The notes below the pieces were generated by a model. It saw only the letters and a program-made list of their open reading frames with translations, ran no database searches and was not told the DNA's origin. The position numbers and the translations under genes are program-made. Below are positions 1-46,563 of a DNA stretch of 46,563 bases, in pieces. Position 1 is the stretch's first letter. The number at the start of each line of letters is the position of its first letter. The stretch is from Enterococcus faecalis 13-SD-W-01 (GTDB lineage Bacteria; Bacillota; Bacilli; Lactobacillales; Enterococcaceae), in assembly GCA_000415185.1 (NCBI GenBank), contig KE351596.1, positions 73,279 through 119,841 on the forward strand, in the 5' to 3' direction.

Positions 1-75
1 ATACGTAGTGAAAAATAAGCTAAGTAATGTAAATATAAATAGGACTCTATATATTTTTTTCATCATAAAAGGAAA

Positions 76-97
76 GCCGCTAGAAAAATCTAGCGGC
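76..97 (-). terminator. Terminator of the lactococcin 972-like gene
   Basis: A 9-bp perfect stem (GCCGCTAGA / TCTAGCGGC) with a 4-nt loop is followed on the minus strand by TTTCCTTTT. It lies just past the stop codon of the gene at 106-513, so that gene ends its transcript here. Confidence 0.85.
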
Positions 98-105
98 AAA
101 GATCC

Positions 106-513
106 TTATATCCACCACCATCTTGATGTATTTCCGAAAAGTGCTCTAGGTACAGAAGAGAATGCTCTATGACCTGCTCTTGAAGTAACTGTACGAGAGT
201 ACGTTCCTGTCGCCTGCACGGCAACACCACGTGAACGCGGATGAAATTCTCCCCACACAGTACCAAGTCCAGGAATTCCTGTCACACCACCATAAAAAGT
301 GTCAAAAGACAATCTTGGCGCAATAGAGAACTCAGCTGGGACCACAGCTTGATCATCAAAGATAAAGACATTTTTTGTTGAATCAACTAACTCTGTTCCC
401 TCCGCGGGTGAAACAACGCTGGTAACTTCATTGGCACTGACTGCAGTTGGACTAATGAAGGATAAAGTCATACCTAAAGCGATTACTGCTTTTTTGAATT
501 TATTGTTTTTCAT
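106..513 (-). CDS. Secreted lactococcin 972-family bacteriocin-like protein
   Basis: This is a 135-residue pre-protein. The lysine-rich start MKNNKFKK and a hydrophobic core form a Sec signal peptide with likely cleavage after AVSA (residue 27). The mature part has no Cys. Its last ~60 residues carry a His/Arg/Ser-rich stretch, an SRAGHRAF segment and an aromatic end (RWWWI). These align by eye with lactococcin 972, which has a matching RAG segment and ends in YYNFW; that bacteriocin binds lipid II at the septum. The ~40 residues between signal and core are longer than in lactococcin 972 (91-residue precursor). GGAG at 521-524 is 7 nt from the ATG at 513 and 4 nt from the ATG at 516, so 513 is preferred. 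Such loci usually have a membrane immunity protein and an ABC transporter; none is visible, and the left flank is outside the window. It could also be a non-bacteriocin secreted relative. Confidence 0.62.
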   Translation of the reverse strand: MKNNKFKKAVIALGMTLSFISPTAVSANEVTSVVSPAEGTELVDSTKNVFIFDDQAVVPAEFSIAPRLSFDTFYGGVTGIPGLGTVWGEFHPRSRGVAVQATGTYSRTVTSRAGHRAFSSVPRALFGNTSRWWWI

Positions 514-1027
514 CATTTTTCTCCTTTGTTTGTCATAGAGTAACATTTCAACAAGTTGTTAGATTTAAACAGATGATTTAGTACACATCCCCCTCCCCTT
601 TACATTTGTTAAAACATAGTACACTTCCTACTTACAGATGGCTTTCAAGCCGCTATTCAGAAGTTATTTTCACTATAAATGAATAACAATATTATTAAAT
701 AAAAATTTCACAAAAAGTTGTTTTAAGCGCATAAAAAGTATGATTATTACACTTATTTTACAATCATAAAAAAACAAAATAAATGTAATAAATTCGTAAA
801 AAAAGAGATTGGATTTTCTTCAATTTCTCAAACTGTAGACAAAATACTTCTTCATAGTACTTTATCTTTTTCATATGTTAATGAAGACACATAAATTGGA
901 AGGTAACCTAATACTCTCAAAACAAGATATGAATAAGTGCACAAATACTTTTTTGTGCTTAAATACTTAGTTTCCCAAGATTATTTATTGATTTCTCTTT
1001 TATTCTTGAAATTATACATATTAAAAA

Positions 1028-1057
1028 GACAAACCTCATTTTTACACAAGGTTTGTC
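1028..1057 (-). terminator. Terminator of the acetyltransferase/esterase operon
   Basis: The inverted repeat GACAAACCT / AGGTTTGTC (9 bp, 12-nt loop) is followed on the minus strand by TTTTTAATA. It lies 56 bp past the stop of the gene at 1113-1679. Confidence 0.75.
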
Positions 1058-1066
1058 TACAATGTG

Positions 1067-1091
1067 AAACGCCTTTTTCCAAAAGGCGTTT
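1067..1091 (+). terminator. Rho-independent terminator, plus strand
   Basis: An 11-bp stem (AAACGCCTTTT / AAAAGGCGTTT) with a TCC loop runs into TTTTTT on the plus strand. No plus-strand gene precedes it, so it either blocks plus-strand read-through towards the acetyltransferase or ends an unrecognised small transcript from 550-1060. Confidence 0.8.
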
Positions 1092-1112
1092 TTTCTTGTT
1101 GCTATTTCTTGT

Positions 1113-1679
1113 TCAGCTGCGCTCGGTCAATATTTTTTTTGCTTTCTCATAGTCTGGATTCACTGATCCATCCATATTTTCCGCAATAAAATCAAAGCCG
1201 AATGTTTGATATAATTTGACTGCTGGATAACTCCATGTTTGAGTATGGAGATAGATTGGGCTGTTTTCTGATAAATCAGGAAACAGCGTCAGAACTTTGG
1301 CAATCAGCGCTTTGGCGATCCCTTTTCCTTGATAGCCTGGTTTCACAGCCAGCCAATGGAAAACAGGATAGCTTTCTCCTTGGCGGTCTTTTCGCCAAGC
1401 ACTGCAGGTGGCGATCCGTTCCCCTTTTTCTGTTACGACAAAAAGCATTCTTTCTGCCAATTCATCTGGATACGGTGCAAAAGTTTTTTGGAAATAAGTC
1501 AACGCTTCTTCCCTATTCTCAAATTCCCCTACAGAAGTCTCAATTGCTGCCCAATCTGCTTCTGCTCCTGGCGTATAGAATTCAAAACGGAATCCTTCTG
1601 CTAATGGTATCTCAGGCACTGGATCATTCAGTGGGCGCGTCATCCAAAATTCAGCATATGGCAATGATTTATCAAGCAT
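1113..1679 (-). CDS. GNAT-family N-acetyltransferase
   Basis: This 188-residue protein has the GNAT acetyl-CoA fold. The signature is HWLAVKPGYQGKGIAKALI (residues ~126-144), with the Q/R-x-x-G-x-G/A pyrophosphate-binding loop, followed by a C-terminal IYLHTQTWSYPAVKLYQTFGF segment (the usual 'N-x-x-A-x-x-x-Y' helix). The substrate cannot be inferred; small-molecule amines or peptides are typical. Its start codon overlaps the 3' end of the upstream esterase gene by 8 nt, so the two are translationally coupled in one operon ending at the 1028-1057 hairpin. Confidence 0.88.
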   Translation of the reverse strand: MLDKSLPYAEFWMTRPLNDPVPEIPLAEGFRFEFYTPGAEADWAAIETSVGEFENREEALTYFQKTFAPYPDELAERMLFVVTEKGERIATCSAWRKDRQGESYPVFHWLAVKPGYQGKGIAKALIAKVLTLFPDLSENSPIYLHTQTWSYPAVKLYQTFGFDFIAENMDGSVNPDYEKAKKILTERS

Positions 1680-2553
1680 CTTCTCTCCTCTTTTCTCTCT
1701 TTAATTCAGCAATCAGCTGTGCATTGACTTCCTGTGCTTCCGGAAGCATTTGATAAAGCATAAAAACATGCGGCAACTCTTTCTTTTCGATGTATATGAT
1801 GTTCGGATTCATTTCAGCCATCTTTTTTGTATCAGGATTGGTAATATCTCTTGTCCCAGATAAAACAATAATATCAAACATTGAAAAATCACCATACATT
1901 GGACTGATCAACGGGTCTGTCAGTGATTTATCTGGCGCGTACATTTGTCTAATCTCAGGAAGAGCGATGGGTGAAACAATGGTATCTCGCTTGGCAGTTT
2001 CCTTGATTTCCGGGTTACTCATCGAAAAATCGACCAGCGGCGACAAAGCAACGGCCGTTTTGATCCTTTTTTCTTTATTATAAGAAGATTGGATATAACT
2101 CAATGCGATATTCCCGCCCGCAGAGTCGCCCATCAAAGTAATTGACTCATAGTTGTCAAGCATCGGTTCTAACAGCTCTTGGATGTACAGCATCAGCTCT
2201 TCTACCATAGCAGCAGGAACTAACGGATAATTGAGTACAAAAAAATCTTTTTGGACAGAAGCAGAAAGAAAATCAAGGTATTCCCAATGCAAGCTGGAAA
2301 TCGGTAAAACAAATCCTCCGCCAGCAAGATACACAATCAATTCTTTTCTTTTTTGTGAAAACAAATAAGACTTGATTCCTTGCTTTTCAATAACTTCTTT
2401 TTTGTATCCTTTAAATTGCTTTTCTAAAGGTGCTGCAATTTTTTTCTGCTTCTTTTCGATGGCATCTAAAAACCGCTGTCCCTTTAATGTAAAGATCTTT
2501 TTTACATTTAATAACTTTGTTGCGCCTATGATCAATTGTAATTGAACACTCAT
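1672..2553 (-). CDS. Alpha/beta-hydrolase, hormone-sensitive-lipase-like esterase
   Basis: This is a 293-residue cytoplasmic hydrolase. A GGG oxyanion-hole motif lies in VYLAGGGFVLP. The nucleophile elbow is GDSAGGN. The catalytic Asp is in SGTRD and the catalytic His is in LPHVFMLYQMLP. This order and the GDSAGG motif are those of the HSL/acetyl-esterase family (Abhydrolase_3). The substrate is probably a short acyl ester; I cannot say which. The start at 2553 is chosen because GAGGAG lies 6 nt upstream; an in-frame TTG at 2571 has no ribosome binding site. The downstream acetyltransferase overlaps its end. Confidence 0.85.
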   Translation of the reverse strand: MSVQLQLIIGATKLLNVKKIFTLKGQRFLDAIEKKQKKIAAPLEKQFKGYKKEVIEKQGIKSYLFSQKRKELIVYLAGGGFVLPISSLHWEYLDFLSASVQKDFFVLNYPLVPAAMVEELMLYIQELLEPMLDNYESITLMGDSAGGNIALSYIQSSYNKEKRIKTAVALSPLVDFSMSNPEIKETAKRDTIVSPIALPEIRQMYAPDKSLTDPLISPMYGDFSMFDIIVLSGTRDITNPDTKKMAEMNPNIIYIEKKELPHVFMLYQMLPEAQEVNAQLIAELKREKRREDA

Positions 2554-2601
2554 TTTATTCTCCTCGGGCAAATCACTTTTTGCTATTTTACCACAGAAAC
2601 A

Positions 2602-2639
2602 AAAAAAGCGGCGGGACCTTTCGTCCGCGCCGCTTTTTT
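2602..2639 (-). terminator. Terminator of the oppBCDF operon
   Basis: AAAAAAGCGGCG pairs with CGCCGCTTTTTT around an inner GGAC/GTCC stem. On the minus strand the stem is followed by TTTTTTTGTTTC. It lies 8 bp past the oppF stop. Because the stem ends in A/T runs on both sides it can work in both directions. Confidence 0.9.
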
Positions 2640-2646
2640 GTTCGTT

Positions 2647-3597
2647 TTAATTTACTGCTAATACTGCTTCTTTTTTACGTTGCAGTTTTTTCGCATAATA
2701 GGGGATTTCTTCTTCTGTTGCATAAACAAAATGTTCTGGTGCGATTTCTCTCAATGCACGATTTTTGCCATCTGCTGGTTCTGGCTGATACTTGATACGG
2801 CGGCGTTGACGCTCGTGATCTGGATCAGGTAACGGAATAGCTGACAACAAGCTTTCTGTATATGGATGGACACCAAAATTATAGATTTCTTCACTTGTAC
2901 CCATTTCCAACAGCAAGCCATTGTGCATCACACCAATACGGTCACTGATATGTTTGACCATCGACAAATCATGTGCGATGAACAAATAAGTCAAGTTTTG
3001 TTTTTCCTGCAAATCTTGCAGCAAGTTGACTACCTGTGCTTGGATCGAAACGTCCAAAGCAGAGATTGGTTCGTCACAAATGATAAAACGCGGCTGAACA
3101 GCTAATGCTCGGGCAATCCCGATCCGTTGTCGCTGCCCACCAGAAAACTCATGGGGATAACGTGTACCATGACTAGGATTCAAGCCAACTGTTTTTAAAA
3201 GATCATCGACCATTTTGTTTCTTTCATCTGCAGAAGAGGCCAGATTATTGACATCGATTCCTTCTGCGATAATGTCGCGAACTTTCATCCGCGGGTTCAA
3301 AGAAGCATATGGATCTTGGAAAATCATTTGGACTTCGCGGCGAAATGCAGCAAGGTCTTTTTTACTTTTGATTTTTGTTACGTCTTGACCATCAAAAAGG
3401 ATTTCTCCGCCTGTTGGTTCATTTAGACGAATGATTGTACGTCCTGTTGTAGACTTTCCGCTTCCGGATTCGCCAACCAAACCAAACGTTTCGCCTTCAT
3501 AGATATGGAAACTAATGTCATTTACAGCGTGGACTTCATTTTTCTTGCCAACGTTGAAATATTGTTTCAGACCTGTTACTTCTAATAATTTTTTCAT
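2647..3597 (-). CDS. oppF: Oligopeptide ABC transporter ATP-binding protein OppF
   Basis: This 316-residue ATPase is one of two NBDs of the Opp oligopeptide importer. Walker A is GESGSGKST (~43-51), the ABC signature is FSGGQRQR, and Walker B is [12 protein letters not shown] followed by an H-loop AHDLSM. The C-terminal oligopeptide/dipeptide extension ([16 protein letters not shown], then EIAPEHFV) is typical of OppF/DppF. It is the last gene of oppBCDF, 2 nt after oppD, and a terminator follows. The ATPase pairs with OppD to drive peptide import for nitrogen supply. Confidence 0.96.
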
Positions 3598-3599
3598 GG

Positions 3600-4655
3600 C
3601 TAGCCCTCCTTCGCTGCGTGCATTTTTTGTTTTTCTTTAAAAATCGCCCAGCGTCGTTGGATCTCTTCTGGCGGTGTCACAGCTGGTGCTTGAGGTGCTA
3701 ACAACCAAGTAGCTGCTTTATGTGTTTCGGATAATTCGAAAAATGGCGGTTCTTGTTCTGCATCGATTTTCAATGCATATTCGTTCCGCGGATAGAAAGC
3801 ATCTCCTTTTGGCGGGTTCAACAAGTCTGGCGGCGAACCAGGAATCGCGTACAAGCGGCTTCCTGTGCTTTCCAGTGTCGGCATCGAGCCAAGCAAGCCC
3901 CATGTATAAGGATGTTGCGGATTGTAGAAAATCTCTTCAGATGTTCCTACTTCGATGATTTTGCCGCCATACATGACAGCAACTCTGTCAGCTACGTTAG
4001 CCACCACCCCTAAGTCATGGGTGATAAAAATGATCGATGTATTGATTTTTTCTTGGATTTCTTTTAAAAGCTCTAAAATCTGTGCTTGGATCGTTACATC
4101 AAGTGCTGTTGTCGGTTCATCGGCAATCAGGATCTCTGGATAGCAGATCAACGCGATCGCAATAACGATCCGCTGACGCTGCCCGCCAGAAAATTGATGC
4201 GGATAACTGCTCAATCTTTTTTCTGCTTCAGGAATCCCGACCAGTTTCAAAAGTTCTAATGCAGCTTTCAATCCTTCTTTTTTCGAAACTTTGTTGTGTT
4301 TTCTTAAAGACTCCGCTACTTGTTTACCGATTGTCATGGTCGGGTCAAGAGAAGTCATTGGATCTTGGAAGATCATCGCGATTTCTTTTCCGCGGATTTT
4401 CTGCATTTCTTTTTCTGTTTTATTGATAAGATTCTGTCCTTTAAACAAAATCTCGCCATTGTCGATTGATGCATTGCTGGAAAGAAGTCTCATGATACTG
4501 CGCGTCGTCACAGATTTTCCGCTTCCGGACTCTCCGACGATAGCTAGCGTTTCTCCTTTGTTCAAATGGAAATCTACGCCGCGGATCGCTCTTACTTTTC
4601 CGGCATACGTATCAAAAGAGATCTCTAAGTTCTTTACTTCTAAAACTTTTGTCAT
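3600..4655 (-). CDS. oppD: Oligopeptide ABC transporter ATP-binding protein OppD
   Basis: This 351-residue ATPase has Walker [10 protein letters not shown], signature FSGGQRQR, Walker B ILIADEPTTALD and H-loop THDLGV. The C-terminal oligopeptide-transporter extension contains the usual HPYTWGLLGSMP and AIPGSPPDLLNPPKGDAF blocks. It is the partner NBD of OppF. I chose the ATG at 4655 (MTKVLEVKNL, with GAGTGAGG just upstream); an in-frame GTG at 4664 that overlaps the oppC stop is an alternative. Confidence 0.95.
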   Translation of the reverse strand: MTKVLEVKNLEISFDTYAGKVRAIRGVDFHLNKGETLAIVGESGSGKSVTTRSIMRLLSSNASIDNGEILFKGQNLINKTEKEMQKIRGKEIAMIFQDPMTSLDPTMTIGKQVAESLRKHNKVSKKEGLKAALELLKLVGIPEAEKRLSSYPHQFSGGQRQRIVIAIALICYPEILIADEPTTALDVTIQAQILELLKEIQEKINTSIIFITHDLGVVANVADRVAVMYGGKIIEVGTSEEIFYNPQHPYTWGLLGSMPTLESTGSRLYAIPGSPPDLLNPPKGDAFYPRNEYALKIDAEQEPPFFELSETHKAATWLLAPQAPAVTPPEEIQRRWAIFKEKQKMHAAKEG

Positions 4656-4660
4656 ATTCC

Positions 4661-5704
4661 TCACTCTTTCATTTTAGGGTCAAAGGCATCGCGCAAGCCA
4701 TCTGCCAATAGATTGAAACCAATCATGATCACTGACAATGTTGCTGCAGGAATCCATAACAAGTATGGCAAGTACAAGAATGTTTTGTAACCGTCACTCA
4801 GCATCGTACCTAGAGAAGCAGATGGCGGTGTTAATCCCAAACCGATGAAGCTCAAGAATGCTTCAAAGAATATCGCTGATGGGATACTAAACATCATTTG
4901 GATAATGATGACACTAGAGATATTCGGCAAAATGTGTTTAAAAGCGATCTTTAATTTTGATTCACCTAAAGTCATACCAGCTAAAACATATTCCTGGTCT
5001 TTTAATTTCAATGTCTGGGCCCTGACGATACGCGCCATTGGGATCCAGTTCGTAATAGCCATCGCAGCGACGATCGAGAAAATACCTGGTTCAAAAACAA
5101 CCAGCATCAAGATCATTACTACCAAGTTTGGGATACCAGATAAAATCTCTAAGAAACGCTGCATAACGTTATCGACACGTCCGCCTAACAAACCGGAGAT
5201 CAAGCCGTAAGCAACACCGATTGTCACATCCAGCAACGCGGCAATAAATGCAATCAATAATGAGATTCTTGTTCCCATGAACAAACGGCTCAATACATCA
5301 CGTCCTAAACCATCTGTTCCTAAGAAATAATTGACATCCGCAGGTACATTTGCCTGTGCATATTTGTCGACTAATTCGCCGCCGACCATCGCTTTTCCGT
5401 TCAAACCGTCAATATTTAATCCAGGGATTCTTGGCGGCAGATTGCTGTAATCGATGTTTTGGGTTGTTGGATCATGTGGTGAAACAAAAATCGTGATGAT
5501 TGATGTAAAGATAATGATTCCTAACAATACCATCGATGCAACCGCAGCTTTGTTCTTTTTCAGTCTGCGCCATGAATCTTGGATGAAATTCAATGAAGGA
5601 GCAGTAATCTGTTCACGTTCTGCTTCGGTATTTTTTTGCAGCGGCAAGAATTCATCTGCTGGGATGTCTTTCACTGTATTATAACGTTTTGGTATGATTT
5701 CCAT
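4661..5704 (-). CDS. oppC: Oligopeptide ABC transporter permease OppC
   Basis: This 347-residue inner-membrane permease has a cytoplasmic N-terminus of ~55 residues, then about six membrane segments. The EAA loop (EYVLAGMTLGESKLKIAFKH) contacts the ATPases. The long loop between the first two membrane segments, with FLGTDGLGRDVLSR, is diagnostic of the OppC/DppC family. Its ATG overlaps the oppB stop codon (TAATG), so the two permeases are translationally coupled. Confidence 0.96.
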   Translation of the reverse strand: MEIIPKRYNTVKDIPADEFLPLQKNTEAEREQITAPSLNFIQDSWRRLKKNKAAVASMVLLGIIIFTSIITIFVSPHDPTTQNIDYSNLPPRIPGLNIDGLNGKAMVGGELVDKYAQANVPADVNYFLGTDGLGRDVLSRLFMGTRISLLIAFIAALLDVTIGVAYGLISGLLGGRVDNVMQRFLEILSGIPNLVVMILMLVVFEPGIFSIVAAMAITNWIPMARIVRAQTLKLKDQEYVLAGMTLGESKLKIAFKHILPNISSVIIIQMMFSIPSAIFFEAFLSFIGLGLTPPSASLGTMLSDGYKTFLYLPYLLWIPAATLSVIMIGFNLLADGLRDAFDPKMKE

Positions 5705-6645
5705 TAGCTTCGGCTCCCTTCAGAAACACGGATTCTTGGGTCAACTAATCCATACAGCAAGTCAACGATCAAAATCACGAAAATCAACATGAATGAATAC
5801 AAGATCGTTACAGCCATGATTGTTGGATAGTCATTGGTCGTAATTGATTTAACGAATTGTTCGCCGATACCCGGAATCGCAAAAATATTTTCAACAACTA
5901 ATGAACCTGTCATCAAAGCAACAGCTAAAGGTCCTAATAATGTCATCAATGGGATCAAACTGTTTCGAAGACCATGCTTAAATGTGATCTCCCAGCGGCT
6001 CAACCCTTTTGCTCGTGCTAACTCGACATAATCACTATGCAAGACTTCTACCATCTCTGTCCGTATAAAACGGGCTGAATCGGCTAAAGGCGACATCGCC
6101 AATGCAATCGTCGGTAAAATCGTAAAGGCAAATCCTTCCCATTTAGCAATTGGCAAAAGACCTAACTTGATAGCAAAAACGTATTGAAGCAAGACCGCAA
6201 ATACAAAGTTTGGAATTGAACGGCCAAGGATTGCTACTAATGTTGAAGCCGTATCTGCCCAAGTGTTTTGTTTCATTGCAGAAATCGAACCTAAAATAAC
6301 ACCCATGAAGGTACCAAATAAAATGGCCTGCAATCCCAGCTGCAGAGAAGGTCCGATTCTTCCAGCTAGCAGATTTGCAACAGGCTGATTCTTGAATTGG
6401 AAGGAGATCCCAAAGTCGCCCTGTACTAGATTTGAAAGATAGATACCGTATTGTACGATGACTGGTTTATCTAACCCTACTTGCTTGTTCAACATTTCAA
6501 TTGTTTCAGGACTTAACCGTTCTTGGTTGGTATAAGGTGTACCTGGTAAAAATTGCATTAAGAAAAAAGTGATCGTGGCAATCAGCCATAATGTGATCAA
6601 CATGAAAAAGACGCGTTTAAAAAAATATTTCAGATAACTGTTCAC
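5704..6645 (-). CDS. oppB: Oligopeptide ABC transporter permease OppB
   Basis: This 313-residue permease has an N-terminal membrane anchor with the OppB/DppB signature FLMQFLPGTPYTNQERL, five further membrane segments, and the EAA loop DYVELARAKGLSRWEITFKH. Together with OppC it forms the channel. Translation starts at GTG (6643-6645), preceded by AGGAGG with good spacing. It is the first gene of oppBCDF. The intervening opposite-strand gene and the oppA terminator mean it needs its own promoter, probably in 6650-6730. Confidence 0.96.
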   Translation of the reverse strand: MNSYLKYFFKRVFFMLITLWLIATITFFLMQFLPGTPYTNQERLSPETIEMLNKQVGLDKPVIVQYGIYLSNLVQGDFGISFQFKNQPVANLLAGRIGPSLQLGLQAILFGTFMGVILGSISAMKQNTWADTASTLVAILGRSIPNFVFAVLLQYVFAIKLGLLPIAKWEGFAFTILPTIALAMSPLADSARFIRTEMVEVLHSDYVELARAKGLSRWEITFKHGLRNSLIPLMTLLGPLAVALMTGSLVVENIFAIPGIGEQFVKSITTNDYPTIMAVTILYSFMLIFVILIVDLLYGLVDPRIRVSEGSRS

Positions 6646-6664
6646 TGGTGTTTCCTCCTAGCTT

Positions 6665-6693
6665 TTGACTTCTGGCGAATGTTTCGCTACATT
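6665..6693 (+). promoter_or_regulatory. Promoter of the DUF3899 gene
   Basis: TTGACT (6665-6670) and TACATT (6688-6693) are separated by 17 bp. The spacer holds a small palindrome GCGAA-TGT-TTCGC that could bind a regulator. The region is shared with the divergent oppB gene. Confidence 0.55.
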
Positions 6694-6728
6694 ATTAACT
6701 AATAAGAAAAAGGAGCGTAAATACAAAA

Positions 6729-7064
6729 ATGAAGAAAAAATATATTCCCTATCTGGTCAGTTTGGTTTTGGTCCTGATCGTGGTTTTAAAAAACAACTTT
6801 TCTGGAACACTTACCCTGACAAATCTTTCCAATGATCTCTTTTTACTGGCATTGCCGTTTTTGATCATTGGCGGTTTTTTATGGGTTTTTTCCTCTGGTT
6901 TCTTTGATCATTTTCAACGATCGGTTTTCCTTGCTCGTACAAGAAACCGGAAGAAAAAACCGGATTTCATGCCCTTATCTTCTGTTGGTTACGGCATATA
7001 TTCTTTTTGGCTGATCATCGCAGGTGTTTTGCTGGTGATTGCTGTACTGCTGCTTATCTTTTAA
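6729..7064 (+). CDS. DUF3899-family small membrane protein
   Basis: This 111-residue protein has three hydrophobic segments: residues ~7-22, ~37-58 and ~90-110. Between the second and third there is a basic cytosolic loop (FLARTRNRKKKPD). Length and layout fit the uncharacterised DUF3899 family of Firmicutes. It lies on the opposite strand between oppA and oppB. Its ribosome binding site is odd: GGAG (6712-6715) is 13 nt from the ATG, much longer than usual, so translation may be weak. Function unknown. Confidence 0.75.
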   Translation: MKKKYIPYLVSLVLVLIVVLKNNFSGTLTLTNLSNDLFLLALPFLIIGGFLWVFSSGFFDHFQRSVFLARTRNRKKKPDFMPLSSVGYGIYSFWLIIAGVLLVIAVLLLIF

Positions 7065-7103
7065 AGCAAGACAAGAAAAACATTTTGGCTTTTATAATAA
7101 AAA

Positions 7104-7154
7104 AAGCCGGAATTTCTCAAAAATCAGTGAAACAATTTTCGGAAATTCCGGCTT
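7104..7154 (-). terminator. Terminator of oppA
   Basis: A 12-bp perfect stem (AAGCCGGAATTT / AAATTCCGGCTT) is followed on the minus strand by a T run. It lies 85 bp past the oppA stop and before the DUF3899 gene. It separates oppA from oppBCDF, which fits high, independent expression of the binding protein. Confidence 0.88.
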
Positions 7155-7238
7155 ATCGCTCAATAATTTGTCAAAACTTATTCGAAAGTTGTCTCTTTAC
7201 CTTAACTTCATTTCTCTTTCAAACTTCAACTTCTGCGA

Positions 7239-8906
7239 TTATTCTTCGATATATGTCCATTTGTAATCCCATGATGCGCCGGCTGCGTGGTGTACGATGC
7301 CTTTGACATTTGGATTTACTAAATGTCCTTCTGCTTTTTGGTAGATTGGGATAACGCCCATGTCGTCTGCAATGATTTTATTTGCTTCTTGCAAATCTTT
7401 CCAACGTGCATCTGGATCGCCAGCATTTGTTGTTGCTGCTGATTTCACTGCTGCATCATATTCGTCATTGCTCCATTGTCCACGGTTGTAAGAATTCCCA
7501 GTTACAAACAAGTCTGTGAAGCTGCTTGGATCTGCGTAGTCAGCTGACCATCCGCCAAGTACGGCATCAAAATCACCTGATGATGAACGATCTAAACGAA
7601 CAGAGAATGGAACTGGTGTTGGTTTAACTGTCACACCTGGCAAGTTTTCTTGAATAACATTTTGGATGTATTCAATAACTTTCTTAGAAGAATCTGTATC
7701 AGATGCCATCAATTCAAATTCTAATGAATCGATTCCCAATTCTTCTTTTGCTTTATCCCAGTATTCTCCGGCTTTCTTCTTATCGAAAGCAACTAGTTCG
7801 CCTGCTTCTTTAGCAAAGTCTTCATCTGATTCTGGGTTTGAAGACATATCAGCTGGTACTAAACTTGTTGAAACAACAGAACCATCACCTAATACTTGTT
7901 TCACGATTGATTCGCGGTTGATTGCGTAAGAGATTGCTTTTCTCAAGTTCACATTGTTGAATGGAGAATCTGCGTCACGCTGATTCAATTCAAGGTAACT
8001 TGTACTTGCTTCTTTAAATGAAGTGTATGCTGGATCATTTGCATTTTGTTGTGCTAATTCACCAGATAGGATAACATCATCTGCTTGGCCGTCTTTAAAC
8101 AAGTTCAATGCTGTTGAAGATTCTTTTACAACGCTGACTTTGATTTCTGACAGTTTCACAGAATCTTTGTCCCAGTAATTATCATTTTTCTTGTATGACC
8201 ATTCTGTATCTGTTCCTGGTCCGTCAAATCCTGCTAAAGTAAATGGTCCGTTATAAACGGCTTTGTCACTTGCTGATGCATAAGCGTCGCCATTTTCTTC
8301 TACCACTTTTTGATTTTGCGGGAAGAATGAAGGGAATGCTAATAAGTATTGGAAATATGGCGTTGGTTTTGCCAATTTGATTTCTAATTCATGTTCGCCA
8401 ACTGCTTTGATTCCTAGTTCAGATGGATCTTTTTTACCGGCTGTGATATCTGCTGCGTTTTCTACTGGTTCAAATAAGTACGCATATTCAGAAGCTGTAG
8501 CTGGTGTCACGGTTCTTTGCCATCCATAAACATAATCTGCTGCTGTTACAGGATCGCCGTTTGACCATTTAGCATCGTCTCTTAATTTGATTTTGTACGT
8601 TAAACCGTCATCGCTGACTTCAGCCATCTCAGTCGCTCCTGCTGGTTGAGGTTTGCTGTCTTCATCTAAACGGTAGATTCCTTCATAAACATTATTTAAT
8701 GCTGTAAAACTGATTGTGTCTGTTGCTACTGATAAATCGGCTGTCGGCATTTCTTGAGGTACGACGAGATTGAAAACCCCATTGCTGTCACCAGAAGAAC
8801 TGCTTCCTGATGAATTGCTATCTGAATCTGCACTGCCGCCGCCGTAACAGCCTGAAAGTACAAGTCCGCATACTGCGACAATACCAAACGTTAAACTCTT
8901 TTTCAT
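7239..8906 (-). CDS. oppA: Oligopeptide-binding lipoprotein OppA
   Basis: This 555-residue solute-binding protein of family SBP_bac_5 is anchored outside the cell as a lipoprotein. The signal peptide ends in the lipobox LSGC with lipidated Cys20, followed by a flexible Gly/Ser linker. Family motifs include DDGLTYKIKLRDDAKWSNGDPVTA (residues ~102-125) and the peptide-backbone binding region with GGWSADYADP. It binds peptides for OppBCDF. AAAGGGG sits upstream of the ATG. Promoter and a CodY-box-like site lie upstream. Confidence 0.96.
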   Translation of the reverse strand: MKKSLTFGIVAVCGLVLSGCYGGGSADSDSNSSGSSSSGDSNGVFNLVVPQEMPTADLSVATDTISFTALNNVYEGIYRLDEDSKPQPAGATEMAEVSDDGLTYKIKLRDDAKWSNGDPVTAADYVYGWQRTVTPATASEYAYLFEPVENAADITAGKKDPSELGIKAVGEHELEIKLAKPTPYFQYLLAFPSFFPQNQKVVEENGDAYASASDKAVYNGPFTLAGFDGPGTDTEWSYKKNDNYWDKDSVKLSEIKVSVVKESSTALNLFKDGQADDVILSGELAQQNANDPAYTSFKEASTSYLELNQRDADSPFNNVNLRKAISYAINRESIVKQVLGDGSVVSTSLVPADMSSNPESDEDFAKEAGELVAFDKKKAGEYWDKAKEELGIDSLEFELMASDTDSSKKVIEYIQNVIQENLPGVTVKPTPVPFSVRLDRSSSGDFDAVLGGWSADYADPSSFTDLFVTGNSYNRGQWSNDEYDAAVKSAATTNAGDPDARWKDLQEANKIIADDMGVIPIYQKAEGHLVNPNVKGIVHHAAGASWDYKWTYIEE

Positions 8907-8926
8907 TTTGTGTACCCCTTTTATTG

Positions 8927-8941
8927 AATTTTCAGAATAAT
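8927..8941. promoter_or_regulatory. Candidate CodY box upstream of oppA
   Basis: AATTTTCAGAATAAT matches the CodY consensus AATTTTCWGAAAATT at 13 of 15 positions. It lies between the oppA start codon and the -10 element, where binding would block transcription. CodY represses peptide uptake genes in low-GC Gram-positives when branched-chain amino acids are plentiful. This is inferred from match and position only. Confidence 0.55.
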
Positions 8942-8966
8942 TAGTTTTTTTCTGAAGTTGTTTAAG

Positions 8967-8995
8967 AGTTTAATAAATATTTCTAAAAAAAGCAA
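8967..8995 (-). promoter_or_regulatory. Promoter of oppA
   Basis: On the minus strand TTGCTT (8990-8995) and TAAACT (8967-8972) are 17 bp apart, about 60 bp before the oppA start. The CodY-like site lies downstream of the -10. Confidence 0.55.
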
Positions 8996-9110
8996 TAGTT
9001 TTTTTATTCTTTTTTACCTAAAAATGATTTTTTCGTTATCTGCATTAATGATTTTCTTATGAAAACCCTTGTTATATAAGTGTTTTTTCATAAAAAATCA
9101 CAAATAAAAA
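8996..9110. other. AT-rich intergenic stretch between oppA promoter and aac(6') terminator
   Basis: No ORF. A weak inverted repeat TTATGAAAA / TTTTTCATAA (about 9058-9092) is visible. It has no T run in the right place and I cannot assign a role. Confidence 0.35.
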
Positions 9111-9136
9111 AAACAGCCGTTTTTTATCGGCTGTTT
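9111..9136 (-). terminator. Terminator of aac(6')
   Basis: A 9-bp perfect stem AAACAGCCG / CGGCTGTTT is flanked by A runs and T runs on both sides. On the minus strand it is followed by eight T. It can terminate in both directions. Confidence 0.88.
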
Positions 9137-9229
9137 TTGCTATTCTTCTATTTTTATTGTTCATTTTGCTTGTTTTACAGTTTTCAGCAAACTGTCTAGG
9201 CTCATTTTTACATTTACTTTTTTGTTTGC

Positions 9230-9778
9230 TTAAGTGTTATGTGGTCGTTCGACTAAGCGTTTTGCCATCCAGATGTCAGGTCGGTCCCAGCCATTTGCGT
9301 CAGGGATGACACCGACGATGGTATATCCAAGTTTCTTGTAAAATTCATAAGGATGTTTTTTCAAATTTTCAATTTCTTGTATTTTTTTGAATGTCTCTTC
9401 GAATAGATCCCCAGAACCTAAAGACGTTTCATGTTCCAGATCATCTGTACCTAAATAAAGCGTGATTCCGCCTCTGAATACGACTTCTCTTTCTACATAA
9501 TGAAGCAACCGAGTGCCTATTTGATTCTTCCTCTTAGCACTTTCTACTACTAATGGGTGTAATTCCCAACCTGTTTGCTGATATTGAGGAATCGCTCCAG
9601 CAAAGCCGAGTAATTCGTCTCCCTCTATCGCTGCGACTGCGATTCTGTCAGCTTCCATCAGCTGGTCTGCTTCTTGAACAGCTGTCTCCCCATATTCTTC
9701 TGGCCAAGTTAGCCGCAAAAGATCAGCTAATTGAGATTTTAAACTTCGATCCTCGCGATCAAATTCTGTGATAATCAT
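9230..9778 (-). CDS. aac(6')-I: Chromosomal aminoglycoside 6'-N-acetyltransferase, AAC(6')-Ii type
   Basis: This 182-residue GNAT enzyme acetylates the 6'-amine of aminoglycosides such as tobramycin and kanamycin. It has the same length as AAC(6')-Ii of E. faecium. From memory it shares long blocks with that protein: LLRLTWPEEYG, GWELHPLVVES, RKNQIGTRL (acetyl-CoA loop), YLGTDDL, HPYEFY-KLGY and NGW-PDIWMAK. Other positions differ (MIITEF rather than MIISEF at the start), as expected for the species-specific intrinsic allele of a sister species. The ATG at 9778 follows a GGGGGG tract 5 nt upstream. An open frame extends to 9979 but runs through repeat DNA and a terminator, so I excluded it. 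Tentative promoter on the minus strand: TTTCGC and TAAAAT, 17 bp apart. Confidence 0.93.
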   Translation of the reverse strand: MIITEFDREDRSLKSQLADLLRLTWPEEYGETAVQEADQLMEADRIAVAAIEGDELLGFAGAIPQYQQTGWELHPLVVESAKRKNQIGTRLLHYVEREVVFRGGITLYLGTDDLEHETSLGSGDLFEETFKKIQEIENLKKHPYEFYKKLGYTIVGVIPDANGWDRPDIWMAKRLVERPHNT

Positions 9779-9858
9779 CGAATCCCCCCATTCTTTTCCT
9801 ATTTTAACAACTCTCGTAAAAAAAGCGAAACTTCTGACTTGCCGATCCTGAAAAAAAG

Positions 9859-9887
9859 AAAAGAGACTGTTTAAAACAGCCTCTTTT
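9859..9887 (-). terminator. Terminator downstream of rlmN and repeat array A
   Basis: AAAAGAGGCTGTTTT pairs with AAACAGTCTCTTTT (one mismatch) and is followed on the minus strand by CTTTTTTTC. It marks the left limit of repeat array A and insulates aac(6') from rlmN transcription. Confidence 0.75.
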
Positions 9888-9890
9888 GGA

Positions 9891-10090
9891 AGTGCGGTTT
9901 GCTTACGACCTTTATCCAAACGGTGTTCGCAAAGCTGACCTTCGGCATTAAGCTTTTCTGCTGGAAAATAGCTTTTCATATTTTTCAGCAGAAAAGAGTC
10001 TTATTGCTGTAAGACACGAAGAAGGAAGTGATTCGATGTCGAACAGTACCTACTCGGCGCTTGGAGCTGAACAGCTCACACATAACCTCT
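9891..10090 (-). repeat. Covarying-arm repeat, copies A0 (fragment) and A1 (rearranged)
   Basis: 9891-9917 is the decayed right end of one copy (GCTTACGACCT against GCTCACAACCT elsewhere). A1 starts at AACGGTGTT (9919). Its left outer arm (GCAAAGCTGAC) is that of copy B2, but its inner arm (CTTTTCTGCTG / CAGCAGAAAAG) is that of A2 and B3. The ~22 bp between the inner arms is the reverse complement of the same segment in A2. The right half holds ~50 bp of unrelated sequence before the usual ACCTCT end. A1 is therefore a chimaera. Confidence 0.8.
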
Positions 10091-10094
10091 AATA

Positions 10095-10213
10095 AACGGT
10101 GTTTTCTCAGTTGATCCTCGGCATTAAGCTTTTCTGCTGAAAAATATGAAAAGCTATTTTCCAGCAGAAAAGAGTCTTGATGCTCAGATCAGAGCACTGA
10201 GAAAACAACCTCT
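10095..10213 (-). repeat. Covarying-arm repeat, copy A2 (abuts the rlmN stop)
   Basis: This is a complete unit of about 119 bp. Outer arms are TTCTCAGT / ACTGAGAA with TGATC / GATCA. Middle arms are GCATTAAG / CTTGATGC. Inner arms are CTTTTCTGCTG / CAGCAGAAAAG. It is nearly identical to copy B3, 24 kb away. Read with rlmN, it begins AGAGGTTGTT, 1 nt after the rlmN stop codon. Confidence 0.9.
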
Positions 10214-10214
10214 T

Positions 10215-11282
10215 TTATACCGCTTTTTCTTTCTTCATTTGCTTACTTCTTAATTGCCCGCATGCTGCATCAATGTCTGTTCCATGTTCTTTTCGGATAA
10301 CACAGTTGACGCCGTTTTTCTTCAATACATCATAGAAACGCAAAACATCTTTTTTCGAGCTGCGTGAATATTGGTCGTGTTCGCTGACTGGATTATAAGG
10401 AATCAAGTTCACATAGGCCAATTTTTTCTTGTCTTTTAACAACTCTGCCAATTCTTGGGCATGTTCTGGACGGTCGTTTACATGACTTAACATGATATAT
10501 TCAAAAGTGATTCTGCGGTTTGTTTTCTCTAAATATTCATCGATTGCTTCCATCAATTTTTCAATCGGGAAACTGCGGTTGATCCGCATGATCGATGTCC
10601 GCACATCGTTATTTGACGCATGCAAAGAAATCGCCAAGTTTACTTGAAGTCCATTGTCCGCAAATTCTTTGATTTTATTTGCTAACCCGCTTGTTGAAAC
10701 AGTGATATGACGTGCACCGATTGCTAATCCCTTTGCATCATTGATGATATGAAGGAAGTCCATCACATTATCATAGTTGTCAAAAGGTTCGCCGATTCCC
10801 ATCACAACGACGTGAGAAACGCGTTCTCCTAGTTCTCTTTCGTCAAAATAACGTTGGACCATCATGATTTGGGCAGTAATTTCTCCCGCTGTCAAATCAC
10901 GATTTTTTTTCAACAATCCGCTAGCACAAAATGTACAGCCGATATTACAGCCAACTTGCGTAGTTACGCAAACAGACAAGCCATATTCTTGACGCATCAA
11001 AACTGTTTCGATCATATTTTTGTCAGGAAGTTCAAATAAATATTTTACTGTACCGTCAGAAGCTTCTTGGACGATTACTTGATTCAATGGATTGATGATA
11101 AAATGTTCAGATAATTTATCAGTTAGATGTTTTGATAAGTTCGTCATTTCTGAAAATTCTGCGACTCTTTTTTGGTAAAGCCATTCCCAGATTTGTGCAG
11201 CTCTGAACTTCTTTTCGCCATTTTCTAAAAGCCAGTTAGTCAGCTCTTCTTTTCTCAAGCCGTAGATGGATTGTTTTTCCAC
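10215..11282 (-). CDS. rlmN: Dual-specificity RNA (adenine-C2) methyltransferase RlmN
   Basis: This 355-residue radical-SAM enzyme makes m2A2503 in 23S rRNA and m2A37 in some tRNAs. The [4Fe-4S] cluster motif C-x3-C-x2-C is at Cys112, Cys116 and Cys119. The methyl-carrying Cys is in DAACGQL (about residue 341). Other family blocks are [12 protein letters not shown] and AISLHASN. Translation starts at GTG (11282) after AGAGGGA. Its stop is immediately followed by repeat copy A2, which therefore forms the start of the 3' UTR. Confidence 0.96.
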
Positions 11283-11317
11283 GTTCGTTTCCCTCTTTTT
11301 CTCAAATTTCGCTACAT

Positions 11318-11346
11318 ACTATAACTTATTATGCCAGCTTATGCAA
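11318..11346 (-). promoter_or_regulatory. Promoter of rlmN
   Basis: On the minus strand TTGCAT (11341-11346) and TATAGT (11318-11323) are 17 bp apart, about 35 bp before the GTG start. Confidence 0.7.
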
Positions 11347-11388
11347 TAGATCACAAACGGAAAATAAAAGCTTTCTTTCCTATACTAT

Positions 11389-12177
11389 TTACCAAAAACT
11401 GTCAAAGCCGCTGTCGCCGTCATCATTATCGTCTCCTGATACGAGGTTATTCCAGAATAAATAAATCATGTCTAACAAGATTTCCAAGGAGCTAGCGAGC
11501 AAGATGGCGATAAAATAAATACCGCCTAATCGTTTAGCTTCATCATAATTCTGCATCGCTTGATTTGCATCGTAAATCAAATAAGCTAAAAACAATACCG
11601 TGGTGCCAAATGAGATAGAGTAAGCGAACCAAGATAAATGAAAAAACTGCAGGTTAAGCACACTGTCCATAGCAAGACTTGCCAGAGCCAAGCTTAGAAA
11701 ACCGCCCCAATTGGTCAAATCTTTTTTCGTAAGTAAACCGATCGAACAAAATAAAAAAGTAACTCCTATTGTTTCCAGAATGGCTGGCACGATCATTTGA
11801 TTAGGAAAATAAAGAAAGATGAGGCCCATAGGAAAACCCAGAACAACTAAAGATAAAAGGAAAAAAAAGAGCGATATTACCGGTTTGGTATACGCTGTCG
11901 ATCGACAACACCATATTGGGACTATCCCTAAAAAGACCAGCAGACATGTTCGAATAAACCCATGCAGGGCAACGGTAAAAGTAAACAACCATTGAACATA
12001 AAGCGAATTTGTATGGATCAGGTAATCTGATGCTAACAAACATAATCCAAACGAGAGGACCGCAGCAATCATCGTCAGATAACCATAGCGGATTTTGGCA
12101 GCTGAATTGATCCTGCCGCTTAAACGATCGATTTGTCTAGAATTTCTTTGCTGACTAAAAGCCATTTCAACACCCAT
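11389..12177 (-). CDS. Predicted multi-pass membrane protein of unknown function
   Basis: A cytosolic N-terminus of ~30 polar residues is followed by about seven hydrophobic segments. The protein ends in an acidic tail rich in Asp and Gly (GDDNDDGDSGFDSFW). I do not recognise a family. The start is uncertain. ATG 12177 and ATG 12165 are both in frame with only weak ribosome binding sites, and a TTG at 12207 is less likely. It lies between rlmN and ftsK with no clear partner; the ftsK terminator (12338-12366) precedes it, so it has its own promoter. Confidence 0.7.
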   Translation of the reverse strand: MGVEMAFSQQRNSRQIDRLSGRINSAAKIRYGYLTMIAAVLSFGLCLLASDYLIHTNSLYVQWLFTFTVALHGFIRTCLLVFLGIVPIWCCRSTAYTKPVISLFFFLLSLVVLGFPMGLIFLYFPNQMIVPAILETIGVTFLFCSIGLLTKKDLTNWGGFLSLALASLAMDSVLNLQFFHLSWFAYSISFGTTVLFLAYLIYDANQAMQNYDEAKRLGGIYFIAILLASSLEILLDMIYLFWNNLVSGDDNDDGDSGFDSFW

Positions 12178-12337
12178 TTCTTTAGATAATTTTCCTATAA
12201 CTGGCAAAAAATCGCAGTTCTTTTTCTTTTGCTGCCAGATTTAGGCTATTTTTTGTTAGGATACCCGACTTAAATAAAATGATCCTAATAATCCGATTAT
12301 TTTTTCGATAGAAAGAGTGCGCGAATTTCACGCAAAA

Positions 12338-12366
12338 AAGGCTGGACAATTGAATTGTCCAGCCTT
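12338..12366 (-). terminator. Terminator of ftsK
   Basis: AAGGCTGGACAATT pairs perfectly with AATTGTCCAGCCTT. On the minus strand it is followed by TTTTTTGCG. It lies 30 bp past the ftsK stop. Confidence 0.92.
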
Positions 12367-12396
12367 GGTGCTGTTTGTTATTTCCATGTCAGAGTT

Positions 12397-14835
12397 TTAA
12401 AGTGTCTGATCTTCTTCCATCATCGGCTCTGCCGGCTCTTCCATTTGCTCGACAAATACTTTCCGCGGCTTGCTGCCTTCTGACGGTCCGACAACTCCCC
12501 GTTCTTCTAATTCATCTACTAAACGGGCAGCACGGTTATAACCGATCCTGAACCTGCGCTGCAGCAATGAGATACTTGCCGTTTGCATCTCTACGACTAA
12601 CGCTTTTGCTTCTTCATATAATTCGTCTTGCGGATTTTCAGAAGAAGCCGGTGTTTCCACTTCATCTGTCGGCATCATTTTTTCTTCATAATGTGCTTCT
12701 TGCTGATCCGTTACAAAGCTTACGATCCGTTCGACTTCATGGTCAGAGATAAAGGCGCCTTGGACACGTATTGGTTTGTTTTCACCCATCGGCAAGAAGA
12801 GCATATCTCCTCGTCCAAGCAGTTTTTCCGCACCATTTGAATCAATGATCGTCCGTGAATCTGTCCCGCTGGAAACTGCAAACGCCATCCGTGAAGGCAC
12901 ATTCGCTTTAATAATCCCAGTAATAACATCTACACTTGGTCGTTGTGTAGCCAAAATCATATGGATTCCTGCAGCCCGCGCCATTTGAGCAAGACGAATG
13001 ATTGCATCTTCCACTTCATTACTTGCGACCATCATCAAATCTGCCAACTCATCAACAATCACGACGATAAATGGCAAGGTTGGATGTTTCGCTCCTTCTT
13101 CCAGATTTCTTTGTTGGATAAATTCATTGAACCCTGAAATGTTTCTTACCCCAGTTGCTGCAAACTTTTCATAACGTTCTTCCATTTCTTGAACGACTTT
13201 CTGCAACGCTTGTGCCGCTTTTCTTGGGTTAGTAACAACAGGTGTCAATAAATGCGGGATACCATTATAAACATTCAATTCCACCATTTTCGGATCGATC
13301 ATCATCAGTTTCACTTCATGCGGTTTTGCGCGCATCAAGATGCTTGTGATGATCCCGTTGATCGCCACTGATTTCCCGCTCCCTGTTGAACCAGCAATCA
13401 GCAAGTGGGGCATTTTCGTCAAATCGGCTGTTTGGACTTTTCCTGAGATATCACGACCTAAAGGAACTTCTAACAGTTTATCTGGATGATTTGGCTGTGC
13501 TTCGATGATTTCTCTGAAAGAAACCATACTTATCTTGCTGTTTGGCACTTCGATCCCGATCAAAGATTTCCCAGGAATCGGTGCTTCCATCCGAACATCT
13601 TTTGCAGCTAAAGCCAATGCAATATCATCTGTCAAACTAACGATTTTGCTGACTTTGACCCCTACAGCAGGCTGGACTTCAAATTTGGTTACAGAAGGCC
13701 CTAAACTTGCTTTAACGACTTTAGCATCAACACCGAAACTTTGGAAAGTTTGTTCCAGCACGCCAATATTCTTCTCGATTTTCTTATACTCATCACTTTG
13801 ATCTGTTGAAGGCAGAGAATCAAGCAGGTCTGTTGGCGGCAATTCGTAATCTTGGTTTTCTGTCTCGCCAGTGATCTTAAATTCAAGCAATCCGCCATCT
13901 TCTTCTGGTGTTTCTTCCTTTTCAAAGGAATTGTTTTGCGCTTGCGGCTGTAATGGTTTTTCCATTACAGGTTGTGCATTTTCTTGGAAACTGTTGATTG
14001 GCACAAAACTTAATTGTTCTGGTTCTGTTTCCGGTAACTCTTCTTGTTGTGTTTCTGCTAATTCTTCACCAGGCGTTTTTTTGCGTACTCGATTTTTTTC
14101 GATTTCTGCCAATTCTGCTTCTGCGGCTTCTTTTGCTGCTTGGCGCTTAGCATTTCGTTCTTCTTCCCGCTGCTGCTTCCGTGCTTCTTTTGCTGCTTGT
14201 TTTTTCGCTTGTTCTTCTGGATCGCCAGCTAACCATTCTTGCACGTTTTCGCCAAAATGCTGAATGGATTCCAACAGCTGGTAGCCTTCCAGATTACTGA
14301 ATAGAAAAGCACCTGCACCCATTAGTAAGATTGCTGCTAAATAACTGCCCGGCTGAGCAATCAAAAAGTACGTGAAGTTGTACAACATGGCGCCCAGCAT
14401 CCCGCCGCCTACATTTCGGCCGACTTGGCTTTGCCGGATATCACTGCTTAGCAGATCCCACGTAGTTCCAAGAATATTGGGCTCTCCTGTATGCAGCTTG
14501 CCAAATAGATGTGCATGGAATAATAGCAGGATACCTAAGTAAAGAAGAGCGCCTCCAATCCAGCGTCGCGGTTTCGTGATCGAAAAGTCTCTGTTTTTGA
14601 CGACGATCCAAAACCCAAAAGCTGCTAATAAAAGACAGAGAAACGGAAATGTATTTCCCGCAACGATCCGAAAACCGTTCGCGATCAAAGTCCCCAAAAA
14701 CCCGAGTCTCAAAAAGCCGAAGACAGCTAAAAAAATCACTGCAAAGCCTAATATGATCATCAGCGTTTGTTCTTGCTGCTGCTGTTGTTTTTTCGTCTTC
14801 CGCTTTTTTTTCGCAGGACGTTTTTTCTTTGCCAT
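12397..14835 (-). CDS. ftsK: DNA translocase FtsK/SpoIIIE
   Basis: This 812-residue septal DNA pump clears chromosomal DNA from the closing septum. A Lys/Gln-rich N-terminus precedes four membrane segments (residues ~23-180). Then comes a charged linker rich in Glu, Gln and Ala (~190-350). The RecA-like motor has Walker A GSTGSGKS at ~482-489 and Walker B FIVVIVDELADLMM. A C-terminal winged-helix gamma domain (~725-795, with RRFRIGYNRAARLVDELEE) reads the polar KOPS/SRS sites. I chose the ATG at 14835 (MAKKKRPAKK) because GAGG is 9 nt upstream; further upstream ATGs at 14865, 14850 and 14841 are in frame. Confidence 0.96.
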   Translation of the reverse strand: MAKKKRPAKKKRKTKKQQQQQEQTLMIILGFAVIFLAVFGFLRLGFLGTLIANGFRIVAGNTFPFLCLLLAAFGFWIVVKNRDFSITKPRRWIGGALLYLGILLLFHAHLFGKLHTGEPNILGTTWDLLSSDIRQSQVGRNVGGGMLGAMLYNFTYFLIAQPGSYLAAILLMGAGAFLFSNLEGYQLLESIQHFGENVQEWLAGDPEEQAKKQAAKEARKQQREEERNAKRQAAKEAAEAELAEIEKNRVRKKTPGEELAETQQEELPETEPEQLSFVPINSFQENAQPVMEKPLQPQAQNNSFEKEETPEEDGGLLEFKITGETENQDYELPPTDLLDSLPSTDQSDEYKKIEKNIGVLEQTFQSFGVDAKVVKASLGPSVTKFEVQPAVGVKVSKIVSLTDDIALALAAKDVRMEAPIPGKSLIGIEVPNSKISMVSFREIIEAQPNHPDKLLEVPLGRDISGKVQTADLTKMPHLLIAGSTGSGKSVAINGIITSILMRAKPHEVKLMMIDPKMVELNVYNGIPHLLTPVVTNPRKAAQALQKVVQEMEERYEKFAATGVRNISGFNEFIQQRNLEEGAKHPTLPFIVVIVDELADLMMVASNEVEDAIIRLAQMARAAGIHMILATQRPSVDVITGIIKANVPSRMAFAVSSGTDSRTIIDSNGAEKLLGRGDMLFLPMGENKPIRVQGAFISDHEVERIVSFVTDQQEAHYEEKMMPTDEVETPASSENPQDELYEEAKALVVEMQTASISLLQRRFRIGYNRAARLVDELEERGVVGPSEGSKPRKVFVEQMEEPAEPMMEEDQTL

Positions 14836-14990
14836 TTTCATATCCCTCATTTCATCAACTTCCATTATACAAAAAAAAGCAAGCGAACAAAAGTTTTGTT
14901 TAAAAGAAGATCTCTTTTGCCGCTGCTGAAGAAACTAATTTTTTCTTAAGAAATCTTTCTTTGTGATCCGAAAACTTTTTTTGACAAAAA

Positions 14991-15031
14991 AATTTGCATA
15001 AAGCCAAAGAACACTTGACTTCATGCAAATT
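14991..15031 (-). terminator. Terminator of the phospho-beta-glucosidase gene
   Basis: AATTTGCAT / ATGCAAATT with additional AAG/CTT pairing forms a hairpin. On the minus strand it is followed by TTTTTTTGTC. It begins 8 bp past the stop. Confidence 0.75.
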
Positions 15032-15038
15032 CGTTTGA

Positions 15039-16622
<1,584 letters not shown>

Positions 16623-16633
16623 TCATGAAAAAA

Positions 16634-16665
16634 ATCGAGAAAAAGCATTTTTGCTTTCTCTCGAT
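16634..16665 (-). terminator. Terminator of the amino-acid ABC operon
   Basis: ATCGAGA-AAAAGCA pairs with TGCTTT-CTCTCGAT. On the minus strand it is followed by TTTTTTTCATG. It lies 18 bp past the stop of the binding-protein gene. Confidence 0.88.
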
Positions 16666-16682
16666 CAAGTTTGTTTGGATAA

Positions 16683-17513
16683 TCAATTCTCTTTTGCTGT
16701 GTCATGGGGTGTCACATCATCACCAAACCATTTTTCGGAAATTTTCAGAAATTCTCCTGTTTCTTCCAAATGAGCAATGCCGTCATTGATTTTTTCAACA
16801 AGTGTATCATCTTCTTTACGGACACCCACGGCAAAATCTTCACTTTCGTACGCGCCGGTGATCGTATTGAATTGATCTAGTTCTCCTCTTTGTTTCAAGT
16901 AGTAATTCGCGTAAACCTTGTCCATCAGCAAGCCATCGATCCGTCCGCTTTTCAAATCAATCAATGCTTCATTGAAACTGTCATATAAAACTGCTTCTTG
17001 GTTTTTTATGATATTTTTCAAGACTTCTGGCTGTTTGTTGAATGCTTCAAAACCAGAAGAACCATTTTGCGCACCTAAGATCTTCCCTTTCATTTGGGCA
17101 AAGCTAGTGATATTTGAAGATTTTGGTGTTACTAGAATCTGGTCATTTTCCATATACGGTTTTGTAAATTGGACTTTTTCTGCTCGCGCTGGCGTTTTGG
17201 TATAGCCGTTCCAAATCAAATCGATTGTGCCGTTTGTCAATTCGAATTCTTTCATTGACCAGTCGATGGGCTGAAAATTCACTTTGATATCATATTGGGC
17301 AAAAACTGCTCGCGCAAGATCGATGTCAAACCCAGTTATTTTGCCGTCTTTATCGCGAAATCCCATAGGTACGAAGGTATCATCCAAACCAATCGTGATT
17401 TCTTTTTCTTCTTGGATAGAGGCCCATGTATCGCCCTCTGGTGTTTTTTTCGCACAGCTGGAAAAAAGAAAGAGACCAAAAACTAATGCTAAAAATAAGC
17501 TTGTTTTTTTCAT
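16683..17513 (-). CDS. Amino-acid ABC transporter substrate-binding lipoprotein
   Basis: This 276-residue family-3 solute-binding protein is extracellular and lipid-anchored. The signal peptide ends at FSSC with Cys20; Phe at -3 is unusual but tolerated. The ITGFDIDLARAVF block and the domain-crossing KPYMENDQILVTP stretch are typical of polar amino-acid binders. It is the last gene of a permease-ATPase-binding protein operon with the order 18815 to 16683. The T-box upstream suggests its ligand is the amino acid read by the leader, predicted histidine. Confidence 0.92.
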   Translation of the reverse strand: MKKTSLFLALVFGLFLFSSCAKKTPEGDTWASIQEEKEITIGLDDTFVPMGFRDKDGKITGFDIDLARAVFAQYDIKVNFQPIDWSMKEFELTNGTIDLIWNGYTKTPARAEKVQFTKPYMENDQILVTPKSSNITSFAQMKGKILGAQNGSSGFEAFNKQPEVLKNIIKNQEAVLYDSFNEALIDLKSGRIDGLLMDKVYANYYLKQRGELDQFNTITGAYESEDFAVGVRKEDDTLVEKINDGIAHLEETGEFLKISEKWFGDDVTPHDTAKEN

Positions 17514-17519
17514 GTTCTT

Positions 17520-18161
17520 CTATCCTTTCTGATTAGGCGTTACTTTCAGCAGTTGATCTGCGACATTTTCTGCAAAGACCAGATCATGGGTCACGATGAT
17601 TTGAGTCACACCGTCTTCTTTTAATGTAACGATCAAGTTTTCAACTTGCTGTCTTAGTTCAGGGTCAAGCGCGCTTGTTGGTTCATCGTAAGCCAGGACG
17701 CGCGGATTCATTGCTAATGCTCTGGCAATCGCTACCCGTTGCTTCTGTCCGCCAGACAGCTGGTACGGATAATTTTTCAGCAAATCACTAATACCAAGCG
17801 ATTCAGCTAATTCTTGTGCTTTTTTTGTATAAACAGATTTTTCTTGTTTTAAAACGGTTTTTGGTGCCAAGGTAATATTATCAAAAATCGTTAAGTGAGG
17901 AAAAAGTTGAAAATCTTGAAAAACGACACCTACGACTTGTTCGTGGTTTTTTAAACCAAATGGATCAAATGCTTGGCCGTCTAAATAAAATTCACCGCTG
18001 TCCGCTTCTTCCAGCCCAGCTAAAATACGCAGAAGTGTTGTTTTCCCGCCGCCAGATGGACCAACGATTGCTAATGTCTGGCCGTCAGGAATTACCAAAT
18101 CCAACTGATTGATTACCTTTTTTTCACCAAATGATTTGTTTACTTTTTTCAATTCGATCAT
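17520..18161 (-). CDS. Amino-acid ABC transporter ATP-binding protein
   Basis: This 213-residue ATPase of the GlnQ/HisP class has Walker A GPSGGGKTT, Q-loop FQDFQLFP, signature LSGGQKQR, Walker B VLAYDEPTSALDP and H-loop THDLVF. It is about 30 residues shorter than most GlnQ proteins, missing part of the C-terminal tail, but all catalytic motifs are present. AGGAGG precedes its ATG. The binding-protein gene follows after 6 nt. Confidence 0.94.
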   Translation of the reverse strand: MIELKKVNKSFGEKKVINQLDLVIPDGQTLAIVGPSGGGKTTLLRILAGLEEADSGEFYLDGQAFDPFGLKNHEQVVGVVFQDFQLFPHLTIFDNITLAPKTVLKQEKSVYTKKAQELAESLGISDLLKNYPYQLSGGQKQRVAIARALAMNPRVLAYDEPTSALDPELRQQVENLIVTLKEDGVTQIIVTHDLVFAENVADQLLKVTPNQKG

Positions 18162-18173
18162 GCTTTTTTCCTC

Positions 18174-18815
18174 CTAACGATAGTAATCTAATTTTGTTTC
18201 TACTTGCTTCATGATAAGTGTCAATATTCCTGTCAGTAATAAGTAAATCATTGCCACGCCAAGCAAAGGAAGCAATGTCGCATCACGTTCCATCGCGATT
18301 TTCCCTGCACGCATCACATCGCCTAAACCTAAGATGTAAATCAATGAAGAATCTTTTACCAAATTGATGACTTCATTACCAACAGATGGTAGAACGATCT
18401 TAAAGACTTGAGGAATGATGATCTTAGTCACTGTTTGGAAAGGATTCAACTGCAATACTTGCGCTGCTTCGTATTGACCTTGGGGAATCGATTGGATACC
18501 GCCACGGAAAATCTCCGCAAAGTAAGCAGCATAATTTAAAATGAAAGCTAGCAAAGCCGCCTCAAAACGGTCAAAAACGATTCCGATCGTCGGTAAACCA
18601 TAAAATACAAAAATCAGCTGCAGCAATAATGGCGTCCCGCGCATGATCCAGATATACGTTTGAAAAATATAACGTACTGGACGAAACCGCACAGACAAAG
18701 CCAAAGCAAGCAAGATCCCTAGCGGCAATGAGCCGGCTAAAGTCAAGACAAATAATTTCAGCGTCGTTAAAGCACCTGTCAATAATTGGGGCATAACATC
18801 AAGTAAATAATTCAT
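18174..18815 (-). CDS. Amino-acid ABC transporter permease
   Basis: This 213-residue His/Glu/Gln/Arg/opine-family permease has about five membrane segments and the EAA-loop EAAQVLQLNPFQTVTKIIIPQ. The single permease gene implies a homodimer. The ATG at 18815 has a strong AAGGAGGAG site. The frame stays open to 18977 but that part is T-box leader, so it is not coding. First gene of the T-box-controlled operon. Confidence 0.94.
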   Translation of the reverse strand: MNYLLDVMPQLLTGALTTLKLFVLTLAGSLPLGILLALALSVRFRPVRYIFQTYIWIMRGTPLLLQLIFVFYGLPTIGIVFDRFEAALLAFILNYAAYFAEIFRGGIQSIPQGQYEAAQVLQLNPFQTVTKIIIPQVFKIVLPSVGNEVINLVKDSSLIYILGLGDVMRAGKIAMERDATLLPLLGVAMIYLLLTGILTLIMKQVETKLDYYR

Positions 18816-18841
18816 TTTTTCTCCTCCTTTTAATAAAAAAA

Positions 18842-18867
18842 GTCCCCTTGGCTTGCGCCAAGAGGAC
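18842..18867 (-). terminator. Second T-box terminator (proximal to the gene)
   Basis: GTCCTCTTGG / CCAAGGGGAC (one G-T pair) with the loop CGCAAG is followed on the minus strand by TTTTTTT. The alternative antiterminator pairs GAGG of the second T-box with CCTC. Confidence 0.92.
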
Positions 18868-18875
18868 ACAGATCG

Positions 18876-18887
18876 CGTGGTTCCACC
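18876..18887 (-). promoter_or_regulatory. Second T-box sequence (tRNA acceptor-end binding bulge)
   Basis: GGTGGAACCACG on the minus strand is preceded by GA, so the antiterminator helix is GAGG with CCTC. The bulge is UGGA. Confidence 0.93.
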
Positions 18888-18957
18888 TCTATTTATCTTT
18901 TTTTCGCAAAAAAGAACTCCAGCAGTCTTTTCCCAGATGATTAGTGTCAAAAAAAAA

Positions 18958-18981
18958 TCCTTTGATCCGCAGATCAAAGGA
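18958..18981 (-). terminator. First T-box terminator (distal)
   Basis: TCCTTTGATC / GATCAAAGGA with a 4-nt loop is followed on the minus strand by nine T. This stop acts before the second module is even transcribed. Confidence 0.93.
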
Positions 18982-18990
18982 CGTTAATTA

Positions 18991-19002
18991 CGTGGTTCCA
19001 CC
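18991..19002 (-). promoter_or_regulatory. First T-box sequence (tRNA acceptor-end binding bulge)
   Basis: GGTGGAACCACG on the minus strand is preceded by AA, so the antiterminator helix is AAGG with CCTT. The change from GAGG/CCTC in the second module is compensated, showing that both helices are maintained. Confidence 0.93.
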
Positions 19003-19221
19003 TTTTTTCGCTGATTTTCTCACAAAAATACAGCCTCATCTGGTCATCAAACAATGACCGCAGCTTTAACGGGCTTTCCCGGGTTTTCCTACTCTATTCA
19101 AAAAACCGACTCCAAGATGTGTTTCACTATCCGCTGCTGCCTCTTTTCACCACCCAGAGACTCTCTTAAAAACAACGCATCGCTACTCTTCTTTTCGATG
19201 TCATTTTATTAATTTAAGAGT

Positions 19222-19250
19222 AATTTACATGATTCTTTTCTTTTTGTCAA
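19222..19250 (-). promoter_or_regulatory. Promoter of the T-box/ABC operon
   Basis: On the minus strand a consensus TTGACA (19245-19250) and TAAATT (19222-19227) are 17 bp apart. The -35 overlaps the -35 of the divergent deacylase promoter. Confidence 0.8.
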
Positions 19251-19271
19251 ATATTTTTTTCCTGATAAACT
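19244..19271 (+). promoter_or_regulatory. Promoter of the prolyl-tRNA deacylase gene
   Basis: TTGTCA (19244-19249) and TAAACT (19266-19271) are 16 bp apart. Its -35 lies on the same 7 bp (TTGTCAA) as the minus-strand -35, so RNA polymerase can occupy only one of the two promoters at a time. Confidence 0.65.
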
Positions 19272-19301
19272 AGAGAAAAAGATAAAAAAGGAGGATGCGG
19301 C

Positions 19302-19787
19302 ATGCCTTCAGCAACCGAACAAGAAGCTTATGCATTATTGGAAAAATTAGCAATTCCTTACCAAAAAGTAGATCATCCCGCCATTACATCGGTCAAAAAC
19401 TTGGCCATTGATTTACCTGGACCGCAAGTCAAGAATCTCGTACTAAAATCGAAAAAAGGCTCTGCCATTTATTTAGTGATCTTGCCTGATGAAAAACAAG
19501 CAGATTTAAAACGATTAGCGGAACAATTAGAAGAAAAACGGTTATCGTTTGTTTCAGAAGAACAATTGCAAACCTTGCTTGGTGTCTCAGCAGGAACAGT
19601 TACGCCCCTTGCTTTGACACACGATACGGAACACAAAATAACTGTTGTGATTGACAGTTCCATTAATCATCAAGATACGGTTGGGTTCCATCCAAATACC
19701 AATACTGCCACTTTGATTATTGCCTATACCGACTTTGAAAAATTACTGGCTTATTTAGGTTATGAACCCGTTTATCTTTCCTTGTAA
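19302..19787 (+). CDS. Prolyl-tRNA editing deacylase, ProXp-ala/PrdX family
   Basis: This 161-residue stand-alone editing protein of the YbaK/INS superfamily hydrolyses mischarged tRNA(Pro), most likely Ala-tRNA(Pro). Family blocks are VDHPAITSV, LPGPQVKNLVLK-KKG (catalytic Lys region), SFVSEEQLQTLLGVSAGTVTPLAL and GFHPNTNTATL. These fit ProXp-ala better than the Cys-specific YbaK/EbsC. It is a monocistronic gene with an AGGAGG site (GGAGG, 7 nt from ATG) and ends in a large terminator shared with topB. Confidence 0.85.
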   Translation: MPSATEQEAYALLEKLAIPYQKVDHPAITSVKNLAIDLPGPQVKNLVLKSKKGSAIYLVILPDEKQADLKRLAEQLEEKRLSFVSEEQLQTLLGVSAGTVTPLALTHDTEHKITVVIDSSINHQDTVGFHPNTNTATLIIAYTDFEKLLAYLGYEPVYLSL

Positions 19788-19804
19788 AAATCGTCTGAAC
19801 AGAC

Positions 19805-19877
19805 AAAAAAACAGGACAATATCTTTTCCCCGCCTCCATTGTTTTGGCGGCGGGGAGAGACGTTTGTCCTGTTTTTT
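19805..19877. terminator. Bidirectional terminator between deacylase and topB
   Basis: AAAAAACAGGACAA pairs with TTGTCCTGTTTTTT, with an inner CCCCGCC / GGCGGGG stem. A and T runs on both flanks serve both convergent genes. Confidence 0.92.
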
Positions 19878-19882
19878 CTAAA

Positions 19883-21955
19883 TCAATCTTCGCTCATTGC
19901 TGCTTTAAGCGCTGCTGCTAATGGGCTTTCTTCTGGTTCTTCTGCTTGTGAATATTTTTTGAGTAAACGACGTTCTTCGTGTTTCGTCATTTTTTTCTTT
20001 TGTTCTTTTTTACCTAACATTTTTTCTGTTGTGCCATCGAATTTACAGCGGAAATATGCACCATTTTTCCCTTCGATGATCTCCATTTTCCGATGACATT
20101 GCGGGCAACGATGATTAGAGACTTTGGGATCTTTTCTTCGGCGATAGCTGCAATCTGTATTTGTACATACATAGATTTTGCCATCTCGTGTATTTTTTTC
20201 TCTGAGATTCGATCCGCAATCTGGACATTTTTTCTGTGTGATTGAAAAGTCCTGATATTTCTGCTCGCTTGACTTGATTTCTTGAACTAATCGTTTCGTA
20301 TCTTTTTCGATTGTTTGCAAGAACATTGCTGCTTTTTGCTGTCCGCGAGCGATTTTTTCCAGATCCCGCTCCCAGCTTTCGGTCAATTCTGGTGTGACCA
20401 ATGAAGGATTGACTAATTCCAACAGCTGCTTCCCTTTTGGTGAGACTTGCAGTCCAGCTGGCATACGCTCCATCAATTCTGATTTAATCAGTTTTTCGAT
20501 GATTTCGGCACGTGTTGCTGGTGTTCCTAAGCTGTGCTTTTCCATCAAGCCTAGAAGACTCGCTTCTGTCAAAGGTTTCGGCGGCGCAGATAATTCTTTT
20601 TTGATTGAAAAATCAGGAACAACGCGCATTTCTTTCGTCCAAGGAATATATTCTTGGGTTTCGGTGCTCGTTTTCCAACCCGCTTCGATCACTTGGTTTT
20701 GGCGGAAAATAAAGGTTTCTTTGCCAAATTCTACGGTTACTTTTGTTTGACTGACTTTATGCGCTTCGGCAAACAAGCCTAAAAAGCGGGTGACGATCAT
20801 TTGATAGATTTTTTGTTCCTCATTGCTTAACTTTTCATAACGTGCCTGTTTTTCTGTTGGGATCAAAGCATGGTGATCTGTTACTTTGCTGTCTTGGAAT
20901 ACTTTGGTTTGTTTGACGACAGCTCCGTTTTTCAAATATTGTTTTGCTTCTGGCAGAAAATCACTGACTGCTTGCAGACGTTCTTTCATCGTATTTTTCA
21001 TGTCACTTGTCAAATACTTGCTGTCTGTTCGCGGATAAGTCACAATTTTGTGTGTTTCATAAAGACTTTGGACAAGTCCTAATGTTTTCTTCGCAGAATA
21101 ACCAAAACGCTGGTTCGCTTCTCTTTGGATCTCCGTCAAATCATAAGGCAGAGGAGCAGGTTCAACTTTGACTTTTTCTTGGATATCGCGGACGATTCCT
21201 TTTGTTTGGCTCAATGTTTTTACCACTGCTTCTGCTTCTTCATGTTTTTGGAAAGCAAATTGGTTTTTCTGCACCATTTTTGCTGTTTCTTTTCCGGCTG
21301 TCAAAGAAATCGTATAGTATGTTTGCGGACGAAATTGTTCGATTTTCTTTTCTTGATTGCGCACTAAAGCCAGCGTCGGCGTTTGGACCCGTCCCGCTGA
21401 AAGATTATCTTGGTATTTTACAGTCAAAGCTCTTGTGACGTTCAAACCAATCAACCAGTCTGCTTTTGCCCGTGCCAATGCTGAATAGTAAAGATCGTCA
21501 TATTCTTTGGCAGGTATCAATTTGCTAAAACCGCTTTTGATTGCTTTGTCTGTTTGAGAAGAGATCCATAAACGTTTCACTGGTTTATTGCAGTTGGCAT
21601 ATTCTAATATCCAGCGCGCAACAAGTTCGCCTTCTCTTCCTGCATCCGTCGCAATGACGATTTCAGAGATATCTTTTCGATTCACCAGCTGCTTGATTGC
21701 TTTTAACTGGTGTCCCGTTTTCGGCAAAGGTTTGATACCCAATTTTTTAGGGATCATCGGCAATGTTTCCATCTGCCAGCTCTGCCATTCTTTGTTTAGA
21801 TCTTCAGGCATCTTCAGCCCTAATAAATGACCAAGAGCCCAAGTCACGACTGCCTTGGGTCCTTCATAATAGTTTTTATGTTTTTGATTCGCGTTAAGCA
21901 CTTTGCTGAGATCTTTCGCAACGCTTGGCTTTTCCGCTAGAATTAGTTGCTTCAT
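19883..21955 (-). CDS. topB: DNA topoisomerase III
   Basis: This 690-residue type IA topoisomerase relaxes and decatenates DNA. The N-terminal Toprim domain has LILAEKPSVAKDL and IATDAGREGE (~101-110). The active-site Tyr is Tyr307 in VTYPRTDSKYL. The LSAGRVQTPTLALV block is also present. The C-terminus has two zinc ribbons: one with CPDC and CTNTDC, the second with CPQC and a lone Cys (FRCKFDG), so the second is incomplete as a four-Cys site. Length is near the usual Firmicutes TopB. Its first 62 bp overlap the upstream DUF1033 gene. GGAAAGGA precedes the ATG. Confidence 0.96.
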   Translation of the reverse strand: MKQLILAEKPSVAKDLSKVLNANQKHKNYYEGPKAVVTWALGHLLGLKMPEDLNKEWQSWQMETLPMIPKKLGIKPLPKTGHQLKAIKQLVNRKDISEIVIATDAGREGELVARWILEYANCNKPVKRLWISSQTDKAIKSGFSKLIPAKEYDDLYYSALARAKADWLIGLNVTRALTVKYQDNLSAGRVQTPTLALVRNQEKKIEQFRPQTYYTISLTAGKETAKMVQKNQFAFQKHEEAEAVVKTLSQTKGIVRDIQEKVKVEPAPLPYDLTEIQREANQRFGYSAKKTLGLVQSLYETHKIVTYPRTDSKYLTSDMKNTMKERLQAVSDFLPEAKQYLKNGAVVKQTKVFQDSKVTDHHALIPTEKQARYEKLSNEEQKIYQMIVTRFLGLFAEAHKVSQTKVTVEFGKETFIFRQNQVIEAGWKTSTETQEYIPWTKEMRVVPDFSIKKELSAPPKPLTEASLLGLMEKHSLGTPATRAEIIEKLIKSELMERMPAGLQVSPKGKQLLELVNPSLVTPELTESWERDLEKIARGQQKAAMFLQTIEKDTKRLVQEIKSSEQKYQDFSITQKKCPDCGSNLREKNTRDGKIYVCTNTDCSYRRRKDPKVSNHRCPQCHRKMEIIEGKNGAYFRCKFDGTTEKMLGKKEQKKKMTKHEERRLLKKYSQAEEPEESPLAAALKAAMSED

Positions 21956-22265
21956 AAAATTCCTTTCCGCTCTCTACTTTTATTGGTTCATATTTCTTTA
22001 ATAATGCGAGTCCTTTATATTGCTGCAAATCATCATCACACTCTTCGCACCAGCGTTCATCACCGTCATTCCAAAAAGCGCTCAAGAAATTGCTTTTTGC
22101 ATTTATGTAAGAGTAATCTTTATGAATGGATTGCCATTTTTTTTGATAAAATTCTTTTGCTTCATCGAACGATTCAAATGTTTCTACTTCTTGGATGTCT
22201 TCTTTCCAGTCTTCAAAAAACCACCATGGCTCATTATCGCCAAACATAGTTATCACTTGGTACAT
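21894..22265 (-). CDS. DUF1033-family protein
   Basis: This 123-residue acidic, soluble protein starts MYQVITMFGDNEPWWFFEDW, typical of DUF1033. It is rich in Trp and aromatic residues and has a WCEECDDD segment that resembles half of a metal site. Its function is unknown. The strong GAAGGAG site fits the ATG at 22265. Its 3' end overlaps topB by 62 bp in another frame, so the last ~20 residues (Ser/Gly/Lys/Arg-rich) are encoded by topB start DNA. The two are cotranscribed. Confidence 0.85.
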   Translation of the reverse strand: MYQVITMFGDNEPWWFFEDWKEDIQEVETFESFDEAKEFYQKKWQSIHKDYSYINAKSNFLSAFWNDGDERWCEECDDDLQQYKGLALLKKYEPIKVESGKEFYEATNSSGKAKRCERSQQSA

Positions 22266-22369
22266 ATTATCGCTCCTTCTTTTGTTTTTCTAGACACATA
22301 TTAGTAACTTTTCATGAAAGTTGCAAGAAAAGCATCTTGTGAACTAAAAAAGTCTTAAGTTTTTAAAAA

Positions 22370-22381
22370 AGCACCCGTGCT
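22370..22381 (-). terminator. Weak terminator of the TetR gene
   Basis: The short stem AGCA / TGCT (extendable) with a CGGG loop is followed by TTTTTTAAAAA on the minus strand, only 2 bp past the tetR-type stop. The stem is short, so termination may be partial with read-through to DUF1033-topB. Confidence 0.45.
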
Positions 22382-22383
22382 AG

Positions 22384-22965
22384 TTAACCCTCGATTTCTG
22401 GTAATGTCTCAATAAAATGATCAATCATCCAATGATAGCTTTCTTCCGAATCCACTTGGGTCTCTTTCGTGAAATACCCTAAAAAGCGCAAGGAGACATA
22501 GCCGTGAATCAAACTTCTCAATTCTCGGCTTCGATGGATCTTTTCTTGCTCTGTGAGAGGAAAGGCACCCAATATCTGAAGAATGATCTGATTGGTCTCG
22601 TGGATAGCATCTATCGAACGCTCATCCCCTGTCTGCGGGATATTGATCATCAATTCGTAGATTGGCTGATTCTCAAAAGCGAACGTTTGGTAGGTGTCAG
22701 CATAGCTGCGTATCGCTTCTGCGCCGCTTAACCCGACTAATCGCCTCCGCAGCTGATCATTTAATTCTTGCAGTAATTTTACCGTCAGTGCATTGCGGAC
22801 TTCTTGGATGTTTTTAAAATAGTTGTATAGAGAAGGAGACTTGATATCAAGTTGTTTTGCTAAGTGCTGAAACGTTATCTGCTGCGGCGGGAGTTCTTTT
22901 GACAATTCACGCAAGCACTCAACGATTTTATCAGCGGACAAATTTCTTTTTTTCATTTTTCTCAT
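22384..22965 (-). CDS. TetR-family repressor with WHG-type C-terminal domain
   Basis: This 193-residue regulator has an N-terminal TetR helix-turn-helix (ITFQHLAKQLDIKSPSLYNYFKN, ~31-53). The C-terminal half has the ELRSLIHGYVSLRF block of the TetR WHG domain. It is divergent from an MFS exporter whose promoter carries a perfect 10-bp inverted repeat, so it most likely represses that exporter and relieves repression on ligand binding. ATG 22965 or ATG 22956 (GGATG 6 nt upstream) are both possible starts. Confidence 0.9.
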   Translation of the reverse strand: MRKMKKRNLSADKIVECLRELSKELPPQQITFQHLAKQLDIKSPSLYNYFKNIQEVRNALTVKLLQELNDQLRRRLVGLSGAEAIRSYADTYQTFAFENQPIYELMINIPQTGDERSIDAIHETNQIILQILGAFPLTEQEKIHRSRELRSLIHGYVSLRFLGYFTKETQVDSEESYHWMIDHFIETLPEIEG

Positions 22966-23030
22966 CCATTCTAAAAAAATCCTTCACTCTTTAGTTTACC
23001 ACGAATAATAGGAATAAAAAAGTAACGGAT

Positions 23031-23059
23031 TTGATAAACTACAGATTGTAGTTTATAAT
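23031..23059 (+). promoter_or_regulatory. Promoter of the MFS exporter gene
   Basis: TTGATA (23031-23036) and a consensus TATAAT (23054-23059) are 17 bp apart. The expected start of transcription is near 23066. Confidence 0.85.
23034..23056. promoter_or_regulatory. Operator of the TetR repressor
   Basis: ATAAACTACA-GAT-TGTAGTTTAT is a perfect 10-bp inverted repeat with a 3-bp centre. It fills the spacer between -35 and -10 of the exporter promoter. It lies 70 bp from the tetR-type start, so autoregulation is also possible. Confidence 0.85.
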
Positions 23060-23101
23060 GAATGAGCATAGATGAAAATTTTCAGAAAGAAGGCTTTATC
23101 G

Positions 23102-24376
23102 TTGGTCGCACATTTTAAAAATAAACTTTTCAGAAAAAGAGAAACTTGGGAACAAAATCTGCTCGTTTTGTGGTTCGGTACATTCATGGCAGGAATTGGC
23201 TTCAGCTTAGTCATGCCGTTTATGTCGCTTTACATAGATACTTTAGGTCATTATTCACACGCTCAGCTGAATTTTTGGAGCGGGGTCACCTTCTCCTCGA
23301 CTTTTTTGATCACGACACTGATCTCACCTTGGTGGGGGAAATTAGCTGACCAAAAAGGACGAAAACTCATGCTGCTAAGAGCTTCTCTGGGGATGGCAGT
23401 GGTCATCGGTCTGATGGGCTTTGTTACAAGTGTCTATCAACTAGTCGCTTTACGGCTGCTGCAAGGTGTTTTTTCTGGCTACATCAGTAATTCTACTGCC
23501 TTAGTTGCTACAGGCACGCCAAAAGAAAAAAGCGGCCAAGTACTAGGAACATTAGCCACTGGTTCTGTGACCGGAAGTTTGCTTGGTCCCCTTCTTGGCG
23601 GGATCTCTGCTTCAGCTTTCGGTTTTCGACCAACATTTTTCATCACCTCAGCGATTTTATTCTTAGTTTTCTTATTAAGCTTGTTCTTGGTCCATGAAGA
23701 ATTCGTTCCAGTAAAAAAAGCAGATATGGTCTCGGCAAAACAAATCTACAAAGATCTTGCGTATCCCCATGTCGTCATTGGTATGTTCGTCACTACTTTG
23801 ATCATTCAAGCTTCCAACAACTCAATCAGTCCGATCATCAGCTTATACATTCGCCAACTGCTGAACGGCCACGGAAATGTAACACTCGTCAGTGGGATCA
23901 TTGCTTCGATTCCAGGTATCGCGACGTTGATTGCTGCTCCTCGTCTTGGTCGATTAGGCGACAAGATCGGAAGCGAACGGATTTTAGCCATTGGACTTGG
24001 ATTTGCGATCCTTGTTTATATTCCGATGGGGTTTGTCACAAATGTTTGGCAGTTGGGTGCGCTGCGCTTTTTCATTGGTATTTCCGATGCTTGTCTGCTT
24101 CCAGCTGTCCAAGCACTCATTACGAAGTATTCGCCTCAACAAGCAGCAGGACGAATCTTCAGCTATAATCAATCGTTCCAAGCAACAGGGAATGTCGTTG
24201 GCCCGATGATTGGTTCAAGTGTTTCAAGCATCTTTGGTTACCGCGGCGTCTTCTTCTCTACTTCCTTGCTCGTGTTGGTCAACTTCTTACTTGTCCGACA
24301 TAACACCAAAGAATTGCATGAAGGAAAAGAAGCAGAGACACAGCATGCCGAAGTTCCTGTTTCTAAAACTAAATAA
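23102..24376 (+). CDS. MFS multidrug exporter, PmrA/MdtG-like
   Basis: This proton-coupled exporter has 12 predicted membrane segments and about 424 residues. From memory it resembles pneumococcal PmrA: SLVMPFMSLYIDTLG, motif A GKLADQKGRKLML, RLLQGVFSGY, ATALVAT-PKEKSGQVLGTL and GSLLGPLLGG (motif C). I place the start at TTG 23102, with AAGAAGG 8 nt upstream. The ATG at 23072 would leave a leader of about 6 nt and has no ribosome binding site. It is controlled by the divergent TetR regulator. Substrate unknown; fluoroquinolones and dyes are typical for this group. Confidence 0.9.
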   Translation: MVAHFKNKLFRKRETWEQNLLVLWFGTFMAGIGFSLVMPFMSLYIDTLGHYSHAQLNFWSGVTFSSTFLITTLISPWWGKLADQKGRKLMLLRASLGMAVVIGLMGFVTSVYQLVALRLLQGVFSGYISNSTALVATGTPKEKSGQVLGTLATGSVTGSLLGPLLGGISASAFGFRPTFFITSAILFLVFLLSLFLVHEEFVPVKKADMVSAKQIYKDLAYPHVVIGMFVTTLIIQASNNSISPIISLYIRQLLNGHGNVTLVSGIIASIPGIATLIAAPRLGRLGDKIGSERILAIGLGFAILVYIPMGFVTNVWQLGALRFFIGISDACLLPAVQALITKYSPQQAAGRIFSYNQSFQATGNVVGPMIGSSVSSIFGYRGVFFSTSLLVLVNFLLVRHNTKELHEGKEAETQHAEVPVSKTK

Positions 24377-24391
24377 ACTTTCCTTCCAATA

Positions 24392-24430
24392 AAAAAACGG
24401 ACAGCCAAATAAATCGGCTCTCCGTTTTTT
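24392..24430. terminator. Bidirectional terminator after the MFS gene
   Basis: AAAAAACGGA-AGCC pairs with GGCT-TCCGTTTTTT with small bulges. It serves the exporter (+) and the membrane protein gene (-). Confidence 0.88.
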
Positions 24431-24449
24431 ATTTTTCTATTTATCCTTA

Positions 24450-25058
24450 CTACCACTGCATGAAAAGAACAACGATATTAAAATAGGTAGCAAACAAATA
24501 ATTGGCTATCAACAGCAGCCATTTTATTTTTCCAGGATCAAGCTTGGTTGCAAAATAAAGACCAGACGATCCTGTGACAGCTAGCAGGATCAATAAAGGA
24601 AGAATATATAATCCATTGTAACTATTCATATGAAAAAACATCAGATAATGGATGCCTGCCACACAGCACACAGATATGGATACAGGGATCCACGCAGCAA
24701 TTTTTATCCCTTTTTCACTCTGTATAAAAGACTCTATTGCTCGAACAATAATCAAACAAACAAGAACCCACATCACTACTTGACTAAAATCCAGAGAAGT
24801 CCATCCCCGTAAAAAAAGATAGGCTACTATATAAACACACAAAAATTGAAGGGTGATCACTGCTCCTTTCAAGATTTTAAACGGAATACTGGAAGACAAA
24901 AATAAGTTGATCCCGCTCAACCCCCAAGAAGCATAATAAATGAATATCCCGCCTGGTATTTGATAATTGCTAAAAACAAAATTGCCGGTCAACAAAATAC
25001 AAAGGGCCAACAATAAAAATGACAGACCCATATATTTTTTATTCTTTGCTATTTCCAT
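24450..25058 (-). CDS. Membrane protein with internal duplication, paralogous to two mini-proteins at 29.1-29.7 kb
   Basis: This 202-residue protein has about six to seven hydrophobic segments and no recognised domain. Its two halves resemble each other. Residues ~45-85 read LSGINLFLSSSIPFKILKG followed by a membrane segment; residues ~162-202 read SSGLYFATKLDPGKIKW followed by a membrane segment. The second version is closely repeated in the small proteins at 29138-29404 and 29449-29706. GGGG 8 nt upstream supports the ATG at 25058 over an upstream in-frame start at 25082. Function unknown. Confidence 0.75.
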   Translation of the reverse strand: MEIAKNKKYMGLSFLLLALCILLTGNFVFSNYQIPGGIFIYYASWGLSGINLFLSSSIPFKILKGAVITLQFLCVYIVAYLFLRGWTSLDFSQVVMWVLVCLIIVRAIESFIQSEKGIKIAAWIPVSISVCCVAGIHYLMFFHMNSYNGLYILPLLILLAVTGSSGLYFATKLDPGKIKWLLLIANYLFATYFNIVVLFMQW

Positions 25059-25160
25059 CCAATCTTCCCCTTTAAAAAACAACGATTTTTTTCATACTGT
25101 CAATTTAACATGAAAAATCAATCGTTTTCTTTCCAAAAAATCCCTTTGCAGATGGATAAA

Positions 25161-25204
25161 AAGACGACTTGCAAGACTGATGATCCAGTCTTGCAAGTCG
25201 TCTT
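25161..25204 (-). terminator. Terminator of mnmA
   Basis: A 19-bp perfect stem (AAGACGACTTGCAAGACTG and its complement) with a 6-nt loop is followed on the minus strand by CTTTTTATC, 10 bp past the mnmA stop. Confidence 0.92.
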
Positions 25205-25214
25205 ATTTATTTGT

Positions 25215-26351
<1,137 letters not shown>

Positions 26352-26460
26352 TCAATTAGATTCTGAAACATCTACGAGTTGAAGGTCGCAACTTTTCAGT
26401 ATTAAGCATTATACAACAGAAATGGATTTTTTTCGACTACTAATTTTCAAGAGAAGTTTC

Positions 26461-26489
26461 TTGAATTTTTGTATTATATGTATTAATAT
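26461..26489 (+). promoter_or_regulatory. Promoter of the GntR/membrane-protein operon
   Basis: TTGAAT (26461-26466) and TAATAT (26484-26489) are 17 bp apart, 24 bp before the GntR start. Confidence 0.65.
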
Positions 26490-26500
26490 AAATAATACAA
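26469..26500. promoter_or_regulatory. Probable GntR operator
   Basis: TTGTATTAT / ATAATACAA form a 9-bp perfect inverted repeat separated by 14 bp. It covers the spacer, -10 and start of transcription. This fits autorepression by the gene it precedes, as is usual for YtrA-type regulators. Confidence 0.65.
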
Positions 26501-26512
26501 AGGAGGGATTGG

Positions 26513-26887
26513 ATGATTTTAGAAATAGATCCTCGTTCTGCGGAGCCGATTTATCTCCAATTACGAAAACAAATCATTATCGGAATCGCAAAAGGCGAGC
26601 TGAAACCATATGACCAGCTGCCGACTGTTCGCCAAATCGCTGATGAACTCGGAGTCAATCACATGACTGTGTCAAAAGGTTATCAACAGCTGAAAGAAGA
26701 AGGTTATCTGCTGACCGATCGCCGAAAAGGTACGTTGGTTGCTCCGCTCCCTGTTCCAGAAAAAAGAGGAAAAGAGGAAGAATTGACCTTGGTATTGGCC
26801 GAACTTTATTTGAGCGGTCTGGATGAACTATCTTTAAAAAAGAAGATAAACAATCTTCTAGCTGATTTTAGAAAGGGGGAATCTTGA
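26513..26887 (+). CDS. GntR-family (YtrA subfamily) transcriptional regulator
   Basis: This 124-residue protein has an N-terminal GntR winged helix (EPIYLQLRKQIIIGIAKGEL, then LPTVRQIADELGVNHMTVSKGYQQL). The short all-helical tail without a ligand-binding domain defines the YtrA subgroup. These regulators usually control the transporter or membrane genes in their own operon. It starts with AGGAGG at ideal spacing and overlaps the next gene by 1 nt (TGATG). An inverted repeat over its own promoter is the likely operator. Confidence 0.93.
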   Translation: MILEIDPRSAEPIYLQLRKQIIIGIAKGELKPYDQLPTVRQIADELGVNHMTVSKGYQQLKEEGYLLTDRRKGTLVAPLPVPEKRGKEEELTLVLAELYLSGLDELSLKKKINNLLADFRKGES

Positions 26888-28272
26888 TGATTTCATTGAT
26901 TCTGACACTTATTTTGATTTTTTGTAATTTTATCTTTGCTTTCGTTCAATCTTTAGCTGCAAAGCCGCACAGCTATGTTATTATCGAGAACACTTTTCCT
27001 AAAGAAAAACTCCAAGATCCAAAAGTTCTTTCTTTAACGAAAGAATACCGGAGACGGCTGTTTCAAACAGCTTTCATATTGAGCATTTTTGACTTGCTGC
27101 TGCTTTTACCTATGAAAGACTCGCTTTTTATGACATTATTTTTCGTCTTGCTGTTTCTTACAATCGGCAGTAATTATTCTTTGCTCATTTACTATATACG
27201 CAAGACAAGAAAACTGATTGTTGAAAATGATTGGCAGCTGCCTTCCAGTCCAGTTCAAATAAATACGCGATTATTGACAGAAAAAAACCGAAAACTGCTG
27301 TCTATTTGGTGGTTCGTCCCTAGCTTCATCCTTACAGGAATATTAAGTTGGATCAGTCATTCGATGCAGCAGCCGCTTTCTATCCTTTTCCTATTTATGA
27401 TGTTAGCTATCTTGGTTTTCTTTGTTCTTGGCTGGTGGTTTATTGGACGGTTACCTGTCCGCTCGCTTACCGAAAACCAGAAAATCAACCAAAAATATAA
27501 CGATCTGACAAAATTCTACTGGTCCTTTTTGATTATATTTATGAGTACAGCGTTTCCTGTCATTTTTTACCTTCCGCTTTTGACGATGAACTTTTCTGCT
27601 GATTTATTTGTTCTTTTGACATTCGTAGAAGCTGCTCTGCTGATCTTTTTCTGCGGATTTACTTGCTGGTGGCTTTTGCGTCTGCGGAAAAAACAAGATC
27701 AATTATTGCAGCAAACAGATACTTTCCGTTATCAAGGAGATGATGATTATTATTGGCGTTATGGGATGTACTATAATCCTGATGATACTCGAGTGATGGT
27801 ACCAGATAGAATCGGGATGAACCTTTCCATCAATCTTGCTCGAACAGGCGGGAAGATTTCTCTTGGACTTGTTGCTGTTCTTTTGTTTTTCGCTATGCTG
27901 TTCACGATTGGTCCCTTATATGTCCTAGATTATCATCCAGATCCTTTGACAAGCACAGTCACGCAAAAACAAGTTACATTAGACGCACCCTTTACACCAC
28001 AACGCGTGATCCCATTTGAGACGATCCAATCCGCAGAATTGATTGACAAAGTACCTGATACTTTGGCTAAAACAAGCGGCCTTGCGACTCAAAACTATAC
28101 GATTGGAAACTTCAAAGTTGGCGATCGTCCCGCAGTGATGTACGTAGACCGTCAATCAACGCCCGTCCTAAAAATAAAAACTGCCAAACGAGATTATTTC
28201 TTTACTAGCAAACAACCAGAACAAACCAAAAATTTGTACCGGCAAATCCAAAATCGTCTTCAAGACGAATAA
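26887..28272 (+). CDS. Membrane protein with DUF5808-like domain, GntR-operon partner
   Basis: This 461-residue protein has about eight to nine membrane segments. A cytosolic WRYGMYYNPDDTRVMVPDRIG motif (~290-310) is typical of DUF5808. The C-terminal extracytoplasmic domain (~350-461) resembles the PH-like domain seen in related bacterial membrane proteins. The ATG at 26887 is chosen (GGGGG 7 nt upstream); it overlaps the GntR stop. Genes like this are paired with YtrA-type regulators in many Firmicutes, suggesting an envelope-stress role, but the function is not known. Confidence 0.82.
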   Translation: MISLILTLILIFCNFIFAFVQSLAAKPHSYVIIENTFPKEKLQDPKVLSLTKEYRRRLFQTAFILSIFDLLLLLPMKDSLFMTLFFVLLFLTIGSNYSLLIYYIRKTRKLIVENDWQLPSSPVQINTRLLTEKNRKLLSIWWFVPSFILTGILSWISHSMQQPLSILFLFMMLAILVFFVLGWWFIGRLPVRSLTENQKINQKYNDLTKFYWSFLIIFMSTAFPVIFYLPLLTMNFSADLFVLLTFVEAALLIFFCGFTCWWLLRLRKKQDQLLQQTDTFRYQGDDDYYWRYGMYYNPDDTRVMVPDRIGMNLSINLARTGGKISLGLVAVLLFFAMLFTIGPLYVLDYHPDPLTSTVTQKQVTLDAPFTPQRVIPFETIQSAELIDKVPDTLAKTSGLATQNYTIGNFKVGDRPAVMYVDRQSTPVLKIKTAKRDYFFTSKQPEQTKNLYRQIQNRLQDE

Positions 28273-28280
28273 AACAGACA

Positions 28281-28316
28281 AAAAAGAACGTGCAATAAAT
28301 CTGCACGTTCTTTTTT
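28281..28316. terminator. Bidirectional terminator
   Basis: AAAAAGAACGTGCA / TGCACGTTCTTTTT with a 7-nt loop sits between the convergent membrane-protein and phosphoesterase genes. Confidence 0.92.
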
Positions 28317-28318
28317 GT

Positions 28319-28924
28319 TCAATTGTTTAGTTTTTGCAGCTCTGCTTCTTTTTTCTGGAAAATTTCTTCGATCTGCTTTTCTGACAACGGTACACCAAAG
28401 GAAACCTCACCTAAAAATGCGCGTTCTGGCGCATCGACCCCTACATTCACCACCGCAGCTATCGGAACACTGTAATGATGGATATGACCATGCAAATTTC
28501 GGATAGGGTCTTTTTGTCCCAAAAGCATTGGATAATGCGTCAAATAATATTGCTGATGATTAAATTTGACAATACTTCCGACATCTGAGAAAGCAAATTT
28601 TTTCTCTCCATCAGGCATGTCAGGATTGTATTTTTCTAAATAACGAAAAAAAGCACGACTGTCATGGTTCCCTTTGATAAAGTGGATCTTACCATTCAAC
28701 TGGAGAAGGACAGTCAAGATTTCTGCACTTCCTTTTTCATATTGCGGATGCATAGCGATATCCCCTAAATGATAGACGACATCCTTCTCTGTCACTACCT
28801 CATTCCAGCTCGTAACCAATGCTTGGTTCATTTCTTCTACCGTATTGAAGAGTCGTGGGGCAAAGTCATTTTGACCTAAAAGTTTTTCATGAAAAAAATG
28901 AGTATCGCTGATAAAATAGTTCAT
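28319..28924 (-). CDS. Calcineurin-like metallophosphoesterase
   Basis: This 201-residue cytoplasmic phosphoesterase has the full metal-site series: DTHFFH (D-x-H), HLGDIA (GD), IKGNHDSR (GNHD), LTHYPML (H) and HGHIHHY (GH-x-H). Its small size and single domain fit the UPF/YfcE-like hydrolases with unknown substrate. GGAGG lies 8 nt from the ATG. Confidence 0.9.
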   Translation of the reverse strand: MNYFISDTHFFHEKLLGQNDFAPRLFNTVEEMNQALVTSWNEVVTEKDVVYHLGDIAMHPQYEKGSAEILTVLLQLNGKIHFIKGNHDSRAFFRYLEKYNPDMPDGEKKFAFSDVGSIVKFNHQQYYLTHYPMLLGQKDPIRNLHGHIHHYSVPIAAVVNVGVDAPERAFLGEVSFGVPLSEKQIEEIFQKKEAELQKLNN

Positions 28925-29137
28925 CTTTCTTTCCTCCAGCAGTTCTTTTTTTCAGAGTAAACAAACATGCAGACAAGCGCAACTGTTACGTACTGCTAGC
29001 TGGAAGAAAGTGTGGCAGCTTCTTCGTTTTGAGTCTTTTTATGTATAGATTTAAGTAATAGGAATCTGTCTTTTTTTATGGTACATACTTTATTTACTCT
29101 TTGACAAAGCCATCCAATCAGCTCCTTTTTAGCAACA
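28925..29137. other. Intergenic region, nothing assigned
   Basis: It is 213 bp of AT-rich sequence downstream of the two mini membrane protein genes and upstream of the phosphoesterase gene. I see no clear terminator for the former, no ORF and no conserved motif. Confidence 0.4.
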
Positions 29138-29404
29138 TTATGAACTTATATAACAATAGTAACGATAAATTTGCTCCCATACATAGTAAGTAGCTAAGAA
29201 GTAATTGATGATTATAAACATCCATTTGATTCTGTTATTTTGGATTTTGGTTGAAAAATAGAGCCCTGGTAGGCCGGGCACAAACATAAAGTGCTTTAAA
29301 ACTTCACTTTGCGGACTATTTCCTCCTAAAAAAATTATCCCTATAAAAAGAAATGACAGATACGTAGATCCTATTAGCCCATTTCTATATAAAGTTTTTT
29401 CCAT
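29138..29404 (-). CDS. Mini membrane protein, half-unit paralogue of the 24.5-kb membrane protein
   Basis: This 88-residue protein has about three hydrophobic segments. Its LPGLYFSTKIQNNRIKW stretch followed by IIINYFLATY matches SSGLYFATKLDPGKIKW and IANYLFATY of the protein at 24450-25058. The ATG at 29404 follows AAAGGAG; a TTG at 29419 is in frame but inside the ribosome binding site. It follows another half-unit gene after 44 bp, so the two are probably one transcript. Function unknown. Confidence 0.72.
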   Translation of the reverse strand: MEKTLYRNGLIGSTYLSFLFIGIIFLGGNSPQSEVLKHFMFVPGLPGLYFSTKIQNNRIKWMFIIINYFLATYYVWEQIYRYYCYISS

Positions 29405-29448
29405 TTTTTCTCCTTTCAATTTTCACCCATCGATCAATGACAATCCCT

Positions 29449-29706
29449 CTACCTGCTAAAAAGAAACCAACTATAGATACAAATCCAATTAAGAACAATA
29501 ACTGCCCACTTAAAAAATTTAAAGGAAATTTGCGTTGAAAAAATTAAACTTCCCCCTCCAGTTAGCCAACAACAAAACATAATTAACGTGAATAATTCGG
29601 AATTATATTTCGTAGAAGAATCCCAGAAGAAACTCGCAAACGCCATAGAAATCATCAACAAAACAACCGAAACAACGGTACATATTTTACTCTTCGATAA
29701 GATCAT
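29449..29706 (-). CDS. Mini membrane protein, second half-unit paralogue
   Basis: This 85-residue protein has two to three membrane segments. The block GGGSLIFSTQISFKFFKW followed by a hydrophobic segment aligns with GLYFSTKI-N-RIKW of its neighbour and with both halves of the 24.5-kb protein. GGAGG lies 9 nt upstream of the ATG. Local base composition is clearly more AT-rich than in the flanking genes. No known domain. Confidence 0.7.
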   Translation of the reverse strand: MILSKSKICTVVSVVLLMISMAFASFFWDSSTKYNSELFTLIMFCCWLTGGGSLIFSTQISFKFFKWAVIVLNWICIYSWFLFSR

Positions 29707-29919
29707 TCAAATGCCTCCTTTTTAATAATTAACGTTTCTCAATAATTCCAAAAAATCTAAAAAAACCGAAACAAATTCTAATAACACTAAAATTAAATAA
29801 CAAATAACGTAAACGCTCCCCATTTCTAAAAAAGCTTATCACAGGAACGATCCGAATGATTCGCTCATTTTTTCCAGCTTTGGAAATTTCTGCACTTAGT
29901 TAATAAATCAAGCAATATG
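29707..29919. other. Intergenic region with the promoter of the mini membrane proteins
   Basis: This is very AT-rich sequence between the mini-protein genes and the terminator at 29920-29950. It must contain the minus-strand promoter of the mini-protein pair but I cannot choose between several weak -10-like sites. Confidence 0.35.
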
Positions 29920-29950
29920 AAAAAGCCGACATTTTAAATGCCGGCTTTTT
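29920..29950. terminator. Terminator of the second MFS gene
   Basis: AAAAAGCCG-CATT pairs with AATG-CGGCTTTTT with small mismatches. It is flanked by A and T runs so works both ways. It lies 10 bp past the MFS stop on the minus strand. Confidence 0.85.
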
Positions 29951-29959
29951 GCTGTTTCT

Positions 29960-31225
29960 TCAATTTTTCTCTAATTCTTTCTGCAATTTTTTATCGTAAT
30001 CACGTGCGGTTGGACTCATAAACAAAGCAATTCCACATAATAAAATCCCGATTCCGGCAAACAGAAACATTTTTTCCACACCGAATCGGTCAGCTAATGG
30101 TCCTGCAAATAACAACCCGATTGGTCCTGTCAAACTCATCAAAGAGTTGAAAACACCCAAAACACGTCCTAAAACACTTGGCTCATAGCTTTGTTGGATC
30201 ATTGCCATCAGCAGCGTATTGAAATAAGGTGTTGCAAAACCTGCACCTGCATTTAAGATAATGAAATACAAGAAACCTTGACTATCACTTGGAACTAACC
30301 CGCTTGCACCAATTGTCAAACCAATAACGATATAAGCGATAAAAATAGGTTTCATCCGATCTTTCCACGTTCCCACAAAACTGATCAGTGCACCACCTAA
30401 AAGCATCCCAACTGCATACACCACTTCTACAACGCCTGCTTGCCCTACTGAACCGCCAAAGTAATCTAGGGTCATTAAAGGATACAGACTCGCTGCCGGC
30501 ATGAACAACAGCGTCACAAATGCGCCATTGATCGTTATGTACCATAATCCTTTATTCTCTAATAATTTTTGCAGACCCAATTTCGCGTCTTTGAAAACTG
30601 CCAGCGGTACATCCAATGTTTCAGGAGCAACTTTTGGTATCTTTACAAAAACCAATAATCCTACTCCGAATACTGCACCCAGCACATCTAATAAAATCAA
30701 ATAATTGACTGGTACAACTGAAAACAAAGCCGCGCCTAAAGCAGGAGCAATGATGAAATTCGCTGATTGGACCATTCCTAATTGGCCATTCGTCCTCGTT
30801 ATCTGAGAGGCTGGAACAATTGTCGGCAAAATCGACTGAATCGTAGGCATTTGGAATGTTTGTGCGACTGACCGCATAAACAAGGAAACAAAAACCAGCC
30901 AAATCGGAAAGGATTCCGAAACGGTTCCAACTATTGCTAATACAAGCGCAAAAATCGCAACAATAATATCCGTGACAATCAATAGGATCTTTTTATCCCA
31001 TCGATCGACGAGCGGTCCCACAAATGGGCTTAACAAAACCATTGGAATCATTCCCAGCAATGTAGCAAAACTCAAGATCGTTGCCGAACCTGTTGCTCTG
31101 GTCAAATACCAAATAATTGCATACTGGACCACCATACTAGTGATTCCTGATAAAAATTGACCTGATAAAAAGAATGCATAATTCTTCTTCCAGTTCGTTA
31201 AAACAGCCGACTGTTCATTCTCCAT
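29960..31225 (-). CDS. MFS exporter, macrolide-efflux (Mef/MFS_3)-like
   Basis: This 421-residue transporter has 12 predicted membrane segments. The N-terminal block FFLSGQFLSGITSMVVQYAI, then IWYLTRATGSATILSFATL, then the motif A variant FVGPLVDRWDKKILL, is that of the Mef/EntS-like MFS_3 family of exporters. The substrate is unknown; macrolides are only the best-known case. The ATG at 31225 has GAGGG 7 nt upstream; a TTG at 31231 is in frame. An 8-bp inverted repeat overlaps the predicted start of transcription, but no regulator gene is adjacent. Confidence 0.88.
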   Translation of the reverse strand: MENEQSAVLTNWKKNYAFFLSGQFLSGITSMVVQYAIIWYLTRATGSATILSFATLLGMIPMVLLSPFVGPLVDRWDKKILLIVTDIIVAIFALVLAIVGTVSESFPIWLVFVSLFMRSVAQTFQMPTIQSILPTIVPASQITRTNGQLGMVQSANFIIAPALGAALFSVVPVNYLILLDVLGAVFGVGLLVFVKIPKVAPETLDVPLAVFKDAKLGLQKLLENKGLWYITINGAFVTLLFMPAASLYPLMTLDYFGGSVGQAGVVEVVYAVGMLLGGALISFVGTWKDRMKPIFIAYIVIGLTIGASGLVPSDSQGFLYFIILNAGAGFATPYFNTLLMAMIQQSYEPSVLGRVLGVFNSLMSLTGPIGLLFAGPLADRFGVEKMFLFAGIGILLCGIALFMSPTARDYDKKLQKELEKN

Positions 31226-31249
31226 AAACAACCCTCTTTTCCTTTTTCA

Positions 31250-31270
31250 TTTGTGCAGCGTTTGCACAAA
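31250..31270. promoter_or_regulatory. Inverted repeat at the MFS promoter (candidate operator)
   Basis: TTTGTGCA-GCGTT-TGCACAAA is a perfect 8-bp inverted repeat. It lies just downstream of the minus-strand TATAAT (31276-31281) and covers the expected +1. A repressor bound here would block the exporter. The regulator is not encoded next to it. Confidence 0.6.
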
Positions 31271-31427
31271 CAAATATTATACGTGATTCTTTTTTTCAAA
31301 AAAAGAGCTTTCCCTAAATAACAATTGTTTTAATTTGAATTTCTTATCATATATCAAAAAATCAGAAAAAAAGAAAGAAAAAGTAAAATATGCTAAACTG
31401 TAAAAAACATATTTCGGAGGGATTTTG

Positions 31428-32204
31428 ATGGCTATCACCTTTAAAACAATCTTGTCTTCTTCAAAGATCCACATCCAGCTTGAAAATGAACAGGTTGACT
31501 TATTTGTAACATCTGAAGTACCTGAATTACCAGATCATGCGTTTTATCTTTTTTTCCAACAAAAAAACTGGGTTGCTGTGGGTAAAACGATCTTACCAAA
31601 AAAATTCGACACAGTAGTTATGGTTCAGCTTCCTTGGGAGATGGACGCTGAACATTTGATCCATCTATTTTCAGAACATGCAAATGAGACAGGAAAAACG
31701 ATTGAAACGGACAAAAATGCGCTAACTTCTGTGCCTGCGCATGTGCAAAAAAACGTGGCAGACATCTACGAAAAAATCACGGAAATCCTCACTGTCTTCG
31801 GCTACTTCGGACAAATACAAACACCCGAAAAGAAAAAGCCGGCAAAAGCACGTCATCGTTGGAGCAAAGAAGTCAGCGAGATTCCTTTTACTGTCGATTT
31901 CAGAGGAAGTACAGCTACGATTTATTGGATCAAACGAAACGAGATGCTTATCAAAGCTGGGGCTTCTCTGATGCCGGAAGCACCGCTCAATAAAGACGGC
32001 TCTTTAGGTTATGCCGCAAAATACGGCGAAAAATTGCGTGCTGATCATCAAGAAAAAATCAGCGGCAGCAAAACCATTGAGGATATCATTGTGAAGAGCG
32101 TCAATGAAGCGAGTCTGCTTTTGTATTTCGGCGGCACGAACAGCTGGCTGGAATTTACGGATGAACATGGGAAAACCATTGATGAATGGACACGTGTGGA
32201 ATGA
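31428..32204 (+). CDS. Unknown protein with DUF4357-like C-terminus
   Basis: This 258-residue soluble protein has no signal peptide. The middle (~130-145) is basic and Pro/Lys-rich. The C-terminal ~100 residues contain RNEMLIKAGASL, a Leu-Arg-x-x-His segment and SVNEASLLLYFGGTNSWLEF followed by GKTIDEWTR. This order resembles DUF4357 (R-x-x-hL-x-x-G, then SPSxAAxxxxG-x-x-NGWxxW, then GKTLDE), a domain found with nucleases, but the match is weak. The ATG at 31428 has GGAGGG 6 nt upstream. It is monocistronic and convergent with the DUF1831 gene. Real gene, function unknown. Confidence 0.78.
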   Translation: MAITFKTILSSSKIHIQLENEQVDLFVTSEVPELPDHAFYLFFQQKNWVAVGKTILPKKFDTVVMVQLPWEMDAEHLIHLFSEHANETGKTIETDKNALTSVPAHVQKNVADIYEKITEILTVFGYFGQIQTPEKKKPAKARHRWSKEVSEIPFTVDFRGSTATIYWIKRNEMLIKAGASLMPEAPLNKDGSLGYAAKYGEKLRADHQEKISGSKTIEDIIVKSVNEASLLLYFGGTNSWLEFTDEHGKTIDEWTRVE

Positions 32205-32245
32205 TTTTCTGACATATTCTTAAAAAATAAATGTAAAAAAACAAA

Positions 32246-32271
32246 AAACGAAGACTCGCGAGTCTTCGTTT
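32246..32271. terminator. Bidirectional terminator
   Basis: AAACGAAGACTCG / CGAGTCTTCGTTT is a perfect palindrome with A and T runs at both ends. It lies between the convergent genes at 31428-32204 and 32277-32621. Confidence 0.88.
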
Positions 32272-32276
32272 GTTTG

Positions 32277-32621
32277 TTATTCTGCTTTTTCAAATAAACC
32301 GCGGCTGATCATGCTGTCCATCAAGAAATAAAACTTGTCTTGGCTCATTTTTTGGTTTTCATCTTTGAAGATATCTACTGCTCTTAAACCATTTGCCGTG
32401 GTCACTGACATTTTGAATGATTTGATATCTTTTGAAACAGTAATCTTCAACTTGAAGCCTTCTTTACTTTGCGGTGTTGCATCTAACGGCTGGATCAATT
32501 GATAGTTGCCGCCATTCGTTTCTGTAAATCCGTTATCCTTCAATGTATAGCGTTTTGCATTTGGGTGCAGACGATAAACGGTATTCGCGCCTAAAACAGT
32601 CGCTGTTTCTGAAAATGCCAT
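32277..32621 (-). CDS. DUF1831-family protein, cysteine desulfurase partner
   Basis: This 114-residue soluble protein begins MAFSETATVLGANTVYRLHPNAKRY and fits DUF1831, a small Lactobacillales family often located directly after a cysteine desulfurase gene, as here (125 bp downstream). That conserved placement suggests a role in sulfur transfer or tRNA thiolation, but the function is unproven. GAGG is 8 nt upstream of the ATG at 32621; an in-frame ATG 9 bp upstream is less well placed. Confidence 0.82.
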   Translation of the reverse strand: MAFSETATVLGANTVYRLHPNAKRYTLKDNGFTETNGGNYQLIQPLDATPQSKEGFKLKITVSKDIKSFKMSVTTANGLRAVDIFKDENQKMSQDKFYFLMDSMISRGLFEKAE

Positions 32622-32746
32622 GTTGTTCACCTCGATAATTTTATGTACTCTTTTTCATTATAGAAGGTTTTCAGACATTTGACCAGCTGCTTTTTCTGTT
32701 TCAATTTCTAAAGAAAGACAGAGTTACACGTACATACAATCTAAAA

Positions 32747-33883
32747 TTATTTTTTCAAGATACTGATCAATTTATCAGTAAACTGCTCCACGTGTTCGTT
32801 TGTTGTACCATAACCGAAGCTGACACGAATCGATTCTTTTACTGCATCCGTGTTTTCGCCATACATAGCTTCCAAAACATGGGAAGGTTCGACATTTCCA
32901 GCTGTACATGCAGAACCTGTTGAAACAGCGATTCCTTGCAAGTCAAGTTTCATCAACAGCAGATCACTCGCTGCACCAGGGAATCTTAAGTTCAAGATAT
33001 GTGCTAATTTATTTTCTAAATCACCATTTACTTGATAATCGATCCCTGCTTGATCCAATCTTTCTAAAATAGCTGTTTGATATTCTAAATATTTTTGTTT
33101 GCGTTGTTCACGTTCTTCTTCTGTTAAAATTGCTACAGCTTGGCTCATTCCCCAGATTCCTGGCAGATTTTCAGTACCGGCGCGGCGTTTTTCCTCTTGT
33201 TCCCCACCGATCAGCATTGAAGGAAGCTTGACGCCATCTCGTTTGAATAAAAAGCCGACGCCTTTTGGTCCATTGATCTTATGTCCCGAAACACTCAACA
33301 AATCAATATTTGACTCATAAGGACGGATGGTTTGGCTGCCATAAGCTTGCACTGCATCTGTGTGGAAATATGCTGGATGGTCGCGAAGCAATTCACCGAT
33401 TTCTTTGATTGGCATCAAGTTTCCGATTTCATTGTTTCCATACATGACTGAAACAAGGATCGTATCTTCTCTTAATGCATTTTTTACATCCTCGATAGAA
33501 AGAGTACCTTTTTCATCTACAGGAAGGTATGTAACTTCAAACCCTTTTGATTCAAGATAATGCATCGTATTCAAAACAGCAGGATGTTCAATTGCTGTGG
33601 TGATTAAATGTTTGCCTTCTTCTTGTCTTGAAAAAGCTGTTTCCAGCAATGCTGTATTGTCCCCTTCTGTTCCTCCGCTGTTAAAAATGATTTCGTGTGC
33701 AGAAACTTGAAGACTGTCTGCGACGATTTGCCGCGCTTCTTCTAATTTTACATTTGCTTGACGGCCAAAACCGTGGATACTTGATGGATTCCCAAAAACA
33801 TCTTTCATGATGTCAGACATTGCGTCGATCACTTTTGGATGCATGGGTGTTGTTGCAGCATGATCTAAATAGATAGTTTCCAT
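32747..33883 (-). CDS. Cysteine desulfurase, NifS/IscS family
   Basis: This 378-residue PLP enzyme releases sulfur from cysteine as a protein persulfide. The PLP Lys202 is in VSGHKINGPKG. The active Cys326 is in STGSACTAGN. HTDAVQA holds the PLP-binding Asp, and TAIEH the His. In Firmicutes this type feeds MnmA and other thiolation enzymes; mnmA lies 7 kb away. The ATG at 33883 follows GAAGGGG; an in-frame extension up to 33994 encodes hydrophobic junk and was excluded. Confidence 0.94.
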   Translation of the reverse strand: METIYLDHAATTPMHPKVIDAMSDIMKDVFGNPSSIHGFGRQANVKLEEARQIVADSLQVSAHEIIFNSGGTEGDNTALLETAFSRQEEGKHLITTAIEHPAVLNTMHYLESKGFEVTYLPVDEKGTLSIEDVKNALREDTILVSVMYGNNEIGNLMPIKEIGELLRDHPAYFHTDAVQAYGSQTIRPYESNIDLLSVSGHKINGPKGVGFLFKRDGVKLPSMLIGGEQEEKRRAGTENLPGIWGMSQAVAILTEEEREQRKQKYLEYQTAILERLDQAGIDYQVNGDLENKLAHILNLRFPGAASDLLLMKLDLQGIAVSTGSACTAGNVEPSHVLEAMYGENTDAVKESIRVSFGYGTTNEHVEQFTDKLISILKK

Positions 33884-33993
33884 CTTTTCCCCTTCTTTCC
33901 AATAAACTAGGGTCATTCTAGCATATAATAAAAAAACTTGCCAAAAATAACTGTAAAAAAGGTAGTAAAAAAATAAAACAGCGGAAATAAGCA
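33884..33993. other. Promoter region of the cysteine desulfurase gene
   Basis: This short AT-rich stretch lies between the array B terminator and the desulfurase start. It holds the ribosome binding site GGGG and probably the promoter (several TATAAT-like sites near 33920-33935). Confidence 0.4.
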
Positions 33994-34033
33994 AAACCCC
34001 CTTGAAACACGAATGACTGTTTCAAGGGGGTTT
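33994..34033 (-). terminator. Terminator after prs2 and repeat array B
   Basis: AAACCCCCTTGAAACA / TGTTTCAAGGGGGTTT is a 16-bp perfect stem with an 8-nt loop. It marks the left limit of array B, so prs2 mRNA would carry the whole array as a 3' UTR of about 550 nt. Confidence 0.85.
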
Positions 34034-34084
34034 ATTTGATTAAAGAAAGTTGCGAAATTTAGGTTTTTTTTCTAAAAAAAACTT

Positions 34085-34171
34085 TTGTTGCTAAGCTTTA
34101 TTTAGGAAAAACTATTTCCAATTTTAAAAGAGTCTTAATGCTCAGATCAGAGCACTGAGAAAACAACCTCT
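34085..34171 (-). repeat. Covarying-arm repeat, copy B0 (left half decayed)
   Basis: The right half (AGAGTCTTAATGCTCAGATC, then ACTGAGAA, then ACCTCT) is intact and matches A2 and B3. The left half is decayed: a GCTAAGC trace and no AACGGTGTT. The inner arms no longer pair. Confidence 0.75.
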
Positions 34172-34176
34172 ATCAA

Positions 34177-34294
34177 AACGGTATTCAAGAACCAACTCCT
34201 TCGGCATTAACTCAAAATTTCGCAAAATATGAGAAGCTATTTTACGAAATTCTTCTTTAATACTCGGAGCTGAACGGTTCTTTCATGACCTCTT
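34177..34294 (-). repeat. Covarying-arm repeat, copy B1
   Basis: This complete unit has AACGGTATT at the left and GACCTCT at the right. Outer arms are AAGAACC / GGTTCTT, the next CTCC / GGAG, inner AATTTCG / CGAAATT. None of these arm sequences is shared with A2, B2 or B3, yet each pairs. The loop segment (AAAATATGAGAAGCTATTTT) is conserved. Confidence 0.9.
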
Positions 34295-34298
34295 TCTA

Positions 34299-34419
34299 AA
34301 CGGTGTTCGCAAAGCTGACTTTCGGCATTAAGCTTTATCCAGAAAAAATGTGAAAAGCCATTTTCTCTGGATAAAGAGTCTTAATTGCTCAAGTCAAAAC
34401 GCTTTGCTCACAACCTCTT
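34299..34419 (-). repeat. Covarying-arm repeat, copy B2
   Basis: This complete unit has outer arms GCAAAGC / GCTTTGC, next TGACTT / AAGTCA, middle GCATTAAG / CTTAATTGC (one extra T), and inner CTTTATCCAGA / TCTGGATAAAG (11 bp). The arms differ from B1 and B3 but all pair. Confidence 0.92.
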
Positions 34420-34423
34420 CTTA

Positions 34424-34542
34424 AACGGTGTTTTCTCAGTTGATCTTCGGCATTAAGCTTTTCTGCTGAAAAATATGAAAAGCTATTTTCCAGCAGAAAA
34501 GAGTCTTGATGCTCAGATCAGAGCACTGAGAAAACAACCTCT
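34424..34542 (-). repeat. Covarying-arm repeat, copy B3 (abuts the prs2 stop)
   Basis: This unit is nearly identical to A2. Read with prs2, it starts AGAGGTTGTT directly after the TAA stop with no spacer. Three tandem complete units plus B0 make up array B. Confidence 0.92.
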
Positions 34543-35517
34543 TTATTCAAAATCTTTTTGTTCTAATCGAAACAGCGGACTCATTGGCGTATTTTCATGG
34601 ATTCGTTTCACTGCTTCTCCCATCAATTCAGAACAAGTAACGATCGTCAACTGTTCGGGTTGTCTTTCTGGGACTGTCCAAACAGAGTCTGTAATGCAGA
34701 TGTCTTTGATTGGCGCATTCTCTAATATTTCTTTTGCAGGAGGTGACAAAAGTCCGTGTGAAGCGCAGGCATAAATATCTTTTGCTCCGCTTTTTTCTAA
34801 AACTTTTGCTGCTCGTGCCAGAGTGGCTCCGGTATTCAAAATATCATCGACCATGATACATGTTTTTCCTTCAACATCCCCAATCACATAGCCGCTGTCA
34901 GGGTCACCATCTTCTGCATGGTCAACGATTGCTAATGTGCTGTTCAAGTATTCTGATAAGCTTCTAGCACGCTGCACACCGCTGTTTTTTGGTGTAACAA
35001 CAACGATATCGTCTCCCATCAGACCTAATTCACGATAATAATGGGCAAACAAAGGCATTGTAAATAAGTTATCTACAGGAATATCAAAAAATCCTTGGAC
35101 TTGCACAGTATGCAAATCAAGCGTCAATACACGTGTCGCACCTGCTTCTTCGATCAAGTTCGCAATCAATTTTGCTGTGATTGGCTCATGAGGTTTTGCG
35201 GTACGGTCTTGTCGTGCATAACCATAATAAGGCAGAACTACATTTATTGTTTTTGCGCTGGCGCGTTTCATTGCATCGATCATGATCAATAATTCCATAT
35301 AATAATCATTTACTGGTGCATTAGTTGATTGGACGATATAAACATGGTCTCCTCGAATACTTTCTTCGATGTTCATTGAGATCTCGCCATCACTGAACTG
35401 TTTTACCACGCTTTTTCCTAGTTCTGTCCCAAAGACTTTTGCGATTTTTTCTGCTAATGGACGATTCCCATTCAAACTAAAGATTTTTAATGTATCGTCC
35501 TGATACTTTTTACCCAT
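34543..35517 (-). CDS. prs2: Second-type ribose-phosphate pyrophosphokinase (Prs2)
   Basis: This 324-residue PRPP-synthetase homologue has the usual blocks [39 protein letters not shown] and a PRPP-loop [11 protein letters not shown]. Two features differ from canonical enzymes. The flexible catalytic loop that reads DKRRP in B. subtilis (Lys197, Arg199) reads [11 protein letters not shown]. The PRPP loop has Asn-Thr-Gly in place of Asp-Thr-Ala-Gly. From memory the same variants occur in streptococcal Prs2. It may be a weakly active or regulatory paralogue. AGGAGG precedes the ATG. The stop touches repeat copy B3. Confidence 0.93.
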
Positions 35518-35593
35518 GTAGTCCTCCTTAAACTTCTATTCTTTGACATTTTAACATATATTTTTGATATTTTCTGTGGTTTTCAGTAAATAA

Positions 35594-36169
35594 TCATGTA
35601 AAAGAAACAGTTCCATTCGCCCAAGAAGCTGGAATGACTTGTTTATAGTTTCCCCAATTGTCATGTACTTTGTAATATCTCTCGCCAGAATCCGTTTCTG
35701 CATACGCGTAAGCGACGACCCAATGATTGCCGTAAGTACTTCCTAAAACTTTTAGAATACCGAGTATCACAGGCTTTCCTTGGTTGATCCGTTTCGTTGC
35801 CCGCTGCCAAGAACCCACTGATGTACTTCTAGGAGTATAAGAGAGCTGAAACGTTTGGCACAGTTTCTTTAACCCTCGGCTGACTTGAAAAGGAATCGTT
35901 GGATATCCTGCTGGTTGGATGCACGCTTGTAAAAAATCGATCAGCACTTTCCGGTCTCCCGCTTTTTTTCGGATTTCTCTCGGTAAAATGTGTTCATCGA
36001 GCTGATCCTGATAATAAGCAAGCAAAACTGCCGCTGCATAAGTACCGCACAAATTGCCAGAGGGTGTCTTCCAATTTTTGTAACGTGCAAAATGTTCTTC
36101 AGAGATACCTGTCCATTGGCTATCTTTAATCACTGGTTGATCTGCTTTTTGATTTTTCAGCTTCCTCAC
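35594..36169 (-). CDS. Papain-like (C39-type) cysteine peptidase domain protein
   Basis: This 191-residue protein has the catalytic Cys in GNLCGTYAAAVLLAYY, the His in YGNHWVVAYAY, and the third position in VHDNWGNY, which is the layout of C39-like peptidases of the YvpB type. There is no signal peptide or membrane segment, so it would act inside the cell unless the start is wrong. The GTG start at 36169 has no good ribosome binding site (GAGG runs into it), so the start is uncertain. It lies divergent from pepO. Substrate unknown. Confidence 0.75.
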   Translation of the reverse strand: MRKLKNQKADQPVIKDSQWTGISEEHFARYKNWKTPSGNLCGTYAAAVLLAYYQDQLDEHILPREIRKKAGDRKVLIDFLQACIQPAGYPTIPFQVSRGLKKLCQTFQLSYTPRSTSVGSWQRATKRINQGKPVILGILKVLGSTYGNHWVVAYAYAETDSGERYYKVHDNWGNYKQVIPASWANGTVSFT

Positions 36170-36230
36170 CTCATTTCAATTATAAGTGACCCGAAAGAAA
36201 AAACAAATCGATTTGTTTATTTGCTGTGGA

Positions 36231-36259
36231 TTGTTAAAAAACCAAACTTGTTAGATAAT
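36231..36259 (+). promoter_or_regulatory. Promoter of pepO
   Basis: TTGTTA (36231-36236) and GATAAT (36254-36259) are 17 bp apart, about 32 bp before the start codon. Confidence 0.65.
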
Positions 36260-36290
36260 AAGGTCATTAAATCAAAAGGAGGATACAATA

Positions 36291-38195
36291 ATGGATAAAA
36301 TTTTAGCAAAAAAAGATTCTTACGAAGCAGTAAATGAAGAATGGCTAAAAACAGCTGTTATCCCGGCGGACAAACCCGCAACTGGCGGTTTTGAAGTCTT
36401 GGTCCAAACAATCGATAAACAGTTGATGGCTGATGTAGAAAAGATGGCGGAAGAACCGCAGAAACTTTCTTCAAAACTGCAAAACTTTTTAGCTTACTAT
36501 AAACTTGCTAACGATTATCCAAAAAGAAATGAAGCTGGCGCAAAGCCGCTCCTTCCGCTTCTGGAAAAAATCGAACAACTGGATTCTTTTGACACATTAA
36601 ATGCAGCCTTACCTGATTGGCTGTTTGAAAGTCTGCCGCTTCCGATCGACTTTGATGTAGATGCAGATATGAAAAATGCGCAGACACATGCTTTCTTTGC
36701 TTCTCCGCCTTCTTTGTTTTTACCTGACAAAACTTATTATGAAGCGGACCATCCAAACGGCGCACAGCTTCTGTCTGTCTTTTTCGATATGATGGTGCAA
36801 TTGTTAGAGCTCGCCGGAAAAGAAAAAACAGAAGCCGAAACAATCACAGAACAAGCGATTTGCTTTGACAAAATGCTTGCGCCTCATGTGAAAAGTGCCG
36901 AAGAAAATGCTAATTACAGTGAAATGTATAATCCGCAATCTTTTGACACATTTATCCAGCACACTTCTTTGATCGACTTGAAAAAAACGGTTTTAGGTCT
37001 GATTGGCACAGAGCCAGACAAAGTGATCGTCACAGATCCAGTTTATTTCGAGCATCTTTCAGAAATCTTGACAACCACGCACTTTCCATTGATGCGCAGT
37101 TGGATGATCGTTCAAACTGTACGCGGATTAAGCAGTTATCTTTCAGAAGAGTTTCGTCAAATCGGCGGTACGTTCTCTCGTATTTTATCTGGTACAGAAG
37201 AAGCGATGCCGCAGAAAAAAGCAGCGTACTATTTAGCCCTTCGTCAATTTGACCAAGTGATTGGGGACTACTATGGCAAAAAATATTTTGGTGAAGCTGC
37301 CAAAAACGACGTAAAACAAATGATTGAAAAAATGATTGGCGTTTATAAAAAACGTCTGGAAAACAACACTTGGTTAAGCAGCAAAACAAGAGAAAAAGCC
37401 ATCACCAAATTAGACAAACTGGGTATCCAAGTAGGTTATCCAGATACGATTCCTGCTTTATTTGACCAATTTATTACAGTTCCAGCAGAAGAAGGCGGCA
37501 CTTTATTAAGCAATGCGTTACATTTCAGCAAATTGTCTTACAAAGATCGTTTAAGCAAATGGAATAAGCCTGTTGATCGTTCCGAATGGGAAATGAGTGC
37601 GAATACAGTGAATGCTTACTACCATCCATTCCGCAACGTCATTGTTTTCCCAGCAGCGATTTTACAAGCGCCTTTTTATAGTATCGATCAATCAAGTTCG
37701 GCTAATTTCGGCGGTATCGGTGCAGTGATTGCGCACGAGATTTCCCACGCATTTGACAACAACGGGGCATTATTCGATGAATTCGGCAATCTGAATAACT
37801 GGTGGACAGACGAAGATTTCAAACAATTCCAAGCAAAAGCCGAAGCAATGATTCAACAATTTGATCAACTGCCTTTTGCTGATGGAAAAGTAAACGGAAA
37901 ATTGACTGTATCTGAAAATATCGCTGATGCTGGCGGCCTCAGCTGCGCACTAGAAGCAGCAAAACAAGAAGAAGATGTTTCGTTGGAAGACTTCTTTGTC
38001 AATTGGGCAACGATTTGGCGCACGAAAGCAAAACCAGAATATCAAGCCCTTTTATTACAAATCGATGTACATGCGCCAACGAAACTTCGGGCAAATGTCC
38101 AACCAAAAAATCTGGAAGAATTTTATGAGACCTTTGCTATCACTGAAGCAGATGAAATGTATCTAGCACCAGAGAAGAGAGTGCATATCTGGTAG
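36291..38195 (+). CDS. pepO: Endopeptidase O, M13 family zinc metallopeptidase
   Basis: This 634-residue neprilysin-type endopeptidase has the zinc site HEISH (His482, Glu483, His486) and the third ligand Glu542 in ENIADAGG. The substrate-binding NAYYHPFRN block also matches M13. There is no signal peptide, as in lactococcal and streptococcal PepO, so it cleaves peptides of up to about 35 residues in the cytoplasm, such as those brought in by Opp. AGGAGG is 9 nt from the ATG. The TAG stop merges with repeat copy C (TAGAGGTTGTG). Confidence 0.96.
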   Translation: MDKILAKKDSYEAVNEEWLKTAVIPADKPATGGFEVLVQTIDKQLMADVEKMAEEPQKLSSKLQNFLAYYKLANDYPKRNEAGAKPLLPLLEKIEQLDSFDTLNAALPDWLFESLPLPIDFDVDADMKNAQTHAFFASPPSLFLPDKTYYEADHPNGAQLLSVFFDMMVQLLELAGKEKTEAETITEQAICFDKMLAPHVKSAEENANYSEMYNPQSFDTFIQHTSLIDLKKTVLGLIGTEPDKVIVTDPVYFEHLSEILTTTHFPLMRSWMIVQTVRGLSSYLSEEFRQIGGTFSRILSGTEEAMPQKKAAYYLALRQFDQVIGDYYGKKYFGEAAKNDVKQMIEKMIGVYKKRLENNTWLSSKTREKAITKLDKLGIQVGYPDTIPALFDQFITVPAEEGGTLLSNALHFSKLSYKDRLSKWNKPVDRSEWEMSANTVNAYYHPFRNVIVFPAAILQAPFYSIDQSSSANFGGIGAVIAHEISHAFDNNGALFDEFGNLNNWWTDEDFKQFQAKAEAMIQQFDQLPFADGKVNGKLTVSENIADAGGLSCALEAAKQEEDVSLEDFFVNWATIWRTKAKPEYQALLLQIDVHAPTKLRANVQPKNLEEFYETFAITEADEMYLAPEKRVHIW

Positions 38196-38300
38196 AGGTT
38201 GTGAAAGAACCGTTCAGCTCCAGCATTAAAGAAGAATTTCGTAAAATAGCTTCTCATATTTTGCGAAATTTTGAGTTAATGCCGAAGAAACAATACTGTA
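38194..38300 (+). repeat. Covarying-arm repeat, copy C (abuts the pepO stop, decayed far arm)
   Basis: Read on the plus strand it starts AGAGGTTGTGAAAGAACC inside the pepO stop codon. It matches the reverse complement of B1 through GAATTTCG / CGAAATT and TTAATGCCGAAG. After that the outer partner arm is lost (AAACAATACTGT) and only AACACC of the far end remains. Orientation relative to the host gene is the same as in prs2 and rlmN. Confidence 0.85.
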
Positions 38301-38308
38301 AACACCAT

Positions 38309-38346
38309 AAAAAGAAGCCCGACACAAGATGTCGGGCTTCTTTTTT
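38309..38346. terminator. Bidirectional terminator between pepO and pncA
   Basis: AAAAGAAGCCCGACA / TGTCGGGCTTCTTTT with a 5-nt loop is flanked by A and T runs. Confidence 0.92.
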
Positions 38347-38348
38347 AA

Positions 38349-38915
38349 TTAATCGATTGCATCTGCTTCTTTGAGGATTTTTGCCCCCAAGGCTGTTTCG
38401 AAATGGCGCAATGCCCATTCATGCCCTACTGGATCAAAGCTAGCTACAGAATCTTCATAGATATACAGATCATAACCTAAATTATAGGCATCCACTGCCG
38501 TATGCAGTACACAAATATCTGTGCAGACACCTGTTAGATAAATCTCTGTTATTTTTCGTTCTCTTAAACGGACATCTAAATCTGTCCCGCTAAAAGCAGA
38601 ATAATGTCTCTTGTCCATCCAATAAACATTTTCCTGCTCTTTATTTTGCGCATAAAGTTCAGAAAGCTTGCCGTATAGATCACGGCCTTCCGTTCCAATC
38701 ACATTGTGCGGCGGAAACAATTTATTTTCAGGATGAAAAGAATCATTTGGATCATGTGCATCGATTGCAAAAACCACAAAGTCTTTATTATCGATAAATT
38801 TTTTCGTATTTCGGATCAAAGCCGGCTCAATAATTTGTCCTGCTTCACCAGTAGTCAGTTTGCCGTCTGAAGCGACAAAGTCATTCGTATAATCAATCGA
38901 AATCAATGCTTTCAT
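38349..38915 (-). CDS. pncA: Nicotinamidase, isochorismatase family
   Basis: This 188-residue amidase converts nicotinamide to nicotinate for NAD salvage. The catalytic triad is Asp8, Lys102 (DKRHYSAF) and Cys135 (CTDICV). Metal ligands Asp52, His54 and His70 are in IDAHDPN and FPPH. It is the last gene of the nudix-small protein-mtnN-pncA operon, 12 bp after mtnN. The operon groups nucleotide and cofactor clean-up enzymes. Confidence 0.93.
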   Translation of the reverse strand: MKALISIDYTNDFVASDGKLTTGEAGQIIEPALIRNTKKFIDNKDFVVFAIDAHDPNDSFHPENKLFPPHNVIGTEGRDLYGKLSELYAQNKEQENVYWMDKRHYSAFSGTDLDVRLRERKITEIYLTGVCTDICVLHTAVDAYNLGYDLYIYEDSVASFDPVGHEWALRHFETALGAKILKEADAID

Positions 38916-38927
38916 GTCAAAGACCTC

Positions 38928-39620
38928 CTAAACAAGATGACGGACAAATTGGATAACCATGTCCGCAGAACGTTTTCCTGCTTCTTCAATAAATTCGTCA
39001 AAACTTTTTGTTGCTTGATGATCTGCTGTATCGCTCATTGCACGAACGATCAAGAATGGGATGTTGAATTGGCGGGCCGTTTGTCCTACTGCGGCCCCTT
39101 CCATTTCACAAGCCAATGCTTCAGGGAAATTCGTCAAGATCTCTTTTACTTTATCAGGCGAATCCACAAATGTATCCCCAGTAACGATCAATCCTTGTTT
39201 GGCATTCAAATTCGCTGCTTCAGCGGCTTTTTCCATTTCGCTGCGTAAATATTTGCTTGCTTCATAGTATAAAGGCATTCCTGGCAATTGACCTGGTTTA
39301 TAGCCGAAACCTGTTGCATCCGCATCAAAATAAGCGACTTTATCTGAGATTACGATATCTCCCACTTGCAATCCTTGACCGATCCCGCCGGCAGAACCAG
39401 TGTTGATAACCATGTTTACGCCATATTGCTGAATCAATAAACTTGTTGTAATAGAAGCAAGAACTTTTCCGATACCTGAACGAACAATGATGACCTCATG
39501 TCGTCCCAAAGATCCTGAAATGAAAAGTGCCCCTGCACGTTCCCAAGATAACGGTTCGCTTAAATGTTCTCTTAAAATCTTGATTTCTTCTTCCATTGCT
39601 CCGATAATACCGATTTTCAT
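38928..39620 (-). CDS. mtnN: 5'-methylthioadenosine/S-adenosylhomocysteine nucleosidase
   Basis: This 230-residue Pfs enzyme cleaves MTA, SAH and 5'-deoxyadenosine, and starts the route from SAH to AI-2. The start MKIGIIGAMEEEI carries catalytic Glu12. The ribose-binding ALACEMEGAAVGQ and the catalytic Asp in RAMSDTAD are present. The ATG at 39620 follows AAGGAT; ten more in-frame residues upstream lack a ribosome binding site. Confidence 0.96.
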   Translation of the reverse strand: MKIGIIGAMEEEIKILREHLSEPLSWERAGALFISGSLGRHEVIIVRSGIGKVLASITTSLLIQQYGVNMVINTGSAGGIGQGLQVGDIVISDKVAYFDADATGFGYKPGQLPGMPLYYEASKYLRSEMEKAAEAANLNAKQGLIVTGDTFVDSPDKVKEILTNFPEALACEMEGAAVGQTARQFNIPFLIVRAMSDTADHQATKSFDEFIEEAGKRSADMVIQFVRHLV

Positions 39621-39636
39621 AAATAATCCTTCTTTC

Positions 39637-39912
39637 TTAAATAAATGCAATTGCTAAAAAGACGACACAAAGCATCAAAATAACGATGATCAATGCTTTC
39701 ATCAAAAATGTATTCCATTTGTTCTGTCTTTCTCGTTCGCCTGTCCTTGTTTTCGTTACAGGCCGGTTCTTTTTGTTTTCTTTACGATAGAAATTTGAAA
39801 TCTTCTTTTCTTCCTGTCTATAACTTTTTTCAGATTCCCGTTGTGCCCGCAGCGCTTCTTCTTGTTGGCGTCTGCGAATCTCTGAACGCGTAATCAACGG
39901 TCCTTTCGCCAT
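39637..39912 (-). CDS. Small basic protein with C-terminal membrane anchor
   Basis: This 91-residue protein has a long charged, Arg/Glu/Gln-rich, probably helical or coiled N-terminal part (residues ~8-62). One hydrophobic segment of ~20 residues lies at the C-terminus (ALIIVILMLCVVFLAIAFI). It is thus tail-anchored with the charged part in the cytosol. AGGAAG precedes the ATG at 39912, 8 nt after the nudix stop. Function unknown; its position between nudix and mtnN seems operonic. Confidence 0.78.
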   Translation of the reverse strand: MAKGPLITRSEIRRRQQEEALRAQRESEKSYRQEEKKISNFYRKENKKNRPVTKTRTGERERQNKWNTFLMKALIIVILMLCVVFLAIAFI

Positions 39913-39920
39913 GTATCTTC

Positions 39921-40484
39921 CTACTTTCTTCCCGCGGATAGTTCCCAATATTGGATAGCATATAATGTTTTTGCATCACAGATTACTTGATCTGCGATTG
40001 CTTGTTTTGCTTCAGGTAAAGTCAGCGCGTAAAGTTCAAGTACTTCATCTTCGTCTTGTTCCAAAGGGTTCAGTACTTTTTCTAAATCATGCGCATGATA
40101 GATGTGCAGTATTTCGTTCGCGAATCCTGGAGATAGATACATTGAAGTCAGGTGTGTCAAAGACTGTGCGCGATAGCCGGTTTCTTCTTCCAGCTCTCTC
40201 AGTGCAGTTTTTTCAGGACTGTTATTTTCTCCTGGATCGATTTTGCCAGCAGGAATCTCTAAAATCACTTTTTCTAAAGGTTTTCTAAATTGTTTCACCA
40301 AAAGCAGCCGATCTTGTTCATCAAAGGCAACGATCCCTACACCACCAGGATGAAAAACTAATTCCCGCTGTCCGATTTTTCCATCGGGCAAGCGGACTTG
40401 GTCAACAGCGACATCGATGATTTTCCCTTTGAATATTTCTTTGCGCTCTAGCGTCTTCTCTTCAAATTGCTCATACTCCATCAT
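39921..40484 (-). CDS. ADP-ribose pyrophosphatase, Nudix family
   Basis: This 187-residue hydrolase has the Nudix box G-E-N-N-S-P-E-K-T-A-L-R-E-L-E-E-E-T-G-Y (~85-104). The upstream EIPAGKIDPGE and downstream MYLSPGFANEILHIY segments are typical of NudF-like ADP-ribose pyrophosphatases, which remove free ADP-ribose. It is the first gene of a four-gene operon with mtnN and pncA. Consecutive ATGs at 40484 and 40481 are both possible starts. Confidence 0.93.
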   Translation of the reverse strand: MMEYEQFEEKTLERKEIFKGKIIDVAVDQVRLPDGKIGQRELVFHPGGVGIVAFDEQDRLLLVKQFRKPLEKVILEIPAGKIDPGENNSPEKTALRELEEETGYRAQSLTHLTSMYLSPGFANEILHIYHAHDLEKVLNPLEQDEDEVLELYALTLPEAKQAIADQVICDAKTLYAIQYWELSAGRK

Positions 40485-40719
40485 ACTCTATCCACCATAC
40501 TTTCTTTGTAATAATAACCGCTTTGACGATTTTTTTCAATTTGTCGTCTTACTCTTCTTTAGTTTACCATAAGTAAATCTTACAAATTCTCTAAATCTAT
40601 AAAATCAATCTTTAGACGGATACTCTTTTCCAGGAGGACTGTGCTAAAATAAATAAAGTAAACGAAAAGAAGGTTAACCGGTAAATAACCCAATAATCGA
40701 ACTTCTGGAGGGAGTATAT
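40485..40719. other. Divergent promoter region between nudix operon and xpaC-telA
   Basis: It is 235 bp of AT-rich sequence. It should hold both promoters; candidate -10 elements (TAAAAT near 40645) are visible but the -35 elements are poor, so I do not assign them. No hairpin or repeat copy seen. Confidence 0.4.
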
Positions 40720-41385
40720 ATGAAAAAACGCACCTGGCTGTTTTTGATCGTTTTGATTCTTGGTATGGTCTTCATTGGGCATGCAGGCACAACTTCTGGT
40801 GTCACTTGGATTTTCCTATTTGGTGCTGCTCTGCTGATTTGGGGCATATTCGGCGGGAAAAACAAAAAAACAACACAAGCAGAAATGCCTGGACTGTCTA
40901 AAGATTTGGAAGAACACTATTTAACAAGCGGTATGTCATCTAGTGAGATTGATCTTTTTAGACAAACGATGCACCAAACAAAAGCAGATATCACGAAGCT
41001 GCAAGAAAACATGAACAAAACAGCAAAATTAAAAGCAATCGATTTACGCCACAATACGACGAAAGCTTCCAAAGCTTTATTCAAAGAATTAGTTAAAGAA
41101 CCAACACGGCTCCATGAAGCCAGTCACTTTCTTTATACGCACCTGCCTAACTTGATCGATTTGACGGATAAATATATCGAGATCAATGATCATGAAATCA
41201 AAAACAAGCAGACCTATGCAAAATTAGAAGAAAGCGCGCAAATCATCGATCAGCTGGCTAGTCTGATCAGCCAAGATTACCAACGTTTTGTTGCAGATGA
41301 TCTAGAAGACATCGATGTAGAGATTTCAATTGCAAAAAACAGTTTAAAACAAGATAATAGAACAAACACCGATACAAAATCCTAA
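40720..41385 (+). CDS. xpaC: XpaC-family membrane-anchored protein
   Basis: This 221-residue protein has two N-terminal membrane segments (residues ~6-24 and ~28-45) followed by a long helical cytosolic domain. This is the layout of XpaC, named for 5-bromo-4-chloroindolyl phosphate hydrolysis in Bacillus. Its gene is nearly always followed by a TelA gene, as here after 17 bp. The pair is thought to act in envelope or toxic-anion stress, but the mechanism is unknown. GGAGGG is 9 nt from the ATG. Confidence 0.85.
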   Translation: MKKRTWLFLIVLILGMVFIGHAGTTSGVTWIFLFGAALLIWGIFGGKNKKTTQAEMPGLSKDLEEHYLTSGMSSSEIDLFRQTMHQTKADITKLQENMNKTAKLKAIDLRHNTTKASKALFKELVKEPTRLHEASHFLYTHLPNLIDLTDKYIEINDHEIKNKQTYAKLEESAQIIDQLASLISQDYQRFVADDLEDIDVEISIAKNSLKQDNRTNTDTKS

Positions 41386-41402
41386 GATAATAGGAGGAAC
41401 TT

Positions 41403-42599
41403 ATGATGAATGAAGAAAATAAACCAACGGACGTGACGCCTGTCAACGACACGTTAGAAGATCTTTTAAATAATCCATTTTCAACACCGACAAATTCACT
41501 GACACAGTCGCAAGAAGCAGAAATCACTCAGCTGCAAGAACAACAGCAGGCAGCACGTTTGATCGACAAATTACCGCCTGAACGTCAAGCTCAAGCAAAA
41601 GAATTAGCGGCAAAGATCGACACAGCCGATGCCCAGTCAGTTATCAGCTACGGATCAGCAGCACAAACCAAATTGAGCGAGTTCTCGCAATCGATGCTGA
41701 ACCACGTCCAAGTACAAGACATTGGGCCTGTCGGAGATTCTTTGACTGAATTGATGTATCGTTTACAAGAAGCAAATCCCGATGAACTTCGTGCAGGAGA
41801 AGGAAACATTTTCCAACGTGTGTTTGGTAAAGTAAAACAATCCATTTATGAAGTAACCGCAAAATACCAAAAAATCGGCGCACAAATCGACAAAATCGCT
41901 GTCAAACTAGATAAAGAAAAAGACGGTCTGTTAAAAGACAACTTGATGCTTGAACAGCTTTATCAAAAAAACAAAGATTACTTCGATGCGTTGAATATCT
42001 ACATTGCAGCTGGTGAATTGAAAATGGAAGAACTTCAAACCGTGACGATCCCCGCAGCAATGAAAAAAGCAGAAGAAACAGGCGACCAAATGGATGTACA
42101 GATCGCAAATGACTATACACAATTCCTAGATCGTCTAGACAAACGAACACACGATTTGCGTTTAGCTCGTCAAATCACGATCCAACAAGCACCGCAGATT
42201 CGTTTGATCCAAAACACAAACCAAGCATTAGCGGAAAAAATCCAAGCTTCTGTCGCAACAGCGATCCCGCTTTGGAAAAACCAAGTTGTGATTGCTTTAA
42301 CTCTTCTTCGTCAAAAAGATGCTGTTACTGCACAACGCCAAGTTTCTGAAACAACGAATGACTTGCTGAAGAAAAATTCTGAGATGCTGAAAATCTCTGC
42401 GATCGAAACAGCCAAGGAAAATGAACGTGGCATCGTAGATATCGAAACATTGCAAAAAACACAAAACGATCTTGTGGAAACTATCCAAGAAACATTACGT
42501 ATCCAACAAGAAGGAAAAGAAAAACGTCGCCATGCGGAAGTAGAATTAAGCCACATGGAAGAAGACTTGAAACAAAAACTATTGGATCTGACACAATAA
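41403..42599 (+). CDS. telA: Toxic anion resistance protein, TelA family
   Basis: This 398-residue, strongly helical cytosolic protein is built of long coiled-coil stretches. It has the family blocks [26 protein letters not shown] (cited here as residues ~158-183) and [29 protein letters not shown] (~240-268). TelA proteins are linked to tellurite and cell-wall stress resistance; how is unclear. Two adjacent ATGs (41403, 41406) follow AGGAGG. Forms an operon with xpaC. Confidence 0.93.
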
Positions 42600-42646
42600 A
42601 AAAGGTTGTAGACGAGCGAAACAACTCGTCTACAACCTCTTTTTTA
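42600..42646. terminator. Bidirectional terminator after telA
   Basis: AAAAAGGTTGTAGACGAG pairs with CTCGTCTACAACCTCTTTTT (one mismatch) around an 8-nt loop. It serves telA and the convergent permease. Confidence 0.92.
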
Positions 42647-44029
42647 TTTATTGATTTTTTCATTCATTAAGCTGTGTTTATACCCATAACCAAAATAAAT
42701 CACTAAACTAATGACCATTACGATGGCAAAAACAAGCCATGTTACTGCTTGCAGCCGCAACATCAAGACTACACACGCTGCAATGGAAAGAATCGGCAGC
42801 AGCGGTACAAAAGGGACTTTGAACTCCCCTTTTTTCGGCTGGCCAAACATTTTTCTCAATTTCAACAGCCCTAAACTGACGAGCATTAGGTACGCTAACG
42901 CACTGATATTCGTCAATTCTGCTAAGATATCCAGTGGAAAAGCACCTGCAAAGATCATCGCGATGATTCCTGCTGTATATGTGGCCTTTTTAGGCGTATG
43001 ATGCTTTTTATCGATTTCTTTCATATAATTAGGCAAAAGTCCATCACTGCTGATTGCATACAATAAACGTGCCAACGAATACATCATAGAGATCGTCACT
43101 GTCAAAAGTGTCAAAATCGCGCCAACAGAAATAACTCCGCCGATACTTCCATGTCCGATATAACGCATCGCAAATGCCACAGGATCATTCACACCTAGTT
43201 CTGTAAATGGGACCATTCCTGTCAAAATCAATGTCACCACGATATATAATGCTGTTGCAATCAAAATCGAACCAATGATTCCTCTTGGCACATCTTTTTG
43301 CGGATTCTTTACTTCTTCAGCAGCCATCGCTACGGCGTCAAATCCTAGAAAAGCAAAGAAAACTAATGCGGCACCGTCTAGGACACCAGAAAAACCAAAA
43401 GGCATAAACGGTTGCCAATTGTCAGGCTTCACGAAGAAGATCCCTACTGCAACGAACAGTAAAATAATAGCAAATTTAACAACAACCATCATATTATTCA
43501 GACGCAAGGCTTTTTTCGCTTCTAAAGATACAATGTACGTAACAAAAATAACTACTAATACCGCAATCAAATCAATATACGTCCCGTTCGCTGCGTTATA
43601 TCCTCCTGTCAGTGCTTGAGGTAAATTCACGCCAAAACTGGCTAAGAATCCTTGTACATAACCAGACCAGCCAGATGCAACAGATGAAACCGCTAATAAA
43701 AATTCACAAATCAGCAACCAGCCTGTCAACCACGCCGCAAATTCACCAAACACAACATATAAATAAGCATACGGTCCGCCAATAACAGGTACGCGTGAAG
43801 AAAATTCAGCAAAGCTTAACCCAGATAACACTACAACAATTGCAGCTAAGACGAATGAAAGTGACAGCGCTGGTCCTGCATTTTGATTCGCTGCCACACC
43901 AGTAACGACAAAAATCCCCGTTCCAATGATTGCACCGACGCCCAACATGATCAAATCAGCTGTTTTTAGTTCTTTTTTCATTCCGCTTATTTTATTGTTT
44001 TCAATTGTCTTTTTACGGAACAAATCCAT
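42644..44029 (-). CDS. Amino acid permease, APC superfamily (cationic amino acid type)
   Basis: This 461-residue transporter has 12 predicted membrane segments. The substrate-binding GVGAIIGTGIFVVTG block in segment 1 and FFAFLGFDAVAMAAEEVKNP in segment 6 match the CAT-like group (YhdG/YfnA) of APC transporters. The exact amino acid is not deducible. GGGGGAAG precedes the ATG. Monocistronic between terminators. Confidence 0.92.
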   Translation of the reverse strand: MDLFRKKTIENNKISGMKKELKTADLIMLGVGAIIGTGIFVVTGVAANQNAGPALSLSFVLAAIVVVLSGLSFAEFSSRVPVIGGPYAYLYVVFGEFAAWLTGWLLICEFLLAVSSVASGWSGYVQGFLASFGVNLPQALTGGYNAANGTYIDLIAVLVVIFVTYIVSLEAKKALRLNNMMVVVKFAIILLFVAVGIFFVKPDNWQPFMPFGFSGVLDGAALVFFAFLGFDAVAMAAEEVKNPQKDVPRGIIGSILIATALYIVVTLILTGMVPFTELGVNDPVAFAMRYIGHGSIGGVISVGAILTLLTVTISMMYSLARLLYAISSDGLLPNYMKEIDKKHHTPKKATYTAGIIAMIFAGAFPLDILAELTNISALAYLMLVSLGLLKLRKMFGQPKKGEFKVPFVPLLPILSIAACVVLMLRLQAVTWLVFAIVMVISLVIYFGYGYKHSLMNEKINK

Positions 44030-44050
44030 TTAGTCTTCCCCCTTTTTAAA

Positions 44051-44096
44051 AAAAGAGGATGTGAAAATAGTCAAAAATGGCTATTCACATCCTCTT
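44051..44096 (-). terminator. Hairpin upstream of the permease, second terminator of the GRP gene
   Basis: AGAGGATGTGAA / TTCACATCCTCT with an inner TAG/CTA pair is followed on the minus strand by a T run. It gives a back-up stop for transcription from the sugar transporter gene. Confidence 0.75.
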
Positions 44097-44211
44097 AAAT
44101 TTGAATGAGCAAAAAATGATCTCTTCCGTCAGCTTAAAGCTGACGGAAATCTTGAAGTCATGAAAGCTGTCCAATGTACAAATACTTCATTCCATCACTT
44201 CTTCTCAAAAA

Positions 44212-44236
44212 GAAAACAGCTTATTAAGCTGTTTTC
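44212..44236 (-). terminator. Terminator overlapping the end of the GRP transporter gene
   Basis: GAAAACAGCTTA / TAAGCTGTTTTC is a perfect 12-bp inverted repeat. On the minus strand its left arm encodes the last codons and stop (ATGAAAACAGCTTAA), and CTTTTTG follows. The stop codon is inside the stem. Confidence 0.82.
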
Positions 44237-45090
44237 ATGTACCCTAATAGAATACCACCTAAAATAACTAAAATACAACCAGTAACTACGTAAACAAGTT
44301 CTTTTTTAGTTTTTCTTTCACCTAAGATGAAGATTCCGCCAAGTGTAGAAATGATGATCCCCATTTGAGAAAGTGAGAAACCAACAGCTAGTCCAAGACT
44401 CTTAACTGTCAATAACATACAGATATTCCCTAAGCCCCACAATAGTCCTGAAGCCATGTTTTTCCAAACATATTGGTCCATTTTAACTTTCTTGAAGGCA
44501 AAGAAGCTTGCGCCTAAGATCATACCGATACTTTGTGGTAAGATAACAGCTAATGCATCAAGTCCAGCCCAGTTGATGATGATCGTATACACACCATAAC
44601 CAATTGTTGAATAAATCAACGCTCTGAATCCTTTAGCAAAATCAAACATTTTGTTGTCTGTGTCAGGTGCAGCATTTTTGTCGCGGCGCGCTGTTAAATA
44701 GGCACCTAGGACAAGCAAAGCTAGTGCAAGGAATCCGTATACAAAATCTTTCGTTTTTGTCCATTCATGGAAGAAAACGGCTCCCGCAATCGTATTCAAA
44801 ATTAATTGAAAACCAGTTGAAAGAGGCAAACCTACAGATACACCCATAAATTTCATTCCGTGGAACTGACCATTTTGACCAACACTCCATGCTAGACCTG
44901 ATAAAAATCCGATCAAGAAAACCCATGGTGTAATTGTAGGACCAACGACGAAAAATACGATCAGCGAGAATAAAAACGCGCCAATTGTCATTCCTAATGT
45001 CTGTTGATTTGCGTCTCCGCCAATTTTACCACTGACTAAACCAATACTACCCCATGCAAGCATAGGTACTAATGCTATTAAAATCTCCAT
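44224..45090 (-). CDS. GRP-family sugar transporter (glucose/ribose uptake, GlcU/RbsU-like)
   Basis: This 288-residue transporter of the drug/metabolite superfamily has 10 predicted membrane segments. Family features are the start MEILIALVPMLAWGSIG, SGLAWSVGQNGQFHGMKFMG and the C-terminal SLSQMGIIISTLGGIFILGE. It takes up glucose or ribose by proton symport. A one-mismatch cre site lies in its upstream region, so carbon catabolite control is likely. AAAGGAG precedes the ATG. The gene's last codons form a terminator arm. Confidence 0.9.
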   Translation of the reverse strand: MEILIALVPMLAWGSIGLVSGKIGGDANQQTLGMTIGAFLFSLIVFFVVGPTITPWVFLIGFLSGLAWSVGQNGQFHGMKFMGVSVGLPLSTGFQLILNTIAGAVFFHEWTKTKDFVYGFLALALLVLGAYLTARRDKNAAPDTDNKMFDFAKGFRALIYSTIGYGVYTIIINWAGLDALAVILPQSIGMILGASFFAFKKVKMDQYVWKNMASGLLWGLGNICMLLTVKSLGLAVGFSLSQMGIIISTLGGIFILGERKTKKELVYVVTGCILVILGGILLGYMKTA

Positions 45091-45132
45091 GTCTATTCTC
45101 CTTTATTTTTCACATGTAAAAAAACTTATCAA

Positions 45133-45146
45133 AGAAAACGTTAACA
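45133..45146. promoter_or_regulatory. Candidate cre (CcpA) site of the GRP gene
   Basis: On the minus strand TGTTAACGTTTTCT fits the cre consensus TGWAARCGYTWNCW with one mismatch. It lies about 45 bp before the start codon, between possible -35 (TTGTGT) and -10 (TAAGTT) elements, where CcpA would repress. Confidence 0.55.
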
Positions 45147-45179
45147 ACACAAGAAAAAAATTTCAACTCTCACGATTTT

Positions 45180-46205
45180 CTAACGTTTTTCATTATAAAA
45201 ATTTAATGTTGGGAAGAATAATACCATGGTTGTCCCCTTTTTTTCAACTGATTCGGCGGACAATTCGATTCCTAGCTTTTCAGCTAAACTTTTCGCTAAA
45301 TATAAGCCTAAACCAGTGGAATGCTGCTTGCTTAACCGACCATTTGTTCCAGTAAATCCTTTATCAAAAATTCGTCCAAGATCTTCTTTTGGTATGCCGA
45401 TCCCTGAGTCTTTCAGAAGAAGTTTCACACCATTTTCTGTTTTTTCGATACGGATTTCGATTTTGCCATGATTAGGTGTATATTTTATCGCATTGCTGAT
45501 CAATTGTTGAAAAATAAACGCTACCCACTTTGCATCTGTTAGTACTGGCTGGTCTTCTCCTATAATCTCGTAATGCAGATTTTTTTGGATAAAATAGTTT
45601 GCTTGGCTGCGGATCACAGGCTGGATGATTGCCTTCAAATCGTATTCTTGGATCAGATAATCTCTAGAAAAACTGTCTAAACGAGCATAATACAAGACTT
45701 GTTCTACATACTCGTTGATTTTCGCTAACTCATTTTCTAATTGCATATATTTTTGGTCGTCAATGTCAAATTCAATGGAACGGACGAGCAATTCAGAAGC
45801 AGCTAGCGGTACCTTGATTTCATGAACCCAAGAATCAATGTAGTCTTTTTGATTTTTTTGATTGGTGATTGCTTCTTGCATCACCTCTTGATGATCTCGG
45901 ATCAACTGATTGACATATTCTTCAACTAATTTTTCTTCGGATGTGTGTCCGCCGTCCAGATAATTTTGCAGCGGAGATTCTTTACGTTCTGCATCAAGTT
46001 TTTTCCACCAGCGTCGCTTACTTAGATAAACAGCCGTAAGATAGACGATCAAAAAAACCGCTTCAATCAGCATCAAATAAGCGATGATTTCCCAATCAAT
46101 GGTGATATCTGGCGTCAGCCACATCACAAATGCGGTCAGGAGCACAAAAAAAAGCCAGCCGAGGATCAACGACCACTGATCTTTTAAATAATCTCTGAAT
46201 TTCAT
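45180..46205 (-). CDS. Intramembrane-sensing histidine kinase, BceS-like
   Basis: This 341-residue sensor kinase has two membrane segments (~11-30 and ~40-60) with almost no external loop, the hallmark of intramembrane-sensing kinases that respond to cell-wall antibiotics via a BceAB-type transporter. The phospho-acceptor His128 is in SWVHEIKVPL. The N box is ISNAIKYTP, G1 is DSGIGIP, F box is GRIFDKGFTG and G2 is STGLGLYLAKSL. The ATG at 46205 follows AAAGGAG. No response regulator is inside the window; it may lie just outside on the right. A terminator hairpin stands only ~20 bp upstream of the start. Confidence 0.92.
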   Translation of the reverse strand: MKFRDYLKDQWSLILGWLFFVLLTAFVMWLTPDITIDWEIIAYLMLIEAVFLIVYLTAVYLSKRRWWKKLDAERKESPLQNYLDGGHTSEEKLVEEYVNQLIRDHQEVMQEAITNQKNQKDYIDSWVHEIKVPLAASELLVRSIEFDIDDQKYMQLENELAKINEYVEQVLYYARLDSFSRDYLIQEYDLKAIIQPVIRSQANYFIQKNLHYEIIGEDQPVLTDAKWVAFIFQQLISNAIKYTPNHGKIEIRIEKTENGVKLLLKDSGIGIPKEDLGRIFDKGFTGTNGRLSKQHSTGLGLYLAKSLAEKLGIELSAESVEKKGTTMVLFFPTLNFYNEKR

Positions 46206-46228
46206 AAATTCTCCTTTGCTTGAACTAA

Positions 46229-46268
46229 AAAAGTGAGCTTGCAGATTTTTTCTGAGCAACTCACTTTT
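46229..46268 (-). terminator. Terminator/attenuator upstream of the histidine kinase
   Basis: AAAAGTGAG-TTGC pairs with GCAA-CTCACTTTT (one bulge) and is followed on the minus strand by TTTTTTAG. Only ~17 nt separate it from the kinase ribosome binding site, too little for a separate promoter. Kinase expression must come from read-through. Confidence 0.8.
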
Positions 46269-46280
46269 GCTAGTTGTTAA

Positions 46281-46399
46281 AATGGTATTTGAAAATCTGA
46301 TTTTTGGTATTAAGCTTTTACAACGCAAAACATAGAAAGCTGTTTTACATTGTAAAAGAGTCTTAATGCTCAGATTAGAACACTGAGAAAATGACCTCT
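46281..46399 (-). repeat. Covarying-arm repeat, copy D1
   Basis: The inner arms CTTTTACAA / TTGTAAAAG are unlike any other copy yet pair perfectly. Right half TCTTAATGCTCAGATT and GACCTCT are standard; the left end is AATGGTATT. Outer pairing is only partial (AATCTG / CAGATT). Confidence 0.85.
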
Positions 46400-46403
46400 A
46401 TTA

Positions 46404-46520
46404 AACGGTGTTCACTCAGCTGCTTCTCGGCACTAAGTCAAATTTTTGCAAAAGTTTGAGAAGCGACTTTCGAAAAATCCTCCTTACTGCTCAAAGCAGA
46501 ACGCTGAGTTCACAACCTCT
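46404..46520 (-). repeat. Covarying-arm repeat, copy D2
   Basis: Complete unit. Outer arms ACTCAGC / GCTGAGT, next TGCTT / AAGCA, inner ATTTTT / AAAAAT. AACGGTGTT and ACCTCT ends are intact. Confidence 0.88.
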
Positions 46521-46525
46521 AGCCA

Positions 46526-46563
46526 AACGGTGCTCATGAACCAACTCCTTCGGCATTAATTCA
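46526..46563 (-). repeat. Covarying-arm repeat, copy D3, cut by the window edge
   Basis: AACGGTGCT, then GAACCAACTCC and TTCGGCATTAA, the same left half as B1. The unit continues beyond the window. Confidence 0.85.

Follow-up and report, generated by a model that had tools for sequence, protein, structure and literature searches.

Hairpin repeats of a single family occur at four loci of the window, by which we mean the whole 46,563-nt stretch of DNA analysed here. The first-pass annotation had counted about ten complete or partial copies at these loci; ten units could be placed (Table 1), eight of which the covariance search also returned as rows, and the arms it had quoted were found in the window sequence. 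The family it described is real, although the copy at 38194 has a broken outer arm and that at 9919-10090 is longer and carries a side hairpin. Its choice of strand had to be reversed: both the fold and the sequence that follows the stop codon are those of the reverse complement.

Table 1. Repeat units, adjoining genes and terminator-like hairpins in the window.
Feature	Position	Strand (sense)	Remarks
Terminator-like hairpin	9857..9888	-	Sense-downstream of array A; by eye
Long unit, 172 bp	9919..10090	- (AGAGG...CCGTT)	Extra side hairpin
119-bp unit	10095..10213	-	AGAGG end 1 nt past rlmN stop codon
rlmN-like gene, 355 aa	10215..11282	-	Stop adjoins array A; the name rlmN is our reading; relatives were found with this protein
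Terminator-like hairpin	33994..34036	-	Sense-downstream of array B; by eye
Partial unit	34085..34171	-	AGAGG half present, other end unrecognisable; left limit approximate, by eye
117-bp unit	34177..34293	-	
120-bp unit	34299..34418	-	
119-bp unit	34424..34542	-	0 nt from stop codon of prs-like gene
Ribose-phosphate diphosphokinase (prs-like) gene, 324 aa	34543..35517	-	Stop adjoins array B
PepO-like endopeptidase gene, 634 aa	36291..38195	+	NCBIfam NF052391 below cut-off; TAG overlaps unit
116-bp unit	38194..38309	+ (minus in first-pass orientation)	Outer arm broken; the unit's opening AG supplies the last two bases of the pepO stop codon, TAG
Terminator-like hairpin	38310..38346	+	Immediately 3' of pepO unit; by eye
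119-bp unit	46281..46399	-	
117-bp unit	46404..46520	-	
Beginning of another unit	46526..46563	-	Cut by window end

Sixteen copies of 119 nt align without gaps (MAFFT), with 94.4% of cells paired and two-sided changes in 22 of 46 pairs, a level reached by none of 500 shuffles. Sliding the structure by 1-3 columns leaves only 40-50% paired, a comparison that favours the unslid version, since the structure here, as in the 117-nt test, was taken from one member. Fourteen copies of 117 nt show two-sided change in 28 of 40 pairs, with 84.8% paired. A tree-aware null was also applied, using an R-scape-like script of our own (109 distinct units of the window's genome, a FastTree tree, Fitch states and 20 null alignments in which each branch's substitutions were preserved). 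Under it, 19 column pairs covary at E<=0.05 and all 19 lie inside the 44-pair fold, which bears out the earlier claim that the stems covary; this 109-unit alignment was fitted to the model, while the gap-free 119-nt and 117-nt alignments were not. The unit ends pair with one bulged base and form terminal inverted repeats, and no ORF is claimed within them. Two-sided stem changes increase with the distance between units. One-sided changes exceed two-sided ones by 5 to 0 and 6 to 0 among the closest pairs (0-2%), and by 15 to 2 and 36 to 1 at 2-5% distance, so most mutations enter on a single arm. Coupled two-sided mutation through arm copying was rejected on account of these one-sided changes in the closest pairs.

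The window's genome (G000) gave 56 blastn matches and 126 covariance-model rows, and the stretches of it that were examined hold 129 units in 71 arrays. The covariance-model search of Enterococcus that the first-pass annotation had proposed matched 15/15 genus genomes, with 4-138 rows each among at most 150 candidates scored, and 61/105 genomes of the family; copies thus lie across genome and family, and the repeats are not the single local amplification it had allowed for. Tested across Enterococcus, the units are repeated, palindromic and intergenic. None of 12 outgroup genomes matched the model. One 123-bp copy had no match in plasmid and phage collections (blastn word 11, E 1e-5), and hence gave no sign of horizontal travel. 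At the gathering score no family of Rfam 15 matches the repeat units, the sole match in the window being a T-box.

The arrays are placed with respect to genes in a way that the first-pass annotation had not foreseen, both in their siting at stop codons and in their sense direction. Among 120 arrays taken from three species, 50 have their AGAGG end at -11 to +6 of a same-strand stop codon, where uniform placement predicts 11.2 (for the 89 arrays with a same-strand upstream gene) and where the opposite unit end is found in 1 array. The peak is sharp, as +7 to +30 holds just 6 arrays. In half of the anchored arrays (25/50) the stop codon is built with element bases, and orthologues of these genes have their own TAA at the same codon or end 2-3 codons later. 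Mixed orientation within an array was seen in 0/71 and 0/49 arrays, and the spacers between units measure 3 to 6 nt, varying in length and letters. The remaining 70 of the 120 arrays fall outside the anchored class of the -11 to +6 test, with 28 following a gene on the other strand, 33 at a distance above 30 nt and 3 without a gene; some non-anchored arrays come after diverged or N-interrupted units. Inspection of junctions by eye showed no constant target-site duplication. Terminator-like hairpins within 130 nt downstream follow 28/62 arrays in G000 and 20/47 in two further genomes (G003 and G014), while two controls gave 8 and 9, and 9 and 3, respectively; because of this excess the arrays are probably transcribed.

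Sense polarity, placement at stop codons and probable transcription would all suit units that are kept for an action in the mRNA of the preceding gene, whether by slowing termination, as stop-proximal REPs of E. coli do, by blocking 3' exonucleases or by serving as RNase III sites. In E. coli, REPs less than 16 nt from the stop codon lower translation (PMC12306157). A bias towards G-U pairs on the sense strand points the same way: stem changes on the mRNA-sense strand comprise 52 that make G-U and 20 that make A-C, compared with 36 and 45 in the corresponding classes where bases are unpaired (Fisher P 0.0006 when cells are counted, 0.007 when distinct cluster-column events are). Over all pairs the preference is weak and much of the signal lies in few columns, with 208 sense G-U (A-C in the first-pass orientation) vs 99 G-T in G000 without the fixed column, and 181 vs 63 in G003 and G014. 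Our first counts and these all-pair figures had suggested a strict Watson-Crick, 'DNA only' idea, which loses weight in view of the sense G-U bias seen inside close clusters. Against an action in the mRNA, units that run opposite to their neighbouring gene pair as well as stop-anchored ones, with paired fractions of 0.908 and 0.907 in G000 (P 0.30) and of 0.902 and 0.890 in G003 and G014 (P 0.35), and so a host function of each copy is not shown by the data. The same unit-stop junction of pepO is found in 4/15 species, and in 11/15 the stop has no unit, one of these with a unit 16 nt downstream; prs has sense units at its stop in G000 alone. Since units are moreover swapped and not conserved gene by gene, we consider such a 3'-UTR role unlikely. 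The earlier proposal of a selected fold is itself supported. Pairing by orientation, the G-U bias, placement and turnover are together compatible with selection for the element's own spread by way of a folded single strand.

The turnover is seen between sister genomes that are ~94% identical, in which the same sites often hold different units and arrays differ by whole units. In one 129-kb stretch compared between G003 and G005, 9 of 14 G003 units face a full unit at the corresponding G005 site; for 2 of these 9, plus 1 tie, the unit at that site is the best match. Arms differ between copies mainly in that whole hairpin units of different types occupy different sites, and also the same site in sister species, which the first-pass annotation had not foreseen. 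Homologous recombination and gene conversion could in principle spread and shuffle old units with no present transposition; the whole-unit differences between sisters would follow, and units in arrays share their ends and, when of one type, most of their length. However, at site s15 the sisters have a single unit of different type between flanks that align, where the common ends span only ~11 nt, and stop-anchored sites have arisen anew in single species, something that recombination between units does not bring about. Recombination alone is on these grounds a distinctly unlikely explanation.

No enzyme could be tied to the units in searches of the 15 genus genomes for the Y1 transposase (PF01797) and integron integrase. 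The former is present in 13/15 and absent from G004 (72 unit rows) and G010 (29 unit rows), so that a link to a REP/RAYT-type Y1 transposase is not required. Integron attC sites resemble the units as folded single strands with covarying arms and one orientation per array (PMC3053210). Integron-like shuffling, with the units acting as recombination sites whose folded single strands are read by a tyrosine recombinase, would account for the imperfect palindromes, the conserved ends with a conserved bulged base nearby and the reordering of units. No integrase exceeded the curated cut-off in any of the 15 genomes, though, and the link was rejected; weaker hits are ordinary tyrosine recombinases, likewise found in all 14 control genomes, gene cassettes are lacking, and the spacers vary in length and letters. 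We regard integron-like shuffling as very improbable.

EFAR, reportedly described by De Gregorio and colleagues (FEMS Microbiol Lett, in 2009), is said to span 42-650 bp and to be assembled from sequence types, with most elements of 170 bp having two stem-loops and integration occurring at stem-loops. The window units are likewise palindromic, intergenic and enterococcal; compared with this description they differ in a main unit of ~120 bp with one hairpin, and they show strong stop-codon anchoring and sense polarity, which may also set them apart from EFAR. A genome which we take to be E. faecalis (G015), from a ddl primer site found in it alone among 105 genomes, contains within 400 kb 3 units that match R1 (E<=7.3e-8); they lie 11 and 14 nt past a stop and, in one case, behind a gene on the other strand, and all 3 are followed by a second hairpin. 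Related units plus a second stem-loop give the anatomy, of ~163-170 bp, expected of EFAR/Efa-1. Efa-1 is an intergenic E. faecalis family of 163 bp, 65 copies and a pair of adjacent stem-loops (PMC2267715), and the earlier suggestion that the repeat might already have been reported in enterococci is judged right. By description, the window units differ from Efa-1 in mostly lacking the second stem-loop, in other terminators and in largely different arms. EFAR is listed among MITEs (PMC3733652), and the window units resemble these in having terminal inverted repeats without coding capacity. REP/BIME and REPIN are also small extragenic palindromes, in E. coli often near stop codons (PMC12306157), but the window units are 3-4x longer, carry no obvious GTAG tag and in two genomes do without a Y1 transposase.

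Bacteria commonly carry small palindromic repeats, for which it is usually open whether the fold is kept for a host RNA or for the element. The question is testable here, with many copies, strict covariation and strand-resolved mutations, and close relatives offer empty and filled sites, the landing place being known to within a few bases. In the reading we favour, these are probably non-coding mobile hairpin units of the EFAR/Efa-1 kind, inserting in sense orientation at gene 3' ends and turning over. Each would be a single long imperfect hairpin of ~120 nt, in some cases joined by a second one; on the strand read as mRNA of the preceding gene, its conserved ends are AGAGGTTGTGA and AACACCGTTTA. 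Insertion would take place over the stop codon or beside it, the first bases of the unit being able to replace the stop, and further units would join at spacings of 3-6 nt, all oriented alike. Whole units would be gained, lost and swapped between sites; that they are mobile and move as such is our inference. The folded sense strand, as single-stranded DNA or RNA, may be recognised at copying, and this recognition, not a benefit to the gene, would keep the arms complementary; homologous recombination between units may aid the reshuffling of arrays. A more speculative form of this reading, held tentatively and less likely than not, has a putative machinery copying folded single-stranded units onto stop codons, always in sense, with gene 3' ends as slots in which hairpins are replaced more quickly than species diverge and with the strict complementarity of fast-changing arms as the imprint of copying. 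Should placement at stop codons prove to be a rule of targeting, a mobile element would thereby have a new means of reaching sites where it does no harm, and the C-termini and 3' ends of many genes would be altered by such placement.

Inversion of the apical loop as a regular process was rejected, as among 129 units the loop is inverted in 1, canonical in 110 and not classed in 18. In the window, the apical hairpin of the long unit (9953-9996, 44 nt) is the exact inverse of the apical hairpin at 10129-10172.

All ten of the ~120-bp units reported by the first-pass annotation were located in the window. A covariance model of the units (R1; 119 positions, 46 pairs), made from 16 gap-free copies, was run on the window's own genome (G000) and gave 126 rows at E≤0.01, some of them one place scored on both strands. 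In 44 sources, the window and 43 stretches selected around matches (417,616 bases, overlaps included), 150 rows resolved into 129 units, grouped in 71 arrays: 28 hold one unit, 30 two, 11 three and 2 four, and none of these G000 arrays mixes orientations. Spacers between units measure 3–6 nt at 93 of 99 junctions from three species. Runs of N, often ten, lie in or beside G000 units (L192, L189, L206, L198 and other stretches); these are assembly gaps at hairpins, and G000 copy numbers are therefore lower bounds.

Folded singly, five of the six units tried form one long hairpin (z −3.4 to −8.5), while the sixth prefers a different fold (z −2.9). Covariation in both gap-free alignments is far above shuffles and slides, and a tree-based null leaves 19 significant column pairs, all 19 inside the fold; alignments A4–A6 were fitted to the model. 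A long form in G000 carries a side hairpin; the core of this form has 14 matches, of which three were judged degenerate by eye. One unit carries the 44-nt apical hairpin of its neighbour in exactly inverted form, the sole clear case among the 129 units.

The units are placed with a marked polarity. On the sense strand (AGAGGTTGTGA...AACACCGTTTA), the AGAGG end lies at gene stop codons in G000, G003 and G014 (400 kb apiece was sampled from G003, G014 and a further genome, G015). With genes taken as open reading frames of ≥80 codons from a simple caller, the nearest upstream gene is on the same strand in 89 of 120 arrays, and in 50 of those 89 its stop falls at −11 to +6, where 11.2 would be expected; the other unit end meets a convergent stop once in the 120. 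Units might collect at stops simply because the interval before a terminator is short, and the expected count itself assumes uniform placement within the spacer; the sharpness of the peak (50 arrays at −11 to +6 vs 6 at +7 to +30) speaks against such an effect of the short interval. Terminator-like hairpins follow arrays more commonly than controls. Element bases form part of the stop in 25 of the 50 (12 TAG at −2, 7 TAA at −1, 6 TGA at −11), and unit-free orthologues either have their own stop at the same codon or end two to three codons later. Among 15 genomes, the pepO stop is a unit start in G000, G003, G005 and G013; in G009 the unit begins 16 nt downstream, and no unit starts there in the other ten, with possible remnants by eye in G002 and G008. 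Sense units at the prs stop occur in G000 only. We found no report of stop-codon anchoring of enterococcal repeats in a literature search of mainly open-access papers, and claim no priority. In G003 (L212–L231), one terminator-like hairpin, AGGGACTGTGAC...GTCACAGTCCCT, closes many arrays, its arm similar to the unit start AGAGGTTGTGAC; a separate unit type, starting AGAGGCTGGGAC and continuing ...CCGTTTATACGTGTTTAGAGC, is present there and several times in G014.

G003 and G005 are collinear across 129 kb at 93.9% identity, and their shared sites differ in content: one unit is replaced by another type (s15), numbers differ (four vs two at s44, one vs two at s93, three and a half vs a half at pepO), and three units change order (s96). 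A full unit occupies the same G005 site for 9 of 14 G003 units, and is also the best match for two of these, plus one tie; in reverse this holds for 1 of 11. The arms said earlier to differ completely between copies are thus mostly different unit types occupying the same slot.

Changes between close copies are mainly one-sided. Single stem changes in close-copy clusters, read on the sense strand, make G-U in 52 cases and A-C in 20, against 36 and 45 where the corresponding changes fall at unpaired sites (P 0.0006 counted by cells, 0.007 by distinct events). The excess speaks for selection acting on the sense strand in its folded form, and strand-biased mutation confined to stems may also be its source. 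Two-sided changes retained Watson-Crick pairing in 32 cases and lost it in 4. Pairing is equally good in units antisense to the neighbouring gene and in those anchored at a same-strand stop. Decay could also be masked by rapid turnover. We therefore place the selection maintaining the pairing at propagation, with moderate confidence.

All 15 genomes of the genus have R1 matches at E≤0.001 (4–138 rows apiece, with ≤150 candidates scored in each). Under stricter filters and E≤1e-4, R1 matches 61 of 105 genomes of the wider family, from 12 of 17 genera, mostly with few rows beyond the genus; twelve genomes of Streptococcus, Listeria, Floricoccus, Trichococcus and Isobaculum have none, and one copy queried against plasmid and phage collections gave no match. 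The window RlmN shares 89–91% identity with its counterparts in E. lactis, E. durans, E. mundtii and others; by eye, apparent diverged units follow rlmN in E. durans and E. phoeniculicola (L035, L039), that of E. durans ending in ACCTTATC instead of ACCTCT. G015, which we take to be E. faecalis-like as the only one of the 105 with an E. faecalis ddl primer site, had no match in the family-wide search; close search of its 400 kb gave three (E 6e-10 to 7e-8), each followed by a second stem-loop. Efa-1 of E. faecalis is described as a 163-bp intergenic element of 65 copies with two adjacent stem-loops (PMC2267715), and the G015 units share with it this second stem-loop.

Positions of individual features in the window and in compared stretches
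Feature	Sequence	Position	Strand
Gene beside the units downstream of rlmN, above cut-off for the enterococcal AAC(6')-Ii aminoglycoside acetyltransferase family	window	9230-9787	minus
Inverted apical hairpin	window	9953-9996
Apical hairpin of its neighbour	window	10129-10172
Second copy of conserved T-box motif	window	18863-18893	minus
T-box leader	window	18974-19207	minus
Sixth unit folded alone	window	46404-46520
Unit site compared with unit-free G003 orthologue, which has own stop at same codon	L181	3297
Unit site compared with unit-free G014 orthologue, which has own stop at same codon	L175	8266
Unit site whose unit-free orthologue ends two to three codons later	L201	2869
Unit site whose unit-free orthologue ends two to three codons later	L181	14327
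Separate unit type, G003	L213	8655
Separate unit type, G003	L223	1889
Separate unit type, G003	L230	6214

The second motif copy lies 115 nt from the leader's own motif, and the two are perhaps a tandem T-box (18863-19207, minus).
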